A DNA stretch of 64,000 nt from an uncultured Lachnospiraceae bacterium (lineage in GTDB: Bacteria; Bacillota; Clostridia; Lachnospirales; Lachnospiraceae): positions 1 to 64,000 of the forward strand of contig CATNCF010000013.1 of the NCBI GenBank assembly GCA_950097145.1, read 5' to 3'. Below the pieces are notes generated by a model. The model ran no database searches and was not told the origin of the DNA. It worked only from the letters and a program-made list of their open reading frames with translations. This document shows positions 1-64,000 of the stretch, one piece after another. The translations under genes and the position numbers were made by a program. Position 1 is the stretch's first letter. Each line of letters opens with the position of its first letter.

Positions 1-181
1 TCTGGTTCCAGCATGTCCAGACAGCGTATGTGCCATCGTCTTTTTCAGCTGCTACCATGTAAAGATGGGAATCGTCAGGATGGTACGATTTCTTTCTGAT
101 TTTCAGAACAGTGTACTTGGGAAGATTTTCTTTGAAGTAAATCTTCACCTGTTCCATAACTTCTAATAATCCGGTCTTCAT
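1..181 (-). CDS. Hypothetical protein, partial (C-terminus beyond the window)
   Basis: Sixty codons are visible from an ATG at 181 running off the left edge. The product starts MKTGLLEVMEQVKIYFKEN and later has a hydrophilic stretch followed by aromatic residues (YAVWTCWNQ). I do not recognise a family. The gene follows the next minus-strand ORF by only 2 bases, so the two are probably translationally coupled, and it belongs to the run of small genes of the mobile element. There is no evidence for a function. Confidence 0.55.
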   Translation of the reverse strand, partial: MKTGLLEVMEQVKIYFKENLPKYTVLKIRKKSYHPDDSHLYMVAAEKDDGTYAVWTCWNQ

Positions 182-183
182 AT

Positions 184-414
184 TTATTCTTCGCCTCCTT
201 CTGGGATTTCCACAAAATTATATAGTTCCAGATTTTCATACACCCATGAATCCGCCGGGTACTCCCCTACAAGTCCCGCCCCGATATGTCGCCAATCCGG
301 AGGGCAGTTATGGGCAGATGCAAACTCATCCAGAATATCTTTCACCCAGCGGATTAAGTCCAGGTTTCTTTCACTGTCAGCCTGTGCGATTATCTCCCTG
401 ATTGTTTGTTCCAT
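184..414 (-). CDS. Small hypothetical mobile-element protein (76 aa)
   Basis: This ORF starts MEQTIREIIAQADSERNL and is preceded by GAAAGGAG at good spacing, a ribosome-binding pattern shared with the neighbouring small genes. The product is acidic and soluble, with no membrane segment or cysteine motif; the first half is predicted helical. It lies 16 bases downstream of the 65-aa ORF and 2 bases upstream of the partial gene at the window edge, so these are likely one transcript. Family not recognised. Confidence 0.55.
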   Translation of the reverse strand: MEQTIREIIAQADSERNLDLIRWVKDILDEFASAHNCPPDWRHIGAGLVGEYPADSWVYENLELYNFVEIPEGGEE

Positions 415-430
415 ACGTCAGCTCCTTTCG

Positions 431-628
431 TTATGGCCAGAACATAAACCGTTTCTTTCCATCACTGCAAACCGCTTTCATAAAGAGCAGTTTGCCATTT
501 TCCTTTGCGTTTCTGATAACAGTTTCCGCCTGCTCCAATACCGGGGTTTTACCATAATATCTGCCGCTGTCTGTTGGGCATTGCGGAAACTCATAGATTT
601 CATAATATAAAATCTTGTAATCTGCCAT
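431..628 (-). CDS. Small hypothetical mobile-element protein (65 aa)
   Basis: The ORF starts MADYKILYYEIYEF and ends KKRFMFWP. A GAAAGGAG motif lies upstream of the ATG. The product is a short, aromatic-rich, soluble protein. Its close packing with the 76-aa gene downstream argues for a real coding sequence in the small-gene operon of the integrated element. No family or function is recognised. Confidence 0.5.
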   Translation of the reverse strand: MADYKILYYEIYEFPQCPTDSGRYYGKTPVLEQAETVIRNAKENGKLLFMKAVCSDGKKRFMFWP

Positions 629-659
629 TCCTGGTTGCTCCTTTCGCTCTGGCTTTTTC

Positions 660-956
660 TTAGAAATTCCCGGAGAACCGGTCAGTAATATATTTATCGC
701 GACTTACGCCAGCCTGTTCCAATGTCTGGATGACAATGGATTCTGTCACATCAAGCAAATCACAATAAGTGCTGCCATACAGGCGGGCAGCATTGTCAAG
801 CTCTTTCTCATCATCTTCCGGGCTGGTAAGCGTAATGTCCTGTTCATCAAGAACACTCTCGAAGTTCTCAACAATCCGTGCCGCAATGTCATGTGTATAG
901 ACCTGTTCTGTTAGAGTAACTGTTTCTGTGGTGGATAATTCGGATTTTTCCATCAT
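660..956 (-). CDS. Hypothetical acidic protein (98 aa)
   Basis: The frame is open from a GTG at 968, but that codon overlaps the Shine-Dalgarno AAAGGAG, so the start is set at the ATG at 956 (a second ATG follows immediately). The product is acidic with a conserved-looking C-terminal half (LYGSTYCDLLDVTESIVIQ). No signal peptide or membrane segment is seen. It lies about 40 bases after a terminator-like hairpin, so it may be separately controlled from the 101-aa gene upstream. Family not recognised; typical accessory gene of a mobile element. Confidence 0.5.
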   Translation of the reverse strand: MMEKSELSTTETVTLTEQVYTHDIAARIVENFESVLDEQDITLTSPEDDEKELDNAARLYGSTYCDLLDVTESIVIQTLEQAGVSRDKYITDRFSGNF

Positions 957-995
957 ATTTCGTTGCACTCCTTTCGTTTGGCTGGTTTTAAAGCA

Positions 996-1034
996 ATCAA
1001 AAAGAGCCTGTTTTACGACTGGCTCTAAAGTCGT
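996..1034 (-). terminator. Terminator with an overlapping alternative hairpin
   Basis: On the minus strand, AGAGCC and GGCTCT form a 6-bp stem followed by TTTTT, directly after the 101-aa gene. The upstream arm also lies inside a second possible hairpin, ACGACT/AGTCGT (1015-1034). The two stems cannot form together, an arrangement that resembles an attenuator between this gene and the 98-aa gene. Confidence 0.55.
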
Positions 1035-1057
1035 TTTTTAAGGGCATATGGCATATA

Positions 1058-1363
1058 TTATTCTTCAGCTTCAACACCCCTTATCAGCCCCAGTGAAACG
1101 AGTATAATAACCGTATCCTTAATGCCGCACATATACGAAATATCGGCATAACGGTGATTGACTGTTGTTGCACACGCCATATAATCATTGATTACCTTTC
1201 TCTGTACTTTGGTTAAGTCAAGGTTATTATAGCGCTGTGCCAGTTCATTTTCATCTTTGATGTCATTCAGATAGATTTCGTCTGCCCAGGCTAACGCATC
1301 CCTGCTCCTGTCCATGAAATTCCCCATGCCTTTTTCAATTAAATCCTGTATCAACTTATTCAT
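1058..1363 (-). CDS. Hypothetical protein (101 aa)
   Basis: The ORF starts MNKLIQDLIEKGMGNFMDRS with GGAAGGAGAGG upstream of the ATG. The protein is mostly helical and ends with a short hydrophobic stretch (DTVIILVSLGLI) before an acidic tail. It looks like the small helical proteins common in clostridial mobile elements, but I cannot name the family. A hairpin terminator follows. It is transcribed divergently from the toxin gene at 1568, with about 200 bases between the two starts. Confidence 0.5.
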   Translation of the reverse strand: MNKLIQDLIEKGMGNFMDRSRDALAWADEIYLNDIKDENELAQRYNNLDLTKVQRKVINDYMACATTVNHRYADISYMCGIKDTVIILVSLGLIRGVEAEE

Positions 1364-1469
1364 TTGCCTCTCCTTCCTGTATTATATTTCAAAAAATGCA
1401 CCCGAATATTTTATTGTTGTTAATGGGGGAAGTATTTACGGAGAAATCCAAAGAGTAGAAAAAAGCAGA

Positions 1470-1498
1470 TTGCTGTACAGCGTGAGATATGCTATAAT
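1470..1498 (+). promoter_or_regulatory. Sigma-A-type promoter of the toxin gene
   Basis: TTGCTG at 1470-1475 and a perfect TATAAT at 1493-1498 are separated by 17 bases. The expected transcript start is near 1505, giving an untranslated leader of about 60 bases before the toxin start codon. Confidence 0.7.
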
Positions 1499-1567
1499 CT
1501 GTGCCAGAGCAGCCGTGTTACAAGGTGGTAGCCTCCCTCACTTCACAGAAGACGGGAGGTGATGCAT

Positions 1568-1666
1568 ATGAGTACATACGAAGTTTTAAGCCTGTTATTT
1601 TTTGGTGGTTCGTTTCTCGTTGCATTGCTTGCCTATTTAGACAATAGGAACAACAAGCGAAAATAA
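1568..1666 (+). CDS. Holin-like type I toxin peptide (32 aa)
   Basis: The 32-codon gene starts MSTYEVLSLLFFGG, crosses the membrane once, and ends LDNRNNKRK. This architecture (M-S-x-Y-E, hydrophobic core, charged N/K/R tail) is that of the putative holin-like toxin family related to TxpA and BsrG, small membrane-damaging peptides of type I toxin-antitoxin systems. The ATG at 1568 is chosen over the ATG at 1562 because GGGAGGTG at 1554-1561 is correctly spaced only for the former. The gene has its own strong promoter and a hairpin downstream. The leader (about 1516-1541) is complementary to two blocks downstream of the gene, as expected for RNA-level control. The antisense RNA itself is inferred, not seen. 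Confidence 0.75.
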   Translation: MSTYEVLSLLFFGGSFLVALLAYLDNRNNKRK

Positions 1667-1668
1667 AT

Positions 1669-1706
1669 AAGCCTACCTTGTAATCTTGGCGGATGCAGGT
1701 AGGCTT
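1669..1706. terminator. Hairpin after the toxin gene, usable from both sides
   Basis: AAGCCTACC (1669-1677) and GGTAGGCTT (1698-1706) form a perfect 9-bp stem with a 20-base loop. On the minus strand it is followed by an A/T-rich run (ATTTATTTT), a better terminator context than on the plus strand. It probably ends the toxin mRNA as well as a converging minus-strand transcript. Confidence 0.6.
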
Positions 1707-1711
1707 ATGCT

Positions 1712-2074
1712 TTATCTTGTGGAGGCTAACCACTTTGTGGGCGGTTGCTCCTTTTCTATAATATAACATTTCTGAATCTGAAATTCAACATTCTTTTTGA
1801 AGCTCGGCAGAATATCTCGTATCATATTAAAATGCTTAAACGCCGCCACAATCGCTTTTTCTTTCTCCGGCGGGCATTTAGGCACATGGCTTTTATTTTC
1901 GCCCATATTATAATTCAGACGCTTCTCCAAACCACACTTGTCTTTTATCTGCGCCACATACAAAGACGATACCTTCAAACCATATTCTGACATTATCCAT
2001 TCTTTAATTTCCGTATAGGTCGCACAGCCTTTTACATCCTTTAGATATTCATTATCTTTTGGCTCATAATCCAC
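1712..2074 (-). pseudogene. RlmD-tail-like domain fragment, out of frame with rlmD
   Basis: This is a 120-codon frame, open from a GTG at 2074 but really from within the rlmD 3' end, with no ribosome binding site. It encodes a domain with the pattern ATYTEIKEWIMSEYGLKVSS, IKDKCGLEKRLNYN and PKCPPEKEKAIVAAFKHF. From memory, very similar tails occur fused to the C-terminus of RlmD-type methyltransferases in Lachnospiraceae. Here the tail is in the +1 frame relative to rlmD, so it is not translated as a fusion unless frameshifting occurs. After the usual end of the domain (FKHFNMI) the frame runs on about 36 residues into sequence overlapping the toxin-control region. It is most likely a displaced remnant created by integration, less likely an independent small protein. 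Confidence 0.5.
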
Positions 2075-2102
2075 ATACGCATAGACTGTTTCAGCAGTGT
2101 AA

Positions 2103-3512
2103 CTATTTCCTACCCAAAAGGACGCACGTCTCTATATTTGCCGTAGAAGGAAACATATCAACACAGCAAATCCTCTCCACCATATAACCTCTCTCCTGAA
2201 GTACTACAAGATCCCTTGCCAGACTGGTGGGCTTACAGGAAATATACACCATCTTATCCACACCATACTGAATAATCTGTTCCAGCGCCTTAGGGTGAAT
2301 TCCGTCTCTGGGCGGATCTAAGACAATAAAATCCGGTTTCTCCAAAATACCTTCTAAAACTTTCAGCACATCCCCCGTCACAAATTTGCAATTATGAAGA
2401 CCATTCATTTCTGCATTTTTCTTTGCAGCTTCTACAGCCTCCTCCACAATTTCCACACCAATAGCTTTCCTGGCTGTCTGAGCCATAATCTGAGTTATCG
2501 TTCCTGTACCGCTGTACAAATCATACACAACTCTGTCATCCCCAGCCTCCGCAACATACTCCTGCACAGTCCGATACAAAACCTCAGCTCCCAAAGAATT
2601 AGTCTGAAAAAAAGAAAAAGCTGAAATTCGAAAACGAAGATCCAAAATTTCTTCATAAAAATAATCCTGGCCATACAATATCCTGGTCCCCTGATTAATC
2701 ACTGCATCCGCCAGACTGTCATTTTGGGTATGCAAAATTCCCACAATCCTTCCCTGCAGTTTAAGCTGAATTAATGTTTCTTTCATGCCTTCCAGCAGCT
2801 TGTCCTGTTCCTCTCCTGTAATTTGGCTTGTGGTCACAAGATCAATCAAAATTTCCCCCGTCTTTGCAGCTTTTCGCACAAGGAGATGACGGAGATACCC
2901 TGTATGGCGCATTTTATGATAGTATGGTGTATTCTTCCGCTGAAAATAATTCAGTACCGTCCATAAAATATCTGAATAATCCTGATCTACAATTTTGCAT
3001 CCCGATACTGTTACAATATCATGGAAACTTCCCCGCTTATGCATTCCAAGTGCAAGAGGACCGTCTTTCACACTGTCCCCAAATGAAAATTCCATCTTAT
3101 TCCGATATTCAGACTGCTTTGGACTTGCCTTTACCCCCTCAAAAATTTCTAAAAAAGACCTCCCTCCCCGCTGCTCCTGATATGGTTCACAAACAGGCGC
3201 AAGCAGTTCCCTTACCTGTTGTTCCTTTAATTCTAATTGTTTTTCGTAAGGCAGACTTAAATATGTACACCCTCCGCAGATACCGAAATGCTCACAGGGC
3301 GTCTCTTCCAATTCTAACGGTGAGTTCTCTAATACCTGCAGCAGTCTTCCTTCCCTTCTTCCTTTCCTTATTTTATTGACTGAGAAAGAAATTTTCTGTC
3401 CTGGAATCACATTTTTCACCACTACCTTCTGTCCATCTTCCAGTATTACAATCCCTTTATTTGGAAATAATGTACATTCCACAATTCCCTCATATACTTG
3501 TCCTTTTTTCAT
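2103..3512 (-). CDS. rlmD: 23S rRNA (uracil-C5)-methyltransferase, RlmD/RumA family
   Basis: This SAM-dependent enzyme methylates C5 of a uridine in 23S rRNA. The 469-aa product has an N-terminal TRAM domain (about residues 5-65), an Fe-S cluster motif (CEHFGICGGC plus an upstream-spaced cysteine), the SAM-binding motif DLYSGTGTITQIMAQ, DPPRDGIHPKALE, and the catalytic cysteine motif YISCKPTSLARDL near residue 430. The start is placed at the ATG at 3512 because GGAGGAG lies just upstream; an in-frame TTG at 3545 lacks such a site. The C-terminus (ETCVLLGRK) is the normal family end, and mobile-element sequence begins right after it. TrmA-family paralogs with tRNA specificity cannot be excluded. 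Confidence 0.9.
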   Translation of the reverse strand: MKKGQVYEGIVECTLFPNKGIVILEDGQKVVVKNVIPGQKISFSVNKIRKGRREGRLLQVLENSPLELEETPCEHFGICGGCTYLSLPYEKQLELKEQQVRELLAPVCEPYQEQRGGRSFLEIFEGVKASPKQSEYRNKMEFSFGDSVKDGPLALGMHKRGSFHDIVTVSGCKIVDQDYSDILWTVLNYFQRKNTPYYHKMRHTGYLRHLLVRKAAKTGEILIDLVTTSQITGEEQDKLLEGMKETLIQLKLQGRIVGILHTQNDSLADAVINQGTRILYGQDYFYEEILDLRFRISAFSFFQTNSLGAEVLYRTVQEYVAEAGDDRVVYDLYSGTGTITQIMAQTARKAIGVEIVEEAVEAAKKNAEMNGLHNCKFVTGDVLKVLEGILEKPDFIVLDPPRDGIHPKALEQIIQYGVDKMVYISCKPTSLARDLVVLQERGYMVERICCVDMFPSTANIETCVLLGRK

Positions 3513-3593
3513 AATCTCCTCCGTGGGTTCTCCATCAAAGTTCAAAACAAAGTTGTCTACCTAAAATCAATCCCTGCGTTGCTGTCATAATAT

Positions 3594-3623
3594 AAAGAAC
3601 TCCCACATTTCTGCGGGAGTCTT
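3594..3623 (-). terminator. Rho-independent terminator
   Basis: On the minus strand CTCCC and GGGAG arms flank GCAGAAATGT and are followed by TTCTTTATATT. It lies about 45 bases after the stop of the 85-aa membrane protein gene and upstream of rlmD, so it closes the transcript arriving from the right. Confidence 0.7.
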
Positions 3624-3669
3624 AATCTCAAGCTTGTTTATACTATTGAATATCTTCCATTATGGACTG

Positions 3670-3927
3670 CTATTCTTCGTTCTCATCCTCATCATCAAAG
3701 AAATCATCTTCGAAATCATCCTCGAAATCATCCTCAAAATCTTCCAGATAATCCGGCGTAAAGAAACGATATACACCATAGGCAATGGCTGCAACTGCCA
3801 CAACAGCTCCGGCAATCGCGCAGATCCAAAGCACCTTTGTTTTCTTCTTCTCACAGCAATCCTGCTTGTGCAGCAATTCGTTTAATTTTACTGAACTCAA
3901 CAATTCATCAATCCTCTCTTTATTCAT
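3670..3927 (-). CDS. Small membrane protein with a repetitive acidic tail (85 aa)
   Basis: The product has a cytosolic N-terminal helix (MNKERIDELLSSVKLNELLH), one membrane segment (about residues 33-52, WICAIAGAVVAVAAIAYGVY), and an extremely acidic C-terminus built on the repeat EDDFEDDF. GGAGAGG precedes the ATG at suitable spacing. The repeat is also visible in the DNA as tandem copies of a 12-base unit near 3700-3740. It follows pcrA in the same direction after about 120 bases and is closed by its own terminator. Function unknown; proteins of this shape are common in Lachnospiraceae, but I cannot name a characterised one. Confidence 0.75.
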   Translation of the reverse strand: MNKERIDELLSSVKLNELLHKQDCCEKKKTKVLWICAIAGAVVAVAAIAYGVYRFFTPDYLEDFEDDFEDDFEDDFFDDEDENEE

Positions 3928-4048
3928 GATTACCTCTCCTTCTCCTGAAAAATTTGTGAAAAAGCGTTACATCCACAAGTTATCAAACTTTTCATCTGGT
4001 GACATTATAACACATCTTTACTAATTAGCATACCAATTTTTTGAAATT

Positions 4049-6289
4049 TTATACTTTTTTTAGTTTTGCAAATGAAGCAAACATTTTCTTGGTTCCCACA
4101 CGGTCAAAATCCACCGTCACCTCATAATCCCTGCCTCCTTCTACAATCTGCATTACCGTCCCTTCTCCAAACTTCTTATGAATCACCCGGTCGCCATTTG
4201 TATATTCCAGGGAAATCTTACTTGTACTAGAACTGGAAAAAGACGTGCTCTGATAAGGCTTGGTCTTATATGCATTCCTGGTATTAAAAATTGGATTCAC
4301 TTTAGAGCCGGCTAACCGGAATGACTGCTTATGCTCTTCATGTTCTTCTGCTTCTTTCTGCTGTCTTTCTGATCCTCCCAGGAGATTTCTTGGAATCTCT
4401 TTTATAAACCGGGATACTTTATTATATTGCGTCTCGCCGCGAACCATACGTTGTCTGGCACATGAAATTGTCAAATCCGTCATGGCCCGGGTAATGCCCA
4501 CATAGCAGAGCCTCCGTTCCTCCTCAATATCCATGGGGTCATCTGACACAATGGTCATGTAACTTGGAAATATGCCGTCCTCCATGCCTGCCAGATATAC
4601 ATTGGGAAATTCCAGCCCCTTCGCGCTATGTAACGTCATCAAAACCACATAATCATTTCCCTCCTGCAAATTATCAATGTCTGCAACTAATGCAACTTCT
4701 TCCAAAAATCCGCTCAAAGTTGGCATTTCCTCTGATTCCTCATAAGCCGCCGCCTTATTAATCAATTCATCAATGTTTTCCATACGCGCCCTTGACTCTT
4801 CGGAATTCTCTGCCTCCAGCTCCGCTGCATAACCCGTTTCCTCTATAATTTCCTGAAGAAGCCGGGACACGCCAAGAAACTCTGCCTTGCTCCGCATTGT
4901 CTGTATGAAATTTACAAAAGGCTTTATTTTCACCCCTGCTTTCTTAATAGACGGTATATCATCCGCCATTTTCAAAGCATTATAAAAACTCATGTCCATC
5001 TCAGAGGCATACTCCTGTACCCGTCCTAAGGTAGTAGCTCCAATCCCGCGCTTCGGCACATTAATAATACGCCGCACAGCAAGATCGTCTCTGCCATTAT
5101 CAATGGTTTTTAAATATGCAAGCAAATCCTTTATTTCTTTTCTGGCATAGAAATTTACCCCGCCTACAATCCGGTACGGTATGCCGCTCACCACAAACCG
5201 TTCTTCAAAAAGACGGGACTGAGCGTTGGTTCGGTATAAAATGGCGCAGTCTCCATATTGGCATATCCCTTCCTGCACTCTTCTCTTAATATCTTTTACA
5301 ATATAAGAGGCTTCCTCACTCCCAGTATCAAGCTGCTGAAAATGAATCTTCTCTCCCTCATCATTTTCTGTCCATAATTCCTTTGATTTTCTGCCTGCAT
5401 TATTGGCAATCACCATATTTGCCGCCGCTAAAATGTTTTTGGTAGAACGGTAATTCTGTTCCAGCTTAATCACTTTGGCATCTGGATAAACATCCTCAAA
5501 ATTCAAGATATTCTTAATATTTGCCCCACGGAATTTATAAATGGACTGATCATCATCCCCCACCACACATAAATTCTGATATTTTCCTGCCAAAAGCCGG
5601 ATGAGCTGAAATTGTGCCGTATTGGTATCCTGATACTCGTCCACCATAATATACCGGAAACGTTCCTGATAGTTGTTTAATACCTGGGCGTCATTCTGAA
5701 ACAGTTCTACCGTCTTTACAATCAGATCATCAAAATCCAGCGCATTATTCTTCCGAAGCGCCGCCTGATATTCCCGGTACACGGCTGCCTGCCGTTCTTT
5801 ATTATAATCTCCGGCTGCCTGCAGTGTAAATTCTTCGGGCGAAACAAGCTCGTCCTTTGCAGAAGAAATCACACCCAGAAAGCTCTTTTCCTTATACAGC
5901 TTCGTATCAATCTGCAGACGTTTACAAACTTCCTTCATCAAGGTCTTCTGATCATCTGCATCATATATGGTAAAGCTGTTCTCATACCCTAGACGCTCAA
6001 TATAACGCCGTAAAATTTTTACACAGGTAGAATGGAAAGTAGATACCCAAATGCTCTCTGAACCGTATCCCACTAACTGATCAATTCTCTCCCGCATCTC
6101 TCCTGCCGCTTTATTTGTAAAAGTGATCGCCATAATATGATATGGATTCACACCTTTTTCTTCAATCAGATAAACTGCTCTGTGCGTCAGCACCCTAGTC
6201 TTGCCTGAACCGGCCCCCGCCAAAATCAGCAGTGGTCCCTCCGTGCAGAATACAGCCTCCCGCTGCATAGAATTTAATTTATCATACAT
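4049..6289 (-). CDS. pcrA: ATP-dependent DNA helicase PcrA (UvrD/Rep family)
   Basis: This superfamily 1A 3'-5' helicase unwinds DNA during repair and rolling-circle replication and removes stalled RNA polymerase or RecA. The 746-aa product carries Walker A AGAGSGKT (near residue 30), the motif II region VDEYQDTN, DDDQSIYKFRGA, QNYRSTKNI, TLHSAKGLEFPNVY and GITRAM, in family order, with the short C-terminal tail domain (GDRVIHKKFGEGTV) that in PcrA binds RNA polymerase. The start is the ATG at 6289 after GGAAGGG; a longer frame to 6352 would add 21 unconserved residues. Length and motif set match the family. Confidence 0.96.
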   Translation of the reverse strand: MYDKLNSMQREAVFCTEGPLLILAGAGSGKTRVLTHRAVYLIEEKGVNPYHIMAITFTNKAAGEMRERIDQLVGYGSESIWVSTFHSTCVKILRRYIERLGYENSFTIYDADDQKTLMKEVCKRLQIDTKLYKEKSFLGVISSAKDELVSPEEFTLQAAGDYNKERQAAVYREYQAALRKNNALDFDDLIVKTVELFQNDAQVLNNYQERFRYIMVDEYQDTNTAQFQLIRLLAGKYQNLCVVGDDDQSIYKFRGANIKNILNFEDVYPDAKVIKLEQNYRSTKNILAAANMVIANNAGRKSKELWTENDEGEKIHFQQLDTGSEEASYIVKDIKRRVQEGICQYGDCAILYRTNAQSRLFEERFVVSGIPYRIVGGVNFYARKEIKDLLAYLKTIDNGRDDLAVRRIINVPKRGIGATTLGRVQEYASEMDMSFYNALKMADDIPSIKKAGVKIKPFVNFIQTMRSKAEFLGVSRLLQEIIEETGYAAELEAENSEESRARMENIDELINKAAAYEESEEMPTLSGFLEEVALVADIDNLQEGNDYVVLMTLHSAKGLEFPNVYLAGMEDGIFPSYMTIVSDDPMDIEEERRLCYVGITRAMTDLTISCARQRMVRGETQYNKVSRFIKEIPRNLLGGSERQQKEAEEHEEHKQSFRLAGSKVNPIFNTRNAYKTKPYQSTSFSSSSTSKISLEYTNGDRVIHKKFGEGTVMQIVEGGRDYEVTVDFDRVGTKKMFASFAKLKKV

Positions 6290-6439
6290 ATTTCTTTCCC
6301 TTCCTGAACTCAAACGTATGTTTATTATAGTAAATATTTTGTCATATTTCAACCTATTTTCTACGATTCTCCCGAAAAAACAACAAAGTGCTTGTCAGCT
6401 AGTTTTTAATACTATATAATATACGTTGAGGTGAAACAA

Positions 6440-7066
6440 ATGACAATAGACGAAAAAGATTTATTGAACAGTATTTTAGACAGCCTGGCCCGAATTGAAT
6501 ATATCAAACCGGAAGAGCTTCCAAATATAGATTTGTATATGGACCAGGTAACAACCTTCATGGATGCCCAGCTCTCCGTTTCCAAACGCCATCCAGAAGA
6601 TAAAATTCTGACCAAAACTATGATTAACAATTACGCAAAGAACAATCTTCTTCCTCCTCCAGTAAAGAAAAAATACTCCAAAGAACATCTGCTGGCATTG
6701 ATTTTTATTTATTATTTTAAAAACATTTTAAGTATCGGCGACATCCAGGCAATTTTAAATCCTCTGACTGATAAATATTTTGCTTCCGACCTGAATTTTA
6801 ACCTGGAAGATATTTACTCAGAAGTATTCCGTTTAGAAGAATCTGAAATTTTAAATATGCAAAAGGATCTCACCAGGAAATATCAAACCAGCCAACAGAC
6901 TTTTTCTGAACTGCCGGAAGCGGAACAAGAAGAACTCCAGCGCTTTTCTTTTATTTGTATGCTTAGCTTTGATGTCTATTTAAAAAAGCAGCTTATTGAA
7001 AAACTCATTGATGCGAGACTGGCTGGAAACAGCGCACCGCCAGAAACTTCTTCTAAGAAAAAATAA
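6440..7066 (+). CDS. DUF1836 domain protein
   Basis: The 208-aa soluble protein has the DUF1836 pattern: an N-terminal helical part, then NNYAKNNLLPPPVKKKYSKEHL (split MerR-like helix-turn-helix region) followed by LALIFIYYFKNILSIGDIQAIL. Family members are clostridial proteins of unknown role with a winged-helix flavour, so a transcriptional regulator is likely but unproven. The ATG at 6440 is used because TTGAGGTG sits directly upstream; a GTG at 6431 overlaps that site. It is divergent from pcrA (about 150 bases between starts) and convergent with the YerC-like gene. Confidence 0.85.
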   Translation: MTIDEKDLLNSILDSLARIEYIKPEELPNIDLYMDQVTTFMDAQLSVSKRHPEDKILTKTMINNYAKNNLLPPPVKKKYSKEHLLALIFIYYFKNILSIGDIQAILNPLTDKYFASDLNFNLEDIYSEVFRLEESEILNMQKDLTRKYQTSQQTFSELPEAEQEELQRFSFICMLSFDVYLKKQLIEKLIDARLAGNSAPPETSSKKK

Positions 7067-7072
7067 AATTTT

Positions 7073-7126
7073 TGTGGAAATGATTTCTCTGATATTATCA
7101 GATATGGAATCATTTCCACATTTTCT
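7073..7126. terminator. Bidirectional terminator between convergent genes
   Basis: TGTGGAAATGATT at 7073-7085 pairs with AATCATTTCCACA at 7108-7120, with an internal TCTGATATTATCAGA palindrome in the loop. T-rich runs follow on both strands. It lies between the ends of the DUF1836 gene and the YerC-like gene. Confidence 0.8.
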
Positions 7127-7127
7127 T

Positions 7128-7430
7128 TTACTCTTCCTCTCCTCCTATGCCTGTCCTTGCAAATACCATATCATACCCATCATTTCCATAATTGAGGGAG
7201 CGGTTTACTCTGCTGATTGTGGCCGTGGAAGCTCCTGTTTTCTCCGCAATATCCAAATACGTCTTTTGTCCCCGAAGCATTCTGGCCACCTCAAATCTCT
7301 GGGACAATGACAACAATTCATTTACCGTACATACATCCTCAAAAAATGTATAACACTCTTCCTTATTTTCCAGGCTTAATATAGCTTCAAACAAATGGTC
7401 TACGGCTTCTGTCTTCAATTTTTTGCTCAT
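7128..7430 (-). CDS. YerC/YecD-type TrpR-family regulator
   Basis: This 100-aa DNA-binding protein is of the TrpR-like YerC/YecD family. It shows the conserved ECYTFFEDVCTVNELLSLSQRFEVARML segment and a helix-turn-helix (TYLDIAEKTGASTATISRVNRS). The ATG at 7430 is chosen because AGAAGGAG is correctly spaced for it and too close to the preceding in-frame ATG. In other Firmicutes such proteins are small regulators of poorly known targets. A promoter with TTTACC/TAAAAT boxes lies upstream. Confidence 0.9.
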   Translation of the reverse strand: MSKKLKTEAVDHLFEAILSLENKEECYTFFEDVCTVNELLSLSQRFEVARMLRGQKTYLDIAEKTGASTATISRVNRSLNYGNDGYDMVFARTGIGGEEE

Positions 7431-7486
7431 ATCCATTCTCCTTCTATGTATTTCTCGCAAGAATGCGCTTTATGCATTCCTTTATG

Positions 7487-7515
7487 ATTTTAACATACTA
7501 AAGTCATAAGGTAAA
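7487..7515 (-). promoter_or_regulatory. Putative promoter of the YerC-like gene
   Basis: On the minus strand TTTACC and TAAAAT are separated by 17 bases, about 57 bases upstream of the start codon at 7430. Both boxes deviate by two bases or fewer from sigma-A consensus. Confidence 0.45.
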
Positions 7516-7596
7516 TAGATATTTTCGGCTATATTGCACCTTCCAATTTAAAACATTACTGTTGTCCCATAATCGAAATCTGCTTCTCCTCCTTCT

Positions 7597-8316
7597 TTAT
7601 TTCTGTGAATAATTAAGATACTCAAATAGTTTCTCACTCTGACTGTTTATCACCAGTTCTTCTGGAAAACCAGCTTCCTCCAGCATTCTCCTGGAAAATC
7701 TATGTTCTCCTGCCGAACTGTCCACATGGGCATCAGAATCCATTACAACAGGAACCTGATATCTTTCACACAATTTTAACATCTCCCGGTAATTCTCTCT
7801 GGCATTTTCCCGGTAGCTTGTGGGAGACAGAGATGAATTATTGATCTCCAGCAGAATATGATACTCTTTTGCCGCCTGGACCAGCTTCTCATAATCCACC
7901 GGAAAACGGCCGTCATCTGGATGGGCAATGATATTAACATATGGATTTTTCATGGCTCCAATATAAGCGGAAGTATTCTCTTTTCTGCTTCCAGACCCAT
8001 AGCAGGGCGGATGAAGGCTGGCCAGAGCCAGATCCATTTCTTTCAAAATAGATTCCGGCAAATCAATATTGCCTTCATAATCCAAAATATTCAGCTCCAC
8101 ACCATACAATACCGTCATGTTCCCATAGACCCTGGGCAGAACCCTGTAGTTCATAAAATACATTTGATGGCAGGTTCCCGGCATAGCCGGTGCATGTTCT
8201 GTAATTGCAAATACCTCCATGCCTTTTTGAGCCGCCGCAAGTATCATCTCATTTCTGGTGCTGTACGCATGGCCGCTTGCAATGGTATGGGTATGTAAAT
8301 CTATCTTATCTGTCAT
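7597..8316 (-). CDS. PHP-domain phosphatase/hydrolase, YcdX-like
   Basis: The 239-aa protein has the polymerase-and-histidinol-phosphatase fold. Metal-ligand motifs run through it: DLHTHT near the N-terminus, ITEHAPAMPG, GVELNIL, SLHPPCYG, IIAHPDDGRF and VVMDSDAHV near the C-terminus. The set and length match YcdX-type phosphatases that bind three metal ions; the physiological substrate is not known. AGGAGG lies five bases before the ATG. It appears to be monocistronic, preceded by a long inverted repeat and the divergently read lipoprotein gene. Confidence 0.88.
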   Translation of the reverse strand: MTDKIDLHTHTIASGHAYSTRNEMILAAAQKGMEVFAITEHAPAMPGTCHQMYFMNYRVLPRVYGNMTVLYGVELNILDYEGNIDLPESILKEMDLALASLHPPCYGSGSRKENTSAYIGAMKNPYVNIIAHPDDGRFPVDYEKLVQAAKEYHILLEINNSSLSPTSYRENARENYREMLKLCERYQVPVVMDSDAHVDSSAGEHRFSRRMLEEAGFPEELVINSQSEKLFEYLNYSQK

Positions 8317-8355
8317 TCTATCCTCCTGCGCCGCACATGATGTGCAGTATTTTTT

Positions 8356-8428
8356 ACTCCGGCGGTTAAATATCGCAACATTTCACTTGTTCAAACCACC
8401 ATCTGCTGCGATATTTAACCGCCAGAGT
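8356..8428. repeat. 22-bp near-perfect inverted repeat
   Basis: Arms at 8356-8377 and 8407-8428 (ACTCCGGCGGTTAAATATCG start of the left arm) match with one mismatch and enclose a 29-base spacer. It sits in the divergent intergenic region between the PHP gene and the substrate-binding lipoprotein gene. Neither arm is followed by a long T run. It could be an operator for a large dimeric regulator, an RNA hairpin in the leader of the lipoprotein gene, or a relic of a small mobile element. Confidence 0.7.
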
Positions 8429-8532
8429 AATATATTTGTATTTTAGCTGTTTTTTCCATAAAATACAAGATAAGAAATAACACATTTCCACTCCGATACA
8501 TACCATAGTAAAAAGGAATAAAGGACGAAAAC

Positions 8533-8984
8533 ATGAAGAAACATTTATTTCGCTTTTTTACCATGCTGATCTGCCTTACTGCTGTTTTAAGCGTTTCCAC
8601 TCTATCTGGATGCTCCGGCAGGAAAAACGCAAAACAGGAAACTGTAAAACTTACACTTAACGAGGTTGCCCACTCCATTTTTTATGCCCCAATGTACGTT
8701 GCAATTCAGGAAGGATACTTTGAGGAAGAGGGCATTGAGCTCACTCTGGTCACTGGATTTGGCGCCGACAAAACCATGACTGCCGTTCTCGCTGGCGAAG
8801 CAGAAATTGGTTTTATGGGACCGGAAACAACTGTCTATGCTTATAATGAAGGCGCTAAAGATTATGTGGTAAACTTTGCACAGCTCACCCAGCGCGCTGG
8901 AAATTTTCTGGTAGCAAGGGAAGAAATCCCTGATTTCACATGGTCTGATCTGAAAGGAAAAGAAGTGCTGGGAGGACGAAAAGG
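8533..8984 (+). pseudogene. 5' part of a split NMT1/THI5-like substrate-binding lipoprotein gene
   Basis: This part encodes a lipoprotein signal peptide (lipobox LSGC at about residues 25-28) and the first lobe of an ABC-transporter substrate-binding protein of the NMT1/THI5/SsuA type (NEVAHSIFYAPMYVAIQEGY, GADKTMTAVLAGEAEIGFMG). The native frame stops matching after GKEVLGGRKG, where the inserted element begins; translation continues only four more residues to a stop at 8997. Joining 8984 to 12702 gives GGRKGGMPEM, the usual family sequence, and a 341-aa protein. The permease and ATPase genes expected for such a transporter are not nearby. The truncated product should be inactive unless the element excises. 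Confidence 0.85.
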
Positions 8985-8995
8985 TGCTGTTTTCT
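8973..8995 (+). other. Left attachment site (attL) of the serine-recombinase element
   Basis: Here host reading frame (GGA GGA CGA AAA GG) changes to non-coding element sequence. The crossover dinucleotide is inferred as GG at 8983-8984, because joining after it to the right junction restores the gene in frame with family-typical residues. Confidence 0.6.
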
Positions 8996-9199
8996 AATCC
9001 ATGTAAATTTTGATTCTAATGCATTGATTTGGAATTGTTTTAATATAGCTTTAGATAACAGATTATGATATACTATAAACGCAGTATTTTGTAACAATTT
9101 GTCTGAAAATATTCGTACAGGCATTTATGATATTTTAATTTATGAATGCCACATAACACACAGAATACATTACACAATAGATGAAAGGATTGCAGGAAC

Positions 9200-9850
9200 A
9201 TGAAAGAAATGGCCAAAGAATCTGAAAATCAAAACCTTGATCAAAGGATAGAATTACCTGGCTCAAAAATTTGGAAAAAGAAAAGAAAAATATTTCTGCT
9301 AAAGGTATTGGCTGCAGTGATTCTTATCATTTGCGTAACGATACTTTTTCCTAAAATATTAAAAAAAGAAGATGGAAAAGTTACAACAATAACCCAATCA
9401 TCTTTAGAAAAAGTAATTGAAGTCAATGACTTGTCAACTTTGGATTATACATATAATGCCATCACGGACGTTTATGATGAAGATGGGGAAACACTGAAAT
9501 ATCATGTGGCATATGAAGGAATTGTTACCGCTGGGATCGACATTACAAAAATCAATGTTACAGTCAATGAAGAAGAAAAGAAAATCAGCATTACACTGCC
9601 AAATGCAGTCATACAAAATGTAAATGTGGATATGGGAACCTTAGCATTTATCTTTGAAAAAAATAAGTATGAAACAGAAACTGTTTCGCAGGAAGCTTAT
9701 AAAGCAAGCCTGGAAGATTTGAAAAAGAAAGCAAATAAGGAAAGCACGCTTCTTACTATGGCAAAAGATAATGCAGCCGCTGCCATGAATGCTTTAATTG
9801 CCCCATGGGTAGAACAGATTGACGACGATTATACAGTTGAAGTGAAGTGA
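9200..9850 (+). CDS. Membrane-anchored DUF4230-family protein
   Basis: The 216-aa protein has a basic cytosolic N-terminus, one membrane segment (about residues 33-50, LLKVLAAVILIICVTILF) and an extracytoplasmic domain. The domain pattern is that of DUF4230: LSTLDYTYNAITDV, VAYEGIVTAGIDITKI, KKISITLPNAVI, then a helical C-terminal part rich in lysine and alanine. The molecular function of the family is unknown. It is followed 10 bases later by a paralogous lipoprotein, so the two probably act together on the cell surface. It lies inside the serine-recombinase element and reads toward the recombinase, suggesting cargo or accessory status. The start at 9200 is preceded by a weak GCAGGA site. 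Confidence 0.75.
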   Translation: MKEMAKESENQNLDQRIELPGSKIWKKKRKIFLLKVLAAVILIICVTILFPKILKKEDGKVTTITQSSLEKVIEVNDLSTLDYTYNAITDVYDEDGETLKYHVAYEGIVTAGIDITKINVTVNEEEKKISITLPNAVIQNVNVDMGTLAFIFEKNKYETETVSQEAYKASLEDLKKKANKESTLLTMAKDNAAAAMNALIAPWVEQIDDDYTVEVK

Positions 9851-9860
9851 GGTACCGAAG

Positions 9861-10493
9861 ATGAAAAAGAACACAGCTTTATTTTTTGCTGCCATATTGC
9901 TTATTACCGTGTTTTCAGGCTGTGCCAGCAAAGTAACAGACATCAGTATAAAAGAGCCTGATATCCTGCAGGTCCGCAATATATGCAATCTTGCAACATT
10001 AGATTGTTATTATCACAATGTGGCTAAATCTGTAAAAACGGCTCCTTCCGGTATTACGCATCTCGGAGAAAAAGACAGAACTTTTTGGATAGAATATACA
10101 GGGGTTGCAAGACTCGGCATCGATATGTCAAAAGTAGAAATGAAAATTCACGGAACAGACATAGAATTAAATATGCCAAAAGCAACTGTGTTAAGCATTA
10201 CCATTGATAAGCAAACCTTAGGTGAAGATTCTTACATTGCCTCTCCAGACGGACTTAATAAGAACAAAATAACTGCAAACGATCAGACTCAGGCAATCAG
10301 TACTGCCCAAAAGGACATGGAAGAAACTGTAAGAGAAAATTCTTCCCTTCTATTGAGTACACAAAACCGTGCAAAGATATTGATCGAAAATTACATCCAC
10401 CAATTGGGGGAAGCTGCCGGGATAGAATACAATATAAAATGGACTTTTGATAACAGGCAATCTGCACCCCAAGCAAATGAATACCAAAAATAA
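9861..10493 (+). CDS. DUF4230-like lipoprotein
   Basis: The 210-aa protein has a lipoprotein signal peptide (MKKNTALFFAAILLITVFSGC; cysteine 21 is the expected lipidation site). The mature part repeats the pattern of its upstream neighbour: NLATLDCYYHNVAKSV, IEYTGVARLGIDMSKVEMK, IELNMPKATVLSITID, followed by a helical tail. The two genes are therefore probably diverged duplicates with different anchors. GAGG lies at proper distance from the ATG. The 3' end overlaps the start of the next small ORF, consistent with one operon ending in the recombinase gene. Confidence 0.75.
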   Translation: MKKNTALFFAAILLITVFSGCASKVTDISIKEPDILQVRNICNLATLDCYYHNVAKSVKTAPSGITHLGEKDRTFWIEYTGVARLGIDMSKVEMKIHGTDIELNMPKATVLSITIDKQTLGEDSYIASPDGLNKNKITANDQTQAISTAQKDMEETVRENSSLLLSTQNRAKILIENYIHQLGEAAGIEYNIKWTFDNRQSAPQANEYQK

Positions 10494-10782
10494 AAAGTAT
10501 CCTGGATCAGAAAAACTGTGGCTAGGACTAGCAAACTTTGGAGCAAAGCTTCATAAAATAACTATAAAACAAATGGAATGTGGTAACTTGAATAAACCTG
10601 TCTATTATCTTTGGAAAAATGATTTTTCTACACAGGAAGAATTTGAAGCAGCAAAAGAAAAATACAGGAAATTGGGATTTCGGATTGTCACATATCTGGA
10701 CGGACCAGGAACTATTCACGAAGGTTTAAAAGCTTTGATTGGAAACCATTATGAACGCATACATAAGGAAGTGTTCCTATGA
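10477..10782 (+). CDS. Small unknown protein coupled to the recombinase (101 aa)
   Basis: The product starts MNTKNKKYPGSEKLW and contains KPVYYLWKNDFSTQEEFEAAKEK and LGFRIVTYLDGPGTIHEGLKAL, a small alpha/beta fold with no membrane segment. The ATG at 10477 overlaps the end of the DUF4230 lipoprotein gene, and its stop overlaps the recombinase ATG by 4 bases (ATGA), so it is translationally coupled on both sides. A TTG at 10447 would extend it by ten residues but has no ribosome binding site. Its placement suggests a recombination directionality factor or accessory protein, but nothing in the sequence proves this. Confidence 0.6.
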   Translation: MNTKNKKYPGSEKLWLGLANFGAKLHKITIKQMECGNLNKPVYYLWKNDFSTQEEFEAAKEKYRKLGFRIVTYLDGPGTIHEGLKALIGNHYERIHKEVFL

Positions 10783-12686
10783 ATGCTGGATATGTACGAT
10801 TGTCAAGAGATGACGACAGACGAAATTACGTTTCGATTGAAAATCAGAAATTGATTATCCGTCAGTTTGCAGCCCAACAGAATTTTATCATAGACTGCTG
10901 GTATGAAGATGATGGAGTTTCTGGCTATATCTTTGATCGTCCTGGATTCAATCAATTATTGAAGGATTTAGAAAAAAATATCGATCGGGTATTCGTAAAA
11001 GACTTCTCACGTCTCGGCCGTCATAATGCCAAAGTCCTCCTGCTTCTGGATGAGTTCCAGGAACGTGGAAAACAACTGATTGTGATAGATGACAACTATG
11101 ACTCTATGGAGACAGACGACGATACCATTGGGATCAAAACCTGGTATAATGAACGATATGTCAAAGATACCAGTAAAAAAATCAAACATGCCATTGAAGC
11201 CCGCCAAAAAGAAGGAACATTGCTGATACAGACTCCATTTGGTTATAAACGAAATAAAGAAGACAAATCAATGATAGAAATCATGCCCCAGGAAGCAGCA
11301 TACGTAAAGATGGTTTACGACTTATATCTGAAAGGTTCCGGCTACCGCATGATTGCCAATTATCTAACGGAACAGAATATTCCAACCCCATCTATGGTCC
11401 GCCATAAATTAGAACTGGAAGAAGGAAAAATAACAAAACGCCGGATCGCATCAGAATGGTCTGATTCTATGGTAAAAGATTTACTGGGAAACGACTTTTA
11501 TATCGGTACCCTGCGTTTAAAAAAACGTACCCGTTCTACGATTCATGGAAAAAGTAAACGCGTCCCAAACGATCAGCAATATGTTTTTGAAAACAATCAT
11601 CCTGCAATTATTGACCCTTTATCCTTCCATTTAGTTCAGGAAATAAGAGAAAAGCGTGTTAAGAACAATTACCGCGGCATCCGCGGACAATGGATTAAGA
11701 CGGAACTGCCAAATCCATTTGGAAGCTGTTTATTCTGTAAAGACTGCAAAACCCGATTAACGCCCATCCGCCGGACTACATCCAAAGGAGAACGGAACTA
11801 TTATATCTGCAATACTTACAATACCAAAGGCAGACGTTATTGTCCCAAATCACACCTCATTGAGGAACATAATCTGAAACAAGATATTTTGGCTTACCTT
11901 GAACTCTGCCGCCGTTCCTTTCATGAATCTATCGCTGATTATGATCTGAGGAACTTTTCTTCTAACCAAAAAACTGTGGCTGAAAAGCGTTCTGAAATTG
12001 AAAAATCCATCCATGAAAACAAGAAACAGCTAAAAATTCTTTTTGCACAGAAAATTAAAGATTTAGCTGATACACCTGGCAGCAAAGATGTTATTGAGAA
12101 AAGTTACGGAGAATTGCAGAAAGATATCCTTGCACACATTTATAATTTGGAAATTCAGTTAAAAGAATTGAATCATTCTTTGTATGCAGAAGACGCAAAA
12201 GAAACCCAGCAGAATGCACTACAGATCATCGATAAAATCATTGAAACCTGCACGCTTGACCGCAAAGATATTGAAATTTTAATTGAACGCATCGAAGTAG
12301 ATGAAAATGGATTTCCAGAAATCGAATTAAAACATGATATTTCCAGCCTGCTTCCATATAGTCCGTTACAAGAAATGAACCGTCGTGAAAATGAAATCAT
12401 TTACCAAGCTATAAATTTTGTTCTTCAAGAAAAACGTGGATATACTTCCGCAAAATATTTATCAAAAGCACTTACAGACATTGGCTATGCAAAGTCTAAG
12501 AAAAATATACTGCCCTATCTTGGACTTATGATAGATATGGGTATAATAGAACAAAGTGATAATTCATTGAAACCTTATACCATTGTGAAATCAAAAGAAG
12601 CAATTGAAAAATTAATGGAGAATTTTCATCCTATTCTGCTGTGTGAATCAGGCAAAGTCTTACCATATGATTTCAATTTACATTGA
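10779..12686 (+). CDS. Large serine recombinase (TnpX/TndX type)
   Basis: The 635-aa site-specific recombinase probably catalyses integration and excision of the surrounding element. The N-terminal resolvase domain has the catalytic serine in YVRLSRDDD (serine 9) and conserved arginines in VKDFSRLGRH. A recombinase domain follows (TPFGYKRNKED, AAYVKMVYDLYLKGSGYRMIA), then a zinc ribbon (CLFCKDCKTRL with distal YICNTY and YCPKSH, about residues 315-365), a long coiled coil (about 400-470), and a distal C-terminal region. The stop is next to the right junction of the element. Similarity in layout to TnpX of Tn4451 and TndX of Tn5397 is recalled from memory. Confidence 0.92.
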   Translation: MNAGYVRLSRDDDRRNYVSIENQKLIIRQFAAQQNFIIDCWYEDDGVSGYIFDRPGFNQLLKDLEKNIDRVFVKDFSRLGRHNAKVLLLLDEFQERGKQLIVIDDNYDSMETDDDTIGIKTWYNERYVKDTSKKIKHAIEARQKEGTLLIQTPFGYKRNKEDKSMIEIMPQEAAYVKMVYDLYLKGSGYRMIANYLTEQNIPTPSMVRHKLELEEGKITKRRIASEWSDSMVKDLLGNDFYIGTLRLKKRTRSTIHGKSKRVPNDQQYVFENNHPAIIDPLSFHLVQEIREKRVKNNYRGIRGQWIKTELPNPFGSCLFCKDCKTRLTPIRRTTSKGERNYYICNTYNTKGRRYCPKSHLIEEHNLKQDILAYLELCRRSFHESIADYDLRNFSSNQKTVAEKRSEIEKSIHENKKQLKILFAQKIKDLADTPGSKDVIEKSYGELQKDILAHIYNLEIQLKELNHSLYAEDAKETQQNALQIIDKIIETCTLDRKDIEILIERIEVDENGFPEIELKHDISSLLPYSPLQEMNRRENEIIYQAINFVLQEKRGYTSAKYLSKALTDIGYAKSKKNILPYLGLMIDMGIIEQSDNSLKPYTIVKSKEAIEKLMENFHPILLCESGKVLPYDFNLH

Positions 12687-12688
12687 TA

Positions 12689-12712
12689 TAGTGTCATCAG
12701 GCGGTATGCCGG
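12689..12712 (+). other. Right attachment site (attR) of the serine-recombinase element
   Basis: The element end (GTGTCATCAGG) meets the resumed host codons CGGTATGCCGG. The inferred crossover dinucleotide is GG at 12700-12701. The joined host site would read GAAAAGGCGGTATGCC. Confidence 0.6.
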
Positions 12713-13275
12713 AAATGATCTTTGAGTATATTTTAAGGCAAAATAAGATCGATCCCGAAACAGATCTCACCATCGATCAAAGTATTGATTTTGGCTCTAC
12801 AGCAGCCGCTTTTTCTGGTGGAAAAGGTGATTTCTCTGTGGAATTTGAACCTGGCGCTACCACCCTAGAATTGGAGGGCGATGGATATGTTGCCGCTTCT
12901 TTGGGAATTGATTCCGGTTATGTGCCTTACACTGCATTCAGCGCAAAAGCTGAATATATGGAAAAAAATCCCGATGTAATTCAAAAATTTACCAACGCCC
13001 TCCAAAAAGGACTGAATTATGTCCAAAACCATTCTCCTGAAGAGATCGCTGAAATAATCGCCCCGCAATTTAAAGAAACAGACGGCAAAACCCTTACCGC
13101 CATTGTAACGAGGTACTATAAACAGGACACCTGGAAAGAGAGCCTTGTTTTTGAAGAAGACAGCTACCAACTGCTTCTTGATATTCTCTCAGAAGCTGGC
13201 GAACTGACTGCAGACCCTCCTTATGAAGAACTGGTAAATACTTCTTTTGCCCAAAAAGCTTCCGAAAATAAATAA
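12702..13275 (+). pseudogene. 3' part of the split substrate-binding lipoprotein gene
   Basis: Frame resumes at GGMPEMIFEYILRQNKI and continues through the second lobe of the NMT1/THI5-like fold (DLTIDQSIDFGSTAAAF, GDFSVEFEPGATTLE, GYVPYTAFSAKAEYM, YYKQDTWKESLVFEEDSY) to the natural C-terminus ASENK. The family motif FEPGA is intact and the frame is free of stops, so this half has not decayed. Recent insertion, or selection for a gene that is sometimes restored by excision, would both explain this. As it stands, the half lacks its own start and ribosome binding site. Confidence 0.85.
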
Positions 13276-13288
13276 CACTGGCAGCTCT

Positions 13289-13328
13289 CCCCAAAGCCTT
13301 CCTGTACTGGCTGCTGAAGACTTTGGGG
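13289..13328 (+). terminator. Possible terminator after the split lipoprotein gene
   Basis: CCCCAAAG (13289-13296) and CTTTGGGG (13321-13328) form an 8-bp stem with a 24-base loop just after the stop codon. Only a short TTTT follows after GGCGGGG, so it is not a canonical terminator. Confidence 0.35.
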
Positions 13329-13414
13329 GCGGGGTTTTCCGCTATTCTGTTTTCAAAGTACGTGCTTTGCATCAAGCTCTATCGAATAAATACGTTCCCC
13401 TGCCGACGCTGTCT

Positions 13415-16400
13415 CTACTGCCTGCACCGGGAGAATTTTTCTAAAAACTTCTGATTTGCCTCCTTCCCAATTTTCCAGCGTCCATCTCCTCCCTGGGTAA
13501 TCCAATTCTGAACGGCCAATACATCTTCATGGGTAAATATCCAGGTCTCCACAGGCGTTTTATTTCTGAGAACGTTTTTTAAGTATGCAAGATTTTCTGG
13601 TTTCCGCCAGACAGAATTTTCTTCTAAAGTATCCAGGTACTTATCTGAAATATACCGGACATAGGTTCTGGGCATCTCTGCACTTGCACCATCATCATCC
13701 CACACCACAAGTTTCACTTCCTTAAAGGCAGTCTTTTGATAAGAATCCGTTACCTGGTAAGTAATGGTAAACTCCCCTTTCACTTCTGTCTGCATTTTAA
13801 TTGTCTGTGGATCGAACTCCTTTAGTACCAGTTTCTCAGTAATATCCCCGTCTTCCTGATCCTTAGCTGATGCCCTTTGGATAAGCGCTTCTGCAGTGAT
13901 CTCTCCCCTGTTCGCCTCTTCTTTCAGATAATAGAAAACATTCTCACTGTTGATTTTTGGATAATTGTTATATTTCACTTTCACCGAAACCTCTTCCTCT
14001 GTAGTGTTTCCTGCGCTGTCTGTAACTGCAAATGTCACCAGAACATCCACAGTTTCATTTTTTTCCAGCTTCAAATAATACGTATCAAGGAGAAATCCAC
14101 TGGGAACATCTTTTTCATAAGTCTTTTCATAAGCTGACTGGCTGTGGTTCTTTGATTTTGGATATGATATTTTTACAATCCTCAGTTTGTCGTTCAAATC
14201 TTGATCATTGGCGCTGCTATTTCCATTATCTTCCTCATCATGAGCTGTCAAATGGCGGATAATCATCTCTTTTGTCACCTTTTCTCCTTCATAGAACTCC
14301 AGCTTATCTCCAGGCGTCACCACAATAGTAGGAAATGCATCCCATATTGCCAGAAAATTAATATACTCTGGGGAATGGACTTTAGAAGAAGCTGGCCCTA
14401 TGATTTGATAAGTGCTAATCTCTTCTGCCGTATGGGACAGAACAGCGCCTGCCTGTTCTGCCATACGATAGACAGCGGATGCCTGCTCTTGCTGTTTATC
14501 CCGGAACAGCACATTTTGGCCCATCTGCCATCCCTGGAAGCTGTATCTTACTTTACATTCATATTCTTTCTTATCTCTTGTATACTTTTTCTTCCTCTCT
14601 TCCCGAACAAAACTATTTTCCTGAAACTGATAGAAATTCTCCAGAGAGACATCATTTTCCAGAAGGTTAGAACCTGAAGTGGCCCCATTTCCACTATATG
14701 CCATATTAACGTCTTTATAATGAAAATACCTCTGCACCATCCCAGGCTCTTTTATATCGTTGAGTTCAGAGCAATCATAATACTGGTACAAGTCATAAGG
14801 AGAATCTCCCTGATTCCAATGGCTTCCCTTAAGGCTGCTGCCCTTTGCAGCTCCCTTTGCTTTTTGTACTCCAAGTTTGACCAGGGTACGGAAACGCCCA
14901 TTTTTAAAATATACCAGCCTATTGCAGAATATCTGCCCATTTCTCGTCGCTTTTAACTGATAAGCCGTTCCGTCCAGAACCGTCAGATACAGATCTGCAC
15001 TTAATTTCTCCCCTGTAGTCCCGGATGCAGAACCTGCTTTCACAGAAGACTGAAATTTCCCAATAATTGTCCCTGAAACCTTTCCTGTAAGGGATATACT
15101 GCATTCGGCCTTCCCAGTATAAACAACCACTTTTTTCGCATCGCTGTCATAAGTAAGGCGTAGCCCAAGTTCCTCCCGGATATCTCCTTCTGTTTTTTGA
15201 ACGTCACAGGGAATATCTGCATAATCCTCACATCCTATCAGGTAATCATAGCAGGCATACCAGGTTTCATCCCCTAATTCATTCTTTGCCGCCTTCCCTT
15301 CTTTCGTCAGCTCCCCTTTCGCATTTACCATTTGTCTGCCCCCGGTCCTGGCATCATAAAATCCTTTGAATTGATAACCTGTTTTTTGTGGTACAGCAAT
15401 CTTATCAGCTCCAACTTCCCTGCTGCATAAACTGTCAAAAAATATACCTGTCTCATACTTCTTATAAAGCTTCTTTGTCCCTGGTTCCCCAGCACCTGTA
15501 AACTCTCTGTCCAATGTAACTGTATAGACATTTGGTTCCCACTGGGCATACAAGGTAACCATACCTTCATTCACTGCAGTAAGATTCTTTACCATTTCAT
15601 CTAATTCATAACCTGTCCCAGAACCATCCTTTTTCGTATTCCAACCAGCGAGCCTATATCCGGTACGGGAAAATTTTTCCCCATTATTTAAAACCAGAGA
15701 TTTATCATATACTGCCTTTTGGTCTTTGATTGTACCCTCCCCGCCGTTTGCCTTATAACTTATCTGATACTTGTTGGGGACATAGCGGTAAACATTAAAC
15801 TCATGCTTATACGATTTAAAATGAAACTCATTTTCCCCGATCTCTCCGCCGTTTCTGGTACATCCAAGCCAAACATGGGACGACGCCATGGGGTAGTACT
15901 TTTCTGTATTGGGACAGTAAGTGTAATGCTGTTCAAAATATGCGTAGCCTGCGTAACCATCTCCGGTACAGACATATGGTTCTGCCGCCACCCGTTCTTT
16001 GATACCCGGAGCATCCACTTTTACATTCAATCTTAAATGTGAAACTGTATTATTTGTTCCCCCAGCGTCATATTTTTCCACACTTTTTGTAAATTTCTTT
16101 TTCTTTAAAACTCCTGTCAATGTAACATGATTCAGCAGCTCGCTTTTGGTGGGATTCAATGGAATTGCAGCCGGACTGCACTTAATGCTTCCGTTAATCT
16201 CGGATACATTATGATTACAGGCTACCCTTTGGCTTACCGTAAGGGTATATCCCGTCTTTTTCTTCTTTTCCAGCGTTTCGTCGTCAAGAAGAAATAATAT
16301 TTTGTTAAAGTCATTCTGGTCTAACTGCGTAAGTTTTGCATCTTCCGCCCGCTCCTGTCTGCCTGCTTCTAACATAGGCGCTGTCTCTTCTTCCTGCTTT

Positions 16401-16801
16401 CCTTCCTCTTTCTCAGTTTTCCCACCCTTTTTGTTCTCTGGTTTCTGCGCGCTTCCTGTAGTATCCTCAGAACTTAATTCTCTTCGTCCCAATTTTTCCT
16501 GAACCGTCTTTTTCCTTTTTAAGACTTCCCCTTCTATATCTGCTTCTTTTATTTCCTCCTTCCCATGCCTGCTTTCTATTCTTTCTCTTCCCTCATAAGT
16601 ATTTCTTTGCACCCTCTCTTCTGGTTCTGTCTCCTCCTTTTTGGGTACTTCTGATTCCTTTTCCTCTTTTTTTGCCTCTGCTTCTTTCTGATCTTCCAGG
16701 CCCCCTGCTTCGAAATAACGTTCCGGCTGTGCCTGCTCTGTAACAGGAAGCCCTGCCGCAAAAAGTATGAAGGACAACACGATATTCAAAATAAGCTTCA
16801 T
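13415..16801 (-). CDS. Large secreted InlB-repeat (Flg_new) surface protein of the pilus operon
   Basis: The 1128-aa exported protein has a signal peptide (about residues 1-24), a long Lys/Glu-rich low-complexity region (about 30-150), and a beta-rich body. It includes a Listeria-Bacteroides (Flg_new/InlB B) repeat with KANGGEGTIKDQKAVYDKS, AGWNTKKDGSGTGYELDE and VTLYAQWEPN near residues 350-430, and two DUF5011/Ig-like domains near 850-1070 (TPGDKLEFYEG..., FTITYQVTDSYQKTAFKEV). AAGGGGG precedes the ATG at 16801. It is the last gene of the Flp/Tad-type cluster, and its upstream neighbour also carries an InlB repeat, so it is a good candidate for a pilus-tip or pilus-dependent adhesin. No LPXTG motif or C-terminal anchor is visible. 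Confidence 0.8.
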   Translation of the reverse strand: MKLILNIVLSFILFAAGLPVTEQAQPERYFEAGGLEDQKEAEAKKEEKESEVPKKEETEPEERVQRNTYEGRERIESRHGKEEIKEADIEGEVLKRKKTVQEKLGRRELSSEDTTGSAQKPENKKGGKTEKEEGKQEEETAPMLEAGRQERAEDAKLTQLDQNDFNKILFLLDDETLEKKKKTGYTLTVSQRVACNHNVSEINGSIKCSPAAIPLNPTKSELLNHVTLTGVLKKKKFTKSVEKYDAGGTNNTVSHLRLNVKVDAPGIKERVAAEPYVCTGDGYAGYAYFEQHYTYCPNTEKYYPMASSHVWLGCTRNGGEIGENEFHFKSYKHEFNVYRYVPNKYQISYKANGGEGTIKDQKAVYDKSLVLNNGEKFSRTGYRLAGWNTKKDGSGTGYELDEMVKNLTAVNEGMVTLYAQWEPNVYTVTLDREFTGAGEPGTKKLYKKYETGIFFDSLCSREVGADKIAVPQKTGYQFKGFYDARTGGRQMVNAKGELTKEGKAAKNELGDETWYACYDYLIGCEDYADIPCDVQKTEGDIREELGLRLTYDSDAKKVVVYTGKAECSISLTGKVSGTIIGKFQSSVKAGSASGTTGEKLSADLYLTVLDGTAYQLKATRNGQIFCNRLVYFKNGRFRTLVKLGVQKAKGAAKGSSLKGSHWNQGDSPYDLYQYYDCSELNDIKEPGMVQRYFHYKDVNMAYSGNGATSGSNLLENDVSLENFYQFQENSFVREERKKKYTRDKKEYECKVRYSFQGWQMGQNVLFRDKQQEQASAVYRMAEQAGAVLSHTAEEISTYQIIGPASSKVHSPEYINFLAIWDAFPTIVVTPGDKLEFYEGEKVTKEMIIRHLTAHDEEDNGNSSANDQDLNDKLRIVKISYPKSKNHSQSAYEKTYEKDVPSGFLLDTYYLKLEKNETVDVLVTFAVTDSAGNTTEEEVSVKVKYNNYPKINSENVFYYLKEEANRGEITAEALIQRASAKDQEDGDITEKLVLKEFDPQTIKMQTEVKGEFTITYQVTDSYQKTAFKEVKLVVWDDDGASAEMPRTYVRYISDKYLDTLEENSVWRKPENLAYLKNVLRNKTPVETWIFTHEDVLAVQNWITQGGDGRWKIGKEANQKFLEKFSRCRQ

Positions 16802-16848
16802 TTTTCCCCCTTCTTTCAAAAATAGTATCTTGTTCTATCTAAAAGCCG

Positions 16849-17436
16849 CTAATGAAATACAGCCAAAAACATGGTATCTTTTACCACAGTCATATCCTTT
16901 GTCATCATGTTCTGACTGCCTGCTTCTTTCCACCCCTGAAATATAAAACCATGTTTCTCAGGGTCCGGCGGAAGCACCAGGGAACCTCCCCGGTATATGG
17001 AATATTTTTCATGAACAATTCCGTCCACCAGAAACTCCACCATACAATAACCTGCTTTTTCAGAATACTCTTCCAGTATCACAGTTTTCCGGCAAACAGC
17101 ATGTTTCTTGGTCCCCTTGACAGTCTGATACCGTTCTGTAACTTCCACATCCAATACGCCTTTTTGGGTATCTGCAGTTAATATTTTCACTTCAAGCTGA
17201 CTGTCTGATGAAATATGCATCAGCAATGACTGCTGAAAATCCGCAATCAGTTCTCCTGGTTCTTCCACTTCATAGCCTCCATCCTGTTTCAACTGTTCCA
17301 GAGTCTGCTCCACAGCCGTATTTAACGCTTTATCCATTTCATTCTCTCTGACATCCTGACCGCTGATAATCATTGTCCCCGCAATTACAAGAACCGCCAT
17401 AACCAGCAGCGCTGCACCATAAATTGTATACTTCAT
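16849..17436 (-). CDS. Membrane-anchored pilus-locus protein with a C-terminal InlB-type repeat
   Basis: The 195-aa protein has an N-terminal membrane segment (residues 4-24, TIYGAALLVMAVLVIAGTMII) and an extracytoplasmic part. The last 50 residues form one Flg_new/InlB repeat (YSIYRGGSLVLPPDPEKHGF, FQGWKEAGSQNMMTKDMTVV, MFLAVF), the same repeat type as in the 1128-aa protein downstream. A single N-terminal membrane helix followed by a helical stalk resembles TadE/TadF pseudopilins, though no signature is certain. It lies in the middle of the operon and is probably a minor pilin or assembly partner of the large surface protein. Confidence 0.7.
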   Translation of the reverse strand: MKYTIYGAALLVMAVLVIAGTMIISGQDVRENEMDKALNTAVEQTLEQLKQDGGYEVEEPGELIADFQQSLLMHISSDSQLEVKILTADTQKGVLDVEVTERYQTVKGTKKHAVCRKTVILEEYSEKAGYCMVEFLVDGIVHEKYSIYRGGSLVLPPDPEKHGFIFQGWKEAGSQNMMTKDMTVVKDTMFLAVFH

Positions 17437-17456
17437 GGCTCCTCCTTTCCCACTGT

Positions 17457-17927
17457 TTACCCCTGCCTGTTATCCACAAGGATGGAAATTTCTTCGGTAC
17501 TGGTTTTCCGTTCTCTATCCATTGCTTTTAGAAAAAAAGTGTACACGCCTCTCTGACTGAATACAGCCTGGCCGCCGGCTTTTTGATAGCAGTTTAAGAC
17601 ACTGTTCCCATTTTGATCTTTGATATCTAAAACGGTAACCGGAACCTTGCCTCCATCTTCATCCACTGCAGAAAATAATTGGGAAACTGCTATAGACTGT
17701 CCTGTATTCCACACCTTGTCCCCAATACACTGGATCACGGGTTCTTTCCTGCCGCACACTTCCTGTACTGCTTTGGTATCTGCCATGTGAGAAAAATCTT
17801 CGCCCTTCACATTCATTCTTTTTCCTATGCTGCCCAGCAGCGCTGCACCAATCAGAATCGCCATCACTCCTGCAAACACAATACCCGGAAGAATCATATC
17901 GGATACTGTCTCATAAACTTTTTTCAT
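17457..17927 (-). CDS. Pilus-locus membrane protein (156 aa)
   Basis: The product has an N-terminal membrane segment (about residues 13-33, MILPGIVFAGVMAILIGAALL) and an extracytoplasmic domain of about 120 residues with two cysteines near the start (QEVCGRKEPVIQC) and a beta-rich C-terminus (VFSQRGVYTFFLKAMDRERK) resembling an Ig-like fold. The GGAGG ribosome binding site overlaps the stop region of the 46-aa Flp-like gene, so the two are closely coupled. Probably a minor pilin-like component; family not firmly recognised. Confidence 0.65.
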   Translation of the reverse strand: MKKVYETVSDMILPGIVFAGVMAILIGAALLGSIGKRMNVKGEDFSHMADTKAVQEVCGRKEPVIQCIGDKVWNTGQSIAVSQLFSAVDEDGGKVPVTVLDIKDQNGNSVLNCYQKAGGQAVFSQRGVYTFFLKAMDRERKTSTEEISILVDNRQG

Positions 17928-17935
17928 AGCGCCTC

Positions 17936-18076
17936 CTAACAGATGCTTTGGGAAAACAATAAAATTGCTTCAAATGCCTTGCCTTGGGTCAAAAAAGCTG
18001 TCGCAAATCCTATTAATAGCACAGAGCTTGCCGCTGCGAGCGCTACATTTCCATATTCTTCAAATATCTGCCTCAT
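17936..18076 (-). CDS. Flp-like small hydrophobic peptide (46 aa)
   Basis: This short gene starts MRQIFEEYGNVALAAASS and continues with a hydrophobic helix (VLLIGFATAFL). The pattern 'acidic EEYG then alanine-rich hydrophobic helix' is shared with the 53-aa peptide that begins the operon and resembles Flp-type pilins, although it lacks a clear prepilin cleavage motif. AGGAGG lies upstream; a nearer ATG is rejected because it meets a stop after two codons. Its stop overlaps the ribosome binding site of the 156-aa gene. Confidence 0.65.
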   Translation of the reverse strand: MRQIFEEYGNVALAAASSVLLIGFATAFLTQGKAFEAILLFSQSIC

Positions 18077-18129
18077 ATCATATTCCTCCTGTTTTCTTTT
18101 ATTTTTTCTCATGCAGCTTGAATACTGCC

Positions 18130-18234
18130 TTATGTCAGCAGCCGTTCCAGCAGATATACAAAAATTCCCAGCATACCGCCTCCTGCGATTGTATAAATAA
18201 CGGCCCCTCCAAATTCTTCTATCACTTGTTTCAA
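18130..18234 (-). CDS. Small membrane peptide in the pilus operon (34 aa, TTG start)
   Basis: The frame, read from a TTG at 18234, gives LKQVIEEFGGAVIYTIAGGG followed by a hydrophobic helix and ERLLT. An AGGA motif lies upstream. The acidic EEFG followed by a glycine-rich hydrophobic segment echoes the two Flp-like peptides of the operon. It fits exactly between its neighbours (17 bases after the preceding stop), which supports a genuine gene despite the unusual start; an alternative GTG start lies three codons inside. Confidence 0.5.
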   Translation of the reverse strand: MKQVIEEFGGAVIYTIAGGGMLGIFVYLLERLLT

Positions 18235-18251
18235 TCTAATTTCCTGCCTTT

Positions 18252-18587
18252 CTATTTCGCAAATCCCCTCACCTGGCGGTCCGTTATCAGATTTAGTACT
18301 GGAATTGCATATTCATAATCTAAAATAACTTCCGCCCGTTTCGTATGTCCCTGGGCATCATATGACATAGTCCTTACCCGAAGTTCATACCCGTCGTCCT
18401 GTGCCTGCTGCTTACAGGCTTCCAGAACGCCTTCATTAAAATTGCTGCATTCTATCTCACTAATCACATCCGTATGGTAATTCCTGGCATTAGCAGACTG
18501 AATTCCCGCTGTCACTACACCAATTCCCACCATTCCCGTAACCATTAGGAAAAACATCCCCAGATATGTCTTAATTACCTGACCCAT
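18252..18587 (-). CDS. Pilus-locus membrane protein (111 aa)
   Basis: The product has a membrane segment near the N-terminus (LGMFFLMVTGMVGIGVVTAGI) followed by an extracytoplasmic domain with two cysteines (IECSNFNEGVLEACKQQAQD) and a mixed alpha/beta end (ILDYEYAIPVLNLITDRQV). The ATG at 18587 follows GAGGAGAGG; an upstream in-frame ATG at 18608 overlaps that site. The shape suits a TadE-like pseudopilin or a minor pilin. Family not certain; operon position between TadB/C-like and Flp-like genes supports a role in the same machine. Confidence 0.65.
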   Translation of the reverse strand: MGQVIKTYLGMFFLMVTGMVGIGVVTAGIQSANARNYHTDVISEIECSNFNEGVLEACKQQAQDDGYELRVRTMSYDAQGHTKRAEVILDYEYAIPVLNLITDRQVRGFAK

Positions 18588-18628
18588 TTTTTCCTCTCCT
18601 CTCTTCAAATCCCATTGAAAAAAGCCTT

Positions 18629-20152
18629 CTATAACTTCATCTGTCCTAAAAACACCAGCATAAATACCACCATATTTACCATGGTCTGAAAGGATACTGT
18701 CACCTGAGGAAGATAAAAAATTCCATTCATTCCGGCAAGGCTTTTTTCATTGGTTAATTTTTCTGACTTATCCATCATCTTACTGTTGCGCTGCAGCAAT
18801 ATTCGGATCTGTGACTGGGCATCCCCGCTGCCAGATTCAGATATTGCATAGAGCATTTTCATAGAGGATAATACCGACGACAACCGAAACATTCCAAGAA
18901 ATTCCAGATATGGTTCCAAGGCATCCGGCGTCCGTTTCAGACTGTCTGAAAGCCTCTGCAGATCCGTTTTTAAAACAGCCGGAGCCGTTTCTATGGTTTT
19001 CTCAATGGAAACCTGAACATTATTTCCCTGCAAAAGCAGAGCCATCTCCATAAGCCATGCCGGAAAAACCCGGTTAATTTCCCTCACCACCCGGTCATAA
19101 GCAAGCCGGTATCCAATCTTATGCTGATTGATGAAAAAAATGGCTAATGCCGCCAGAAGGAGCGCTCCAAAAAGATGTCCCAGCATTCCCACAAAAACTG
19201 CAGTAAAAAGCACAATAGCGCCTAAAACCAGGCTGGTTTTTGCTTCCTTTTTTTTATCAAATTCTGATACCATCTGAAAATATTCAGACATCTTATCCTC
19301 TTGGGCATCTACTGGCTTAATCCAGCTTTGGGAAATCTGGCGGTTTGCTTTCCTTAGAATCACAAGATTTAAAATCAGGTACAATGTTGTGGTGATCTGT
19401 GTGACAGGATGATAGACAATGGTATACCTTGACGGCATAGAACGGTAGACGCAATGGAAAATAACAGCGAGCAGTATGGTAACGATAAGTGAGAAAATTA
19501 CCTTCATGCGGGCTGCCTTTTTATCTTCCTGCAGCAGCATTACATTGTCTGCCCACACTGCTTTATCTCTTAGCAGCAGATCAATTCCCTCCCCGCACGA
19601 TCCGCCGTTGCTCTCCACGGTACATAAATATTCATGAATGGCTGGAAGACGGCTGGCTGGATATGCTTCTTCCACAAATCCCAGCGCCTCCCGGTATAGA
19701 TCTTTCTCATAACTTCCCTGTTCAATATATGCAATGGCTTCTCCCAGGACCTGGCGCATCCTTCCTTCTGCAAATAGAGTACGTGTATCTTTCAGGGAAA
19801 GGAAAATCTTCTGGTTCAAACGGAAGGAATAGAGAATCTGATCCATATAATCTGATACGTCCAGAAACTGCTTATGTTCATACATTTGCTTGTACCCGTC
19901 CAAAATAAGAAACGGCAGTACTGCCATACATGCAAGAGCTACCAGAACAATCAGATACCAGTGAAGACAAAACAGCAGGCCGCACCCTATTGCTGTTCCT
20001 GCGGCCATTGCCAGAAATAAACTGTATTTCCCCATGGAAAAACTATAACCATAACTGTCAATCTCTTTCTGCAGATTTCCTGGATAGAACAGTTCAAATC
20101 TGCTCTTTTTCCCGGATTTTTCTATGTTCTTTCGATCCTTTGCGTTCTTCAT
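18629..20152 (-). CDS. TadB/TadC-like (type II secretion F family) membrane protein
   Basis: The 507-aa polytopic protein has hydrophobic segments near residues 45-85 (SLFLAMAAGTAIGCGLLFCL, WYLIVLVALACMAVLPFLIL), around 215-265, around 305-340, and at the C-terminus. The cytosolic part contains the F-family pattern FPAWLMEMALLLQGNNVQVS...TDLQRLSDSL. Such proteins form the inner-membrane platform on which the secretion ATPase acts. The length suggests a TadB and a TadC moiety in one chain, but this cannot be settled by eye. Its ATG overlaps the stop of the ATPase gene by 4 bases (ATGA), a classical coupled pair. Confidence 0.8.
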   Translation of the reverse strand: MKNAKDRKNIEKSGKKSRFELFYPGNLQKEIDSYGYSFSMGKYSLFLAMAAGTAIGCGLLFCLHWYLIVLVALACMAVLPFLILDGYKQMYEHKQFLDVSDYMDQILYSFRLNQKIFLSLKDTRTLFAEGRMRQVLGEAIAYIEQGSYEKDLYREALGFVEEAYPASRLPAIHEYLCTVESNGGSCGEGIDLLLRDKAVWADNVMLLQEDKKAARMKVIFSLIVTILLAVIFHCVYRSMPSRYTIVYHPVTQITTTLYLILNLVILRKANRQISQSWIKPVDAQEDKMSEYFQMVSEFDKKKEAKTSLVLGAIVLFTAVFVGMLGHLFGALLLAALAIFFINQHKIGYRLAYDRVVREINRVFPAWLMEMALLLQGNNVQVSIEKTIETAPAVLKTDLQRLSDSLKRTPDALEPYLEFLGMFRLSSVLSSMKMLYAISESGSGDAQSQIRILLQRNSKMMDKSEKLTNEKSLAGMNGIFYLPQVTVSFQTMVNMVVFMLVFLGQMKL

Positions 20153-21249
20153 AAAACCTCCTGTTCCTCTTGCCGAAACGACTGTATTAATCCAATATCC
20201 AAAGGTTCATATGCACAAGTCTCCGGACAGTGAAACGGTTCCTGGATTCCCGCCCGGCGCATACGCTTTAAAATATCTGAGGGAATTACATCTGAAATCT
20301 GCCTTCCATCTTCCACCAGCATGTAAATCTCATTTTTCCCAGAAAACCGATCGTAAAAGCACATCTGATCAATATAGCGCTCCAGCATTCCCTGTTCATT
20401 TTCACACTGCCGGATCAGCACTCCAACACTGATAAATTCATAAATATAATTTTCCAGCCGGTCTGCATCTCTGGAACGTCCAATCATATTCATGATGCGA
20501 TCTGGAAGATTTCTGAGATCATCCAGATGAAGGGTAGTAAACCCATAAACTCCGGTGGACCATTGTTCTAAAAGATACTGCACCTCCGTAGATCTTGCTT
20601 CTGATAAAATAATCCACTTAGGATTCTGTCTTAAACACAATTTAATCGCGTCTGTATAGCTTAAATCCTTACTGACCTGCAATTCTACACAGTCATTCTC
20701 AGGATTAATCTCATGAAAATGCATTTCTAAATTATCTTCAATGGTAATGGCGCGCTGCTCCGGCGGTATAAATCGTGAAAAAAATTTTGCACATTCTGTT
20801 TTTCCTACGCCCGGCTCTCCGCAAAAAGCAAAATTCATTTTCGCTTTCACACAATTAATTAAAAGGCTCAGGATTTCCAGGCTGCAGTACTGGCTGTCCA
20901 GCATACTTTCCACCGTATGGCGGACCTTGGGCAGCGATTTCCGGATACAGATGCTCCTGCCGGACACTGCCGCCGACTCATGGATGATACTGATACGCAG
21001 CTCATTGGTTTCTGCCTCCAATACATTATTGGCACGGTTAAAGGGTTTATTAACATGGTTGGCAATCCGATGGGTAAACCTCTCTATAAATTCCTCTGAA
21101 ACAGACACCTGTGCCTGATATCTGCCCCGCTTTAAATCTGCAATCCACAAAGTTTTTCCATTATAATCAATGTCTGTTACATTTTTATCCTGAATATAGG
21201 AATAAAAAGGACCAAATTCTTCCTCTGTTAATTCCCAGTCATATTTCAT
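20149..21249 (-). CDS. CpaF/TadA-family pilus assembly ATPase
   Basis: The 366-aa secretion ATPase powers assembly of Flp/Tad-type pili. It has an N-terminal domain, SGRSICIRKSLPKVRHTVE, Walker A GEPGVGKTE (near residue 168), the acid motif AITIEDNLEMHF, Walker B-like WIILSEARSTE and TTLHLDDL. The ATG at 21249 is preceded by TTGGAGG; a longer frame from 21333 overlaps the stop of the Flp-like gene and adds 28 unconserved residues. No ATP-independent partner or TadZ-like protein is found upstream. It is coupled to the TadB/C-like gene. Confidence 0.88.
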   Translation of the reverse strand: MKYDWELTEEEFGPFYSYIQDKNVTDIDYNGKTLWIADLKRGRYQAQVSVSEEFIERFTHRIANHVNKPFNRANNVLEAETNELRISIIHESAAVSGRSICIRKSLPKVRHTVESMLDSQYCSLEILSLLINCVKAKMNFAFCGEPGVGKTECAKFFSRFIPPEQRAITIEDNLEMHFHEINPENDCVELQVSKDLSYTDAIKLCLRQNPKWIILSEARSTEVQYLLEQWSTGVYGFTTLHLDDLRNLPDRIMNMIGRSRDADRLENYIYEFISVGVLIRQCENEQGMLERYIDQMCFYDRFSGKNEIYMLVEDGRQISDVIPSDILKRMRRAGIQEPFHCPETCAYEPLDIGLIQSFRQEEQEVL

Positions 21250-21332
21250 TGACAACCTCCAATTCATATTAATTTCTGCTATACAGGCTGTCCAGGCAGC
21301 CCAGGCCTTCGGACTGCCCCGCCTGTGTTCCA

Positions 21333-21494
21333 TCAGGGAACTTTCACTTTGCCAAATAAGGTTTTAATTAAGTCTATAAATGCCGTATGAACCGGACCGT
21401 TGCTGGCAAGCAGCAGTCCCGCTATGGCAATGAGTGCAAGAATAGCGACTGCGGTAATAATAATGCCGCTGTACTCTTCAAAAATAACCTTCAT
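21333..21494 (-). CDS. Flp-like pilin peptide (53 aa), first gene of the pilus operon
   Basis: This short gene starts MKVIFEEYSGIIITAVAILA and consists mainly of one hydrophobic helix, ending FGKVKVP. AGGAGGAG precedes the ATG. It resembles Flp pilins in size and in having glutamates before the hydrophobic helix, and is similar in layout to the 46-aa peptide further down the operon. It is the first coding sequence after a promoter and a leader of about 220 bases. Confidence 0.7.
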   Translation of the reverse strand: MKVIFEEYSGIIITAVAILALIAIAGLLLASNGPVHTAFIDLIKTLFGKVKVP

Positions 21495-21718
21495 ACCCGC
21501 TCCTCCTTTCTGCGGAATGGGAACTCATACCCTTCTGCTTATTTTACTCTCATTCATGCACTGGTAATTGGTGAACGTTACAGCCAATTGACTAAGAATT
21601 CTAGGCAGTTCCACGTCTGGAACACAGCTTCCAAAATCCTTATGCAGAACTTAAAAGATTTGTGATACCGGCACAGAGACTGCCGGCGGTTAGAAAATTG
21701 TACGGAAAGAAAATCCGT
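21495..21718 (-). promoter_or_regulatory. Long structured 5' leader of the pilus operon
   Basis: About 224 untranslated bases lie between the predicted transcript start and the first start codon. At least four hairpins can be read on the minus strand: TACGGA/TCCGTA, CCGGCA/TGCCGG, GTTCCA-GACG-TGGAAC and AATTGG/CCAATT. It does not match the consensus of c-di-GMP-I or c-di-GMP-II riboswitches as I know them. A cis-acting regulatory RNA is plausible but unproven. Confidence 0.45.
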
Positions 21719-21724
21719 ATTGGT

Positions 21725-21753
21725 ATTGTATACCCTGTTTTCTGAAAATGCAA
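21725..21753 (-). promoter_or_regulatory. Promoter of the Flp/Tad-like pilus operon
   Basis: On the minus strand TTGCAT and TACAAT are spaced by 17 bases. It is the only good promoter seen upstream of the cluster and points into the long leader. Confidence 0.6.
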
Positions 21754-21782
21754 TTATGCAATTGTCACAAAATTTTTCGTGC

Positions 21783-21828
21783 AAAAAAAGCCCTGCAGAA
21801 TGCAAAACCGCTTTCTGCAAGGCTTTTT
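21783..21828. terminator. Terminator after the Mrp-family gene
   Basis: AAAGCC-CTGCAGAA and TTCTGCA-AGGCTTT form a strong stem flanked by A and T runs on both sides. It terminates the mrp gene and insulates the pilus promoter just downstream. Confidence 0.85.
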
Positions 21829-21863
21829 AATGTCAAAAGAATCTCTCTATACACTGAAAAACT

Positions 21864-22706
21864 TTACAAATTTTCTATTTTTTCTTCAGCATCCTTCAAA
21901 TATGGATTCTCAATCGTATGGAACAGCCCTTCATCTGCCAATGCGGCAAATCCTGGATCCAGAGGCATTTTTCCAAGAACGGGCAGGCCAATTTCTGCCG
22001 CCGCTTCATCAATATGGCTGTCACCAAAAAGTTTAATTTCTTTTCCACAGTCAGGACACTTCAGGAAACTATAATTTTCTACCAGGCCCAATACCGGAAT
22101 ATTCATCATATTTGCCATATTAATCGCTTTCTTAACAATTAACTGCACCAATTCCTGTGGAGATGTTACAATGATAATTCCATCCACCGGCAGAGACTGG
22201 AATACCGTCAGGGGAACATCTCCAGTTCCCGGAGGCATGTCCACAAACAAATAGTCCAGATCTCCCCAGTACACATCATGCCAAAACTGTTTGACTGTAG
22301 AAGCAATCACCGGGCCTCTCCATACCACTGGGGCCTCCTCATCATCCATAAGAAGATTCAAAGACATAATCTTGATGCCGTCAGCCCCTGTGATGGGAAA
22401 CAAACCCATTTCATTTCCCTCTGCTGGACCGTGTACGCCATACATTTTAGGAATCGAAGGACCTGTGATATCTGCGTCCAGGATGCCAGTCTCATATCCC
22501 TTTTTACGCATCGCCCCGGCAAGCGACGCCGTAACAAAAGATTTCCCCACGCCGCCCTTTCCGCTGACTACGCCAATCACCTTTTTCACACTGGAAAAAG
22601 GATTACATTCTTCGATCATGCTTTGGGGCTTTCCCTGGCTGGGACATCCCTCACAACTTTCTCTTCCACAGCTTGAAGCATTACTGCATGTTTCTTTTTC
22701 TGCCAT
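21864..22706 (-). CDS. mrp: Mrp/NBP35-family iron-sulfur carrier ATPase
   Basis: This 280-aa cytosolic P-loop ATPase is of the Mrp/ApbC/NBP35 group, which transfers Fe-S clusters to target proteins. The N-terminus is cysteine-rich (CSNASSCGRESCEGCPSQG), as in Nbp35-type members. Then come the deviant Walker A GKGGVGKSFV, the switch region LDADITGPSIPKMYG, DMPPGTGDVPLTVFQ, and the C-terminal CPDC cluster motif (FLKCPDCGKEI). AAGGAGGG precedes the ATG. It appears monocistronic, closed by a strong terminator. Confidence 0.93.
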   Translation of the reverse strand: MAEKETCSNASSCGRESCEGCPSQGKPQSMIEECNPFSSVKKVIGVVSGKGGVGKSFVTASLAGAMRKKGYETGILDADITGPSIPKMYGVHGPAEGNEMGLFPITGADGIKIMSLNLLMDDEEAPVVWRGPVIASTVKQFWHDVYWGDLDYLFVDMPPGTGDVPLTVFQSLPVDGIIIVTSPQELVQLIVKKAINMANMMNIPVLGLVENYSFLKCPDCGKEIKLFGDSHIDEAAAEIGLPVLGKMPLDPGFAALADEGLFHTIENPYLKDAEEKIENL

Positions 22707-22769
22707 AAAATTCCCTCCTTATCAAGTCTGCCATCACTGACTGACATTCTGCATACGCCAAAAGCGCAA

Positions 22770-22811
22770 GAACCCACTGTATAAACTGTCTTCCAGTTCA
22801 TACAGTGGTTC
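22770..22811 (-). terminator. Terminator of the lipoprotein gene at 22836
   Basis: On the minus strand, GAACCACTGTAT and ATACAGTGGGTTC form a long stem with an AACTG/CAGTT extension around GAAGA. A pyrimidine-rich tail TTGCGCTTTT follows. Confidence 0.7.
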
Positions 22812-22835
22812 CCAATTTCTCACTATTTCATTCTG

Positions 22836-23501
22836 TTACTTTGCATCTGTCACTGCTTCGATATCAAACATCAGACGCTCCAGATTGTATACATCATCTT
22901 CATTTGGAGCATAAACCCGGTTTTTCAGCTCTACATGGACAGTTGTAGACGCCTCGTCTTCATATTCCACACTGCCCAATGATTCCTTGATTGCGTCCTT
23001 GAGCATTTGGTAAGAAGCCTCATTTAATTCCTCATCAGAAGGAACTTCTCCTCCATTGCCCGCCTTCTCTGCCATTTCATCTGAATATGCCTGCAGTGCT
23101 TCGGTATATTTGTCCATAGCTGCTGAGAATATTTTCATCTTCTGGTATTTCACTTCTACTTCGTAAGAACCGTCATCTTTCTTAGTGGCTTCTCCCACCG
23201 TATACTTGACACTCTTATAAATGTCTTTCACTACTGCCTCAAACTCGTTCTTTAACTCATCCGAGAACTGTCCCTGAGCTGTCAGGCTTTTTAACGCTGT
23301 ATCAATACCTGTCTCATAAAGCTCACTTGCTTCTTCTGCGGTTCCAATCTTCTGCTCTACAAATGCTGCTGAATCATTCTTATAAGAATTATCAAGCAAG
23401 GCTTTTATATAGCCGCTGGCATCAAAGCTTCCGCATCCGCCCAATACAGTTGCCATCAACACTGCAGCCAGTAATATGGCCACTTTTCTCATTTTTTTCA
23501 T
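22836..23501 (-). CDS. Lipoprotein, DUF5105-like
   Basis: The 221-aa secreted lipoprotein has signal peptide MKKMRKVAILLAAVLMATVL followed by the lipobox GGC (cysteine 23). The mature part is acidic and helical (LDNSYKNDSAAFVEQKIG, AEEASELYETGIDTAL) with a beta pair in the middle (SYEVEVKYQKMKIF). This pattern, beginning with DASGYIKALLD, is typical of clostridial DUF5105-type lipoproteins of unknown role. AAAGGAG lies upstream. It is a single-gene unit with its own terminator. Confidence 0.75.
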   Translation of the reverse strand: MKKMRKVAILLAAVLMATVLGGCGSFDASGYIKALLDNSYKNDSAAFVEQKIGTAEEASELYETGIDTALKSLTAQGQFSDELKNEFEAVVKDIYKSVKYTVGEATKKDDGSYEVEVKYQKMKIFSAAMDKYTEALQAYSDEMAEKAGNGGEVPSDEELNEASYQMLKDAIKESLGSVEYEDEASTTVHVELKNRVYAPNEDDVYNLERLMFDIEAVTDAK

Positions 23502-23624
23502 AATACCTTACTCCTTTGTAGTATTTTCTTGCAACAGTACAATTATATAATGATCCCTTCTATCCGTCAATATTTTTCTCAAATTTTGTAATATTTTTGT
23601 AATAAACTGGACATACTAAACCCC

Positions 23625-24044
23625 ATGAAAAAAAATTTTTTACTTTGTGGCTTTACTGGATGGTGCCTGGAAATCCTTTTTACTTCCTTTGGCTCCTACC
23701 GGAAACGTGAATTACAATTGATGGGCACCACCTCTCTGTGGATGTTTCCCATCTACGGAATGGCGGCATTCTTAAAACCCGTCTGCCGCCTAATCAGAAA
23801 TTTTCCTGCGGGAATCCGTGCCATATGTTACAGCATATTTATTTTCCTTGGGGAATTTATCAGCGGAAGCATCTTGAAAAAATATCAAATCTGCCCCTGG
23901 GACTATAGTAAGGCAAAAGCAAATATAAACGGAGTGATACGGCTGGATTACGCCCCGTTTTGGATGATCGCCGGACTTATTTTTGAAAACCTATTGATGC
24001 GGCAAAACACTCAGACCCAAGGCAGGACTCAGCAGAGCATCTAA
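23625..24044 (+). CDS. Putative CmpB-like (PF06541) membrane protein
   Basis: The 139-aa membrane protein has about three to four hydrophobic segments. Family landmarks include GFTGWCLEILFTS near the N-terminus, FPIYGMAAFLKP, IFLGEFISGSIL and WDYSKAKANINGVIRLDYAP. These fit the family annotated as 'putative ABC-transporter type IV' (CmpB-like), whose actual activity is not established. There is no recognisable Shine-Dalgarno sequence within 25 bases of the ATG, so the mRNA may be leaderless or poorly translated. It is divergent from the lipoprotein gene. Confidence 0.8.
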   Translation: MKKNFLLCGFTGWCLEILFTSFGSYRKRELQLMGTTSLWMFPIYGMAAFLKPVCRLIRNFPAGIRAICYSIFIFLGEFISGSILKKYQICPWDYSKAKANINGVIRLDYAPFWMIAGLIFENLLMRQNTQTQGRTQQSI

Positions 24045-24054
24045 AAGTTATCTA

Positions 24055-24091
24055 CAGATTTCTCCTATTCTGTCATGGAAGGAGAAATCTG
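24055..24091. terminator. Terminator between convergent genes
   Basis: CAGATTTCTCCT and AGGAGAAATCTG form a perfect 12-bp stem with a 13-base loop. It separates the CmpB-like gene from the histidine kinase gene, whose ends face each other. Confidence 0.75.
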
Positions 24092-24128
24092 GCATTCCTT
24101 ACCGTTAAAAATACATTACATCTTTCCA

Positions 24129-25601
24129 TTACTGGCTCTTGCTGTCCAGCTCAAACCAGAATGTCACCCCATTTTCTTTATTACTGACACCGCATTCCCG
24201 GTGAAAGGAATCCATAATTGCCTTCACAATGGATAAGCCAATTCCATTCCCACCATATTCTCTGGTTCTCGCCTTATCCACTTTATAAAATTTCTCCCAG
24301 ATATGAGAAAGTTCCTCTTCTGGAATGGGTGTTCCGGTATTAAATACTTCTACTCTCACAGCATCCGCACCTGGAATAACAGTGACCTGAATCTTCTTTT
24401 CTCCTGCTGCATAATGAATCGCATTACTGATATAGTTCATTAATACCTGCTCCGTTTTAAATTCATCTGCCCAGACATATGTGCAGTCCTGACCCTGTAT
24501 ATCAAGGGTGGTGCCGCTCTGCTCTCTGAGAATTGCTGTCGCGTTTACCACGCCGTAAATTACTTCCATCAAATCGAACCGCTCAAACACTACCTGTTCA
24601 CTGCCGGATTCCAACTGATTCAGTGTCAGAAGATTTTTCACAAGCTTATTCATTTTATCTGCCTCATCCATGATGACTTCACAATAAAATTCACGGCTTG
24701 CCGCGTCGTCATTAATGCACTCCTTAAGCCCTTCTGCATACCCCTGTACCAGCGCAATAGGCGTTTTCAATTCATGGGATACATTTGAAATAAATTCTTT
24801 GCGCATCTCATCAATCTCAGTTTTGCGTTCAATATCTATTTTTAATTCATTATTAGCGCTTTTCAATTCTGAAATGGTCTTTTCAAGGGTTTCTGACATC
24901 TGGTTCATATGTTCTCCCAGAAGGTCTACCTCATTCTGTCCCCTGCTCTGGTACTTGGCGTCAAAATCCAGATTTGTCATCCTTCTGGAAATATCTGCAA
25001 GCTGCAGAATTGGATTGGTAATTTTCCTGGTCACCATACAAATTATAACCGCACATAATACCACTGCCGCCACACCCACGTAAGCGAGAAATCGGTTGGC
25101 TATCCCAACACTTTCCTTGATGCTCTCCACTGCCGTCCGCATCAGTATCATATTTCCATTCTGGAGGTTTCCCCAGAGTACCAGATAATCTGAATCCAGC
25201 CTGCTGTCTGTAGTTTTTTCCACCATATACTGGGAGGTATTTTTTAATACCTGGATATCTTCATTATCTTTATAAAAAACCAAGTTTAAGAACTGGAGCA
25301 AAAGCTCCTCATTATCTCCCACGTTCGAGTACATAAGGGTTCTGTCTGAACGGATGATCATCATAGTAATGTTGCTGTTGGTGCACTGCTTTTCCAAACG
25401 AATCAAAAAACCCTCTCTGTCTGTCTTTCCATCTTCACTGGCATGATCCACCATCTCAAAAGTATCCAGAAGCGTCCGCTGCTTATGTTCAACATAATAA
25501 GATTCCAGAAGTGTGTTATTGATAAACCAGCACAGCAGCACAGTCCCCGCTACAATACTGATCATGATTGCTGTAATTTTTCCAGTTATGGAATGCTTCA
25601 T
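24129..25601 (-). CDS. Membrane sensor histidine kinase
   Basis: The 490-aa kinase has an N-terminal membrane segment (about residues 9-29), an extracytoplasmic sensor domain (about 30-165), a second membrane segment (about 170-190), a HAMP linker (VTRKITNPILQLADISRRMT), and a coiled region. The phosphoacceptor box is NVSHELKTPIALVQGYAEGL (histidine near residue 275), and the ATPase domain has an N box (MNYISNAIHYA), VEVFNTGTPIPEE and GGNGIGLSIVKAIMDSF. It belongs to the OmpR-partner (BaeS/WalK-like) class. It is coupled to the response regulator gene by a 4-base ATGA overlap. The signal is unknown. Confidence 0.93.
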   Translation of the reverse strand: MKHSITGKITAIMISIVAGTVLLCWFINNTLLESYYVEHKQRTLLDTFEMVDHASEDGKTDREGFLIRLEKQCTNSNITMMIIRSDRTLMYSNVGDNEELLLQFLNLVFYKDNEDIQVLKNTSQYMVEKTTDSRLDSDYLVLWGNLQNGNMILMRTAVESIKESVGIANRFLAYVGVAAVVLCAVIICMVTRKITNPILQLADISRRMTNLDFDAKYQSRGQNEVDLLGEHMNQMSETLEKTISELKSANNELKIDIERKTEIDEMRKEFISNVSHELKTPIALVQGYAEGLKECINDDAASREFYCEVIMDEADKMNKLVKNLLTLNQLESGSEQVVFERFDLMEVIYGVVNATAILREQSGTTLDIQGQDCTYVWADEFKTEQVLMNYISNAIHYAAGEKKIQVTVIPGADAVRVEVFNTGTPIPEEELSHIWEKFYKVDKARTREYGGNGIGLSIVKAIMDSFHRECGVSNKENGVTFWFELDSKSQ

Positions 25602-26275
25602 CCTTCTACCTCAAACTTGTAGCCCATACCCCAGATGGTCTTAATGTATTCGCCTTTTTCTCCCAGTTTGCTGCGCAGCTTCTTCACATGTGTATCAATA
25701 GTCCTGGCATCTCCAAAGTAGTCATAATTCCACACATGATTCAAAATTTTCTCTCTGGAAAGTGCAATACCCTTATTTTCTATAAAATATGTCAGCAGCT
25801 CAAATTCCTTGTAGCTTAATTCCAGCTCTCTGCCGTCCACAGTCACCTGGTGTCCCAGCCGATCTACAGAAATCCCCCCTATTTCCAGCGCTTCCTCATC
25901 ATTCTTTCCAGTTCGCCTCAGAATTGCTTCCACTCTGGCTACCAGAATTCTGGGGCTGAACGGTTTGGAAATATACTCATCTGCTCCGATATCAAAGCCC
26001 TGAAGTTCATCACTTTCCTCTCCTTTTGCAGTCAGCATGATAATTGGAACTTTGGAGGTTTCACGGATTTCTCTGCACACGTCCCAGCCATTGATTTTTG
26101 GCATCATTACATCCAAAATAATCAAAGCAATATCTTTTTGTTCATAAAACTGGTTTAATGCATCTTCTCCGTCTTCTGCCTCTGCTACTTCAAAGTTCTG
26201 TTTGACCAGAAAATCACGCACCAGTTTGCGCATCCTGCTCTCATCATCCACCACAAGTATTTTCAGCTTTTCCAT
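25598..26275 (-). CDS. OmpR-family response regulator
   Basis: The 225-aa regulator starts MEKLKILVVDDESRMRKLV. The receiver domain has the acidic pair (DDE), the phosphorylation site in LIILDVMMPKING (aspartate near 54), the conserved threonine/lysine regions MLTAKGEESDE and YISKPFSPR, followed by a winged-helix domain (ELSYKEFELLTYFIENKGIA, VWNYDYFGDARTIDTHVKKL). The ATG at 26275 is chosen since the receiver fold begins there; the frame is open 23 codons further. It forms a two-component system with the downstream kinase. Confidence 0.95.
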   Translation of the reverse strand: MEKLKILVVDDESRMRKLVRDFLVKQNFEVAEAEDGEDALNQFYEQKDIALIILDVMMPKINGWDVCREIRETSKVPIIMLTAKGEESDELQGFDIGADEYISKPFSPRILVARVEAILRRTGKNDEEALEIGGISVDRLGHQVTVDGRELELSYKEFELLTYFIENKGIALSREKILNHVWNYDYFGDARTIDTHVKKLRSKLGEKGEYIKTIWGMGYKFEVEG

Positions 26276-26372
26276 TCTTCCCACACCTTTCATCCTCCCA
26301 GAATTCTCTGGCTGACAGGATTTTTCTTTTTCAAAGAATATCACATAAATATGTTAAATCTGTGAAACGGCA

Positions 26373-26984
26373 TCAGTAAGTTCCGCCCAATTCCTTCTGC
26401 TGTTCTTTCAGGCTCTGCTCCCGGTTCTCTAAATCTGTTTCCCATGTCTCATACTTGTTTATTAATTTATTCTCATAGTTGATGATATTGGGATGACTGC
26501 TGGTCATAGAAATCACCCCCATACCTGCTGCCACAAGAAATAAAAACAGGCTGAGCATCAGGCTGAGCCTTAAATGCTTCTGGCTCTGCTGTGCTTTTTC
26601 TTCTGCCCGCCGCTTCATAAAACCTGCCGCCCTCTCACGTTGTTTCGTTTCTTCCAAATGCTGGGCGTACCATTCTATGGTTTCTTCCTGCAATGCCTGG
26701 CCTTTCAAAGATTCTGGAAGCTCAATTGGTTCCAGCTCCTCCCCGACAAGTTCTTGTGATGTGAGAAGATAATTTTGAAGTTCCTTTAGGTACATCAGTC
26801 CTACGACTGTCTGAAATACATGTTCTGCCAGCAGCCTGTGATACATTTCCAGCACCATTTTAGGATTTTTCATATCCAATTTACTTCTTACATATTGTAT
26901 ATTCTCTGCTTCCTGGCATGCTCTTTGGGCCATAATTCTATCTGTGAATAAAACACCATCCACGATCATATGAAATCCATCCAT
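26373..26984 (-). CDS. Hypothetical protein with a membrane segment and coiled coils (203 aa)
   Basis: The product starts MDGFHMIVDGVLFTDRIMAQ. The N-terminal half is helical and cytosolic (residues 1-135), rich in glutamate and glutamine. One membrane segment (about 140-160, LSLMLSLFLFLVAAGMGVISM) is followed by a coiled-coil tail (NKLINKYETWETDLENREQS). AAGGAG lies upstream. It precedes the two-component genes in the same direction with about 100 bases between them, so a link is possible. I do not recognise the family. Confidence 0.7.
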   Translation of the reverse strand: MDGFHMIVDGVLFTDRIMAQRACQEAENIQYVRSKLDMKNPKMVLEMYHRLLAEHVFQTVVGLMYLKELQNYLLTSQELVGEELEPIELPESLKGQALQEETIEWYAQHLEETKQRERAAGFMKRRAEEKAQQSQKHLRLSLMLSLFLFLVAAGMGVISMTSSHPNIINYENKLINKYETWETDLENREQSLKEQQKELGGTY

Positions 26985-27006
26985 CGCTTTCTCCTTATAT
27001 GAAAAA

Positions 27007-27056
27007 AGAAAAAACGCTTTCTCCCCTGCAAATACAAGGCTCTAAGCGCTTTTCTT
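27007..27056 (-). terminator. Terminator of the chemoreceptor gene
   Basis: On the minus strand AAAAGCGCTT and AAAGCGTTTTTT form an imperfect stem around an interior GAGCC...GGGAG region, followed by TTTTTTCTTTTTT. It lies just after the stop at 27088. Confidence 0.65.
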
Positions 27057-27087
27057 TTTATACACTATCCTTCTGTGATACAGGATA

Positions 27088-28449
27088 CTATTCACTTTCT
27101 GCAATACGCACCATCTGTTCCATATCAGAAATAAGTCCTTTGGAATATTCACGTGCTTCTATACATATCTGATTTGCCTTGGCATAATCCTCATCAAATA
27201 AAGCCTGAATAACTTCTGAACCATATCCATGGAATTTCCGGTGCTTTTCACCAAGAGCATCCCAAATGCCGCGGATATCTTCGATATCCGGTGTGATGGA
27301 ATAATAAAAATGCCCAAACCCGCATTTTGAAGCATCAAGCTGCAGAGGTACAATAACCTTCTCTTTCACCATTTTTTCCAAATTAGAGATCCACGTCTGA
27401 TGGGCAGAAATAGCATTCCGTACATAGCCAGCAAATTCCCGATTTTCTAAATGATAAAAGGCATCTCTTGACATGCTTCCCATCTGTTTCACTACTTCAT
27501 CTAAAGTTCTCTCTATATCTACCACTGGTTCTTTTGCTTTGGCAAGCTCTGTACCGATCTCACTCATAAAGTCCGTGCTGTTCCTCAATTGATTTTCCAT
27601 CTCAGACATGGTGCTGCTGATTTCTTCGCTGACCGCTGCCAAAGAAGTAACAGACTGGCTGACTTCAGAAACATGCCTTTGGTTCTCATCATTTATTTTC
27701 CATACATTTCCAATCTTTTCTGTCATAGTCCTGAGCGCTTCTATGGTATTGCTGGTACTGCCAGAACTCTTCTGGGAAGCAGCCTTGACCCCTTCAACAA
27801 AAGTTCCCATACTGCCTGTCAATGTCTGTGTCTCTTCTGCAAGAGAACGTATTTCATCAGCCACCACTGCAAACCCCCTGCCTGCGCGCCCTGCCCTTGC
27901 CGCCTCTATGGACGCATTCAAGGCAAGCAGATTCGTCTGGCGTGAGATTGACTCAATCCCTGAAATCACCTCATTCATATGATTGATGACTTCAATCAGT
28001 TCATCCATATCCTTTCCCATTTCCTGGGACACTCCAATCGTCTGTTCGGAAAGATCACGTATTGCCGTCAGTTCTCCCTGACCAGTTTCTATCTTACGGT
28101 ATACCTCATCGGTATCCTCTGAAACTTTAATAATTGTGTTGGTAAGCTCTTCTAGAGAGTTGTTGCCCTCTGCATTGCTGCTGGTGTTTGTTCCAAATAT
28201 TACCTCTGCCGCCCTTTTCACATTGCGGGAAATTTCCAGAATTTTATCTGTCTCATGCTGTAATGTCAAATCCAGGGAACTAATTTGCATAACAGCTTTG
28301 ATATTTTTATCATATATTTCTGCAAACTGTTTTCTGCCGCTGGCAAGTCTTTGATACATATCATTTAATTCTGGATTTTTGGAATAATTGGTGTTCTTCA
28401 ATTCAGCAACGGATTTTACGAGTTTTTTATTTGAATTTCCAATCCCCAT
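27088..28449 (-). CDS. Soluble methyl-accepting chemotaxis protein with a CZB zinc domain
   Basis: This 453-aa cytoplasmic chemoreceptor has no membrane segment. The signalling domain is a long coiled coil with the conserved tip [20 protein letters not shown] followed by [17 protein letters not shown]. The C-terminal 110 residues form a chemoreceptor zinc-binding (CZB) domain with its ligand pattern: histidine in [12 protein letters not shown], cysteine in [11 protein letters not shown] and histidine pair in [17 protein letters not shown] receptors sense zinc or oxidants such as hypochlorous acid in other bacteria. No other chemotaxis genes are nearby. GAGG lies eight bases before the ATG. 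Confidence 0.92.
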
Positions 28450-28506
28450 TTTTACAACCTCATTTCCTCTGAATGTTATCTCCCGTGTTGTACTTTTGCT
28501 AATAAG

Positions 28507-28848
28507 TGGAGCTGAGGGGAATCGAACCCCTGTCCGAAAGTCAATTCACTATGGCATCTCCCATTACAGTCATTAGTTTATCATTCCCTCCGCTGGACGC
28601 CTAATGACAGGCTCCCAGTTTCAGTAGCTTCATGTTACGCCCATGTGCGCAAAGCTTAACACATGTCGTTTCCCACATCGTCGAAGCCGGGTTCTTAAAC
28701 TGTGGGTGGTCTAAGGCCGACTGCTGCAACTAGGCAGCGAGTGCTAAATTATCTTCAGCGTTTATATTTTTGTTCCCGTTTTTCGGCGGTCAGGAGCCGC
28801 CAATGGCTTCCATAGCTGCACAACCCCCGTCGAAACCAGTACAACCCC
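28507..28848 (-). ncRNA. ssrA: tmRNA (transfer-messenger RNA)
   Basis: The 342-base gene ends in a tRNA-like T arm (GGGGTTCGATTCCCCT) and an acceptor strand CAGCTCC that pairs with GGGGTTG at the 5' end (28842-28848). The typical 5' TGGTTTCGACGGG lies next to it. The tag-coding frame ends with codons for NAEDNLALAA followed by TAG, near 28739-28770. CCA is not encoded and must be added. tmRNA rescues ribosomes stalled on broken mRNAs together with SmpB, whose gene lies just upstream. A strong promoter precedes it. Confidence 0.97.
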
Positions 28849-28879
28849 TGGTTAAAACGCTGTTGCTCAGCGCTAATCT

Positions 28880-28909
28880 ATTATACCAGCAGAATCCTAT
28901 TAAAGTCAA
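28880..28909 (-). promoter_or_regulatory. Promoter of tmRNA
   Basis: On the minus strand TTGACT and a perfect TATAAT are spaced by 18 bases. The -10 box ends about 32 bases before the mature tmRNA 5' end, implying a short processed 5' leader. Confidence 0.8.
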
Positions 28910-28911
28910 GA

Positions 28912-29379
28912 TCAATAAAGGTTTTTTACCTTGAATTCCCGTTCAGATTCTCTGCGCATATCTTTTTTCGCGATATCCTGTCGCTTATCATATAGTTTCT
29001 TTCCCCGTGCAAGAGCAATCTCCACTTTTACCAGGCTACCCTTGAAATAGACCTGCAGTGGGACAACCGTATAGCCCTTTTCCTTCATTTTTCCTGCAAT
29101 CTTATTGATCTCGTACTTATGCATCAGAAGTTTTTTGGGACGGAGAGGATCTTTATTGAAAATATTTCCTTTTTCGTATGGGCTGATGTGCATTCCATAT
29201 ATTATGACTTCTCCATTCTCAATGCGGATGAAAGACTCCTTCACGGAACATTTGCCCATCCGCAATGATTTTACTTCTGTCCCTGCAAGACTGATGCCTG
29301 CCTCATATTTATCTTCAATGAAATAATCATGAAAAGCCTTCTTATTATTGGCAATTAACTTAACAGTTCCTTTCCCCAT
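28912..29379 (-). CDS. smpB: SsrA-binding protein SmpB
   Basis: The 155-aa RNA-binding protein delivers tmRNA to stalled ribosomes. Family landmarks are [20 protein letters not shown] near the N-terminus, [34 protein letters not shown], and the C-terminal tail with [13 protein letters not shown] that inserts into the mRNA channel. Length is normal. AAAGGAATTAAA precedes the ATG. Its neighbours rnr (upstream) and ssrA (downstream) are functionally linked in trans-translation. Confidence 0.97.
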
Positions 29380-29551
29380 TTTAATTCCTTTCCAGGTAAT
29401 TGCAGCATCTAGTCATTTTACAAATTTCATTTATACCCGGCCGTATCTGCAGCTAACGCTTTCGTATAGTAAACATTTATGCAGGATAAAAATAATATAT
29501 GAAAAATTATTAATTTGTTGATTCTGCAATCACCTAAATCTGTTCTTTTAT

Positions 29552-31681
29552 TTATTCCGGCAAAACAAAGTCGATGGTGCGCATATACTCGTCCGTATCT
29601 GCCGCCACTACTTCTATTGTCTGCCCCAGTTTATACGTCTTGCCTGTGGCCTCGCCTGTCAGTTCATAAGCTTCCTCATTAAAATGATAATAATCATCGT
29701 TTAGGTTCGTAACATGTATCATTCCTTCAATTGTATTTGGCAGTTCCACATACATGCCCCATGCCGTCACACTGGAAATGACTCCTTCAAACGTTTCCCC
29801 AATATGTTCCGACATATATTGAACCTTTTTTAGTTTATCTGTTTCCCGTTCCGCCTCGTCAGCACGGCGTTCCCTGGCGCTGGACTGAGCCGCTGCCTCC
29901 GGCAGAATCTGCTCATAATGGGAAATCCGCTTCTCATTCATTCTTCCCCGCAGAGTTTCCTTGATGATACGGTGTATCTGCAGATCCGGGTAGCGGCGGA
30001 TAGGTGAGGTAAAATGGCAGTAATATTGGGTGGCAAGGCCAAAATGCCCCGTGTTCTGGGTGGTATATTTGGCTCTTTTCATAGAACGCAGCGTCAGACG
30101 GCTGAGCAATGCTTCCTCCGGCGTGTCCTCAATCTTCTCCAATAACTTTTGAAGTTCTTTGGGATGGATTTCATCCTGCCCAATTTTAATGGAATATCCA
30201 AAATTATTGATAAATGTCCCGAGTTTTCGGATTTTCTCTGAATCCGGCGTATCATGGGTACGGTAAACAAATGGGATTTCCTGCCAGAAAAAATCCTGGG
30301 CCACCGTCTCATTGGCAATCAGCATAAAATCTTCAATGATTCTGGTTGCCACATTACGCTCATAGGGCATGATCTCCAATGGCCTGCCCTGTTTATCCAG
30401 AATAATTTTTGTCTCTGGAAAATCAAAATCAATGGAGCCACGCTTTCTGCGTTTCTCACGCAGAATTGCTGCCAGTTCCTCCATCAGCTCGAACATGGGA
30501 ACCAGCTCCTGGTATTCCTTTCTCTCTGCCTCATCCTGATCCTTTAGAATTTTACGGACACTGGTATAACTCATCCTTTTATCCACACGTACCACCGTTT
30601 CCGCTATTTTGTGATCAATGACGTTTCCCTTTTTGTCAATCAGCATCATACAGCTTAATGCAAGCCGATCCTGTCCTGCATTCAATGAACAAATTCCATT
30701 GGACAATGTATGGGGAAGCATAGGAATCACACGATCTGTCAGGTACACACTGGTTCCCCGCTCCAATGCCTCTGCATCCAACGCGCTATGCTCCTGAACA
30801 TAATTTGCCACATCCGCAATATGCACCCCCAAACGATAATTTTCCCCTTCTTTTGTTAAGGTAACCGCATCATCTAAATCCTTGGCGTCTTCTCCATCTA
30901 TGGTCACCATCTGCCAGTCCCGCAGATCCATGCGCCCTGCCATATCGGCGGTACTTACAGGCTTTGCTACATTTTCAGCCTGACGAAGAACCTTCTCTGG
31001 AAATTCCACTGGCAGGTCATATCCTTTTACGATAGACATAATATCTGTTCCCGGATCATTGATATGACCGATAATCTCTGTAATTTTTCCTTCCGGCTTC
31101 CTTCTGTCATCTCCATAATTTGTAATCTCTGCCACCACTTTATGGCCGTCTACCGCTCCTCTGGAGTGTTCAATAGGAATAAAAATATCCTGCCCCAGCT
31201 TCAGGTTGTCTGGAATTACAAAACCAAAATTTTTACTTTTCTGGAAAGTTCCCACGACTCGTGTCAGCCCTCTCTGCAGGATTTTAACCACAGTTCCCTC
31301 CCGGCGTCTGCCTGATGCGGCATGTCCTGGAACCAACGCCACCTGAACCGTGTCGCCATGTATGGCTCCGTTTACCTGAGATTCCGATATAAAAATATCC
31401 TCCTCTTCCCCCTCTACAGTGACAAAACCAAACCCTCTGGCATTGCCCGTAAAGACGCCTGTCAGATATTTTCCCTGTGACTTCGCATATTTCCCCCGCT
31501 TGGACAGTTCTATTTTTCCCTCTGATAACAGATGGTTCAGCACTTCTTCCAATGCTGGACGTTCCTCTCTTGGAACATTCAGAAGTATAGCAAGTTCCTT
31601 GATTTTCATGGGCACATAAAGATCACTGCACATGAATTCATATATCATTTTCTTTCTGTTTTCTAACAATTCCTTCTCCAT
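29552..31681 (-). CDS. rnr: Ribonuclease R
   Basis: The 709-aa processive 3'-5' exoribonuclease degrades structured RNA, including the defective mRNAs released by trans-translation. It has an N-terminal winged-helix region (1-60), cold-shock domains (about 70-220), the RNB catalytic domain with DGEDAKDLDDAVTL (metal-binding aspartates, near residue 265) and HFTSPIRRYPDLQIHR, and a C-terminal S1 domain (FEGVISSVTAWGMYVELPN). The usual basic C-terminal tail is short. TTAGGAG precedes the ATG. It sits between secG and smpB, a common arrangement in Firmicutes. Confidence 0.96.
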   Translation of the reverse strand: MEKELLENRKKMIYEFMCSDLYVPMKIKELAILLNVPREERPALEEVLNHLLSEGKIELSKRGKYAKSQGKYLTGVFTGNARGFGFVTVEGEEEDIFISESQVNGAIHGDTVQVALVPGHAASGRRREGTVVKILQRGLTRVVGTFQKSKNFGFVIPDNLKLGQDIFIPIEHSRGAVDGHKVVAEITNYGDDRRKPEGKITEIIGHINDPGTDIMSIVKGYDLPVEFPEKVLRQAENVAKPVSTADMAGRMDLRDWQMVTIDGEDAKDLDDAVTLTKEGENYRLGVHIADVANYVQEHSALDAEALERGTSVYLTDRVIPMLPHTLSNGICSLNAGQDRLALSCMMLIDKKGNVIDHKIAETVVRVDKRMSYTSVRKILKDQDEAERKEYQELVPMFELMEELAAILREKRRKRGSIDFDFPETKIILDKQGRPLEIMPYERNVATRIIEDFMLIANETVAQDFFWQEIPFVYRTHDTPDSEKIRKLGTFINNFGYSIKIGQDEIHPKELQKLLEKIEDTPEEALLSRLTLRSMKRAKYTTQNTGHFGLATQYYCHFTSPIRRYPDLQIHRIIKETLRGRMNEKRISHYEQILPEAAAQSSARERRADEAERETDKLKKVQYMSEHIGETFEGVISSVTAWGMYVELPNTIEGMIHVTNLNDDYYHFNEEAYELTGEATGKTYKLGQTIEVVAADTDEYMRTIDFVLPE

Positions 31682-31746
31682 ATATTTCTCCTAATTATGT
31701 GGCTGCACAGTTTATTTTTTCAACCAAAGAGCAGACATATTGACGA

Positions 31747-31776
31747 TACAAAAAGACTGCCGCATCCGACAGTCTC
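31747..31776 (-). terminator. Terminator after secG
   Basis: On the minus strand AGACTG and CAGTCT arms flank TCGGATGCGG and are followed by TTTTTG, 18 bases after the secG stop. Confidence 0.75.
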
Positions 31777-31794
31777 TCATAAAATCTTCGCTTC

Positions 31795-32034
31795 TTAAAA
31801 GCTTCCAATATTTAATACAGCCGCAATTACCAGGAACAGGATTACCATGACTCTGGTTATCATAACAAGCCTTCCTTCCATGGAACGCCCCTTATTCTTG
31901 CCCCAGTATGTATCTGCGGCACCACTGATGGCTCCAAGTCCTGCTGATTTGCCTTCCTGCATTAATACAATTACTGTCAATACAATGCTAATTAATATAA
32001 ATATTACCATTAATACTGTCTTTAATACTGCCAC
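31795..32034 (-). CDS. secG: Preprotein translocase subunit SecG
   Basis: The 79-aa SecYEG accessory subunit has two membrane segments (residues about 4-24 and 55-75) joined by the family loop VLMQEGKSAGLGAISGAADT. The start is set at the GTG at 32034, ten bases after GGAGG and matching the usual SecG start (xxLKT); a TTG at 32043 abuts the ribosome binding site. It is separated from rnr by a terminator, so it can be transcribed alone. Confidence 0.93.
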   Translation of the reverse strand: MAVLKTVLMVIFILISIVLTVIVLMQEGKSAGLGAISGAADTYWGKNKGRSMEGRLVMITRVMVILFLVIAAVLNIGSF

Positions 32035-32506
32035 TTTTCTCAAACCTCCTGCAATTGTTCCTGCTCATAACTTTCTCTATTGTAGCATATCCCAATTTGT
32101 TTTTCAATATATTTTTTTGAGTTTTCCCATTTTCAGAATGCAAAAGCCCAAGTATCCTCTATCTTTAAAGCGTTCGAACAAATCCATATGCTGTGATTTG
32201 ATTTTTTTGTAAGAAACCCCTGTATGCCTGTCCGGCTTGTGCTCAGGACGCGCTTTATTGCATAGTCCAATCTGTTATAATTAATCATGCAAAAACACTC
32301 CTTTGTCTGGTTATTTGTTGTAAATTAATACAAAGGGTCAGTGTTTTGCATTTTTATTTTCAAGAGTAAAAAAGCAATTTGAAAAAATAGGGAAACTCCA
32401 TATTTTTTAGATTTAGTCATAAAATGTCTAACAATTCAGCCCCCTGATACAAGCTGCAGACAAATATTTAAAGTTTTGCTGTTTTTCTGTCTATGATGGA
32501 AAACAA
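32035..32506. other. Non-coding stretch with possible gene remnant
   Basis: About 470 bases between the TerD-family gene and secG hold no convincing gene. On the minus strand near 32150-32286 a frame starting MINYNRLDYAIKRVLSTS runs a short distance without a ribosome binding site or recognisable family; it may be a relic. An imperfect inverted repeat lies at 32288-32350. The rest is A/T-rich. Confidence 0.4.
32288..32350. repeat. Imperfect inverted repeat with a T-rich tail
   Basis: TGCAAAAACACTCCTTTGT and ACAAAGGGTCAGTGTTTTGC pair with a two-base bulge around a 23-base spacer, and TTTTTATTTT follows on the plus strand. It could be an orphan terminator or the end of a decayed insertion sequence. 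Confidence 0.45.
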
Positions 32507-33109
32507 TTATTTTCTCCCAGCTTTCCATTTCATGCCCCAATGAAACGCTTGATCCAAATCCTGATGGCCCTGATAAAACTGCACGATTTTTTCAACGCTG
32601 AATGTCTGGTCATTTTGATTTTCAAAAAGTACTAAACCACACATAATATTAGATGAATTATAAGTATCCATCTTTACAATAATGTCTTCTGCACCTGGAT
32701 ATTTTATGGTCACAACTGCATCCGCCTGCTGCCAGTTCGCAACCCCTTCATAGATAAATGTATATACCAAAATTCTCTTAAATTCAGGCAGTTTGTTTCC
32801 ATTAATCCGGAGATTCTCTCCCGCAGCCGCAGCGCCAGTCCTATCATCTCCGTCCAACATGATGTATGGCGCCTGATTCAAGTTTCCGAAAGAATTTCCC
32901 AGCGCCTGAACAGCTCCTTTTCTACCGTTCTTTAATTCATATAAACATCCGAGATCCAGATCTATTCCCTGGCTTCCACCAAATAAACCGGATAGAAAAC
33001 CTTGTTTTACAGGTCTTGAATTCCAATTGAGATTGACTAAAATCTCTCCAAGACCTGATGATTTTTTCTCAAGATTTACTTTTTGCCCTTTTGATAAATT
33101 AATTGACAT
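32507..33109 (-). CDS. TerD-family protein
   Basis: The 200-aa protein has the TerD/CABP fold: MSINLSKGQKVNLEK at the N-terminus, LNWNSRP, the calcium-binding-type acidic segments IDLDLGCLYEL and MLDGDDRTG, and GENLRINGNKLPEFKRILVY. TerD-like proteins are linked to tellurite resistance and stress or membrane signalling; here it stands alone without other ter genes, so its role is open. The ATG at 33109 follows GAGGAGG; the frame extends 28 codons further without support. A glycine-rich loop (GFLSGLFGGSQG) interrupts the usual first part. Confidence 0.85.
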   Translation of the reverse strand: MSINLSKGQKVNLEKKSSGLGEILVNLNWNSRPVKQGFLSGLFGGSQGIDLDLGCLYELKNGRKGAVQALGNSFGNLNQAPYIMLDGDDRTGAAAAGENLRINGNKLPEFKRILVYTFIYEGVANWQQADAVVTIKYPGAEDIIVKMDTYNSSNIMCGLVLFENQNDQTFSVEKIVQFYQGHQDLDQAFHWGMKWKAGRK

Positions 33110-33451
33110 TGCAATTACCTCCTCAAATGCGAAATCATATAAATTCAACAATATTATACCATATTTCGACATTTTAACAAGATATTTCACCATTTTTCAA
33201 CAAATATAGACTGATTTTATATTTGTCAAAAAATAATAAATACTGAGAAATATCATTCAAATGAAAAGCAGAATTCCTGCATAACTTCATAGGAATCTAT
33301 GAACAATACCAAAATAAGACCGGGATGACAGCATTTTCATTAACTGCCAGCCCAGCCTTATCCTATCAGCATTTATATCGTTATTAAATACTCCCCGCTT
33401 TCCTTTTACTCAAAAAACCTGCCCCTATCATATGTTCAGAAATCTTTGCAG
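33110..33451. other. Non-coding stretch between the TerD gene and giant protein A
   Basis: About 340 A/T-rich bases. I see only a small perfect hairpin, TTCATAG-GAAT-CTATGAA, at 33286-33303, and the presumed promoter region of the TerD gene. No gene or strong terminator is visible. Confidence 0.5.
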
Positions 33452-36400
33452 CTATTTTACTGTTACTTTGACGGTCTTGCTAACACCATTCTGCGTATAA
33501 ACATATATCTTGCAGGTTCCTTTTTTCTTGCCTTTGATGACTCCTTTCTTGGTGACTGTAGCTATCTTTTTATTAGTGCTTTCATAACAAATCACACGAT
33601 GCTTTCTTATTTTTTTCTTTTTATTTGCTTTTACCTCTGTGGCTTTCAGCTTAAATTTTTTTCCTTTTTTTATAGAAACTTTTGTCTTGTTTACTTTGAC
33701 GCTCTTGGCATTCGTATATTTGCCCCCGTTTGTGAACACATGGACTGTCTTGGCAATAGAAATTGTAATCTTCTTTCCTCCCACCAGTTTATATGCGCGC
33801 ACGATATAACGATAAGGGGTTCCTTTCTTCCTTTTTGTCTGGGTGAACGTTGTCTTGCTGTTCTTTTTCAGCGTCTTGATCAGCTTGGGTTTCTTCCCCT
33901 TCCCGCAGGGAGTTCCATATACTAAATAGCCGTCTGCGCCTTTCACTTTTTTCCACTTCAGCGTAATTTTCTTGTCTGTCACTTTTGCACATTTTACCTG
34001 GAGCTTTCCAAATACGGCTCCCTTCACATCATTCTCCGACTTCATTCCTGTAATGGATTTGTCTGTAACCAGCAGAACATCAGGCTCTATCCCAAGCTGT
34101 TTCGCCACTTTCTGAATCTTCTCTGCTTCTTTCTTGCTCACACCCAGCTTATCTGCAATTTCTTCAATCTGCTTCTGCTGCTCTGGGGGCAGAGCAGGTG
34201 TTTTGTTGAGTTCCGAATAAGCCTGTTCCGCATCTGTAAGCTTCTTTAGAATGTCTGGGGGAAACAGTTTCTTTTGCTGCTGTGTCAATAAGTTATAACT
34301 GCTGCGGGCATCTTTTATTTTCTTTCCACAAGCGTCTGTCTTCACTACTTTTCCAATCGCATTTACCTTATTTACAACGGCCAAAACGGCAGTCTCGTCT
34401 GCTTTGCTCACCAGACTGCGGAATATTTTTTCTGCATCTGTAAGCTTCTTTTTGGATGCTTCTGGCACCATATCCTTCTGAGCGCTGGTCAGGCTGTCGT
34501 ATATGTCCCTGGCAGCTTCAATTTTGCTTTTGGAATCCCAGTCAGCTTTTACAGGATCTGGTATGGCATCTATTTTTTGTTTTGCCTGGTCTGCCGCCGC
34601 CTGGTTCTTTCCTCCAGTAGCGTTGTCGTAAAGTTTCTCTGCATCCGTCAGCTTCTTCTTTTCTTCTGGCGTTATCAGTCCTTTTTGTTCCTCATTCAGC
34701 TTATCGTACGCTTCTCTCGCGTCCTCAATCAAATCTTTTTTGCTGGTCACATTTTCCGGTGTTGCTTCCCCTATTGCTTCGATCTTCTGCTTTACTTCTT
34801 CTGTTGCCAGCTTATCGTATTCCTCTTTGGCATTTTCCAGTTTCTCTCTGCTGGCTTCCGGCACCATGTCCTGCTGGCTTCCTGTCAGATTCTCATACGC
34901 GTCTTTTGCCTCTTCGATCTTCTGTTTGGTTTCTTCATCATTCTTGATCTGGTCTGGGATGGCGTCGATTTTCTCTGTCACCTTATCCGCTGCCGCCTGG
35001 TTGTGACCTCCGGTTGCATTATCGTAGAGTTTCTCTGCGTCGGTGAGCTTCTTCTTTTCTTCTGCTGTTATCAGTTCTTTTTGTTCCTCATTCAGCTTAT
35101 CGTACGCTTCCCTCGCGTCCTCAATCAAATCTTTTTTGCCGGTTACATTTTCCGGTGTTGCTTCCCCTATTGCTTCGATTTTCTGCTTTACTTCTTCTGT
35201 TGCCAGCTTATCGTATTCCTCTTTGGCATTTTCCAGTTTCTCTCTGCTGGCTTCCGGCACCATGTCCTGCTGGCTTCCTGTCAGATTCTCATATGCGTCT
35301 TTTGCCTCTTCGATCTTCTGTCCGGTTTCTTCATCATTCTTGATCTGATCTGGGATGGCGTCGATTTTCTCTGTCACCTTGTCCGCTGCCGCCTGGTTGT
35401 GCCCTCCGGTTGCATCATCGTAGAGTTTCTCTGCATCCGTCAGCTTCTTCTTTTCTTCTGGCGTTATCAGTCCTTTTTGTTCCTCATTCAGCTTATCATA
35501 CGCTTCTCTCGCGTCCTCAATCAAATCTTTTTTGCTGGTCACATTTTCCGGTGTTGCTTCCCCTATTGCTTCGATCTTCTGTTTTACTTCGTCAGCAGCA
35601 AGACGATCTGCTTCCACCAGCCTGTTATACTCTTTTTCAGCATCTTCCAGTTTCTTTTTGGTTTCTTCTGGCACCATGTCTTTCTGGGCAGGAGTCAAAG
35701 CGTCGTAAGCTTCTCTGGCTGCCTCTATTTTCTGTTTTGTCTCCTGATTATTCTGTACTGGATTAGGAATTTCATTTATTTTCTCTGATACCTGGGCTGC
35801 TGCCGCCTGGTTCCTGTCTTCTACAGCATCGTCATAAAGTTTCTCTGCATCCGTAAGTTTTTTCTTTTCTGCTGGCGTAATTTCCTCTTTTTCCTCATCT
35901 GTAAGCTTGTCATAAGCCTCTCTGGCTGCTTCTATAAGCTCCTTTTTACTCTCAGCATTCTCCAAAGTCACCTCCCCTATGGCGTTTATCTTATCCCGTA
36001 CATCTGATACGCCTGATACTAGAAGTTTTTCAATGGTTTTTGCAATTTCTACTGTGTCCGTTGTGCTTCCATCAGTAAGAACGATATTTGCGCTGATACT
36101 TCCTGCTGCGTCTGTGGTGGCTTCTATTTTGCTAAAATCATCCACACTTACTGTTACACCTGTAATTCCGGCATTTGTCAGCACTTTTTCTACTGTACTC
36201 TGGATATCCTCCTTTGACGTATCATTGGAAACGATAATTTTTTCTAACGCTTCCTGGAGCGCTTTTTTTGCTGCTGCTACCTTTTCCTCGTCTTCTGTAC
36301 CTGGCGTTTCCTTTTCCCCAGAAGTAATCCCATCCGGGTCTGTTCCTGCGCCTGTTCCCTGTCCGATTCCAGTAAGATCTTTGTTGACTGTTTCTGTTTT

Positions 36401-38359
36401 CTGATAATAGTCATCCTTTACGCCATTTGAGTTTTGGTTCTGGTTATTGCCGATAATGGCTCCTGGCTGGCTGCCTTCCTCTCCAGTCACATTTCCAGAA
36501 TTGACACAGCCCTGCACGGTTCCATTTTCCCCGTTTGTTCCTGTAATTCCACCCACCTGGTCTTTTCCAGTGACAGAAGCAGTATTTCTGTCATTATCCA
36601 AAGCGCCAAGATTCGTTCCTGCCACGCCTCCCACGCCAGTTCCGCTTCCTGTAACATCTCCTTTATTAATACATCCTGTAACCGTTCCCTCATTTTTGCC
36701 TACAATTCCCCCAACATTGTTCTGTCCGCTGACTGTTACATTGGACGTGCAGTCTTTTATGGTTCCTTCTGTTGTATTGGTTCCTGCAATCCCCCCAATG
36801 TTGTCTTTTCCGTTCAAGCTTCCCTCTACGGTAAGATTTTCGATAGTTCCGGCATTCACTCCAAACAGTCCCAAATTATCTGCAGATGGAGTGTTAATAT
36901 GCAGCTCCTTTATGATATGGCCATCTCCATTGAAGTTTCCTTTAAATGGATGTTCTTCTGTCCCAATAGGCGTCCACACTTCTTGTGCACTTCCGCCCAG
37001 GTCAATATCTTCCGTCAAATTAAAATAAACACCGGAGTAATCTGTTCCTTCATTTACCAGCCTGCCTAATTCCTGCAGATCTTCTTTGCTGGAAATCCAG
37101 TAAGGATCCTGCTCTGTGCCCTGCCCCCGGAAAGGACCTTCTTCCGCTTCACCTAACACAATTTGAACAACGTTATTGCTGTTTTTTATTGAATTCTCAG
37201 GATTATCACTCACAAAATATTTGCTGTAATCCCCGTTATTTGTACCTGTTATATCAACAATTTTGCTGTCTGCCTCAGATTCATCAACGGTAACGCCAAT
37301 ATCTGCGCCTTTGGTTAAACTATCTGTGATTGTTATTGTTTTACCGGCCATTAAATAAAGATTACTTAAAACCGTTTCATTATTCATCTCAACATTATCT
37401 TTGATCACTGGATTACCAGAAAACGTCATGGGATTTCTGCTCCAGGTGCTGTACAACACACCGGCCCCAAGTTTTGCTTTATTTCCGGTAATGGTTCCGC
37501 CATTTATAATAACAGTACCGCCGTTAAAAATTCCGCCGCCGCCTTCGGCGCTGTCGACGCGTTCAGACATTGCAATATTTCCGCTGATCGTTCCGCCATT
37601 CAGCGTAAAAGTTCCATCCACATTCACGCCGCCTCCGCTGTTTGCTGCGTCATTATCAGAAATTTCCCCCCCTGCCATAGTAAATGACGAGCCTGCGCTG
37701 ATATACACACCTCCTCCGGATCTGAGCTGGACAACTTTCCCTGCAGAATTGCCAGTAATTTTCCCGCCTGTCATAAGGAATGTGCCGCTGTCTCTTACAA
37801 CGACCCCGCCGCCATTCGCATTTGTAACAGCATTTTTACTGACCATTCCGCCATTCATTGTAAAATTTCCTCCGCTCACACATACTCCGCCTCCGCTTCC
37901 GTTTGTGTGATCATAAGTAGCAGTATTTTCCGTAATATTCCCGCCGTTCATGATAAACGATCCATTACTCTCGACTTTCACGCCGCCGCCCTTATCCGCT
38001 TCGCCGCCTGTTATTTTCCCCAAATCTTTCTCGTCATACAAATTTAGTTCTGCCCCGGACGGCACAACAATTACACCGTTCCGTTCTGTTGTTTGTCTGA
38101 TTGTATGACCGTTCAGGCAAAGATTTACCGTCCCTTGCGGAACACTCCACGCACTTCCTGATAACTCAACATCCGCTGAAAGATAGTAACTTCCTGCCGT
38201 CTTAGGCATGGAACTAGTATTATTCCATTCAGTGAACGTATCATGGCTATGGTTTTCTGCCTGTACGTCGAGACAATACCCGTCAAGGCTTCCACATGCC
38301 AGCAATATACTAAGCATTGCTGCTAGTAATCTGTTTCCTAAATGTTTTTTGTTTCCCAA
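33452..38359 (-). CDS. Giant secreted repeat protein A (1635 aa, TTG start)
   Basis: This is the smallest of three paralogous giant surface proteins. It has a signal peptide (about residues 1-34), right-handed beta-helix repeats (about 47-343; units such as GGGVCVSGGNFTMNGGMVS), GLUG repeats (about 450-620; DNIGGIAGTNTTEGTI), a linker, then about nine alternating helical modules of ~66 aa (about 787-1384). The C-terminus is lysine-rich (about 1387-1635) with a short helical segment (LGVSKKEAEKIQKVAKQLG), an Fn3-like domain (ITLKWKKVKGADGYLVYG) and an Ig-like/Big_2-like domain. There is no LPXTG motif. The start codon is TTG at 38359, eight bases after AAGGAGG; B and C use ATG. A likely role is adhesion or glycan binding, inferred from architecture only. 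It may attach noncovalently through the basic C-terminus. Confidence 0.85.
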   Translation of the reverse strand: MGNKKHLGNRLLAAMLSILLACGSLDGYCLDVQAENHSHDTFTEWNNTSSMPKTAGSYYLSADVELSGSAWSVPQGTVNLCLNGHTIRQTTERNGVIVVPSGAELNLYDEKDLGKITGGEADKGGGVKVESNGSFIMNGGNITENTATYDHTNGSGGGVCVSGGNFTMNGGMVSKNAVTNANGGGVVVRDSGTFLMTGGKITGNSAGKVVQLRSGGGVYISAGSSFTMAGGEISDNDAANSGGGVNVDGTFTLNGGTISGNIAMSERVDSAEGGGGIFNGGTVIINGGTITGNKAKLGAGVLYSTWSRNPMTFSGNPVIKDNVEMNNETVLSNLYLMAGKTITITDSLTKGADIGVTVDESEADSKIVDITGTNNGDYSKYFVSDNPENSIKNSNNVVQIVLGEAEEGPFRGQGTEQDPYWISSKEDLQELGRLVNEGTDYSGVYFNLTEDIDLGGSAQEVWTPIGTEEHPFKGNFNGDGHIIKELHINTPSADNLGLFGVNAGTIENLTVEGSLNGKDNIGGIAGTNTTEGTIKDCTSNVTVSGQNNVGGIVGKNEGTVTGCINKGDVTGSGTGVGGVAGTNLGALDNDRNTASVTGKDQVGGITGTNGENGTVQGCVNSGNVTGEEGSQPGAIIGNNQNQNSNGVKDDYYQKTETVNKDLTGIGQGTGAGTDPDGITSGEKETPGTEDEEKVAAAKKALQEALEKIIVSNDTSKEDIQSTVEKVLTNAGITGVTVSVDDFSKIEATTDAAGSISANIVLTDGSTTDTVEIAKTIEKLLVSGVSDVRDKINAIGEVTLENAESKKELIEAAREAYDKLTDEEKEEITPAEKKKLTDAEKLYDDAVEDRNQAAAAQVSEKINEIPNPVQNNQETKQKIEAAREAYDALTPAQKDMVPEETKKKLEDAEKEYNRLVEADRLAADEVKQKIEAIGEATPENVTSKKDLIEDAREAYDKLNEEQKGLITPEEKKKLTDAEKLYDDATGGHNQAAADKVTEKIDAIPDQIKNDEETGQKIEEAKDAYENLTGSQQDMVPEASREKLENAKEEYDKLATEEVKQKIEAIGEATPENVTGKKDLIEDAREAYDKLNEEQKELITAEEKKKLTDAEKLYDNATGGHNQAAADKVTEKIDAIPDQIKNDEETKQKIEEAKDAYENLTGSQQDMVPEASREKLENAKEEYDKLATEEVKQKIEAIGEATPENVTSKKDLIEDAREAYDKLNEEQKGLITPEEKKKLTDAEKLYDNATGGKNQAAADQAKQKIDAIPDPVKADWDSKSKIEAARDIYDSLTSAQKDMVPEASKKKLTDAEKIFRSLVSKADETAVLAVVNKVNAIGKVVKTDACGKKIKDARSSYNLLTQQQKKLFPPDILKKLTDAEQAYSELNKTPALPPEQQKQIEEIADKLGVSKKEAEKIQKVAKQLGIEPDVLLVTDKSITGMKSENDVKGAVFGKLQVKCAKVTDKKITLKWKKVKGADGYLVYGTPCGKGKKPKLIKTLKKNSKTTFTQTKRKKGTPYRYIVRAYKLVGGKKITISIAKTVHVFTNGGKYTNAKSVKVNKTKVSIKKGKKFKLKATEVKANKKKKIRKHRVICYESTNKKIATVTKKGVIKGKKKGTCKIYVYTQNGVSKTVKVTVK
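34200..36003 (-). repeat. Tandem helical-module array of giant A (about 9 units)
   Basis: Two alternating module types of ~66 codons form a ~396-bp super-repeat. Type 1 contains IEAIGEATPENV...DAREAYDKL...LTDAEKLYD; type 2 contains KIDAIPDQIKNDEETK...AYENLTGSQQDMVP. I count five type-1 and four type-2 modules. Adjacent copies are nearly identical at the DNA level (34577-35600), a substrate for unequal recombination. Confidence 0.85.
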
Positions 38360-38438
38360 TTTTTAATCCTCCTTTACTTTTCCTGTATTCTCAGTTCTCT
38401 TTGTGCATGATTTTGCGAGAAGATTTTTGCCAGTTGAG

Positions 38439-38485
38439 CACAAATTTATGAGGCGCACATGGATTGCACATGGATGAAATTTGTG
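38439..38485 (-). promoter_or_regulatory. Hairpin in the leader of giant A
   Basis: CACAAATTT (38439-38447) and AAATTTGTG (38477-38485) form a 9-bp stem; the loop holds two copies of GCACATGGAT. It occurs only upstream of giant A, whose gap between the conserved element and the start codon (about 225 bases) is much longer than in B and C. Confidence 0.45.
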
Positions 38486-38584
38486 TTTATTTGGTGGAAA
38501 ATCAGCCTTAAAAGCAGGTATAGGGAGACTCCGAGTATACATTTTTGTGCTCAAAATATAACATAAGAAAAACCGATTAAACGA

Positions 38585-38630
38585 TTTTAGGTACACTTCG
38601 TATCTTTCAGGGTATCCTTTGTCTTAAAAT
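38585..38630 (-). promoter_or_regulatory. Conserved upstream element, copy A
   Basis: On the minus strand this segment reads AAGACAAAGGATACC, CTGAAAGATACGAAG, TGTACCTAAAAT. The same ~45-bp sequence precedes giants B and C. It contains GATAC-n7-GATAC followed by GTAC, suggesting an activator-binding site upstream of the promoter. Confidence 0.6.
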
Positions 38631-38664
38631 ATCGTTTCTAACATTAATAAAAACCATGCCAGCC

Positions 38665-38702
38665 AAAAAAAGACAAACCCCTCTTACTGAGAGATTTGTC
38701 CT
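38665..38702 (-). terminator. Terminator of the enolase pseudogene
   Basis: On the minus strand GACAAATCTCT and AGAGGGGTTTGTC arms are followed by TTTTTTT. Homologous hairpins follow the intact enolase gene and the LicD gene. Confidence 0.8.
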
Positions 38703-38755
38703 CTTTACTCATCGAATTATGAAATTTTTATTAATATTCTGTGGTTTGCAAACCA

Positions 38756-39303
<548 letters not shown>

Positions 39304-39427
39304 AACAAACTTCTTTCGCACATCATAGCACAAGTTTCCTGTTTAAAGTATTTACAAAAATCCGGCAATTATGCATTCTTCTATGGTGTAATCCTGTATT
39401 TTTTCAAAATATTCCAGATAATACAGG
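39304..39427 (-). repeat. Duplicated giant-to-enolase intergenic region (copy 1)
   Basis: This 124-base stretch is nearly identical to 50400-50523 (a few differences, such as TTTTTTCAAAAT versus TTTTTTGAAAAT). It contains an extended -10-like TGCTATGAT and the AAGGAGT-type ribosome binding site region of the enolase copy. The identity continues into the 3' ends of giants B and C and the 5' end of the enolase copies. Confidence 0.85.
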
Positions 39428-42400
39428 TTATTTTACTGTTACCTTGACCGTTTTATAGATGCCGTTCTGAGTATATACATATATTTTGCAGGTTCCTTTT
39501 TTCTTTCCTTTGATGACGCCTCCTTTCTTCGTTACCGTGGCGATCTTATTATTCGTGCTTTCGTAACAGACCACCCGGTGGTGCCTTATTTTTTTCTTCT
39601 TATCGGTTTTTAGCTCTTTGCCTTTCAGCTTAAACTTCTTCCCCTTTTTCACGGTTACTTTTGCCTTGTTCACTTTTACGCTCTTAGGATTGGTGTATTT
39701 TCCCCCTGTTGTGAAAATGTGCACGGTCTTTGCAACTGCTATTGTAAGCTTCTTCTTCCCCACCTGTTTGTAGGCGCGTACAATGTAGCGGTATGGGGTT
39801 CCTTTCTTTAATTTCTTCACGGTCAGGCTGGTCATGCTGCTCTTTTTCAGTGTCTTTATCAGCTTGGGCTTCCTTCCCTTTCCACAGCGGGTGCCGTATA
39901 CCAGGTAGCCGTCTGCTCCTTTTACTTTCTTCCACTTCAGCGTGAATTTCTTGCTGGACACTTTTGTGCCTTTTACCTGGAGTTTTCCAAATGCCGCTCC
40001 CGTCACATCATCTTCGGTCTTCATTCCTGTGATGGTTTTGTCTGTAACCAGCAGCGTCTCCGGATCGACACCCAGTTTTTCCGCCACTTTCTGGATTTCT
40101 TCCGCCTCTTTCTTGCTGACACCCAGTTTTTCTGCAATCTCTTCTATCTGCTTCTGCTGTTCTGGTGGCAGGGCAGGCGTTTTGGTCAGATCTGCATATT
40201 TCTTCTCCGCGTCCGCAAGCTTCTTTAAAATGGCTGGCGGGAACAGCTTCTTCTGCTGTGCGGTCATTAAGTTATAGCTGCTGCGGGCGTCCTTGATTTT
40301 CTTGCCGCAGGCGTCTGTCTTAACCACTGTTCCGATGGCGTTTATCTTATTGATTACTGCCTGGACAGCGTCCTCGTCTGCTTTGCTTACCAGGCTGCGG
40401 TATGTTTTCTCCGCATCCTCCAGTTTCTTTTTGGATGCTTCCGGCACCATGTCTTTCTGGGTGCTGGTCAGCTTGTCATACGCTTTCCGTGCTTCTTCAA
40501 TCTTGGTCTTGGAGTTCCAGTCTCCCGCCACAGGATTGGGGATGGCGTCGATTTTCTGTTTTGCCTGGTCTGCTGCGGCCTGATTCTTTCCTCCAGTGGC
40601 AGTGTCGTAAATCTTCTCTGCGTCCGTCAGCTTCTTTTTCTCGGCTGGAGTGATAAGCTTCTTCTGCTCCTCGTCCAGTGCGTCATAAGCTGTCCTGGCC
40701 TCTTCAATCAACTGTTTTTTGCTGGCCGCATTTTCTGGAGTTATCTCACCGATAGCGTCAATCTTCTCTTTTACCTTGTCTGCCGCCTGGTTCTGGCTTC
40801 CAGCGGCGTCTTCATAGATTTTCTCTGCATCTGTGAGTTTCTTTACGTCGGATGGATCGATCAGGGCTTTTTGCTCGCTGGTCAGCTTGTCATAAGCTTT
40901 TCGGGCCTCTTCAATCAGATCCTTTTTACTAATCACATTTTCCGGCGTTACTTCTCCGATGGCCTCAATCTTCTGCTTTACTTCATCCGTTACCAGCTTA
41001 TTGTAATCTTTTTCTGCATATTCCAGTTTCTTTTTCGTCTCTTCCGGCACCATATCTTTCTGGGTGGTAGTCAGGCTGTCATACGCATCTTTGGCGTCTT
41101 CCAGTTTTTCTTTTGTCTCCTGGTCATTCTTCACCGGGCTTGGAATGGCGTTGATCTTGTCTTTCACCTGGTCTGCCGCCGCCTGATTCTTCCCTCCAGT
41201 GGCGTCGTCGTAGAGTTTCTCTGCATCCGTCAGTTTCTTCTTCTCTGGCGGAGTAATCAGCTTTTTCTGGTCTTCCGTCAATGCGTCGTAAGCATTCCGG
41301 GCATCCTCGATGAGGTCTTTTTTGCCGACCACATTTTCCGGCGTCACTTCGCCGATGGCGTTGATTTTCTTCCTCACTTCATCGGCTGCAAGCTTGTTAT
41401 AAGCCTCTTCCGATTCTTCCAGTTTCTTCCGGCTGTCTTCCGGCACCATGTCTTTCTGGGTTCCTGTCAGGTTGTCGTATGCTTCCTTTGCCTCTTCGAT
41501 CTTCTGTTTCGTTTCTTCATCATTCTGAATCTGATCTGGGATGGCGTCGATTTTTTCGGTCACCTTGTCTGCTGCCGCCTGGTTCTTCCCTCCAGTGGCG
41601 TCGTCATAGAGTTTTTCTGCGTCCGTCAGCTTTTTCTTTTCTTCCGGATCAATCAGATCTTTCTGATCCTGATTCAGCTTATCATAGGCTTCCCGGGCGT
41701 CCTCGATGAGATCTTTTTTGCTGACTACGTTTTCCGGCGTTACTTCACCGATGGCGTCGATCTTCTCTTTCACTTCATCCGTTACCAGATTATTGTAGTC
41801 TTTTTCTGCATGTTCTAATTTCTTTTTCGTCTCTTCCGGCACCATGTCTTTCTGGGTGCTGGTCAGGCTGTCATACGCATCTTTGGCGTCTTCCAGTTTT
41901 TCTTTTGTCTCCTGATCATTCTTCACTGGGCTTGGGATGGCGTCGATCTTGTCTTTCGCACGGTCTGCCGCTGCCTGGTTGTGCCCTCCGGCAGCGTTAT
42001 CGTAGAGTTTCTCTGCGTCCGTGAGTTTCTTCTTATCCAGCGGAGTAATCAGCTTTTTCTGCTCTTCCGTCAATGCGTCGTAAGCTTCACGGGCATCCTG
42101 GATGAGGTCTTTTTTGCCCACCACATTTTCCGGCGTTACTTCACCGATGGCATGGATCTTCTTCCTCACTTCATCGGCTGCAAGCTTGTTATAAGCCTCT
42201 TCCGATTCTTCCAGTTTCTTCCGGCTGTCTTCCGGCACCATGTCTTTCTGGGTTCCCGTCAGATTGTCATAGGCTTCCTTTGCCTCTTCAATCTTCTGTT
42301 TTGTTTCTTCGTCATTCCTGATCTGATCCGGGATAGCGTCGATTTTTTCAGTCACTTTGTCCGCTGCCGCCTGGTTGTGCCCTCCGGTGGCTTCGTCGTA

Positions 42401-45400
42401 AATTTTCTCTGCGTCCGTCAGTTTCTTCTTATCCTCTGGCTCAATCAACTCTTTCTGATCATCGGTGAGCTTGTCATAGGTTTCTCGGGCATCCTCAATG
42501 AGATCTTTTTTGCTGATCACATTTTCCGGCGTCACTTCACCAATGGCGTCAATCTTATTTTTTACTTCCTCCGTTACCAGCTTTTTATAGACTTCCTCGG
42601 CTTCTTGCAGTTTCTTCTGGCTGTCCTCTGGCACCATGTCTTTCTGGGTGGTCGTCAGGCTGTCATACGCATCCCGGGCTTCTTCCAATTTTTCCTTTGT
42701 CTCCTGGTCGTTCTTTACCGGGTCTGGAATGGCGTCGATCTTATCTTTCGCACGATCCGCCGCCGCCTGATTGTGCCCTCCGGTGGCTGTGTCGTAGATT
42801 TTCTCCGCATCCGTCAGCTTCTTCTTCTCTTCCGGTGTAATCATCTCTTTCTGACGCTCCGTAAGCGCGTCATAGGCTTCACGGGCATCCTCGATGAGAT
42901 CTTTTTTGTCGATGACATTTTCTGGCGTCACATCTCCAATGGCTTCAATTTTTGTCTTTACCTTTTCTACTGCAAGCCTGTCGGCTTCCGCCAGTTTCTC
43001 ATATTCTTTCTCCGCCTGTTCCAGCTTTTTCCTGCTGCTCTCCGGTACCATGTCTTTCTGGACGCTGGTCAGCTTGTCATAGGCTTCACGGGCATCCTCG
43101 ATCTTCTGTCTGGTGTCTTCATTGTTCTGCACCGGATCTGGGATGGCGTCGATTTTTCTCTTAACCTCATCCGCTGCTGCCTGGCTGCGGCCTCCTGTGG
43201 CTTCGTCATAAACTTTCTCCGCATCCGTCAGCTTCTTCTTTTCCTCCGGCGTAACCAGTTCTTTCTGCTCTTCTGTCAGCTTATCATAAGCATCACGGGC
43301 TTCTTCTATGAGATCCTTTTTGCTGGCAGCGTTTTCTGCGGTGGTCTCCCCAATGGCGTCGATCTTCTCCATCACTTCTGCGGCGGCGAGCCTGTCGTAA
43401 GATTTTTCCGCCTGTTCCAGCTTCTTCTTGCTGCTTTCCGGCACCATGTCTTTCTGGGTTCCCGTAAGATTCTCATAAGCTTCCCGGGCTTCCTCGATCT
43501 TCGCCTTGCATGTCTCGTTCTTCTCCACAGGATCCGGGATGGCGTCAATCTTCTCTTTCACACGGTCTGCCGCTTTCTGGTCTTTACTGCCCTGTGTCTG
43601 GTCATAAAGCTTTTCTGCATCCGTCAGTTTGTCCTTGTCCTCCGGCGGCACCAGTTCTTTCTGGTCTTCCGTCAGTTTCTCGTAGGCGTCGCGGGCGTCC
43701 TCAATCTCCTGCTTTTTCTCTGTGACAGTTTCAGGCGTCACGGTTCCGATAGCGTCAATCTTTTCCGACACCTTATCTGCCTGTATCTTGTCATAGGCAT
43801 CTTTCGCATCTTCCAGTTTCTTCCGGTCTTCTTCCGGCACCATGTCTTTCTGGGTTCCTGTGAGATTCTCATAGGCATCCTCCGCATCCTCAATCTTCTG
43901 CCTGGTCTCCTCGTTGTCCTGTACCGGGGTGGGGATGGCGTCGATTTTTTCGCATACCTTGTCTGCTGCTTTCTGATCTGATCCGCCTGCCGCCTGGTCA
44001 TACTCTTTCTCCGCATCCGTCAGTTTTTTCTTGTCCTCTTCTGTAAGCAGTTCTTTCTGCTGGTCCGTCAGGCTGTCATAAGCGTCTCTGGCGTCCTCAA
44101 TCTCCTGCTTTTTCTCTGTGACGGTTCCAGGCGTCACGGTTCCGATGGCGTCGATTTTCTCTTTGGCGTTCTCTGCCGCCAGCCTGTCATAGGCTGCTTC
44201 TGCTTCCGTAAGCTTCTGTTTTTTCTCTTCCGGAACCAGGCTTTTCTGGAAATCCGTCAAATCGTCATAGGCTTCCCGGGCCTCTTCAATCTTCTGGGCG
44301 CATTTCCAATCGTACTGTACCGGGGAAGGGATTGCGTCGATTTTCGCTGACGCCCGGTCTGCCGCCGCCTGGTTGCTTCCTCCGGTAGCCTGGTCGTAAG
44401 CCGCTTCTGCGTCGGTAAGCTTTTTTAATTCCTCCGGCTCAATCAGCTTTTTCTGGTCTGGATCCAGGCTGTTATAAGCTTTTCTCGCCTCCTCGATCAG
44501 GGGAAGCTTTTCCTCTGCATTTGCCTGGTTGACCGTTCCAATCTTATTAATTTTCTCTATCACTGCATCTGCCGCCAGCTTATCATAAGCCGCTTCTGCA
44601 TCCGTGAGTTTCTTCAAAGAATCCTCCGGCACCAGTTTCTTCTGAGCGCTGGTGAGGGCATCGTAAGCTTTTCTGGCTTCTTCGATTTTCTCTCGGCAGT
44701 CTGTATCGTAGGTTACCGGTTCAGGGATCGCGTTGATCTTTTCCACTGCTTGATCCACCGCGCCCTGGTTGTCTCCTCCCGTGGCCTGTTTGTAGAGCTC
44801 TTCTGCGTCTGTGAGCTTTTTCAATACATCCTCCGGAATTTGCTTTTTCTGTTCCTCGTCCAGCTCCTCATAGGCTTCCCGGGCTCTTTCAATAAGTTCA
44901 GCTTTGTCAAGGACATTCTCCAGCGTCACTTTGCCGAGCGCATGAATCAGGCTCTTTACCGCTTCTGCCTGCGCCTGCGGATCTATCTTGAAAAACAATC
45001 CGTTATTACGCTCTGCTTCCATCATATACCCTGGCTGATCGCTGATGAAACGCACAGTGCTGCCATTCAGCCAGGAATTACTTGCATTTCCAAGTTTCAG
45101 AGGAGCGTCCTTTTTCACCTTCCACAGCCTGTCTGGATCTATGGTAATGCCAATCTTCGCATCTTCATTTAAAGTACCGGTAGACGCAAGACCTTTTGAT
45201 AAATAGACATTATTGACAGTTTCTTGATTGTTTTCATCCACTACGCTGTTCTCATATATTTTCGGCGAACCGGATATTTGCAGATCACAAGTGGTGGCAT
45301 AAATCCCTGCTCCATTCTCCGACGCCTTATTTCCTGTAATTTCAGCGTCGGCTATTTCCAGCATGGATGTGCCTCTGAAACCTGGAACATCTCCGGCATA

Positions 45401-48400
45401 GATTCCCGCTCCCTGCACCGCAGAGTTATTAATGATTTTCCCTCCATAGACTCTTATCTTGCTAAACTTCCCGCCGCCGAAAATTCCGCCGCCTTGTTCT
45501 TCTGCCCGGTTCCTGGTTATTGTTCCTCCATATATGTCCAGGTCAGAGCCGTTGTACACACCTGCTCCTCTTGCCGCGCAATTTCCGATAATCGCGCCGC
45601 TGTGCATCTTAAAATAACCGTATTCGCCATCTTCTGACATATTCATCAATCCGGCTCCCTCTGACTGTTTCCCAACGCTGCCATTGCCCACAATATTGAT
45701 GTTATACATAAACAGCTTCTGTTGGTTCCACACTGCATGGCCCGTCCCGGAAGCCCCTGTAATACAGCCTCCCGTAAGCTCTTCTGTACCGCTTTCCTCG
45801 TCTAACATCCACAGGCCGTCGCTGGATACAGAAAATTTATGTACATCACTGGAACAATCTGTGAATATCGTATCTCCTTTGTTGTTTATGATAGTGGTGT
45901 CCGGCTTGTCCGTCTTTATCACATGGCCGTTCAGGCACAGATACAGAGACAGATGAAACAGATACCGATAATCTGTAAGCTCCTGCACCCATGTTTCCGA
46001 TAACGTAACATCCTTTGTCAGATAATAATATCCATCCTCCTCCGGAAGATCGTCCGCCTTGTCCCATGGCTGCCACTTATGGACGTTTGTATCAGAATGG
46101 CTCTTATGTTCTCCTTCTAAAGAACATGCCGCTTCCCCGCAATCCGTATGGATATGCATCGTATCTGTGCTGGTAATTCCTTCCGCATCCGCCTGCGTAT
46201 CGCCCACTGCCGAGAGATTTGTATTGATATCCGCGTTTTTTCTATAGGAACATTCTTTGACAATTCCTTTATTCTGTCCGGCAATTGCGCCGACATAACT
46301 GCCGCTTCCCGTAATATTATCTGTGCTGGTACATCCCCTGATAACTCCTGTTTCACTATTAAAGCCTGCAATTCCTCCCACATTACCTGTTCCGCTGACC
46401 TTTACCAGGCTGGTGCAGTTTATAATCTGCCCGTCGTTGATTCCTGCAATACCCCCGATTCCTTCTATCTCTCCTTTATAACTAATGTCCTCCGGGGAAA
46501 TTTCCCCTGCCACATTCAGATTTTGAATGACTCCTTTATTATGGACGAATAATCCTGCGCCTTTCACCGTGTTTTCGGTGATTTTTATGCCGATGGTATA
46601 TCCACGCCCGTCGAAATGCCCCTCAAAAGGAATGACCCCATTGGATTCGTATAACTTACCCATTAAATAATTCCACTTGCCTATGTCTTCTCTGATGTCT
46701 TCTATAAGTTCAAAATACTTTCCTTTTAGTCCAACCTCTTTCTCCCGCATATATTGGACAAGTAAATACATATTCGAATCTTGCAAACGATACGGTATTT
46801 CTTTGGTTCCAAATCCGTAAAGCTCCCTTGAATTAAACCAAACGCTTGTTTCCAAATCCTCCAATTGCTGAAACACCCTATAATTCAACTGCTTTTTCTT
46901 GTCATCCGTCAGCGCGTCGTAGGCTGTTCTTGCCTCCTCGGTTAATGTCTTGCGCCTTTTCTCGGAAATCTCCCTGCTTGCCACCGCAATTTTCCGTTTG
47001 AATTCCGCCAGGTCTGCATCGTTTACGGCCACCTGCAGTGCATAATCATCCTTTGCCTCGATCTTGTATGCCGGATCATCGCTTTGGAAAAAAGCGCTGT
47101 AATCTTTAGAAGCCGCTTTTGAAAAAATTCTTGGCGGATCGGCTGAAATTCCGGCAACCGTAACTCCAATCTCTGACCCCTCCTGTATTCCGCCTTCCGC
47201 TATGGCAATTTGGGGATTCTCAAGGTATTTTGTTAAATTAATAAAAAAATTGCTTGGAGATTTATGCATCTCTTCCGTGTGGTTATCCTCCGTCTGCATC
47301 TCGTTTTCCGTTACCTTACCTCCGCCAAAGGTGACTCCGCAGGTTTTAGTGCCGTAACCCCCCACCTCCCAAAATACGCCACCGCCATCCTTAGCCATAT
47401 TTTGGGAGATGGTCCCTCCGTTCATAGTAAAACTACCGCTCATTCCCAGGCATACGCCGCCGCCATTCCCAGCCGTATTCCCGGAAATGCTCCCCCCGGC
47501 CAATGTAAATGCTTGTCCATAATGACAAATACCGCCTCCTCTGTCTGACGCATGGTTATTTGTAATTTGGCCGCCGTTTATTTCCAATTTCTTCCCCCTA
47601 TTATAAATACCGCCTCCGATTCTTCCGCTGTTTCTGGAGATTATACCGTCCTCCATCGTAAATGTGCCGAGATTCAAAACACCGCCGCCTGTATTATCCA
47701 CGCCGCCGTTTTCTGCGATTTCGCCGTTAATCATGACAAAGTTCCCACGGTTCTCCACACAGGCGCTAAACTCCCCTGCTGCCTGGCTCATATCCACAGA
47801 GTTTCCAATAATCTTACCGCTGTACATGTAAAAGCTGGCAATGCCTTCTCCATAAACGTATACTGCGCTGCCTCCCCTTCCTATGTTCTGGCCATCCTGG
47901 GTTTTCATCTTATTTTTATTGCCCACAATGTTGATATGATGTATCTCTAAAAGGCCCGTTCTTTCGACGTTAATCGCGGGACATGGACTGCCGTCGCCTT
48001 CCCCGCCGCGCCCTCCGGTAATGCAGCCGCCCGTCAGTATTTTGGAACCGTTTTCATCCTGCGTCCACAAACCAGTTTCCGGATCCGCAGAAAATTTATG
48101 TTCTGTACGCTGGCAGTCTGTCAGTTCAACTCTGGCTTTGACTGTTATGATAGGCTGATTAGGGATTTCTGACTTCACCACATGACCGTTTAAACAGATA
48201 TACACCAGATTTACGAAACTCCATGGATTATCCTGGCCAGGCGTTAATGTAACATCTTCTGTCAGATAAAAACGAAAACCATCCTTCGGGTTTATTTCGT
48301 CTTTACCATTCCATGGTTTCCATTCCCCTTCTTCATGATTAGGGCACCCTTCATCTAAACAAACAGAATGTACATGTTTTTCCTCAGAAGTGCCTGCTCT

Positions 48401-48865
48401 GGACGGCTGCTCTGGGAGAACCCGCATCTTATTTTTAACGGGCTTTGCCACAGGCTCCTTCTCCTGAATCCCGCTGCCGGCCTGTTCTCCTTCTTTCCCT
48501 GGCTCTTCCTCTGATCCATCCGCAAGATCTTCTTCGTCTGTCCCCGGCTCTTGCGCTGGTCTGTCCGCAAGATCTTCTTCGCCTGTCTCTGGCTCTTGCG
48601 CTGGTTCCTCTGCAGGGTCTTCCCCATCCTCTAATTCTGTATCAGATAAATCAGGAGGACTCTGTTCCCCGTCAGGACTCTCATTTGTTTCGTCCTGGAT
48701 CTCCTCGTCCCCGGAATCTTTGGCAGATGGTTCTTCCATCCCTGCAGTTCCTCCAGGTTCTGCCGCTCTTACATAGACGGGACATTCCCCTAGTGTCCCT
48801 GCAAATAGCAGCATACTGAGAATTGCCGCTATTATCCGCTTCGCTAAGTTCCTCTTTGTTACCAT
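39428..48865 (-). CDS. Giant secreted repeat protein B (3145 aa)
   Basis: This is the largest gene in the window. It has a signal peptide (1 to about 34), a Pro/Glu/Asp-rich segment (about 35-150), a Cys/His motif (HVHSVCLDEGC) followed by a first beta-helix region (about 180-560), a lone helical module (about 620), GLUG repeats (about 805-875), a second Cys/His motif (HIHTDCGEAAC, about 905), and a second beta-helix (about 938-1225). Then come about 24 alternating helical modules (about 1300-2895) and the lysine-rich Fn3 and Ig-like C-terminus (about 2956-3145). AAGGAGGAG precedes the ATG. It is closest to giant C, with which it shares the doubled beta-helix layout. No LPXTG or membrane anchor is visible. 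The protein is probably a rod-like surface adhesin or glycan-binding protein; this is inferred from architecture. Confidence 0.88.
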   Translation of the reverse strand: MVTKRNLAKRIIAAILSMLLFAGTLGECPVYVRAAEPGGTAGMEEPSAKDSGDEEIQDETNESPDGEQSPPDLSDTELEDGEDPAEEPAQEPETGEEDLADRPAQEPGTDEEDLADGSEEEPGKEGEQAGSGIQEKEPVAKPVKNKMRVLPEQPSRAGTSEEKHVHSVCLDEGCPNHEEGEWKPWNGKDEINPKDGFRFYLTEDVTLTPGQDNPWSFVNLVYICLNGHVVKSEIPNQPIITVKARVELTDCQRTEHKFSADPETGLWTQDENGSKILTGGCITGGRGGEGDGSPCPAINVERTGLLEIHHINIVGNKNKMKTQDGQNIGRGGSAVYVYGEGIASFYMYSGKIIGNSVDMSQAAGEFSACVENRGNFVMINGEIAENGGVDNTGGGVLNLGTFTMEDGIISRNSGRIGGGIYNRGKKLEINGGQITNNHASDRGGGICHYGQAFTLAGGSISGNTAGNGGGVCLGMSGSFTMNGGTISQNMAKDGGGVFWEVGGYGTKTCGVTFGGGKVTENEMQTEDNHTEEMHKSPSNFFINLTKYLENPQIAIAEGGIQEGSEIGVTVAGISADPPRIFSKAASKDYSAFFQSDDPAYKIEAKDDYALQVAVNDADLAEFKRKIAVASREISEKRRKTLTEEARTAYDALTDDKKKQLNYRVFQQLEDLETSVWFNSRELYGFGTKEIPYRLQDSNMYLLVQYMREKEVGLKGKYFELIEDIREDIGKWNYLMGKLYESNGVIPFEGHFDGRGYTIGIKITENTVKGAGLFVHNKGVIQNLNVAGEISPEDISYKGEIEGIGGIAGINDGQIINCTSLVKVSGTGNVGGIAGFNSETGVIRGCTSTDNITGSGSYVGAIAGQNKGIVKECSYRKNADINTNLSAVGDTQADAEGITSTDTMHIHTDCGEAACSLEGEHKSHSDTNVHKWQPWDKADDLPEEDGYYYLTKDVTLSETWVQELTDYRYLFHLSLYLCLNGHVIKTDKPDTTIINNKGDTIFTDCSSDVHKFSVSSDGLWMLDEESGTEELTGGCITGASGTGHAVWNQQKLFMYNINIVGNGSVGKQSEGAGLMNMSEDGEYGYFKMHSGAIIGNCAARGAGVYNGSDLDIYGGTITRNRAEEQGGGIFGGGKFSKIRVYGGKIINNSAVQGAGIYAGDVPGFRGTSMLEIADAEITGNKASENGAGIYATTCDLQISGSPKIYENSVVDENNQETVNNVYLSKGLASTGTLNEDAKIGITIDPDRLWKVKKDAPLKLGNASNSWLNGSTVRFISDQPGYMMEAERNNGLFFKIDPQAQAEAVKSLIHALGKVTLENVLDKAELIERAREAYEELDEEQKKQIPEDVLKKLTDAEELYKQATGGDNQGAVDQAVEKINAIPEPVTYDTDCREKIEEARKAYDALTSAQKKLVPEDSLKKLTDAEAAYDKLAADAVIEKINKIGTVNQANAEEKLPLIEEARKAYNSLDPDQKKLIEPEELKKLTDAEAAYDQATGGSNQAAADRASAKIDAIPSPVQYDWKCAQKIEEAREAYDDLTDFQKSLVPEEKKQKLTEAEAAYDRLAAENAKEKIDAIGTVTPGTVTEKKQEIEDARDAYDSLTDQQKELLTEEDKKKLTDAEKEYDQAAGGSDQKAADKVCEKIDAIPTPVQDNEETRQKIEDAEDAYENLTGTQKDMVPEEDRKKLEDAKDAYDKIQADKVSEKIDAIGTVTPETVTEKKQEIEDARDAYEKLTEDQKELVPPEDKDKLTDAEKLYDQTQGSKDQKAADRVKEKIDAIPDPVEKNETCKAKIEEAREAYENLTGTQKDMVPESSKKKLEQAEKSYDRLAAAEVMEKIDAIGETTAENAASKKDLIEEARDAYDKLTEEQKELVTPEEKKKLTDAEKVYDEATGGRSQAAADEVKRKIDAIPDPVQNNEDTRQKIEDAREAYDKLTSVQKDMVPESSRKKLEQAEKEYEKLAEADRLAVEKVKTKIEAIGDVTPENVIDKKDLIEDAREAYDALTERQKEMITPEEKKKLTDAEKIYDTATGGHNQAAADRAKDKIDAIPDPVKNDQETKEKLEEARDAYDSLTTTQKDMVPEDSQKKLQEAEEVYKKLVTEEVKNKIDAIGEVTPENVISKKDLIEDARETYDKLTDDQKELIEPEDKKKLTDAEKIYDEATGGHNQAAADKVTEKIDAIPDQIRNDEETKQKIEEAKEAYDNLTGTQKDMVPEDSRKKLEESEEAYNKLAADEVRKKIHAIGEVTPENVVGKKDLIQDAREAYDALTEEQKKLITPLDKKKLTDAEKLYDNAAGGHNQAAADRAKDKIDAIPSPVKNDQETKEKLEDAKDAYDSLTSTQKDMVPEETKKKLEHAEKDYNNLVTDEVKEKIDAIGEVTPENVVSKKDLIEDAREAYDKLNQDQKDLIDPEEKKKLTDAEKLYDDATGGKNQAAADKVTEKIDAIPDQIQNDEETKQKIEEAKEAYDNLTGTQKDMVPEDSRKKLEESEEAYNKLAADEVRKKINAIGEVTPENVVGKKDLIEDARNAYDALTEDQKKLITPPEKKKLTDAEKLYDDATGGKNQAAADQVKDKINAIPSPVKNDQETKEKLEDAKDAYDSLTTTQKDMVPEETKKKLEYAEKDYNKLVTDEVKQKIEAIGEVTPENVISKKDLIEEARKAYDKLTSEQKALIDPSDVKKLTDAEKIYEDAAGSQNQAADKVKEKIDAIGEITPENAASKKQLIEEARTAYDALDEEQKKLITPAEKKKLTDAEKIYDTATGGKNQAAADQAKQKIDAIPNPVAGDWNSKTKIEEARKAYDKLTSTQKDMVPEASKKKLEDAEKTYRSLVSKADEDAVQAVINKINAIGTVVKTDACGKKIKDARSSYNLMTAQQKKLFPPAILKKLADAEKKYADLTKTPALPPEQQKQIEEIAEKLGVSKKEAEEIQKVAEKLGVDPETLLVTDKTITGMKTEDDVTGAAFGKLQVKGTKVSSKKFTLKWKKVKGADGYLVYGTRCGKGRKPKLIKTLKKSSMTSLTVKKLKKGTPYRYIVRAYKQVGKKKLTIAVAKTVHIFTTGGKYTNPKSVKVNKAKVTVKKGKKFKLKGKELKTDKKKKIRHHRVVCYESTNNKIATVTKKGGVIKGKKKGTCKIYVYTQNGIYKTVKVTVK
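40180..44960 (-). repeat. Tandem helical-module array of giant B (about 24 units)
   Basis: I count 13 modules of the IDAIGEVTPENV type and 11 of the KIDAIPDPVKND type, alternating except near the C-terminal end where two of the first type are adjacent. One pair is ~132 aa (396 bp). Central pairs (about 41000-42900) are nearly identical, while the N-terminal pairs are more diverged, indicating recent expansion in the middle. Confidence 0.85.
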
Positions 48866-48934
48866 ATTTGCTCCTCCTTAATGTTAAGATTCCTTATGTC
48901 GAAAATCATAACATAGAAAAAAGAGCTAAAACTG

Positions 48935-48979
48935 TTTTTAGTACACTTCGCATCTTTCTTGGTATGCTTTGTTTTAAAC
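48935..48979 (-). promoter_or_regulatory. Conserved upstream element, copy B
   Basis: On the minus strand this reads TTTAAAACAAAGCATACC, AAGAAAGATGCGAAG, TGTACTAAAAA, matching copies A and C with a few changes. The likely -10 box TATGAT and the shared sequence TTATGATTTTCGACATAAG lie between it and the ribosome binding site, about 70 bases from the start codon. Confidence 0.6.
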
Positions 48980-49020
48980 AGGGTTTCTAATTTCTAATCT
49001 TGTCGGAAAACAATCATCAG

Positions 49021-49060
49021 AAAGAGGACAAATCCCCCTCATGGAAGATTTGTCCTCTTT
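49021..49060 (-). terminator. Terminator of enolase
   Basis: On the minus strand AAAGAGGACAAAT and ATTTGTCCTCTTT form a 13-bp stem, about 20 bases after the eno stop. The downstream T run is short. The core is homologous to the terminators at 38665 and 59358. Confidence 0.7.
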
Positions 49061-49079
49061 CTGAATAGAATAAAAACTA

Positions 49080-50523
<1,444 letters not shown>

Positions 50524-53500
50524 TTATTTTACTGTTACCTTGACCGTTTTATATATGCCGTTCTGAGTATATACATATATTTTGCAGGTTCCTTTTTTCT
50601 TTCCTTTGATGACTCCTCCTTTCTTTGTTACCGTAGCGATCTTATTGTTTGTGCTCTCATAGCAGACCACACGATGCTGCCTTATTTTTTTCTTCTTATT
50701 GACTTTTACCTCTTTACCTTTCAGCTTAAACTTCTTTCCTTTTTTCACGGTTACTTTCGCTTTGTTGACTTTCACGCTCTTTGCATTGGTATATTTTCCA
50801 CCTGTTGTAAAGATATGCACCGTCTTTGCAACTGCAATTGTGATCTTCTTTTTCCCTACCTGTTTGTAGGCGCGCACAATGTAACGATAAGGAGTTCCTT
50901 TCTTTAATTTCTTCACCGTAAGGCTGGTCTGGCTGCTCTTTTTCAGTGTCTTTAGCAGCTTGGGCTTCCTTCCCTTTCCGCAGCGGGTTCCGTATACTAG
51001 GTAGCCGTCTGCCCCTTTTAATTTCTTCCACTTCAGCGTAAATTTCTTATCTGACACTTTTGTCCCTTTTACTTGCAGTTTGCCGTATGCGGCTCCCTTC
51101 ACATCTTCTTCCGACTTCATTCCTGTGATGGTCTTGTCTGTAACCAACAGTGTCTCTGGATCTACTCCCAGCTTTTCCGCCACTTTCTGGATCTCTTCCG
51201 CTTCTTTCTTGCTGACACCCAGTTTGTCTGCAATTTCTTCTATCTGCTTCTGTTTTTCCGGAGGAAGGGACGGTGCTTTGTTCAGGTCTGCATATGTCTT
51301 CTCTGCGTCCGCCAGCTTCTTTAAAATAGCTGGCGGGAACAGTTTCTTCTGCTGTACGGTCAATAAGTTATAGCTGCTTCGGGCGTCTTTGATTTTCTTG
51401 CCGCAAGCGTCCGTCTTAACCACCTTTCCGATGGCGTTTATCTTATTGAGCACTGTCTGGACAGCGTCCTCATCTGCTTTGCTTACCAGGCTGCGGTATG
51501 TTTTCTCCGCATCCTCCAGCTTCTTTTTGGATACTTCCGGTACCATGTCTTTCTGGGCGCTGGTTAAATTGTCATACGCTTTTCTGGCTTCTTCGATCTT
51601 AGTCTTAACGTCCCAGTCTCCCGTTACAGGATTGGGGATGGCGTCGATTTTTTGTTTTGCCTGGTCTGCTGCCGCCTGGTTTTTGCCTCCAGTGGCAGTG
51701 TCGTAAATCTTCTCTGCGTCCGTCAGCTTCTTTTTCTCGGATGGGCTGATAAGCTTCTTCTGCCCCTCATCCAGTGCATCATAAGCTGTTCTAGCGTCTT
51801 CAATCAACTGTTTTTTGCCGGCCGCATTTTCCGGAATGATCTCGCCGATAGCGTCGATTTTCTCTTTCACCCTGTTTACCGCCTGATCCTGGTCTGCGAT
51901 GACGTCGTTGTAGATTTTCTCTGCATCCGTCAGTTTCTTTCTATCAGACGAATTTATCAAGTCTTTCTGAGCCTCCGTCAGCTTATCATAGGCTTCTCTT
52001 GCTTCCTCTATCAAATCTTTTTTGCTGATTATATTTTCCGGCGTCACTTCCCCGATAGCTTCAATCTTCTGTTTCACTTCATCCGTTACCAGTCTGTTGT
52101 ATTCCTTCTCCGCTTCTTCCAGTTTTTTCTTGCTGTCTTCCGGCACCATGTCTTTCTGGGTTCCCGTCAAATTATCATAAGCGTCCTCCGCATCTTCGAT
52201 CTTTTGTTTGGTTTCTTCATCATTCTTGATCTGATCCGGAATGGCGTCGATTTTTTCTGTCACCTTGTCCGCCGCCGCCTGGTTGTGCCCTCCTGTTGCG
52301 TCATCATAGATTTTCTCTGCATCTGTCAGTTTCTTCTTTTCTTCGGGCTCAATCAATTTTTTCTGGTCTTCTGTCAGCTTGTCGTAGGCTTCCCTCGCGT
52401 CCTCTATCAAATCTTTTTTACTGATTACATTTTCTGGTGTTACTTCCCCTATGGCTTCAATCTTCTTTTGTACATCATCCGTCACCAGCTTCTTGTAGGC
52501 TTCTTCAGCCTCTTCCAGTTTTTTCCTGCTGTCTTCCGGCACCATGTCTTTCTGGATTCCCGTAAGTTTGTCATACGCGTCCTTTGCATCTTCGATCTTC
52601 TGTTTGGTTTCTTCATCATTCTTGATCTGATCCGGGATGGCGTCGATTTTTTCTGTCACCTTGTCCGCCGCCGCCTGGTTGTGCCCTCCCGTTGCGTCAT
52701 CATAGATTTTCTCTGCATCCGTCAGTTTCTTCTTATCCGATGGTTCGATCAAATCTTTCTGAGCTTTACTCAGCTCGTCGTAGGCTTCCCGGGCTTCCTC
52801 AATGAGATCTTTCTTACTGATCACATTTTCCGGCGTTACTTCACCGATGGCTTCAATCTTCTTTCTTACCTCCTCGGCAGCAAGTTTGTTATATGCCTCT
52901 TCCGCTTCTTCCAGTTTTTTCTTGCTGTCTTCCGGCACCATGTCTTTCTGGGTTCCCGTAAGTTTGTCATACGCGTCCTTTGCATCTTCGATCTTCTGCT
53001 TGGTTTCTTCATCATTCTTGATCTGAGCCGGGATGGCGTCAATTTTTTCTGTCACCTTGTCCGCCGCCGCCTGGTTGTGCCCTCCCGTTGCGTCATCATA
53101 GATTTTCTCTGCATCCGTCAGTTTCTTCTTATCCGATGGTTCGATCAAATTTTTCTGAGCTTTACTCAGCTCGTCGTAGGCTTCCCGGGCTTCCTCGATG
53201 AGTTCTTTTTTACTGATCACATTTTCCGGCGTTACTTCACCAATCGCATTGATTTTCTTCTTTACTTCCTCTGCTGCAAGCCTGTCAGCTTCCGTCAGTT
53301 TATCATACTCTTTTTCCGCCTGTTCCAATTTTTTCCTGCTGCTCTCCGGCACCATGTCTTTCTGGGCGCTGGTCAGCTTGTCATAGGCTTCTCGGGCCTC
53401 CTCAATCTTCTGTCTCGTATCTTCATTGTTCTGCACCGGATCCGGGATGGCGTCGATTTTTTTCTGCACCTGATCCGCTGCTTCCTGGCTGTGGCCTCCT

Positions 53501-56500
53501 GTGGCTTCGTCATAGGTCTTCTCTGCATCCGTCAATTTCTTCTTTTCTTCCGGCGCAATCAGCTCTTTCTGATCTTCTGTCAGCTTGTCATAAGCCTCTC
53601 GGGCTTCCTCAATCAAATCTTTCTTGTTGACAGCGTTTTCTATGTTCACTTCCCCCAGGGCGTCAATCTTCTCCATCACTTCCGCCGCCGCAAGCCTGTC
53701 GTATGATTTTTCCGCTTGTTCCAGCTTCTTTTTGCTGCTTTCTGGCACCATATCTTTCTGGGTTCCTGTCAGCTTGTCATAAGCCTCTCGAGCCTCTTCG
53801 ATTTTCGCCTTGCATGTCTCGTTCTTCTCCACAGGATCCGGAATGGCGTCAATCTTGTCTTTCACAAGGTCTGCTGCCTGCTGGTCTTTACCGCCCTGTG
53901 TCTGATCATAAAGCTTTTCTGCATCCGTCAGTTTCTTCTTGTCCTCCGGAGTCACCAGTTCTTTCTGGTCTTCCGTCAGTTTCTCGTAAGCGTCACGGGC
54001 GTCCTCAATCTCCTGCTTCTTATCTGTGACAGTTTCAGGCGTCACGGATCCAATGGCGTCAATTTTTTCAGATACCTTATCGGCCTGCATCTTGTCATAC
54101 GCATCTTTCGCGTCTTCCAGTTTCTTCCTATCCTCTTCCGGCACCATATCTTTCTGGGTTCCCGTCAGATTATCATAGGCGTCCTTTGCATCCTCAATCT
54201 TCTGCCCAGCGTCCTCATCGTCCTGTATCGGGGAGGGGATAGCGTCAATTTTTTCAGATACTTTATCCGCCGCTTTCTGGTCTGATCCCCCTGCTGCCTG
54301 ATCGTACTCCTTCTCTGCATCCGTCAGTTTCTTCTTGTCTTCTTCCGTAAGCAGTTCTTTCTGCTGGTCAGTTAAAGCGTCATAGGCTTCTCTGGCTTCC
54401 TCAATCTCCTGCTTTTTCTCTGTGACAGTTCCAGGCGTCACAGATCCGATGGCGTCAATCTTCTCTTTGGCCTTCTCTGCCGCCAGTCTGTCATAGGATG
54501 CTTCTGCATCCGTCAGCTTCTGTTTTTTCTCTTCCGAAACCAGGCTTTTCTGGAAATCCGTCAAATTGTCATAGGCTTCCCGGGCCTCTTCGATCTTCTG
54601 CGCACATTTCCAATCGTACTGTACTGGGGAAGGAATCGCGTCGATTTTTGCTGACGCCCGGTCCGCCTTCTCCTGATTCTTTCCTCCTGCGGCCTGGTCG
54701 TAAGCTTTTTCTGCGTCGGTAAGCTTTTTTAATTCCTCTGGCGCAATCAGCTTTTTCTGGTCTGGATCCAGGCTGTTATATGCATTTCTCGCCGCCTCAA
54801 TCAAGGAAAGCTTTTCTTCTGCATTTGCCTGGTTTACGGTTCCAATGGCATTGATTTTCTCTATCACTGCATCTGCCGCCAGCCTATCATATGCCGCTTC
54901 TGCATCCGTCAGTTTCTGTAAGGAAGCGTCCTTTACCAGCTTCTTCTGGGCGCTGGTTAGAGAATCATAAGTTTTTCTGGCTTCTTCAATCTTCTCTCTG
55001 CAGTCTGTATCGTAAGTTACCGGATTGGGGATTGCGTCGATCTTTTCCATTGCTTGATCTGCCGCGCTTTGGTTGTCTCTATCCGCCTGCTTACAGAGTT
55101 CTTCTGCGTCCGTGAGTTTTTTCAATACATCCTCCGGGATCAGCTTCTTTGCGTCATCTTCCAGGGCGTCATAAGCGTTCCGGGCGCTTTCAATGGCTTC
55201 TGTTTTGTCAAGGACGTTCTCCAGCGTCACCTGGCCGATGGCTTCTATCATATTCTTTACTGCCTCCGCTTCCTCCGCAGGATCTTCTACAACATAATAC
55301 AGCTCACTAATCTGACCGCTATCCGTCCACTGAAGCTTGAACTGATACCCCGGCAGATCGCTGATGAATGTGTCAGTACAGTTTTTCCACCAGGAACCAT
55401 GACCGAATCCAAGTTTCAGGGGATGGCTCTTGTCCACCTGTTCCAGCCTTTCCTGATCTACGGTAATACCAATCCGGGCGTCTTTATTTAATGTACCTTC
55501 GCTATCGTTTAAATTGGTGGACTGAAGTTCCTTGAACAGATAAACATTACTGGCGCGTTCCTTGTTATTTTCATCCACTACAAAATTTTCATATATTCGC
55601 GGCGAACCTGCTACTTGCAGCGGGCATATGCCTATATAGAGTCCCGCCCCATTCTCCGACGCCCGGTTTCCCGTAATTTCAGCGTCCGCTACCACTACCT
55701 TTAACGCGCCTGTATAGGAATCATCTCCAGAAAATATTCCGCCTCCCCGCTTTGCAACGTTATCAATAATTTTTCCCCCATATATACATAGCTCTGGCGC
55801 GCTCCGTGCGCAAAAGATCCCTCCGCCGACTTCCGTTGCCTGGTTCCTGGCAATCGTACCTCCGTACATGACGAAACTCTTTTCGTTGTACACGCCTGCT
55901 CCTCTTACCGCCCAATTTCCAATAATTGTACCGCTGTACATTTTTATCTTGTTGCCATCCGGCAGCATATTCTTCAATCCGGCGCCTTCTCCGTCCGGCG
56001 CATTAGCAACATTGCCCACAATATTTATATGATATATCGACAGATTGCTATCATTCTTCACTGCACAGCCATCCGTCCCAAAAGCTCCTGTGATACAGCC
56101 TCCTGTAAGTTCTTCTGTGCCATGCTCCTCACTTAGGCGCCACGCCTGGTTATCCAAAGCAGAAAATTTATGCACTGTACTGGAACAATCTGTCAATACC
56201 AATTCTTTCTTATTCGTTATAATGGGGCCCGGCTGTTGCCCCTTAATAATATGGCCGTTCAAGCACAAATTTATAGATTGCTGTGGGAACCACGCCCCGG
56301 AAACATCTGTCGTCAGACAATAATAACCTGCTTCTTTGGGAAACGCATACTCCTCGCTCCATGGCTCCCACACATGAAGATTTGTATCCGGATGATTCTT
56401 ATGTTCCCCATCTGCAGAACATTCTGTTTCCCCGCATTCTGTATGGACATGCATCGTATCTGTACTGGCAATTCCTTCCCCATCTTCTTGGGTACCGCCC

Positions 56501-59208
56501 ACTCCCCAAAGGCCTGCATTTATGTCCGTGGTTTTTCTATAGGAACATTCTGAGATAATTCCTTTATTTTCTCCGGCAACTGCACCCACTCTAGTCCCGG
56601 TTCCCGTAATGTTTTCTGTACTGACACATCCACTGATGACGCCGGTCTCACTATTAGAGCCCGCGATTCCTCCCACATAATCTTTTCCTCCGGTCTTTAC
56701 CAGGCTGGTACAGTTTAAAATCTGCCCTTCATTTTTTCCGGCGATTCCTCCTGCATAATCCATGTTCCCTGAGGAAATCTCCCCTGACAGATTAAGATTT
56801 TGGATGATTCCTTTGTTATGGGCAAAGAACCCTGTGCCATTTGCAGTTTGAGCGGCAATTTTTATGCCAATTGTATGTCCCATTCCGTCAAAATACCCTG
56901 CAAATGGAATAATCTCGTCTTCTGATACCTTCCCGATTACATCTTCTATCTTCTCTGCGCCTGTACATACATCTGTTTGAAGTTGGAAATATTTTCCTTT
57001 TAAACTGTCCTTTTTCGTACGCATATACTCAGCAAGCAAACCTATCTCCGAGTCCTGCACCAATCGATACGGCTCGTCTTTGGTTCCGGAGCCGTAAATA
57101 CTCTTCGAATGAAACCAGGCCTTTGTCTCTGTATCTTCCAACAGCTTCACCGCAGCGTAATTCAGTTTGCCTCTCTGTTCCTCTGTCAGTGCGTCATACG
57201 CTGTTCTTGCCTCCTGAACAAGCTGATCGATCTTTGATGTCGCTTTACCCGCCGAATCAATTTTCTGTTTCACCGCTGCCAGGGCTTCATCCTCCGCTAT
57301 CAACTCCAGTGAATTATCACCTTTTTTAGAAATCGTATATACCGGATCATCACTCTTAAAACAAGCGCTGCAATCACTAGAAGCGCTTCTTGTAAAAGTT
57401 CTTGGAGAGTAAGCTGAAATTGCGGAAGCTGTAACGCCAATCTCTGACCCTTCCGCAATTCCACCTTCCGCTATCATTATTGTCTTATAGGTATCGTCAG
57501 TAAGATAAGCTAAATAAAGATTATTGGGAAACTCATGCACCATATCATTTTGATTGTCCTGAGTCTGTATATAGTTTTCCTTTATCGTTCCTCCGCCAAT
57601 CTCAAGAGTACAGCTGCTAGCGTATTTCAGTCCTGAGTACCAAAATACACCGCCCCCATTTTCAGCCTTATTTTGAGTGATCGTTCCTCCTTCTATAGTA
57701 AAGATTCCACTGCCTTCCTTTCCCAGGTATACGCCGCCGCCGTCTTTCGCCGTATTTTGGGAGATTGTTCCTCCTTTTATGTAACCACCTGTGGCATAAT
57801 GGCAGATACCGCCTCCTCGGATTGACGCATGGTTGTTTGCAATTTCACCGCCCATGATTTCAAAACGGGTTCCCCTATTAAAAATACCGCCTCCGGTCCT
57901 CCCGCTGTTTTCAGAAATTTTACCGTCATACATCAAAAACATGCCACGATTCAGGACGCCGCCACATGTATTATTGGCGCCTCCATTTTTCGTGATTTCG
58001 CCGCCTTTCATCTCAAATGTACCTCCGGTACTTCCGTCCCCTACGCATACACAGGCGCCGTACTGAATTTCAAAGAACTCTTTCTCACCCCATCCTCCTT
58101 CTTCTGGAACTACCATGCCCATATCCATATAGTTTCCAATTATTTTACCACTGTACATGAAAAGCTGAGCCGCATTCTTAACAAATACTGCGCTGCCTCC
58201 ATATCCTATACTCTTCCTCTGCTCAGTGTCATAAGTTTTTCCACTATTTTTGTTGCCCACAATGTTGATATGGTATATCTCTAATTTTGCCTTTTCTTCG
58301 AGCAGAATGGCAGGATACGGTTTAGTACCGTTTTCACCGTTGCGCGCACCGGTAATACAGCCGCTGGTAAGTGTTTCTGTACCATTTTTTTCATCCAATG
58401 TCCACAAACCTGTTTCTGGATCCACAGAAAATTTATGCTCCTGGTTCGTCGTGCAGTCTGTCAGCACAGAGTCGCCGGCGTTAATGGTTATGGTAGGTCC
58501 CTCTTGTCTTCCTGGCCATTCTACATTTATCACATGGCCGTTGAGACAGAGATGCATACCTTTCGTATTGTGCAATAATTGAGATGGTTGGGTTAATGTA
58601 ACATCCTCTGTCAGATAATAATATCCGTTTTCCTCAATGCCAGTTTGCGTTTTACCATCCCAGGGCTGCCAAACTTGTTCCTGATGAGTTCCATGGCTGC
58701 AATTTTCCTCTCCGCAGACTTTATGTTTGTGTTCTGGCTGCTCCCCTGAAGTATCCGTACTTGACGGCTGCTCTGCAAGGGTGCGCATTTTATTTTTTAC
58801 AGGCTTTGACTCAGAATCCTCCTCCCGGGGCTCTCTGGCTGTTCCGGCTTGCTCCCCAGGCTCTCCGGCTGTTTCGTCCATTATACCTGTTCCATCCTTC
58901 CCAGGCTCTCCGGCTGTTTCGTCTGTACGGCCTTTCCCGTTCTCCAATTCTGACTCTGACAAATCAGAAGAACTCTCTTCCCCGTCAGGATTCTCATTTG
59001 TTTCGTCCTGGATCTCTCCCTCTCTGGAATCTTGGGCAGGCGCTCCTTCCATTCCTTGAGCGCCACCGGATTCCGCCTCCTGGGCAGGCTGACCGGACGT
59101 TCCTTCTGCCTTTACATAATAGGGGCAGTCCCCCAGTGTCCCCGCAAATAGCAGCACACTGAGAATTGCCGCTGTGATACGCTTCGCTAAGTTCCTCTTT
59201 GTTGCCAT
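50524..59208 (-). CDS. Giant secreted repeat protein C (2894 aa)
   Basis: This paralog of giant B has the same layout: signal peptide, acidic/proline-rich linker (about 40-150), Cys/His motif (HKHKVCGEENC), first beta-helix (about 217-550), a lone helical module (about 640-693), GLUG repeats (about 813-883), a second Cys/His motif (HVHTECGETEC, about 917), a second beta-helix (about 960-1217), about 20 alternating helical modules (about 1313-2650), and a lysine-rich Fn3 plus Ig-like C-terminus. AAGGAGGAG precedes the ATG. The C-terminal 250 residues are almost identical to those of B, whereas the beta-helix regions are more diverged, which suggests conserved anchoring and variable ligand surfaces. 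No LPXTG motif. Confidence 0.88.
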   Translation of the reverse strand: MATKRNLAKRITAAILSVLLFAGTLGDCPYYVKAEGTSGQPAQEAESGGAQGMEGAPAQDSREGEIQDETNENPDGEESSSDLSESELENGKGRTDETAGEPGKDGTGIMDETAGEPGEQAGTAREPREEDSESKPVKNKMRTLAEQPSSTDTSGEQPEHKHKVCGEENCSHGTHQEQVWQPWDGKTQTGIEENGYYYLTEDVTLTQPSQLLHNTKGMHLCLNGHVINVEWPGRQEGPTITINAGDSVLTDCTTNQEHKFSVDPETGLWTLDEKNGTETLTSGCITGARNGENGTKPYPAILLEEKAKLEIYHINIVGNKNSGKTYDTEQRKSIGYGGSAVFVKNAAQLFMYSGKIIGNYMDMGMVVPEEGGWGEKEFFEIQYGACVCVGDGSTGGTFEMKGGEITKNGGANNTCGGVLNRGMFLMYDGKISENSGRTGGGIFNRGTRFEIMGGEIANNHASIRGGGICHYATGGYIKGGTISQNTAKDGGGVYLGKEGSGIFTIEGGTITQNKAENGGGVFWYSGLKYASSCTLEIGGGTIKENYIQTQDNQNDMVHEFPNNLYLAYLTDDTYKTIMIAEGGIAEGSEIGVTASAISAYSPRTFTRSASSDCSACFKSDDPVYTISKKGDNSLELIAEDEALAAVKQKIDSAGKATSKIDQLVQEARTAYDALTEEQRGKLNYAAVKLLEDTETKAWFHSKSIYGSGTKDEPYRLVQDSEIGLLAEYMRTKKDSLKGKYFQLQTDVCTGAEKIEDVIGKVSEDEIIPFAGYFDGMGHTIGIKIAAQTANGTGFFAHNKGIIQNLNLSGEISSGNMDYAGGIAGKNEGQILNCTSLVKTGGKDYVGGIAGSNSETGVISGCVSTENITGTGTRVGAVAGENKGIISECSYRKTTDINAGLWGVGGTQEDGEGIASTDTMHVHTECGETECSADGEHKNHPDTNLHVWEPWSEEYAFPKEAGYYCLTTDVSGAWFPQQSINLCLNGHIIKGQQPGPIITNKKELVLTDCSSTVHKFSALDNQAWRLSEEHGTEELTGGCITGAFGTDGCAVKNDSNLSIYHINIVGNVANAPDGEGAGLKNMLPDGNKIKMYSGTIIGNWAVRGAGVYNEKSFVMYGGTIARNQATEVGGGIFCARSAPELCIYGGKIIDNVAKRGGGIFSGDDSYTGALKVVVADAEITGNRASENGAGLYIGICPLQVAGSPRIYENFVVDENNKERASNVYLFKELQSTNLNDSEGTLNKDARIGITVDQERLEQVDKSHPLKLGFGHGSWWKNCTDTFISDLPGYQFKLQWTDSGQISELYYVVEDPAEEAEAVKNMIEAIGQVTLENVLDKTEAIESARNAYDALEDDAKKLIPEDVLKKLTDAEELCKQADRDNQSAADQAMEKIDAIPNPVTYDTDCREKIEEARKTYDSLTSAQKKLVKDASLQKLTDAEAAYDRLAADAVIEKINAIGTVNQANAEEKLSLIEAARNAYNSLDPDQKKLIAPEELKKLTDAEKAYDQAAGGKNQEKADRASAKIDAIPSPVQYDWKCAQKIEEAREAYDNLTDFQKSLVSEEKKQKLTDAEASYDRLAAEKAKEKIDAIGSVTPGTVTEKKQEIEEAREAYDALTDQQKELLTEEDKKKLTDAEKEYDQAAGGSDQKAADKVSEKIDAIPSPIQDDEDAGQKIEDAKDAYDNLTGTQKDMVPEEDRKKLEDAKDAYDKMQADKVSEKIDAIGSVTPETVTDKKQEIEDARDAYEKLTEDQKELVTPEDKKKLTDAEKLYDQTQGGKDQQAADLVKDKIDAIPDPVEKNETCKAKIEEAREAYDKLTGTQKDMVPESSKKKLEQAEKSYDRLAAAEVMEKIDALGEVNIENAVNKKDLIEEAREAYDKLTEDQKELIAPEEKKKLTDAEKTYDEATGGHSQEAADQVQKKIDAIPDPVQNNEDTRQKIEEAREAYDKLTSAQKDMVPESSRKKLEQAEKEYDKLTEADRLAAEEVKKKINAIGEVTPENVISKKELIEEAREAYDELSKAQKNLIEPSDKKKLTDAEKIYDDATGGHNQAAADKVTEKIDAIPAQIKNDEETKQKIEDAKDAYDKLTGTQKDMVPEDSKKKLEEAEEAYNKLAAEEVRKKIEAIGEVTPENVISKKDLIEEAREAYDELSKAQKDLIEPSDKKKLTDAEKIYDDATGGHNQAAADKVTEKIDAIPDQIKNDEETKQKIEDAKDAYDKLTGIQKDMVPEDSRKKLEEAEEAYKKLVTDDVQKKIEAIGEVTPENVISKKDLIEDAREAYDKLTEDQKKLIEPEEKKKLTDAEKIYDDATGGHNQAAADKVTEKIDAIPDQIKNDEETKQKIEDAEDAYDNLTGTQKDMVPEDSKKKLEEAEKEYNRLVTDEVKQKIEAIGEVTPENIISKKDLIEEAREAYDKLTEAQKDLINSSDRKKLTDAEKIYNDVIADQDQAVNRVKEKIDAIGEIIPENAAGKKQLIEDARTAYDALDEGQKKLISPSEKKKLTDAEKIYDTATGGKNQAAADQAKQKIDAIPNPVTGDWDVKTKIEEARKAYDNLTSAQKDMVPEVSKKKLEDAEKTYRSLVSKADEDAVQTVLNKINAIGKVVKTDACGKKIKDARSSYNLLTVQQKKLFPPAILKKLADAEKTYADLNKAPSLPPEKQKQIEEIADKLGVSKKEAEEIQKVAEKLGVDPETLLVTDKTITGMKSEEDVKGAAYGKLQVKGTKVSDKKFTLKWKKLKGADGYLVYGTRCGKGRKPKLLKTLKKSSQTSLTVKKLKKGTPYRYIVRAYKQVGKKKITIAVAKTVHIFTTGGKYTNAKSVKVNKAKVTVKKGKKFKLKGKEVKVNKKKKIRQHRVVCYESTNNKIATVTKKGGVIKGKKKGTCKIYVYTQNGIYKTVKVTVK
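51270..55265 (-). repeat. Tandem helical-module array of giant C (about 20 units)
   Basis: I count 11 modules of the AIGEVTPENV type and 9 of the IDAIPDQIKND type with the same ~396-bp super-repeat as in A and B. As in B, two first-type modules are adjacent near the C-terminal end (around NRVKEKIDAIGEIIPEN). Pairs at 52050-53450 are nearly identical to each other. Confidence 0.85.
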
Positions 59209-59270
59209 ATTTGCTCCTCCTTATGATTTCTTATGTCGAAAATCATATCATAAGAAAAAACGCCTGCACT

Positions 59271-59316
59271 ATTTTAAGTACACTTCGTATTTTTCAGGGT
59301 ATCCTTTGTTTTAAAA
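59271..59316 (-). promoter_or_regulatory. Conserved upstream element, copy C
   Basis: On the minus strand this reads TTTTAAAACAAAGGATACC, CTGAAAAATACGAAG, TGTACTTAAAAT. It lies about 64 bases before the start codon; TATGATTT...AAATCATA, an 8-bp inverted repeat including the likely -10 box, separates it from the ribosome binding site. Confidence 0.6.
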
Positions 59317-59357
59317 CTGCGTTTTTCTGACTATTTGCAAAAAAATGTCCTCTTAAA

Positions 59358-59397
59358 AAAGAACAAACCCCTCCAGCTGAGAGATTTGTCCTCTTAT
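59358..59397 (-). terminator. Terminator of the LicD-family gene
   Basis: On the minus strand GACAAATCTCTC and AGGGGTTTGTTC arms around AGCTGG are followed by TTTTTT. It belongs to the same sequence family as the terminators after both enolase copies. Confidence 0.8.
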
Positions 59398-59403
59398 CCA
59401 TTG

Positions 59404-60306
59404 CTATATCGTATCATCTTGTATCTTTTCCGGATGTTCCATATAAAAACGGTAAGGCGTATCCGGGTCAAAAAATGTATGTTCATGTGCAGAGCCATTT
59501 TGGACAAAAGTATGGTAATCTCCATACTGCACTTTTAAAATCTCATCATAGCCTGCTGGAACCGGAATTTCCATGTATTCAAAAGGCATAGAAATTACAT
59601 CCGAATACCATTCCCTTTTGCGGCTACCCGACCGTTTACAGATCTCGCTTACAAGATAATTTACCTTTTCCGAAGTCCCAAAGTGAGAGAGCGCCAGTAT
59701 CTCAAACTGACGGTATCTTTCCCTGACAGGCAGGTTTAACAAATCAGTCAATATGTCAGAACCAACCTGGAACGGAACCCCTTCGGACACATAATAGCGC
59801 ATCCTCTCTGAATTTACCACAGTCTGCCAGACTTCCCGTTCCACCTGTAAAATATTCTGGCTGAAATGTTTCCCGTCCGGCGCATCGTCGAACGCATTGA
59901 TATCTATAAAGATACCCTGGTGAAAGTCTGGGCTCATATCTGTAAATTCTATGCCTGTGGTACGGTCATCCCGGATTTTGCAAAATCCCCAGACCATGAG
60001 ATCCGTATACGTGTTTTGGAAAAAATAGGGTTCCTGAAACTCCGCAGGCCCAATTTCCTGAAGCTTCATATAATCATCCCGAAACATCATAATATCAATA
60101 TCATCATCCCATGGAACAAAGCCCTGATGGCGCACAGCTCCCAATAGGGTTCCATATTCCGCAAAATATCTGAGATTGTATTTTCTGCACACTTCATCAA
60201 ACCTCTGCAGAAGTTCCAGCTCTGCCCGCCAAATTTTTTTTCGTTTTTCCGTCACCAAAAATCCACACCGGGTTTCCTCTTTTAAAAATGACGAATCAAA
60301 TTCCAT
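59404..60306 (-). CDS. LicD-family nucleotidyltransferase-fold protein
   Basis: This 300-aa cytosolic protein is of the LicD family, whose members transfer phosphocholine or related groups onto cell-surface glycans. The signature GTLLGAVRHQGFVPWDDD (about residues 52-69) with the following DIMMFRDDY carries the metal-binding aspartates. The C-terminal region (YGDYHTF...PDTPYRFYMEH) is also typical. The ATG at 60306 follows GGAGAAGGTG and lies just past the stop of the glycosyltransferase gene, so the two form an operon. Substrate unknown. Confidence 0.88.
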   Translation of the reverse strand: MEFDSSFLKEETRCGFLVTEKRKKIWRAELELLQRFDEVCRKYNLRYFAEYGTLLGAVRHQGFVPWDDDIDIMMFRDDYMKLQEIGPAEFQEPYFFQNTYTDLMVWGFCKIRDDRTTGIEFTDMSPDFHQGIFIDINAFDDAPDGKHFSQNILQVEREVWQTVVNSERMRYYVSEGVPFQVGSDILTDLLNLPVRERYRQFEILALSHFGTSEKVNYLVSEICKRSGSRKREWYSDVISMPFEYMEIPVPAGYDEILKVQYGDYHTFVQNGSAHEHTFFDPDTPYRFYMEHPEKIQDDTI

Positions 60307-60308
60307 AA

Positions 60309-61496
60309 TTACACCTTCTCCTTTTCCATTGTTCCGATGATTTGATCCACACAATTTGCCCAGGTATAATTTTTCCTGGTCTTTTCGTATCCTTTTGCAA
60401 TCATTTCTTCTGCTTTTGCCTTATCTGCCAAAAGCTCCCCGGCAAGTTCCGGCAGTTGTTCCAACGCTTCAAGTTGATACACTGCAATCTCTTCCCCTAT
60501 TTGGAAATTCTCATCCACCCATCTGCTATAATCGGTAAGAGGCAGGGAATGCTGCAAAAATATATTAAAAATTCGTTCATGCGTGCCGTCTTTAAACCAT
60601 GGCATTACGTTCAAATTAATTCTGGCGTCTGCCATATAAGGAAGTGTCTGGGCAAAAGAAACCCGGTCGTCAATCCGGTGCACGTTGGGCAAGTGTGACG
60701 ACGGATGGTTCTCCCATCCCCTTCCCAAAAGCCAGATATCTAATCCCGCATCAGCCAAAGTCTTAACCACCTGTTCTCTGTAGTACATGCGGACCATCCA
60801 GTCCAGAGGTTCGCTGCAGCGCAAGATTGTGAGCAACTGACTGTCTGTCACCTGTAGCCCGGTCTGCTGAATGGTGGCAAGAACCGCCTGTTCTGTAGTC
60901 TCGCTGCTGTGGGCAATCATATAATCCGCCATCGTCCTATAAAAGGGGTACAGCACATTTTCTTCCGGAAGATATTCTTCCAGCCTGTGAAATTCATGTT
61001 CCGGCGTATAGTATGTCCCGGAAAAAAGAATTTCATATTTCCGTTCCCCATAAGGTATAAACCCTTCTTCCTGGGGAAGGGCACCTGCATGAGGCATAAA
61101 CGCAACGTTTTTTACACTTTCTGAAAAATATTTTTTCACATAGGCCACATGATTCCTGTCACAGCAGAACTGCATATACCGCCTGGGATGATTTTTCATA
61201 GTGGGATGAAAGCGCAGAGGATGATCCACCAGAATATTCACCACTGGCACGTCCAGCTCATTCCACAACTCGATAAACAGATCATCTTTGATCCCAAATC
61301 CATCATAGGTAACGGCCATATCCACTTTTTGTTTCAAAAATTCTGTAAAATAATGATAGGAATGTGGATGATCATTGGGAGGATTCTGCAAATCCAGGAT
61401 AAAGATCTCATGGTTTCTGCGGATAAATTCCTTCGACAATTCATCAATATAGTAATTAAAGGAATCTACCCCTGTATAAAATAATACAATCCTCAT
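60309..61496 (-). CDS. CgeB-like glycosyltransferase
   Basis: The 395-aa protein starts MRIVLFYTGVDSFNYYIDEL, with an N-terminal Rossmann-like half (DMAVTYDGFGIKDD, VPVVNILVDHPL) and a C-terminal glycosyltransferase domain (LDIWLLGRGWENHPSS, VSFAQTLPYMADARINLN, DGTHERIFNIFLQHSLPLTD, TWANCVDQI). The layout fits the CgeB/DUF3880 group of GT-B glycosyltransferases, found in spore-coat and surface glycosylation. GGGAG precedes the ATG. It is translationally linked to licD downstream and lies 12 bases after the purB stop codon. The sugar donor and acceptor cannot be told from sequence. Confidence 0.8.
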   Translation of the reverse strand: MRIVLFYTGVDSFNYYIDELSKEFIRRNHEIFILDLQNPPNDHPHSYHYFTEFLKQKVDMAVTYDGFGIKDDLFIELWNELDVPVVNILVDHPLRFHPTMKNHPRRYMQFCCDRNHVAYVKKYFSESVKNVAFMPHAGALPQEEGFIPYGERKYEILFSGTYYTPEHEFHRLEEYLPEENVLYPFYRTMADYMIAHSSETTEQAVLATIQQTGLQVTDSQLLTILRCSEPLDWMVRMYYREQVVKTLADAGLDIWLLGRGWENHPSSHLPNVHRIDDRVSFAQTLPYMADARINLNVMPWFKDGTHERIFNIFLQHSLPLTDYSRWVDENFQIGEEIAVYQLEALEQLPELAGELLADKAKAEEMIAKGYEKTRKNYTWANCVDQIIGTMEKEKV

Positions 61497-61507
61497 AGTT
61501 CTCCCTT

Positions 61508-62959
61508 CTATACATTAATTTCTGCCGTCATCCCAAGGATTTCCCGGTTCTTTTCCAATACAGGACTGACAAACTGAGCAAGGAACTTCTCAACCTGGAC
61601 AGGAGCGCGTCCCACATATTTTGAAGGATCCATGGATTGTTCCAATTCTTCCAGCGTCAAGTTAAATGCCGGGTCTTCTGCAATCAGTTCCAGCAGGTTA
61701 TTGTCTTTTCCTTCCACCTTGACATTTTTTCCCGCCTCCATAGAGAGCCGGCGGATTTTTTCATGCATCTCCTGGCGGTTTCCGCCGTTTTTCACTGCAT
61801 CCATCATAATATTCTCCGTGGCCATAAAGGGCAGTTCCGCCATCATATGCTTGCGGATGACTTTCTCATAAACCACCAGGCCGTCTACCACGTTCAGGCA
61901 CAAATCCAAAATGCCGTCCACTGCCAGGAAACCTTCTGGAATGGAGAGACGCTTATTGGCAGAATCATCCAGGGTTCTCTCAAACCACTGAGTTGCAGAG
62001 GTTATTGCCGGATTCAGGGTGTCCGCCAGTACATACCGGGCCAAAGAGGCAATCCGTTCACTCCTCATGGGATTGCGTTTGTATGCCATAGCGGAGGAGC
62101 CAATCTGATTCTTCTCAAATGGTTCTTCTACTTCCTTCAAATGCTGGAGCAGGCGGATATCATTGGACATCTTATGGGCGCTTGCCGCAATTCCAGCCAG
62201 AATATTTACCACTCTGGTATCTACTTTTCTGGAATAAGTCTGGCCGGAAACCGCATAACACTCTTTAAATCCCATTTTTTCCGCAATCATAGGATCAATT
62301 TTGTCAATGGTTTCCTGATCTCCTGCAAACAATTCCTGGAAACTTGCCTGGGTTCCGGTAGTACCCTTAGATCCCAGCAGTTTTAAAGTTCCCAGAACAT
62401 ATTCCAGATCTTCCAGATCCATTAGAAACTCCTGCAGCCAGAGCGTGGCGCGTTTTCCTACGGTAGTAGGCTGTGCAGGCTGGAAATGGGTAAACGCAAG
62501 GGTTGGAAGTTCTTTATAAGTATCTGCAAATTTCGCAAGTTCCGCGATAACGTTTACCAGTTTCCTGCGTACCAATTTCAACGCCTCGTTCATAACAATA
62601 ATGTCTGTATTATCTCCCACATAACAGGAGGTTGCTCCCAGATGGATAATGCCTGCTGCTTTGGGGCACTGCCGGCCGTATGCGTATACATGGCTCATCA
62701 CATCATGGCGCACCAGTTTTTCCCTCTCCTTTGCCACCTCATAATTGATATCATCTGCATGGCTTTTTAATTCGTCAATTTGTTCCTGTGTAATGACAGG
62801 CTTTCCATTTTCACTTAATCCAAGCTCCATCTCTGTCTCGGCAAGGGCAATCCACAGTTTTCTCCAGGTACGGAATTTCATATCGGGTGAAAAGATATAC
62901 TGCATTTCTTTACTGGCATACCGCTCTGACAGCGGGCTGTTGTATCTATCGGTTGACAT
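61508..62959 (-). CDS. purB: Adenylosuccinate lyase
   Basis: The 483-aa enzyme of purine synthesis cleaves SAICAR and adenylosuccinate to release fumarate. The superfamily signature GSSAMAYKRNPMRSE (near residue 290) is intact, as are GATSCYVGDNTD, LPTLAFTHFQPAQPTT and the catalytic-histidine region VMSHVYAYG. The length suits the longer PurB form. The ATG at 62959 follows AAAGGAG; the frame is open nine codons further. It directly follows purF (16 bases apart), as expected for a purine operon. Confidence 0.96.
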   Translation of the reverse strand: MSTDRYNSPLSERYASKEMQYIFSPDMKFRTWRKLWIALAETEMELGLSENGKPVITQEQIDELKSHADDINYEVAKEREKLVRHDVMSHVYAYGRQCPKAAGIIHLGATSCYVGDNTDIIVMNEALKLVRRKLVNVIAELAKFADTYKELPTLAFTHFQPAQPTTVGKRATLWLQEFLMDLEDLEYVLGTLKLLGSKGTTGTQASFQELFAGDQETIDKIDPMIAEKMGFKECYAVSGQTYSRKVDTRVVNILAGIAASAHKMSNDIRLLQHLKEVEEPFEKNQIGSSAMAYKRNPMRSERIASLARYVLADTLNPAITSATQWFERTLDDSANKRLSIPEGFLAVDGILDLCLNVVDGLVVYEKVIRKHMMAELPFMATENIMMDAVKNGGNRQEMHEKIRRLSMEAGKNVKVEGKDNNLLELIAEDPAFNLTLEELEQSMDPSKYVGRAPVQVEKFLAQFVSPVLEKNREILGMTAEINV

Positions 62960-62975
62960 ATTCGTTCTCCTTTTC

Positions 62976-64000
62976 TTATCGCTCATAATTTCCCCGGATA
63001 TCTTCCCTGGGAGGTTTCAGCGGGTAATTTCCGGTAAAGCACCCTTTACAAATGGAACGTCCTTCCGCCATCTCTGAGAGTCGTTCCATCTTCAAATATC
63101 CCAGGCTGTCCGCCCCTATGAGGTTTTGAATTTCCTCAACGGAACGGTTATGGGCAATCAACTGCCCATGCTCTGGGATATCTGTTCCAAAGTAGCAGGG
63201 ATGCAGAAATGGCGGGGATGAAATCCTCACATGAACTTCCTTTGCCCCTGCGTCCCGCAGCATCTGTACAATCCGGTCAGACGTAGTTCCTCTTACAATG
63301 GAATCATCGATCATTATGATTCTTTTTCCTCTTACTGCTTCTTTTAATACGTTCAGCTTCACCCTGACACTGGATTCCCGGCTGCTTTGTCCCGGCTTAA
63401 TAAAGGTTCTTCCTACATAAGTATTTTTTACAAACGCTGTTCCATAAGGAATCCCGGATTCCAGGGAATATCCCAGCGCCGCCGCATTGCCGGATTCCGG
63501 CACTCCGGTCACCAGGTCTGCTTCCACGGGAGAATCCATGGCCAGAAATTTTCCGGCCCGGATGCGGGAAGTATACACGCTGACGCCGTCTATCTTGCTG
63601 TCCGGCCTTGCAAAATAAATGTACTCAAAGATACATCTGGCTTCTTTTTCCTCAGGCAGAGAAAGGCTGGTATCAGAGCGGATTCCTTCCGGTGTGATGG
63701 TCACTACCTCTCCCGGCAGTACATCACGCACGAACTCCGCCCCTACCGTCTCCAGTGCACAGGTTTCCGAAGCAAGTATATAAGCATGATCTCTTTTTCC
63801 GATACAAAGGGGTTTAAATCCAAATGGATCTCTGGCTCCCACCAGCTTTCTGGGACTTGCCACTACCAGTGAAAAAGCTCCCTCCAGTTTCTCTGCGGCA
63901 CGCCTTACTGCTTCTTCTACAGTCCTGCTTGCCAGCCGTTCTCTGGCAATGTGGTAGGCAATCACTTCTGAGTCAATGGAAGTCTGGAAAATAGCCCCCG
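62976..64000 (-). CDS. purF: Amidophosphoribosyltransferase, partial (N-terminus beyond the window)
   Basis: This is the first committed enzyme of purine synthesis, making phosphoribosylamine from PRPP and glutamine. The visible 341 codons begin inside the glutaminase domain (GAIFQTSIDSEV, GARDPFGFKPLCIG, LASETCALETVG) and include the PRPP-binding motif IIMIDDSIVRGTT and the cysteine motif SICKGCFTGNYP that with other cysteines binds an Fe-S cluster in Bacillus-type enzymes. The frame stays open to the window edge, so the N-terminal nucleophile cysteine is not visible. It is upstream of and probably cotranscribed with purB. Confidence 0.95.
   Translation of the reverse strand, partial: GAIFQTSIDSEVIAYHIARERLASRTVEEAVRRAAEKLEGAFSLVVASPRKLVGARDPFGFKPLCIGKRDHAYILASETCALETVGAEFVRDVLPGEVVTITPEGIRSDTSLSLPEEKEARCIFEYIYFARPDSKIDGVSVYTSRIRAGKFLAMDSPVEADLVTGVPESGNAAALGYSLESGIPYGTAFVKNTYVGRTFIKPGQSSRESSVRVKLNVLKEAVRGKRIIMIDDSIVRGTTSDRIVQMLRDAGAKEVHVRISSPPFLHPCYFGTDIPEHGQLIAHNRSVEEIQNLIGADSLGYLKMERLSEMAEGRSICKGCFTGNYPLKPPREDIRGNYER

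Follow-up and report, generated by a model that had tools for sequence, protein, structure and literature searches.

Giant beta-helix proteins of a gut Lachnospiraceae bacterium: candidate stalked adhesins with exchangeable heads and a basic terminal tail

Three giant paralogous genes, here called A, B and C, occupy positions 33452..59208 of the window, the 64-kb stretch of DNA that was analyzed as a whole. Together with a fourth paralogue, D, located on a different contig of this genome (L009:5192-10483, 1763 aa), they probably encode exported, surface-retained and non-covalently held adhesins of the periscope type with exchangeable heads. According to this explanation, an N-terminal beta-helix/GLUG head would be the ligand-binding end, an array of paired three-helix modules would serve as a stiff rod that fixes the distance of the head from the cell, and a very basic tail of Fn3 and Big_2 domains would bind the otherwise acidic protein non-covalently to the wall, which carries negative charge. 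Heads and stalk/tails would recombine among family members, with the repeats as likely crossover sites, which would allow various heads to be combined with a stalk and tail that remain similar within one genome. An earlier note had described the three giant genes; the enolase gene and pseudogene, the paralogue D, the tail on enzymes and the discordance of heads and tails were missing from it.

A, B and C are minus-strand ORFs of 4.9–9.4 kb that are intact throughout (ORF calling and translation), and a good Shine-Dalgarno sequence precedes each of them. The proportion of the window assigned to them earlier (40%) is correct for the span, whereas the genes proper comprise 23,031 coding bases or 36%. 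They are not directly adjacent, as had been assumed, because an enolase gene separates C from B and an enolase pseudogene separates B from A (Table 1). The order of transcription is LicD gene, C, enolase, B, enolase pseudogene, A, TerD-domain gene, rnr (RNB domain), smpB and tmRNA gene, with 94 bases between the stop of C and the listed enolase ORF. The tmRNA gene (window positions 28504-28848, minus strand, detected with Rfam) adjoins smpB and rnr downstream of the cluster. Two plus-strand ORFs opposite the stalks, of 666 aa (41981-43981) and 684 aa (51652-53706), are likely no genes and were read, judged by composition alone, as the mirror of repeat codons. The source assembly is 82.8% complete and consists of 80 contigs. 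The longest exact repeats within A, B and C measure only 113, 98 and 109 bases, so that a collapse of the arrays by short reads may have occurred but is not forced. Among the best 80 of 243 loci, which were named, the best relatives are MAGs labelled uncultured Roseburia, fitting the proposed origin from gut Lachnospiraceae.

Table 1 Positions of the giant genes, their protein regions and the enolase copies in the window.
Feature	Position	Strand	Details and basis
Gene A	33452..38359	-	1635 aa, TTG start; ORF and Shine-Dalgarno
A beta-helix-type head, residues about 40-400	37160..38242	-	alignment with B and C heads; fold model from C only
A GLUG region, residues about 410-690	36290..37132	-	Pfam Glug above cut-off; limits by eye
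A stalk, 9 modules, order GPGPGPGPG	34211..35992	-	module HMMs; AlphaFold residues 1130-1635
A basic Fn3 + Big_2 tail, residues 1440-1635	33455..34042	-	net +54, pI 10.5; Pfam, charge count, AlphaFold, fold search
Enolase pseudogene between B and A	38758..39333	-	blastn to 49080-50429
Gene B	39428..48865	-	3145 aa; open ORF
B acidic linker, residues 36-155	48401..48760	-	net -33; charge count
B first beta-helix region	47006..48388	-	alignment with C; limits by eye
B GLUG-like region	46151..46798	-	Glug below Pfam cut-off; alignment with C
B second beta-helix region	44966..46153	-	alignment with C; limits by eye
B stalk, 24 modules	40184..44947	-	module HMMs
B basic Fn3 + Big_2 tail	39431..40015	-	net +51; Pfam, charge count
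Intact enolase gene between C and B	49080..50429	-	Pfam Enolase_N + Enolase_C
Gene C	50524..59208	-	2894 aa; open ORF
C first beta-helix region	57289..58731	-	alignment with B; fold model
C GLUG-like region	56434..57096	-	alignment with B; fold model
C second beta-helix region	55264..56436	-	alignment with B; fold model
C stalk, 20 modules	51286..55248	-	module HMMs
C basic Fn3 + Big_2 tail	50527..51111	-	net +52; Pfam (Big_2 below cut-off), charge count

From the N- to the C-terminus, the proteins consist of a signal-peptide-like start (assigned by eye and not by a predictor), an acidic linker in B and C, the beta-helix head, the GLUG region, the module array, a short helical segment, Fn3 and Big_2. 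Between the GLUG region and the array, B and C additionally contain a weak, isolated helical module and, after it, a second beta-helix region. The earlier description of the architecture and of the paralogy holds, with the correction that A has one beta-helix region while B and C have two each. Glug exceeds its Pfam cut-off in A and stays below it in B and C. Big_2 scored above the cut-off in A and B and below it in C, and Fn3 above it in B and C and below it in A. Searches of NCBIfam yielded nothing useful, and sequence searches of the PDB yielded nothing useful for the heads and only weak Fn3 matches for B.

The head of C (residues 150-1310), the only head modelled, was predicted by AlphaFold from a three-row alignment with a mean pLDDT of 63, with better values in the two beta-helix cores and values mostly <50 in the N-terminal caps. 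The best fold matches of its beta-helix were pertactin, phi29 gp12, PL6 alginate lyases, UpaB and Ag43, and that of its GLUG part was 3n6z. The model suggests, with middling confidence, a pertactin-type beta-helix. Alternatively, the heads could be pectate-lyase-like polysaccharide lyases or hydrolases and the proteins tethered enzymes, and the lyases do follow within 2 Z units of the pertactin complex at the top of the C head list. This is quite unlikely, as Pfam gave no lyase or hydrolase family in any of the three head regions even at E 10, and the weak matches to enzyme-named families are located elsewhere (Alpha-mann_mid and Hydrolase_6 in the stalk, HL_N-beta in the tail). A Cys/His-rich motif (HxHxxCxxxxC...H) directly precedes each beta-helix of B (about 48320-48390 and 46030-46155) and occurs at the equivalent sites of C; located in a low-confidence part of the model, it is a possible metal-binding cap.

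The stalks are built from alternating modules of two kinds, G (70 aa, ..AIG..) and P (62 aa, ..AIP..), which form pairs of 132 aa. Hence, the alternation and the mean of 66 aa reported earlier were correct, whereas the actual sizes differ from it. Profile HMMs built from the modules reproduced the counts of 9, 24 and 20 for A, B and C, with one additional isolated weak module each in B (in the head) and C, and detected 15 modules in D. B and C have a G-G irregularity near the array end in common. For residues 1130-1635 of A (P, G, P and a cap module; alignment of 78 rows), AlphaFold predicted three helices per module with a mean pLDDT of 96. Structure prediction thus agreed with the expected helical modules for this piece of A and, at middling confidence, with a beta-helix head for C only. 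An unbroken helix (model residues 39-67, A 1168-1196) spans the transition from the first P to G, which is the sole ordinary 62-to-70 junction modelled, and the G-to-P and P-to-cap junctions are broken helices in the same model. At this single P-G junction, a helix may be shared across modules. At about 6-7 nm per module pair, a value taken by analogy from Embp, the rods would be roughly 26-31 nm (A), 70-84 nm (B) and 58-70 nm (C) long.

Some module pairs within an array share 91-98% of their DNA sequence (A3/A5, A4/A6, B15/B19 and C12/C14). For B3 and B4, no within-array match was listed above about 64-67% identity, and many modules are well below 90%. Stalk length varies, as the earlier note had proposed: compared with the orthologues in the sister species G015, A has 9 modules and A15 has 11, and D has 15 and D15 has 13, the differences being between species with one genome per species. 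A-like C-terminal pieces from other gut MAGs, whose 5' ends are cut by contig ends, contain two (L040), one (L041) and one (L042) modules, and in L041 the A-like GLUG region leads almost straight into the cap module. A full-length relative (L043) possesses nine. The module pair is rare: at E 1e-15, it was detected in 4 of 250 family genomes (own genome included, three of them weak, and G015 outside the draw), and looser relatives of the modules are present elsewhere in the genus.

Pfam at E 10, a setting at which the HMMER filters drop most matches above 0.1, listed no FIVAR or GA family for A, B and C, and no Ebh/Embp chain was among the five PDB sequence matches at E 1. The fold-search lists of stalk and tail contained no Ebh, FIVAR or GA structure but were filled by beta domains and are thus uninformative on the stalk. 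The whole-protein sums of DUF4041 (A, B and C) and Alpha-mann_mid (B) in the stalk exceeded the cut-off, yet no single stretch passed E 0.1; as weak matches summed over many repeats, they were set aside. DnaB_bind, BORCS6 and DUF7750 in the stalk remained below the cut-offs. In a GH43 protein with the same type of tail as A–C (L060:5318-10627), FIVAR reached 29.1 bits against a cut-off of 29.2, so a FIVAR-like domain and the tail can co-occur.

The basic Fn3/Ig-like end had been recognized correctly according to Pfam, the charge and the model of the A tail, whose Fn3 and Big_2 folds were confirmed by fold search. The tail comprises 195 aa and has a pI of about 10.5 on otherwise acidic proteins. 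In 79 of the 80 loci that were named (the best of 243; median pI 10.3), at most 11 residues separate its end from the stop; the scan pattern lay inside the tail but set no condition on a terminal position. The single exception (L062) has an acidic extension beyond the tail, and L101 has six extra residues. In a control, the tail was terminal in 110 of 111 matches above 45 bits and in 3 of 20 with 30 bits or less, a comparison that is partly circular because the HMM was made from terminal tails. At E 1e-20, the tail was found in 30 of 250 family genomes (own genome included; at most 11 candidates scored per genome). Besides A–D, 21 further tail proteins were assigned by Pfam to GH43 (four), BspA-type LRR (four, one with a lipase), and GH16, BNR/ricin lectin, DUF6273 and Cthe_2159 (one each), and the remaining nine showed only Big_2/Fn3, weak matches or none. 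Four residues (A numbering) are conserved in 86 aligned tails: Cys1485 in 78, His1540 in 81, His1587 in 78 and Cys1616 in 67 (the last count summed by hand). They possibly form a metal site or a disulfide; a strict disulfide of the two cysteines was considered, but their loss is not always joint.

The motif search revealed no LPXTG-like motif in A, B, C and D. A15 contains an LPSTG string at residue 780, which is internal and no terminal sorting signal. Charge and position of the tail suggest that it holds the acidic protein on the wall by charge. Fully secreted, matrix-building proteins would fit as well. For a Butyrivibrio genome (PMC5716241), large polysaccharidases are reported with a predicted C-terminal anchorage by cell wall (CW)-binding repeats, and one lysozyme with a pair of Big2 domains; the available part of that paper contains no description of an A–C type tail.

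Heads and tails were compared with those of G015, whose orthologues were named by their heads: A15 (L030:664-5961) and D15 (L031:7048-12021). The heads are 73% (A/A15) and 84% (D/D15) identical at the amino acid level. The pS of 0.30 for the D/D15 head is lower than the 0.55-0.68 of enolase, purB, TerD and LicD between the own genome and G015, and the D head seems to have been transferred recently. In contrast, the tails of A15 and D15 resemble each other (79%, pS 0.51) more than that of A (66%, 0.75) or D (60%, 0.84). Both A15+D15 and A+(B+C) received 100% bootstrap support in the tail tree, and an AU test on the tails rejected the head-named pairs A+A15 and D+D15. The D tail groups apart from A, B and C, and within-genome likeness of tails hence refers to A–C here and to A15–D15 in G015. 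As the heads pair with sister-species orthologues and the tails with paralogues of the same genome, the histories of head and stalk/tail are separate, by gene conversion among paralogues or head transfer.

The DNA identity of D and D15 is 83-92% up to residue 668 but only 53-68% beyond residue 848, which places the break inside the stalk. The pooled break tests omitted the fourfold windows of D at 668-847 (22/47 differ) and of A at 668-787 as well as the last short window of A, and their break point was chosen after the profile had been viewed. Alone, the A/A15 test is weak (127/244 versus 128/199, p = 0.012). The gene context common to D and D15 ends about 110 bases upstream of the start. In windows, the D head is only 12-33% identical to the A head, whereas stalk and tail of D are of the same kind. 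We tentatively propose that the tail may be a general sortase-independent retention module of gut Clostridia, always last in the chain, and the stalk a platform for head exchange between paralogues and species, with one house-style stalk and tail per genome. If true, gut Clostridia would own a modular display system in which the head is exchanged, the stalk length altered and the tail retained, and the tail could explain the cell retention of many secreted glycosidases, lectins and LRR proteins.

The enolase pseudogene consists of enolase nucleotides 1-174 (98.3% identity) joined to nucleotides 947-1348 (96.0%), with the intervening 772 nucleotides missing (blastn), and contains stops in all three frames. 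It is probably younger than the split from G015, given its 96-98% identity to the own enolase and the 85.8% identity of the latter to the G015 enolase. Identity among the regions upstream of A, B and C amounts to 72-80%, and the regions that follow C and B match each other at 98%. No giant gene was found beside enolase in any of the five relatives whose stretches were read (L154 of G014, L152 of G015, L155 of G012, L158 of G004 and L157 of G018; the short locus of G005 was left out). In G014, LicD, enolase and rnr follow one another with spacers of about 45 and 670 bases; in G015, enolase is followed by other genes, and the G018 contig starts just before it. Hence, a block of giant gene and enolase was probably duplicated in tandem in the own genome, and the simplest reading is that the spare enolase decayed later. 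A single simple duplication event is disfavoured, because the B/C divergence (dS 0.40-1.02) exceeds the difference between enolase and pseudogene; either the divergence of B and C preceded the copying of the block or homogenization affected the enolase ends. The recent pseudogene inside the cluster would also be expected if the giants were non-functional by-products of gene amplification around enolase. That is highly improbable considering that the ORFs are intact over their whole length with good ribosome-binding sites, and that B and C diverged under purifying selection (dN/dS 0.07-0.45).

Another explanation assigns the proteins a structural role in an S-layer-like coat or a biofilm matrix, with no specific receptor. 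In the Foldseek search with stalk and tail, the S-layer protein SbsC did rank first (E 1.9e-9, alignment of 605 columns) and aligned across the helical and Ig-like parts, but with very low TM-scores of just 0.12-0.16 and 12% identity. Moreover, the heads of B and C share 54-62% of their amino acids compared with 86-93% for stalk and tail, a contrast that suits a binding part better than a lattice part, and Pfam detected no SLH domain in A, B and C or in the 82.8% complete genome. A coat function is thus unlikely, though less so than an enzymatic one, and adhesion remains our preferred reading. The predicted beta-helix head of C resembles the passengers of pertactin-type autotransporters, which differ in having a C-terminal beta-barrel where A–C end in Fn3 and Big_2.

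The predicted stalk resembles the FG-repeat of the staphylococcal proteins Ebh and Embp, for which the available part of the source (PMC7587433) describes 125 aa, two alternating three-helix bundles and one long helix through the junction. Features that would be common to both are the predicted three-helix modules in pairs, their many copies in a giant, probably surface-displayed protein and, as suggested by one P-G junction of one AlphaFold model, the continuous helix. In contrast, A, B and C showed no sequence match to FIVAR, GA or any Ebh/Embp chain at the thresholds used, carry an acidic stalk below a separate beta-helix head and have another C-terminal end. Periscope Proteins, as characterized in the part of PMC9704523 available, have an N-terminal functional domain and repeats of >50 residues with high mutual DNA identity and a copy number that varies between strains, with recombination proposed for the length change. 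A, B and C share the N-terminal head domain and the repeat length (62/70 aa; 9, 24 and 20 copies), but have the basic Fn3 and Big_2 tail instead of a C-terminal covalent anchor motif, and many of their modules are well below 90% identical at the DNA level, next to pairs that reach 91-98%. In the open-licence papers searched, no description of the architecture of A, B and C was found. Stalked repeat adhesins of the periscope and Ebh-like types are already known, whereas the combination of a beta-helix head with an unusual basic tail, and with it the presumed mode of retention on the cell, looks new; the discordance of heads and tails, the duplication of the enolase block and the spread of the tail across proteins are new points.
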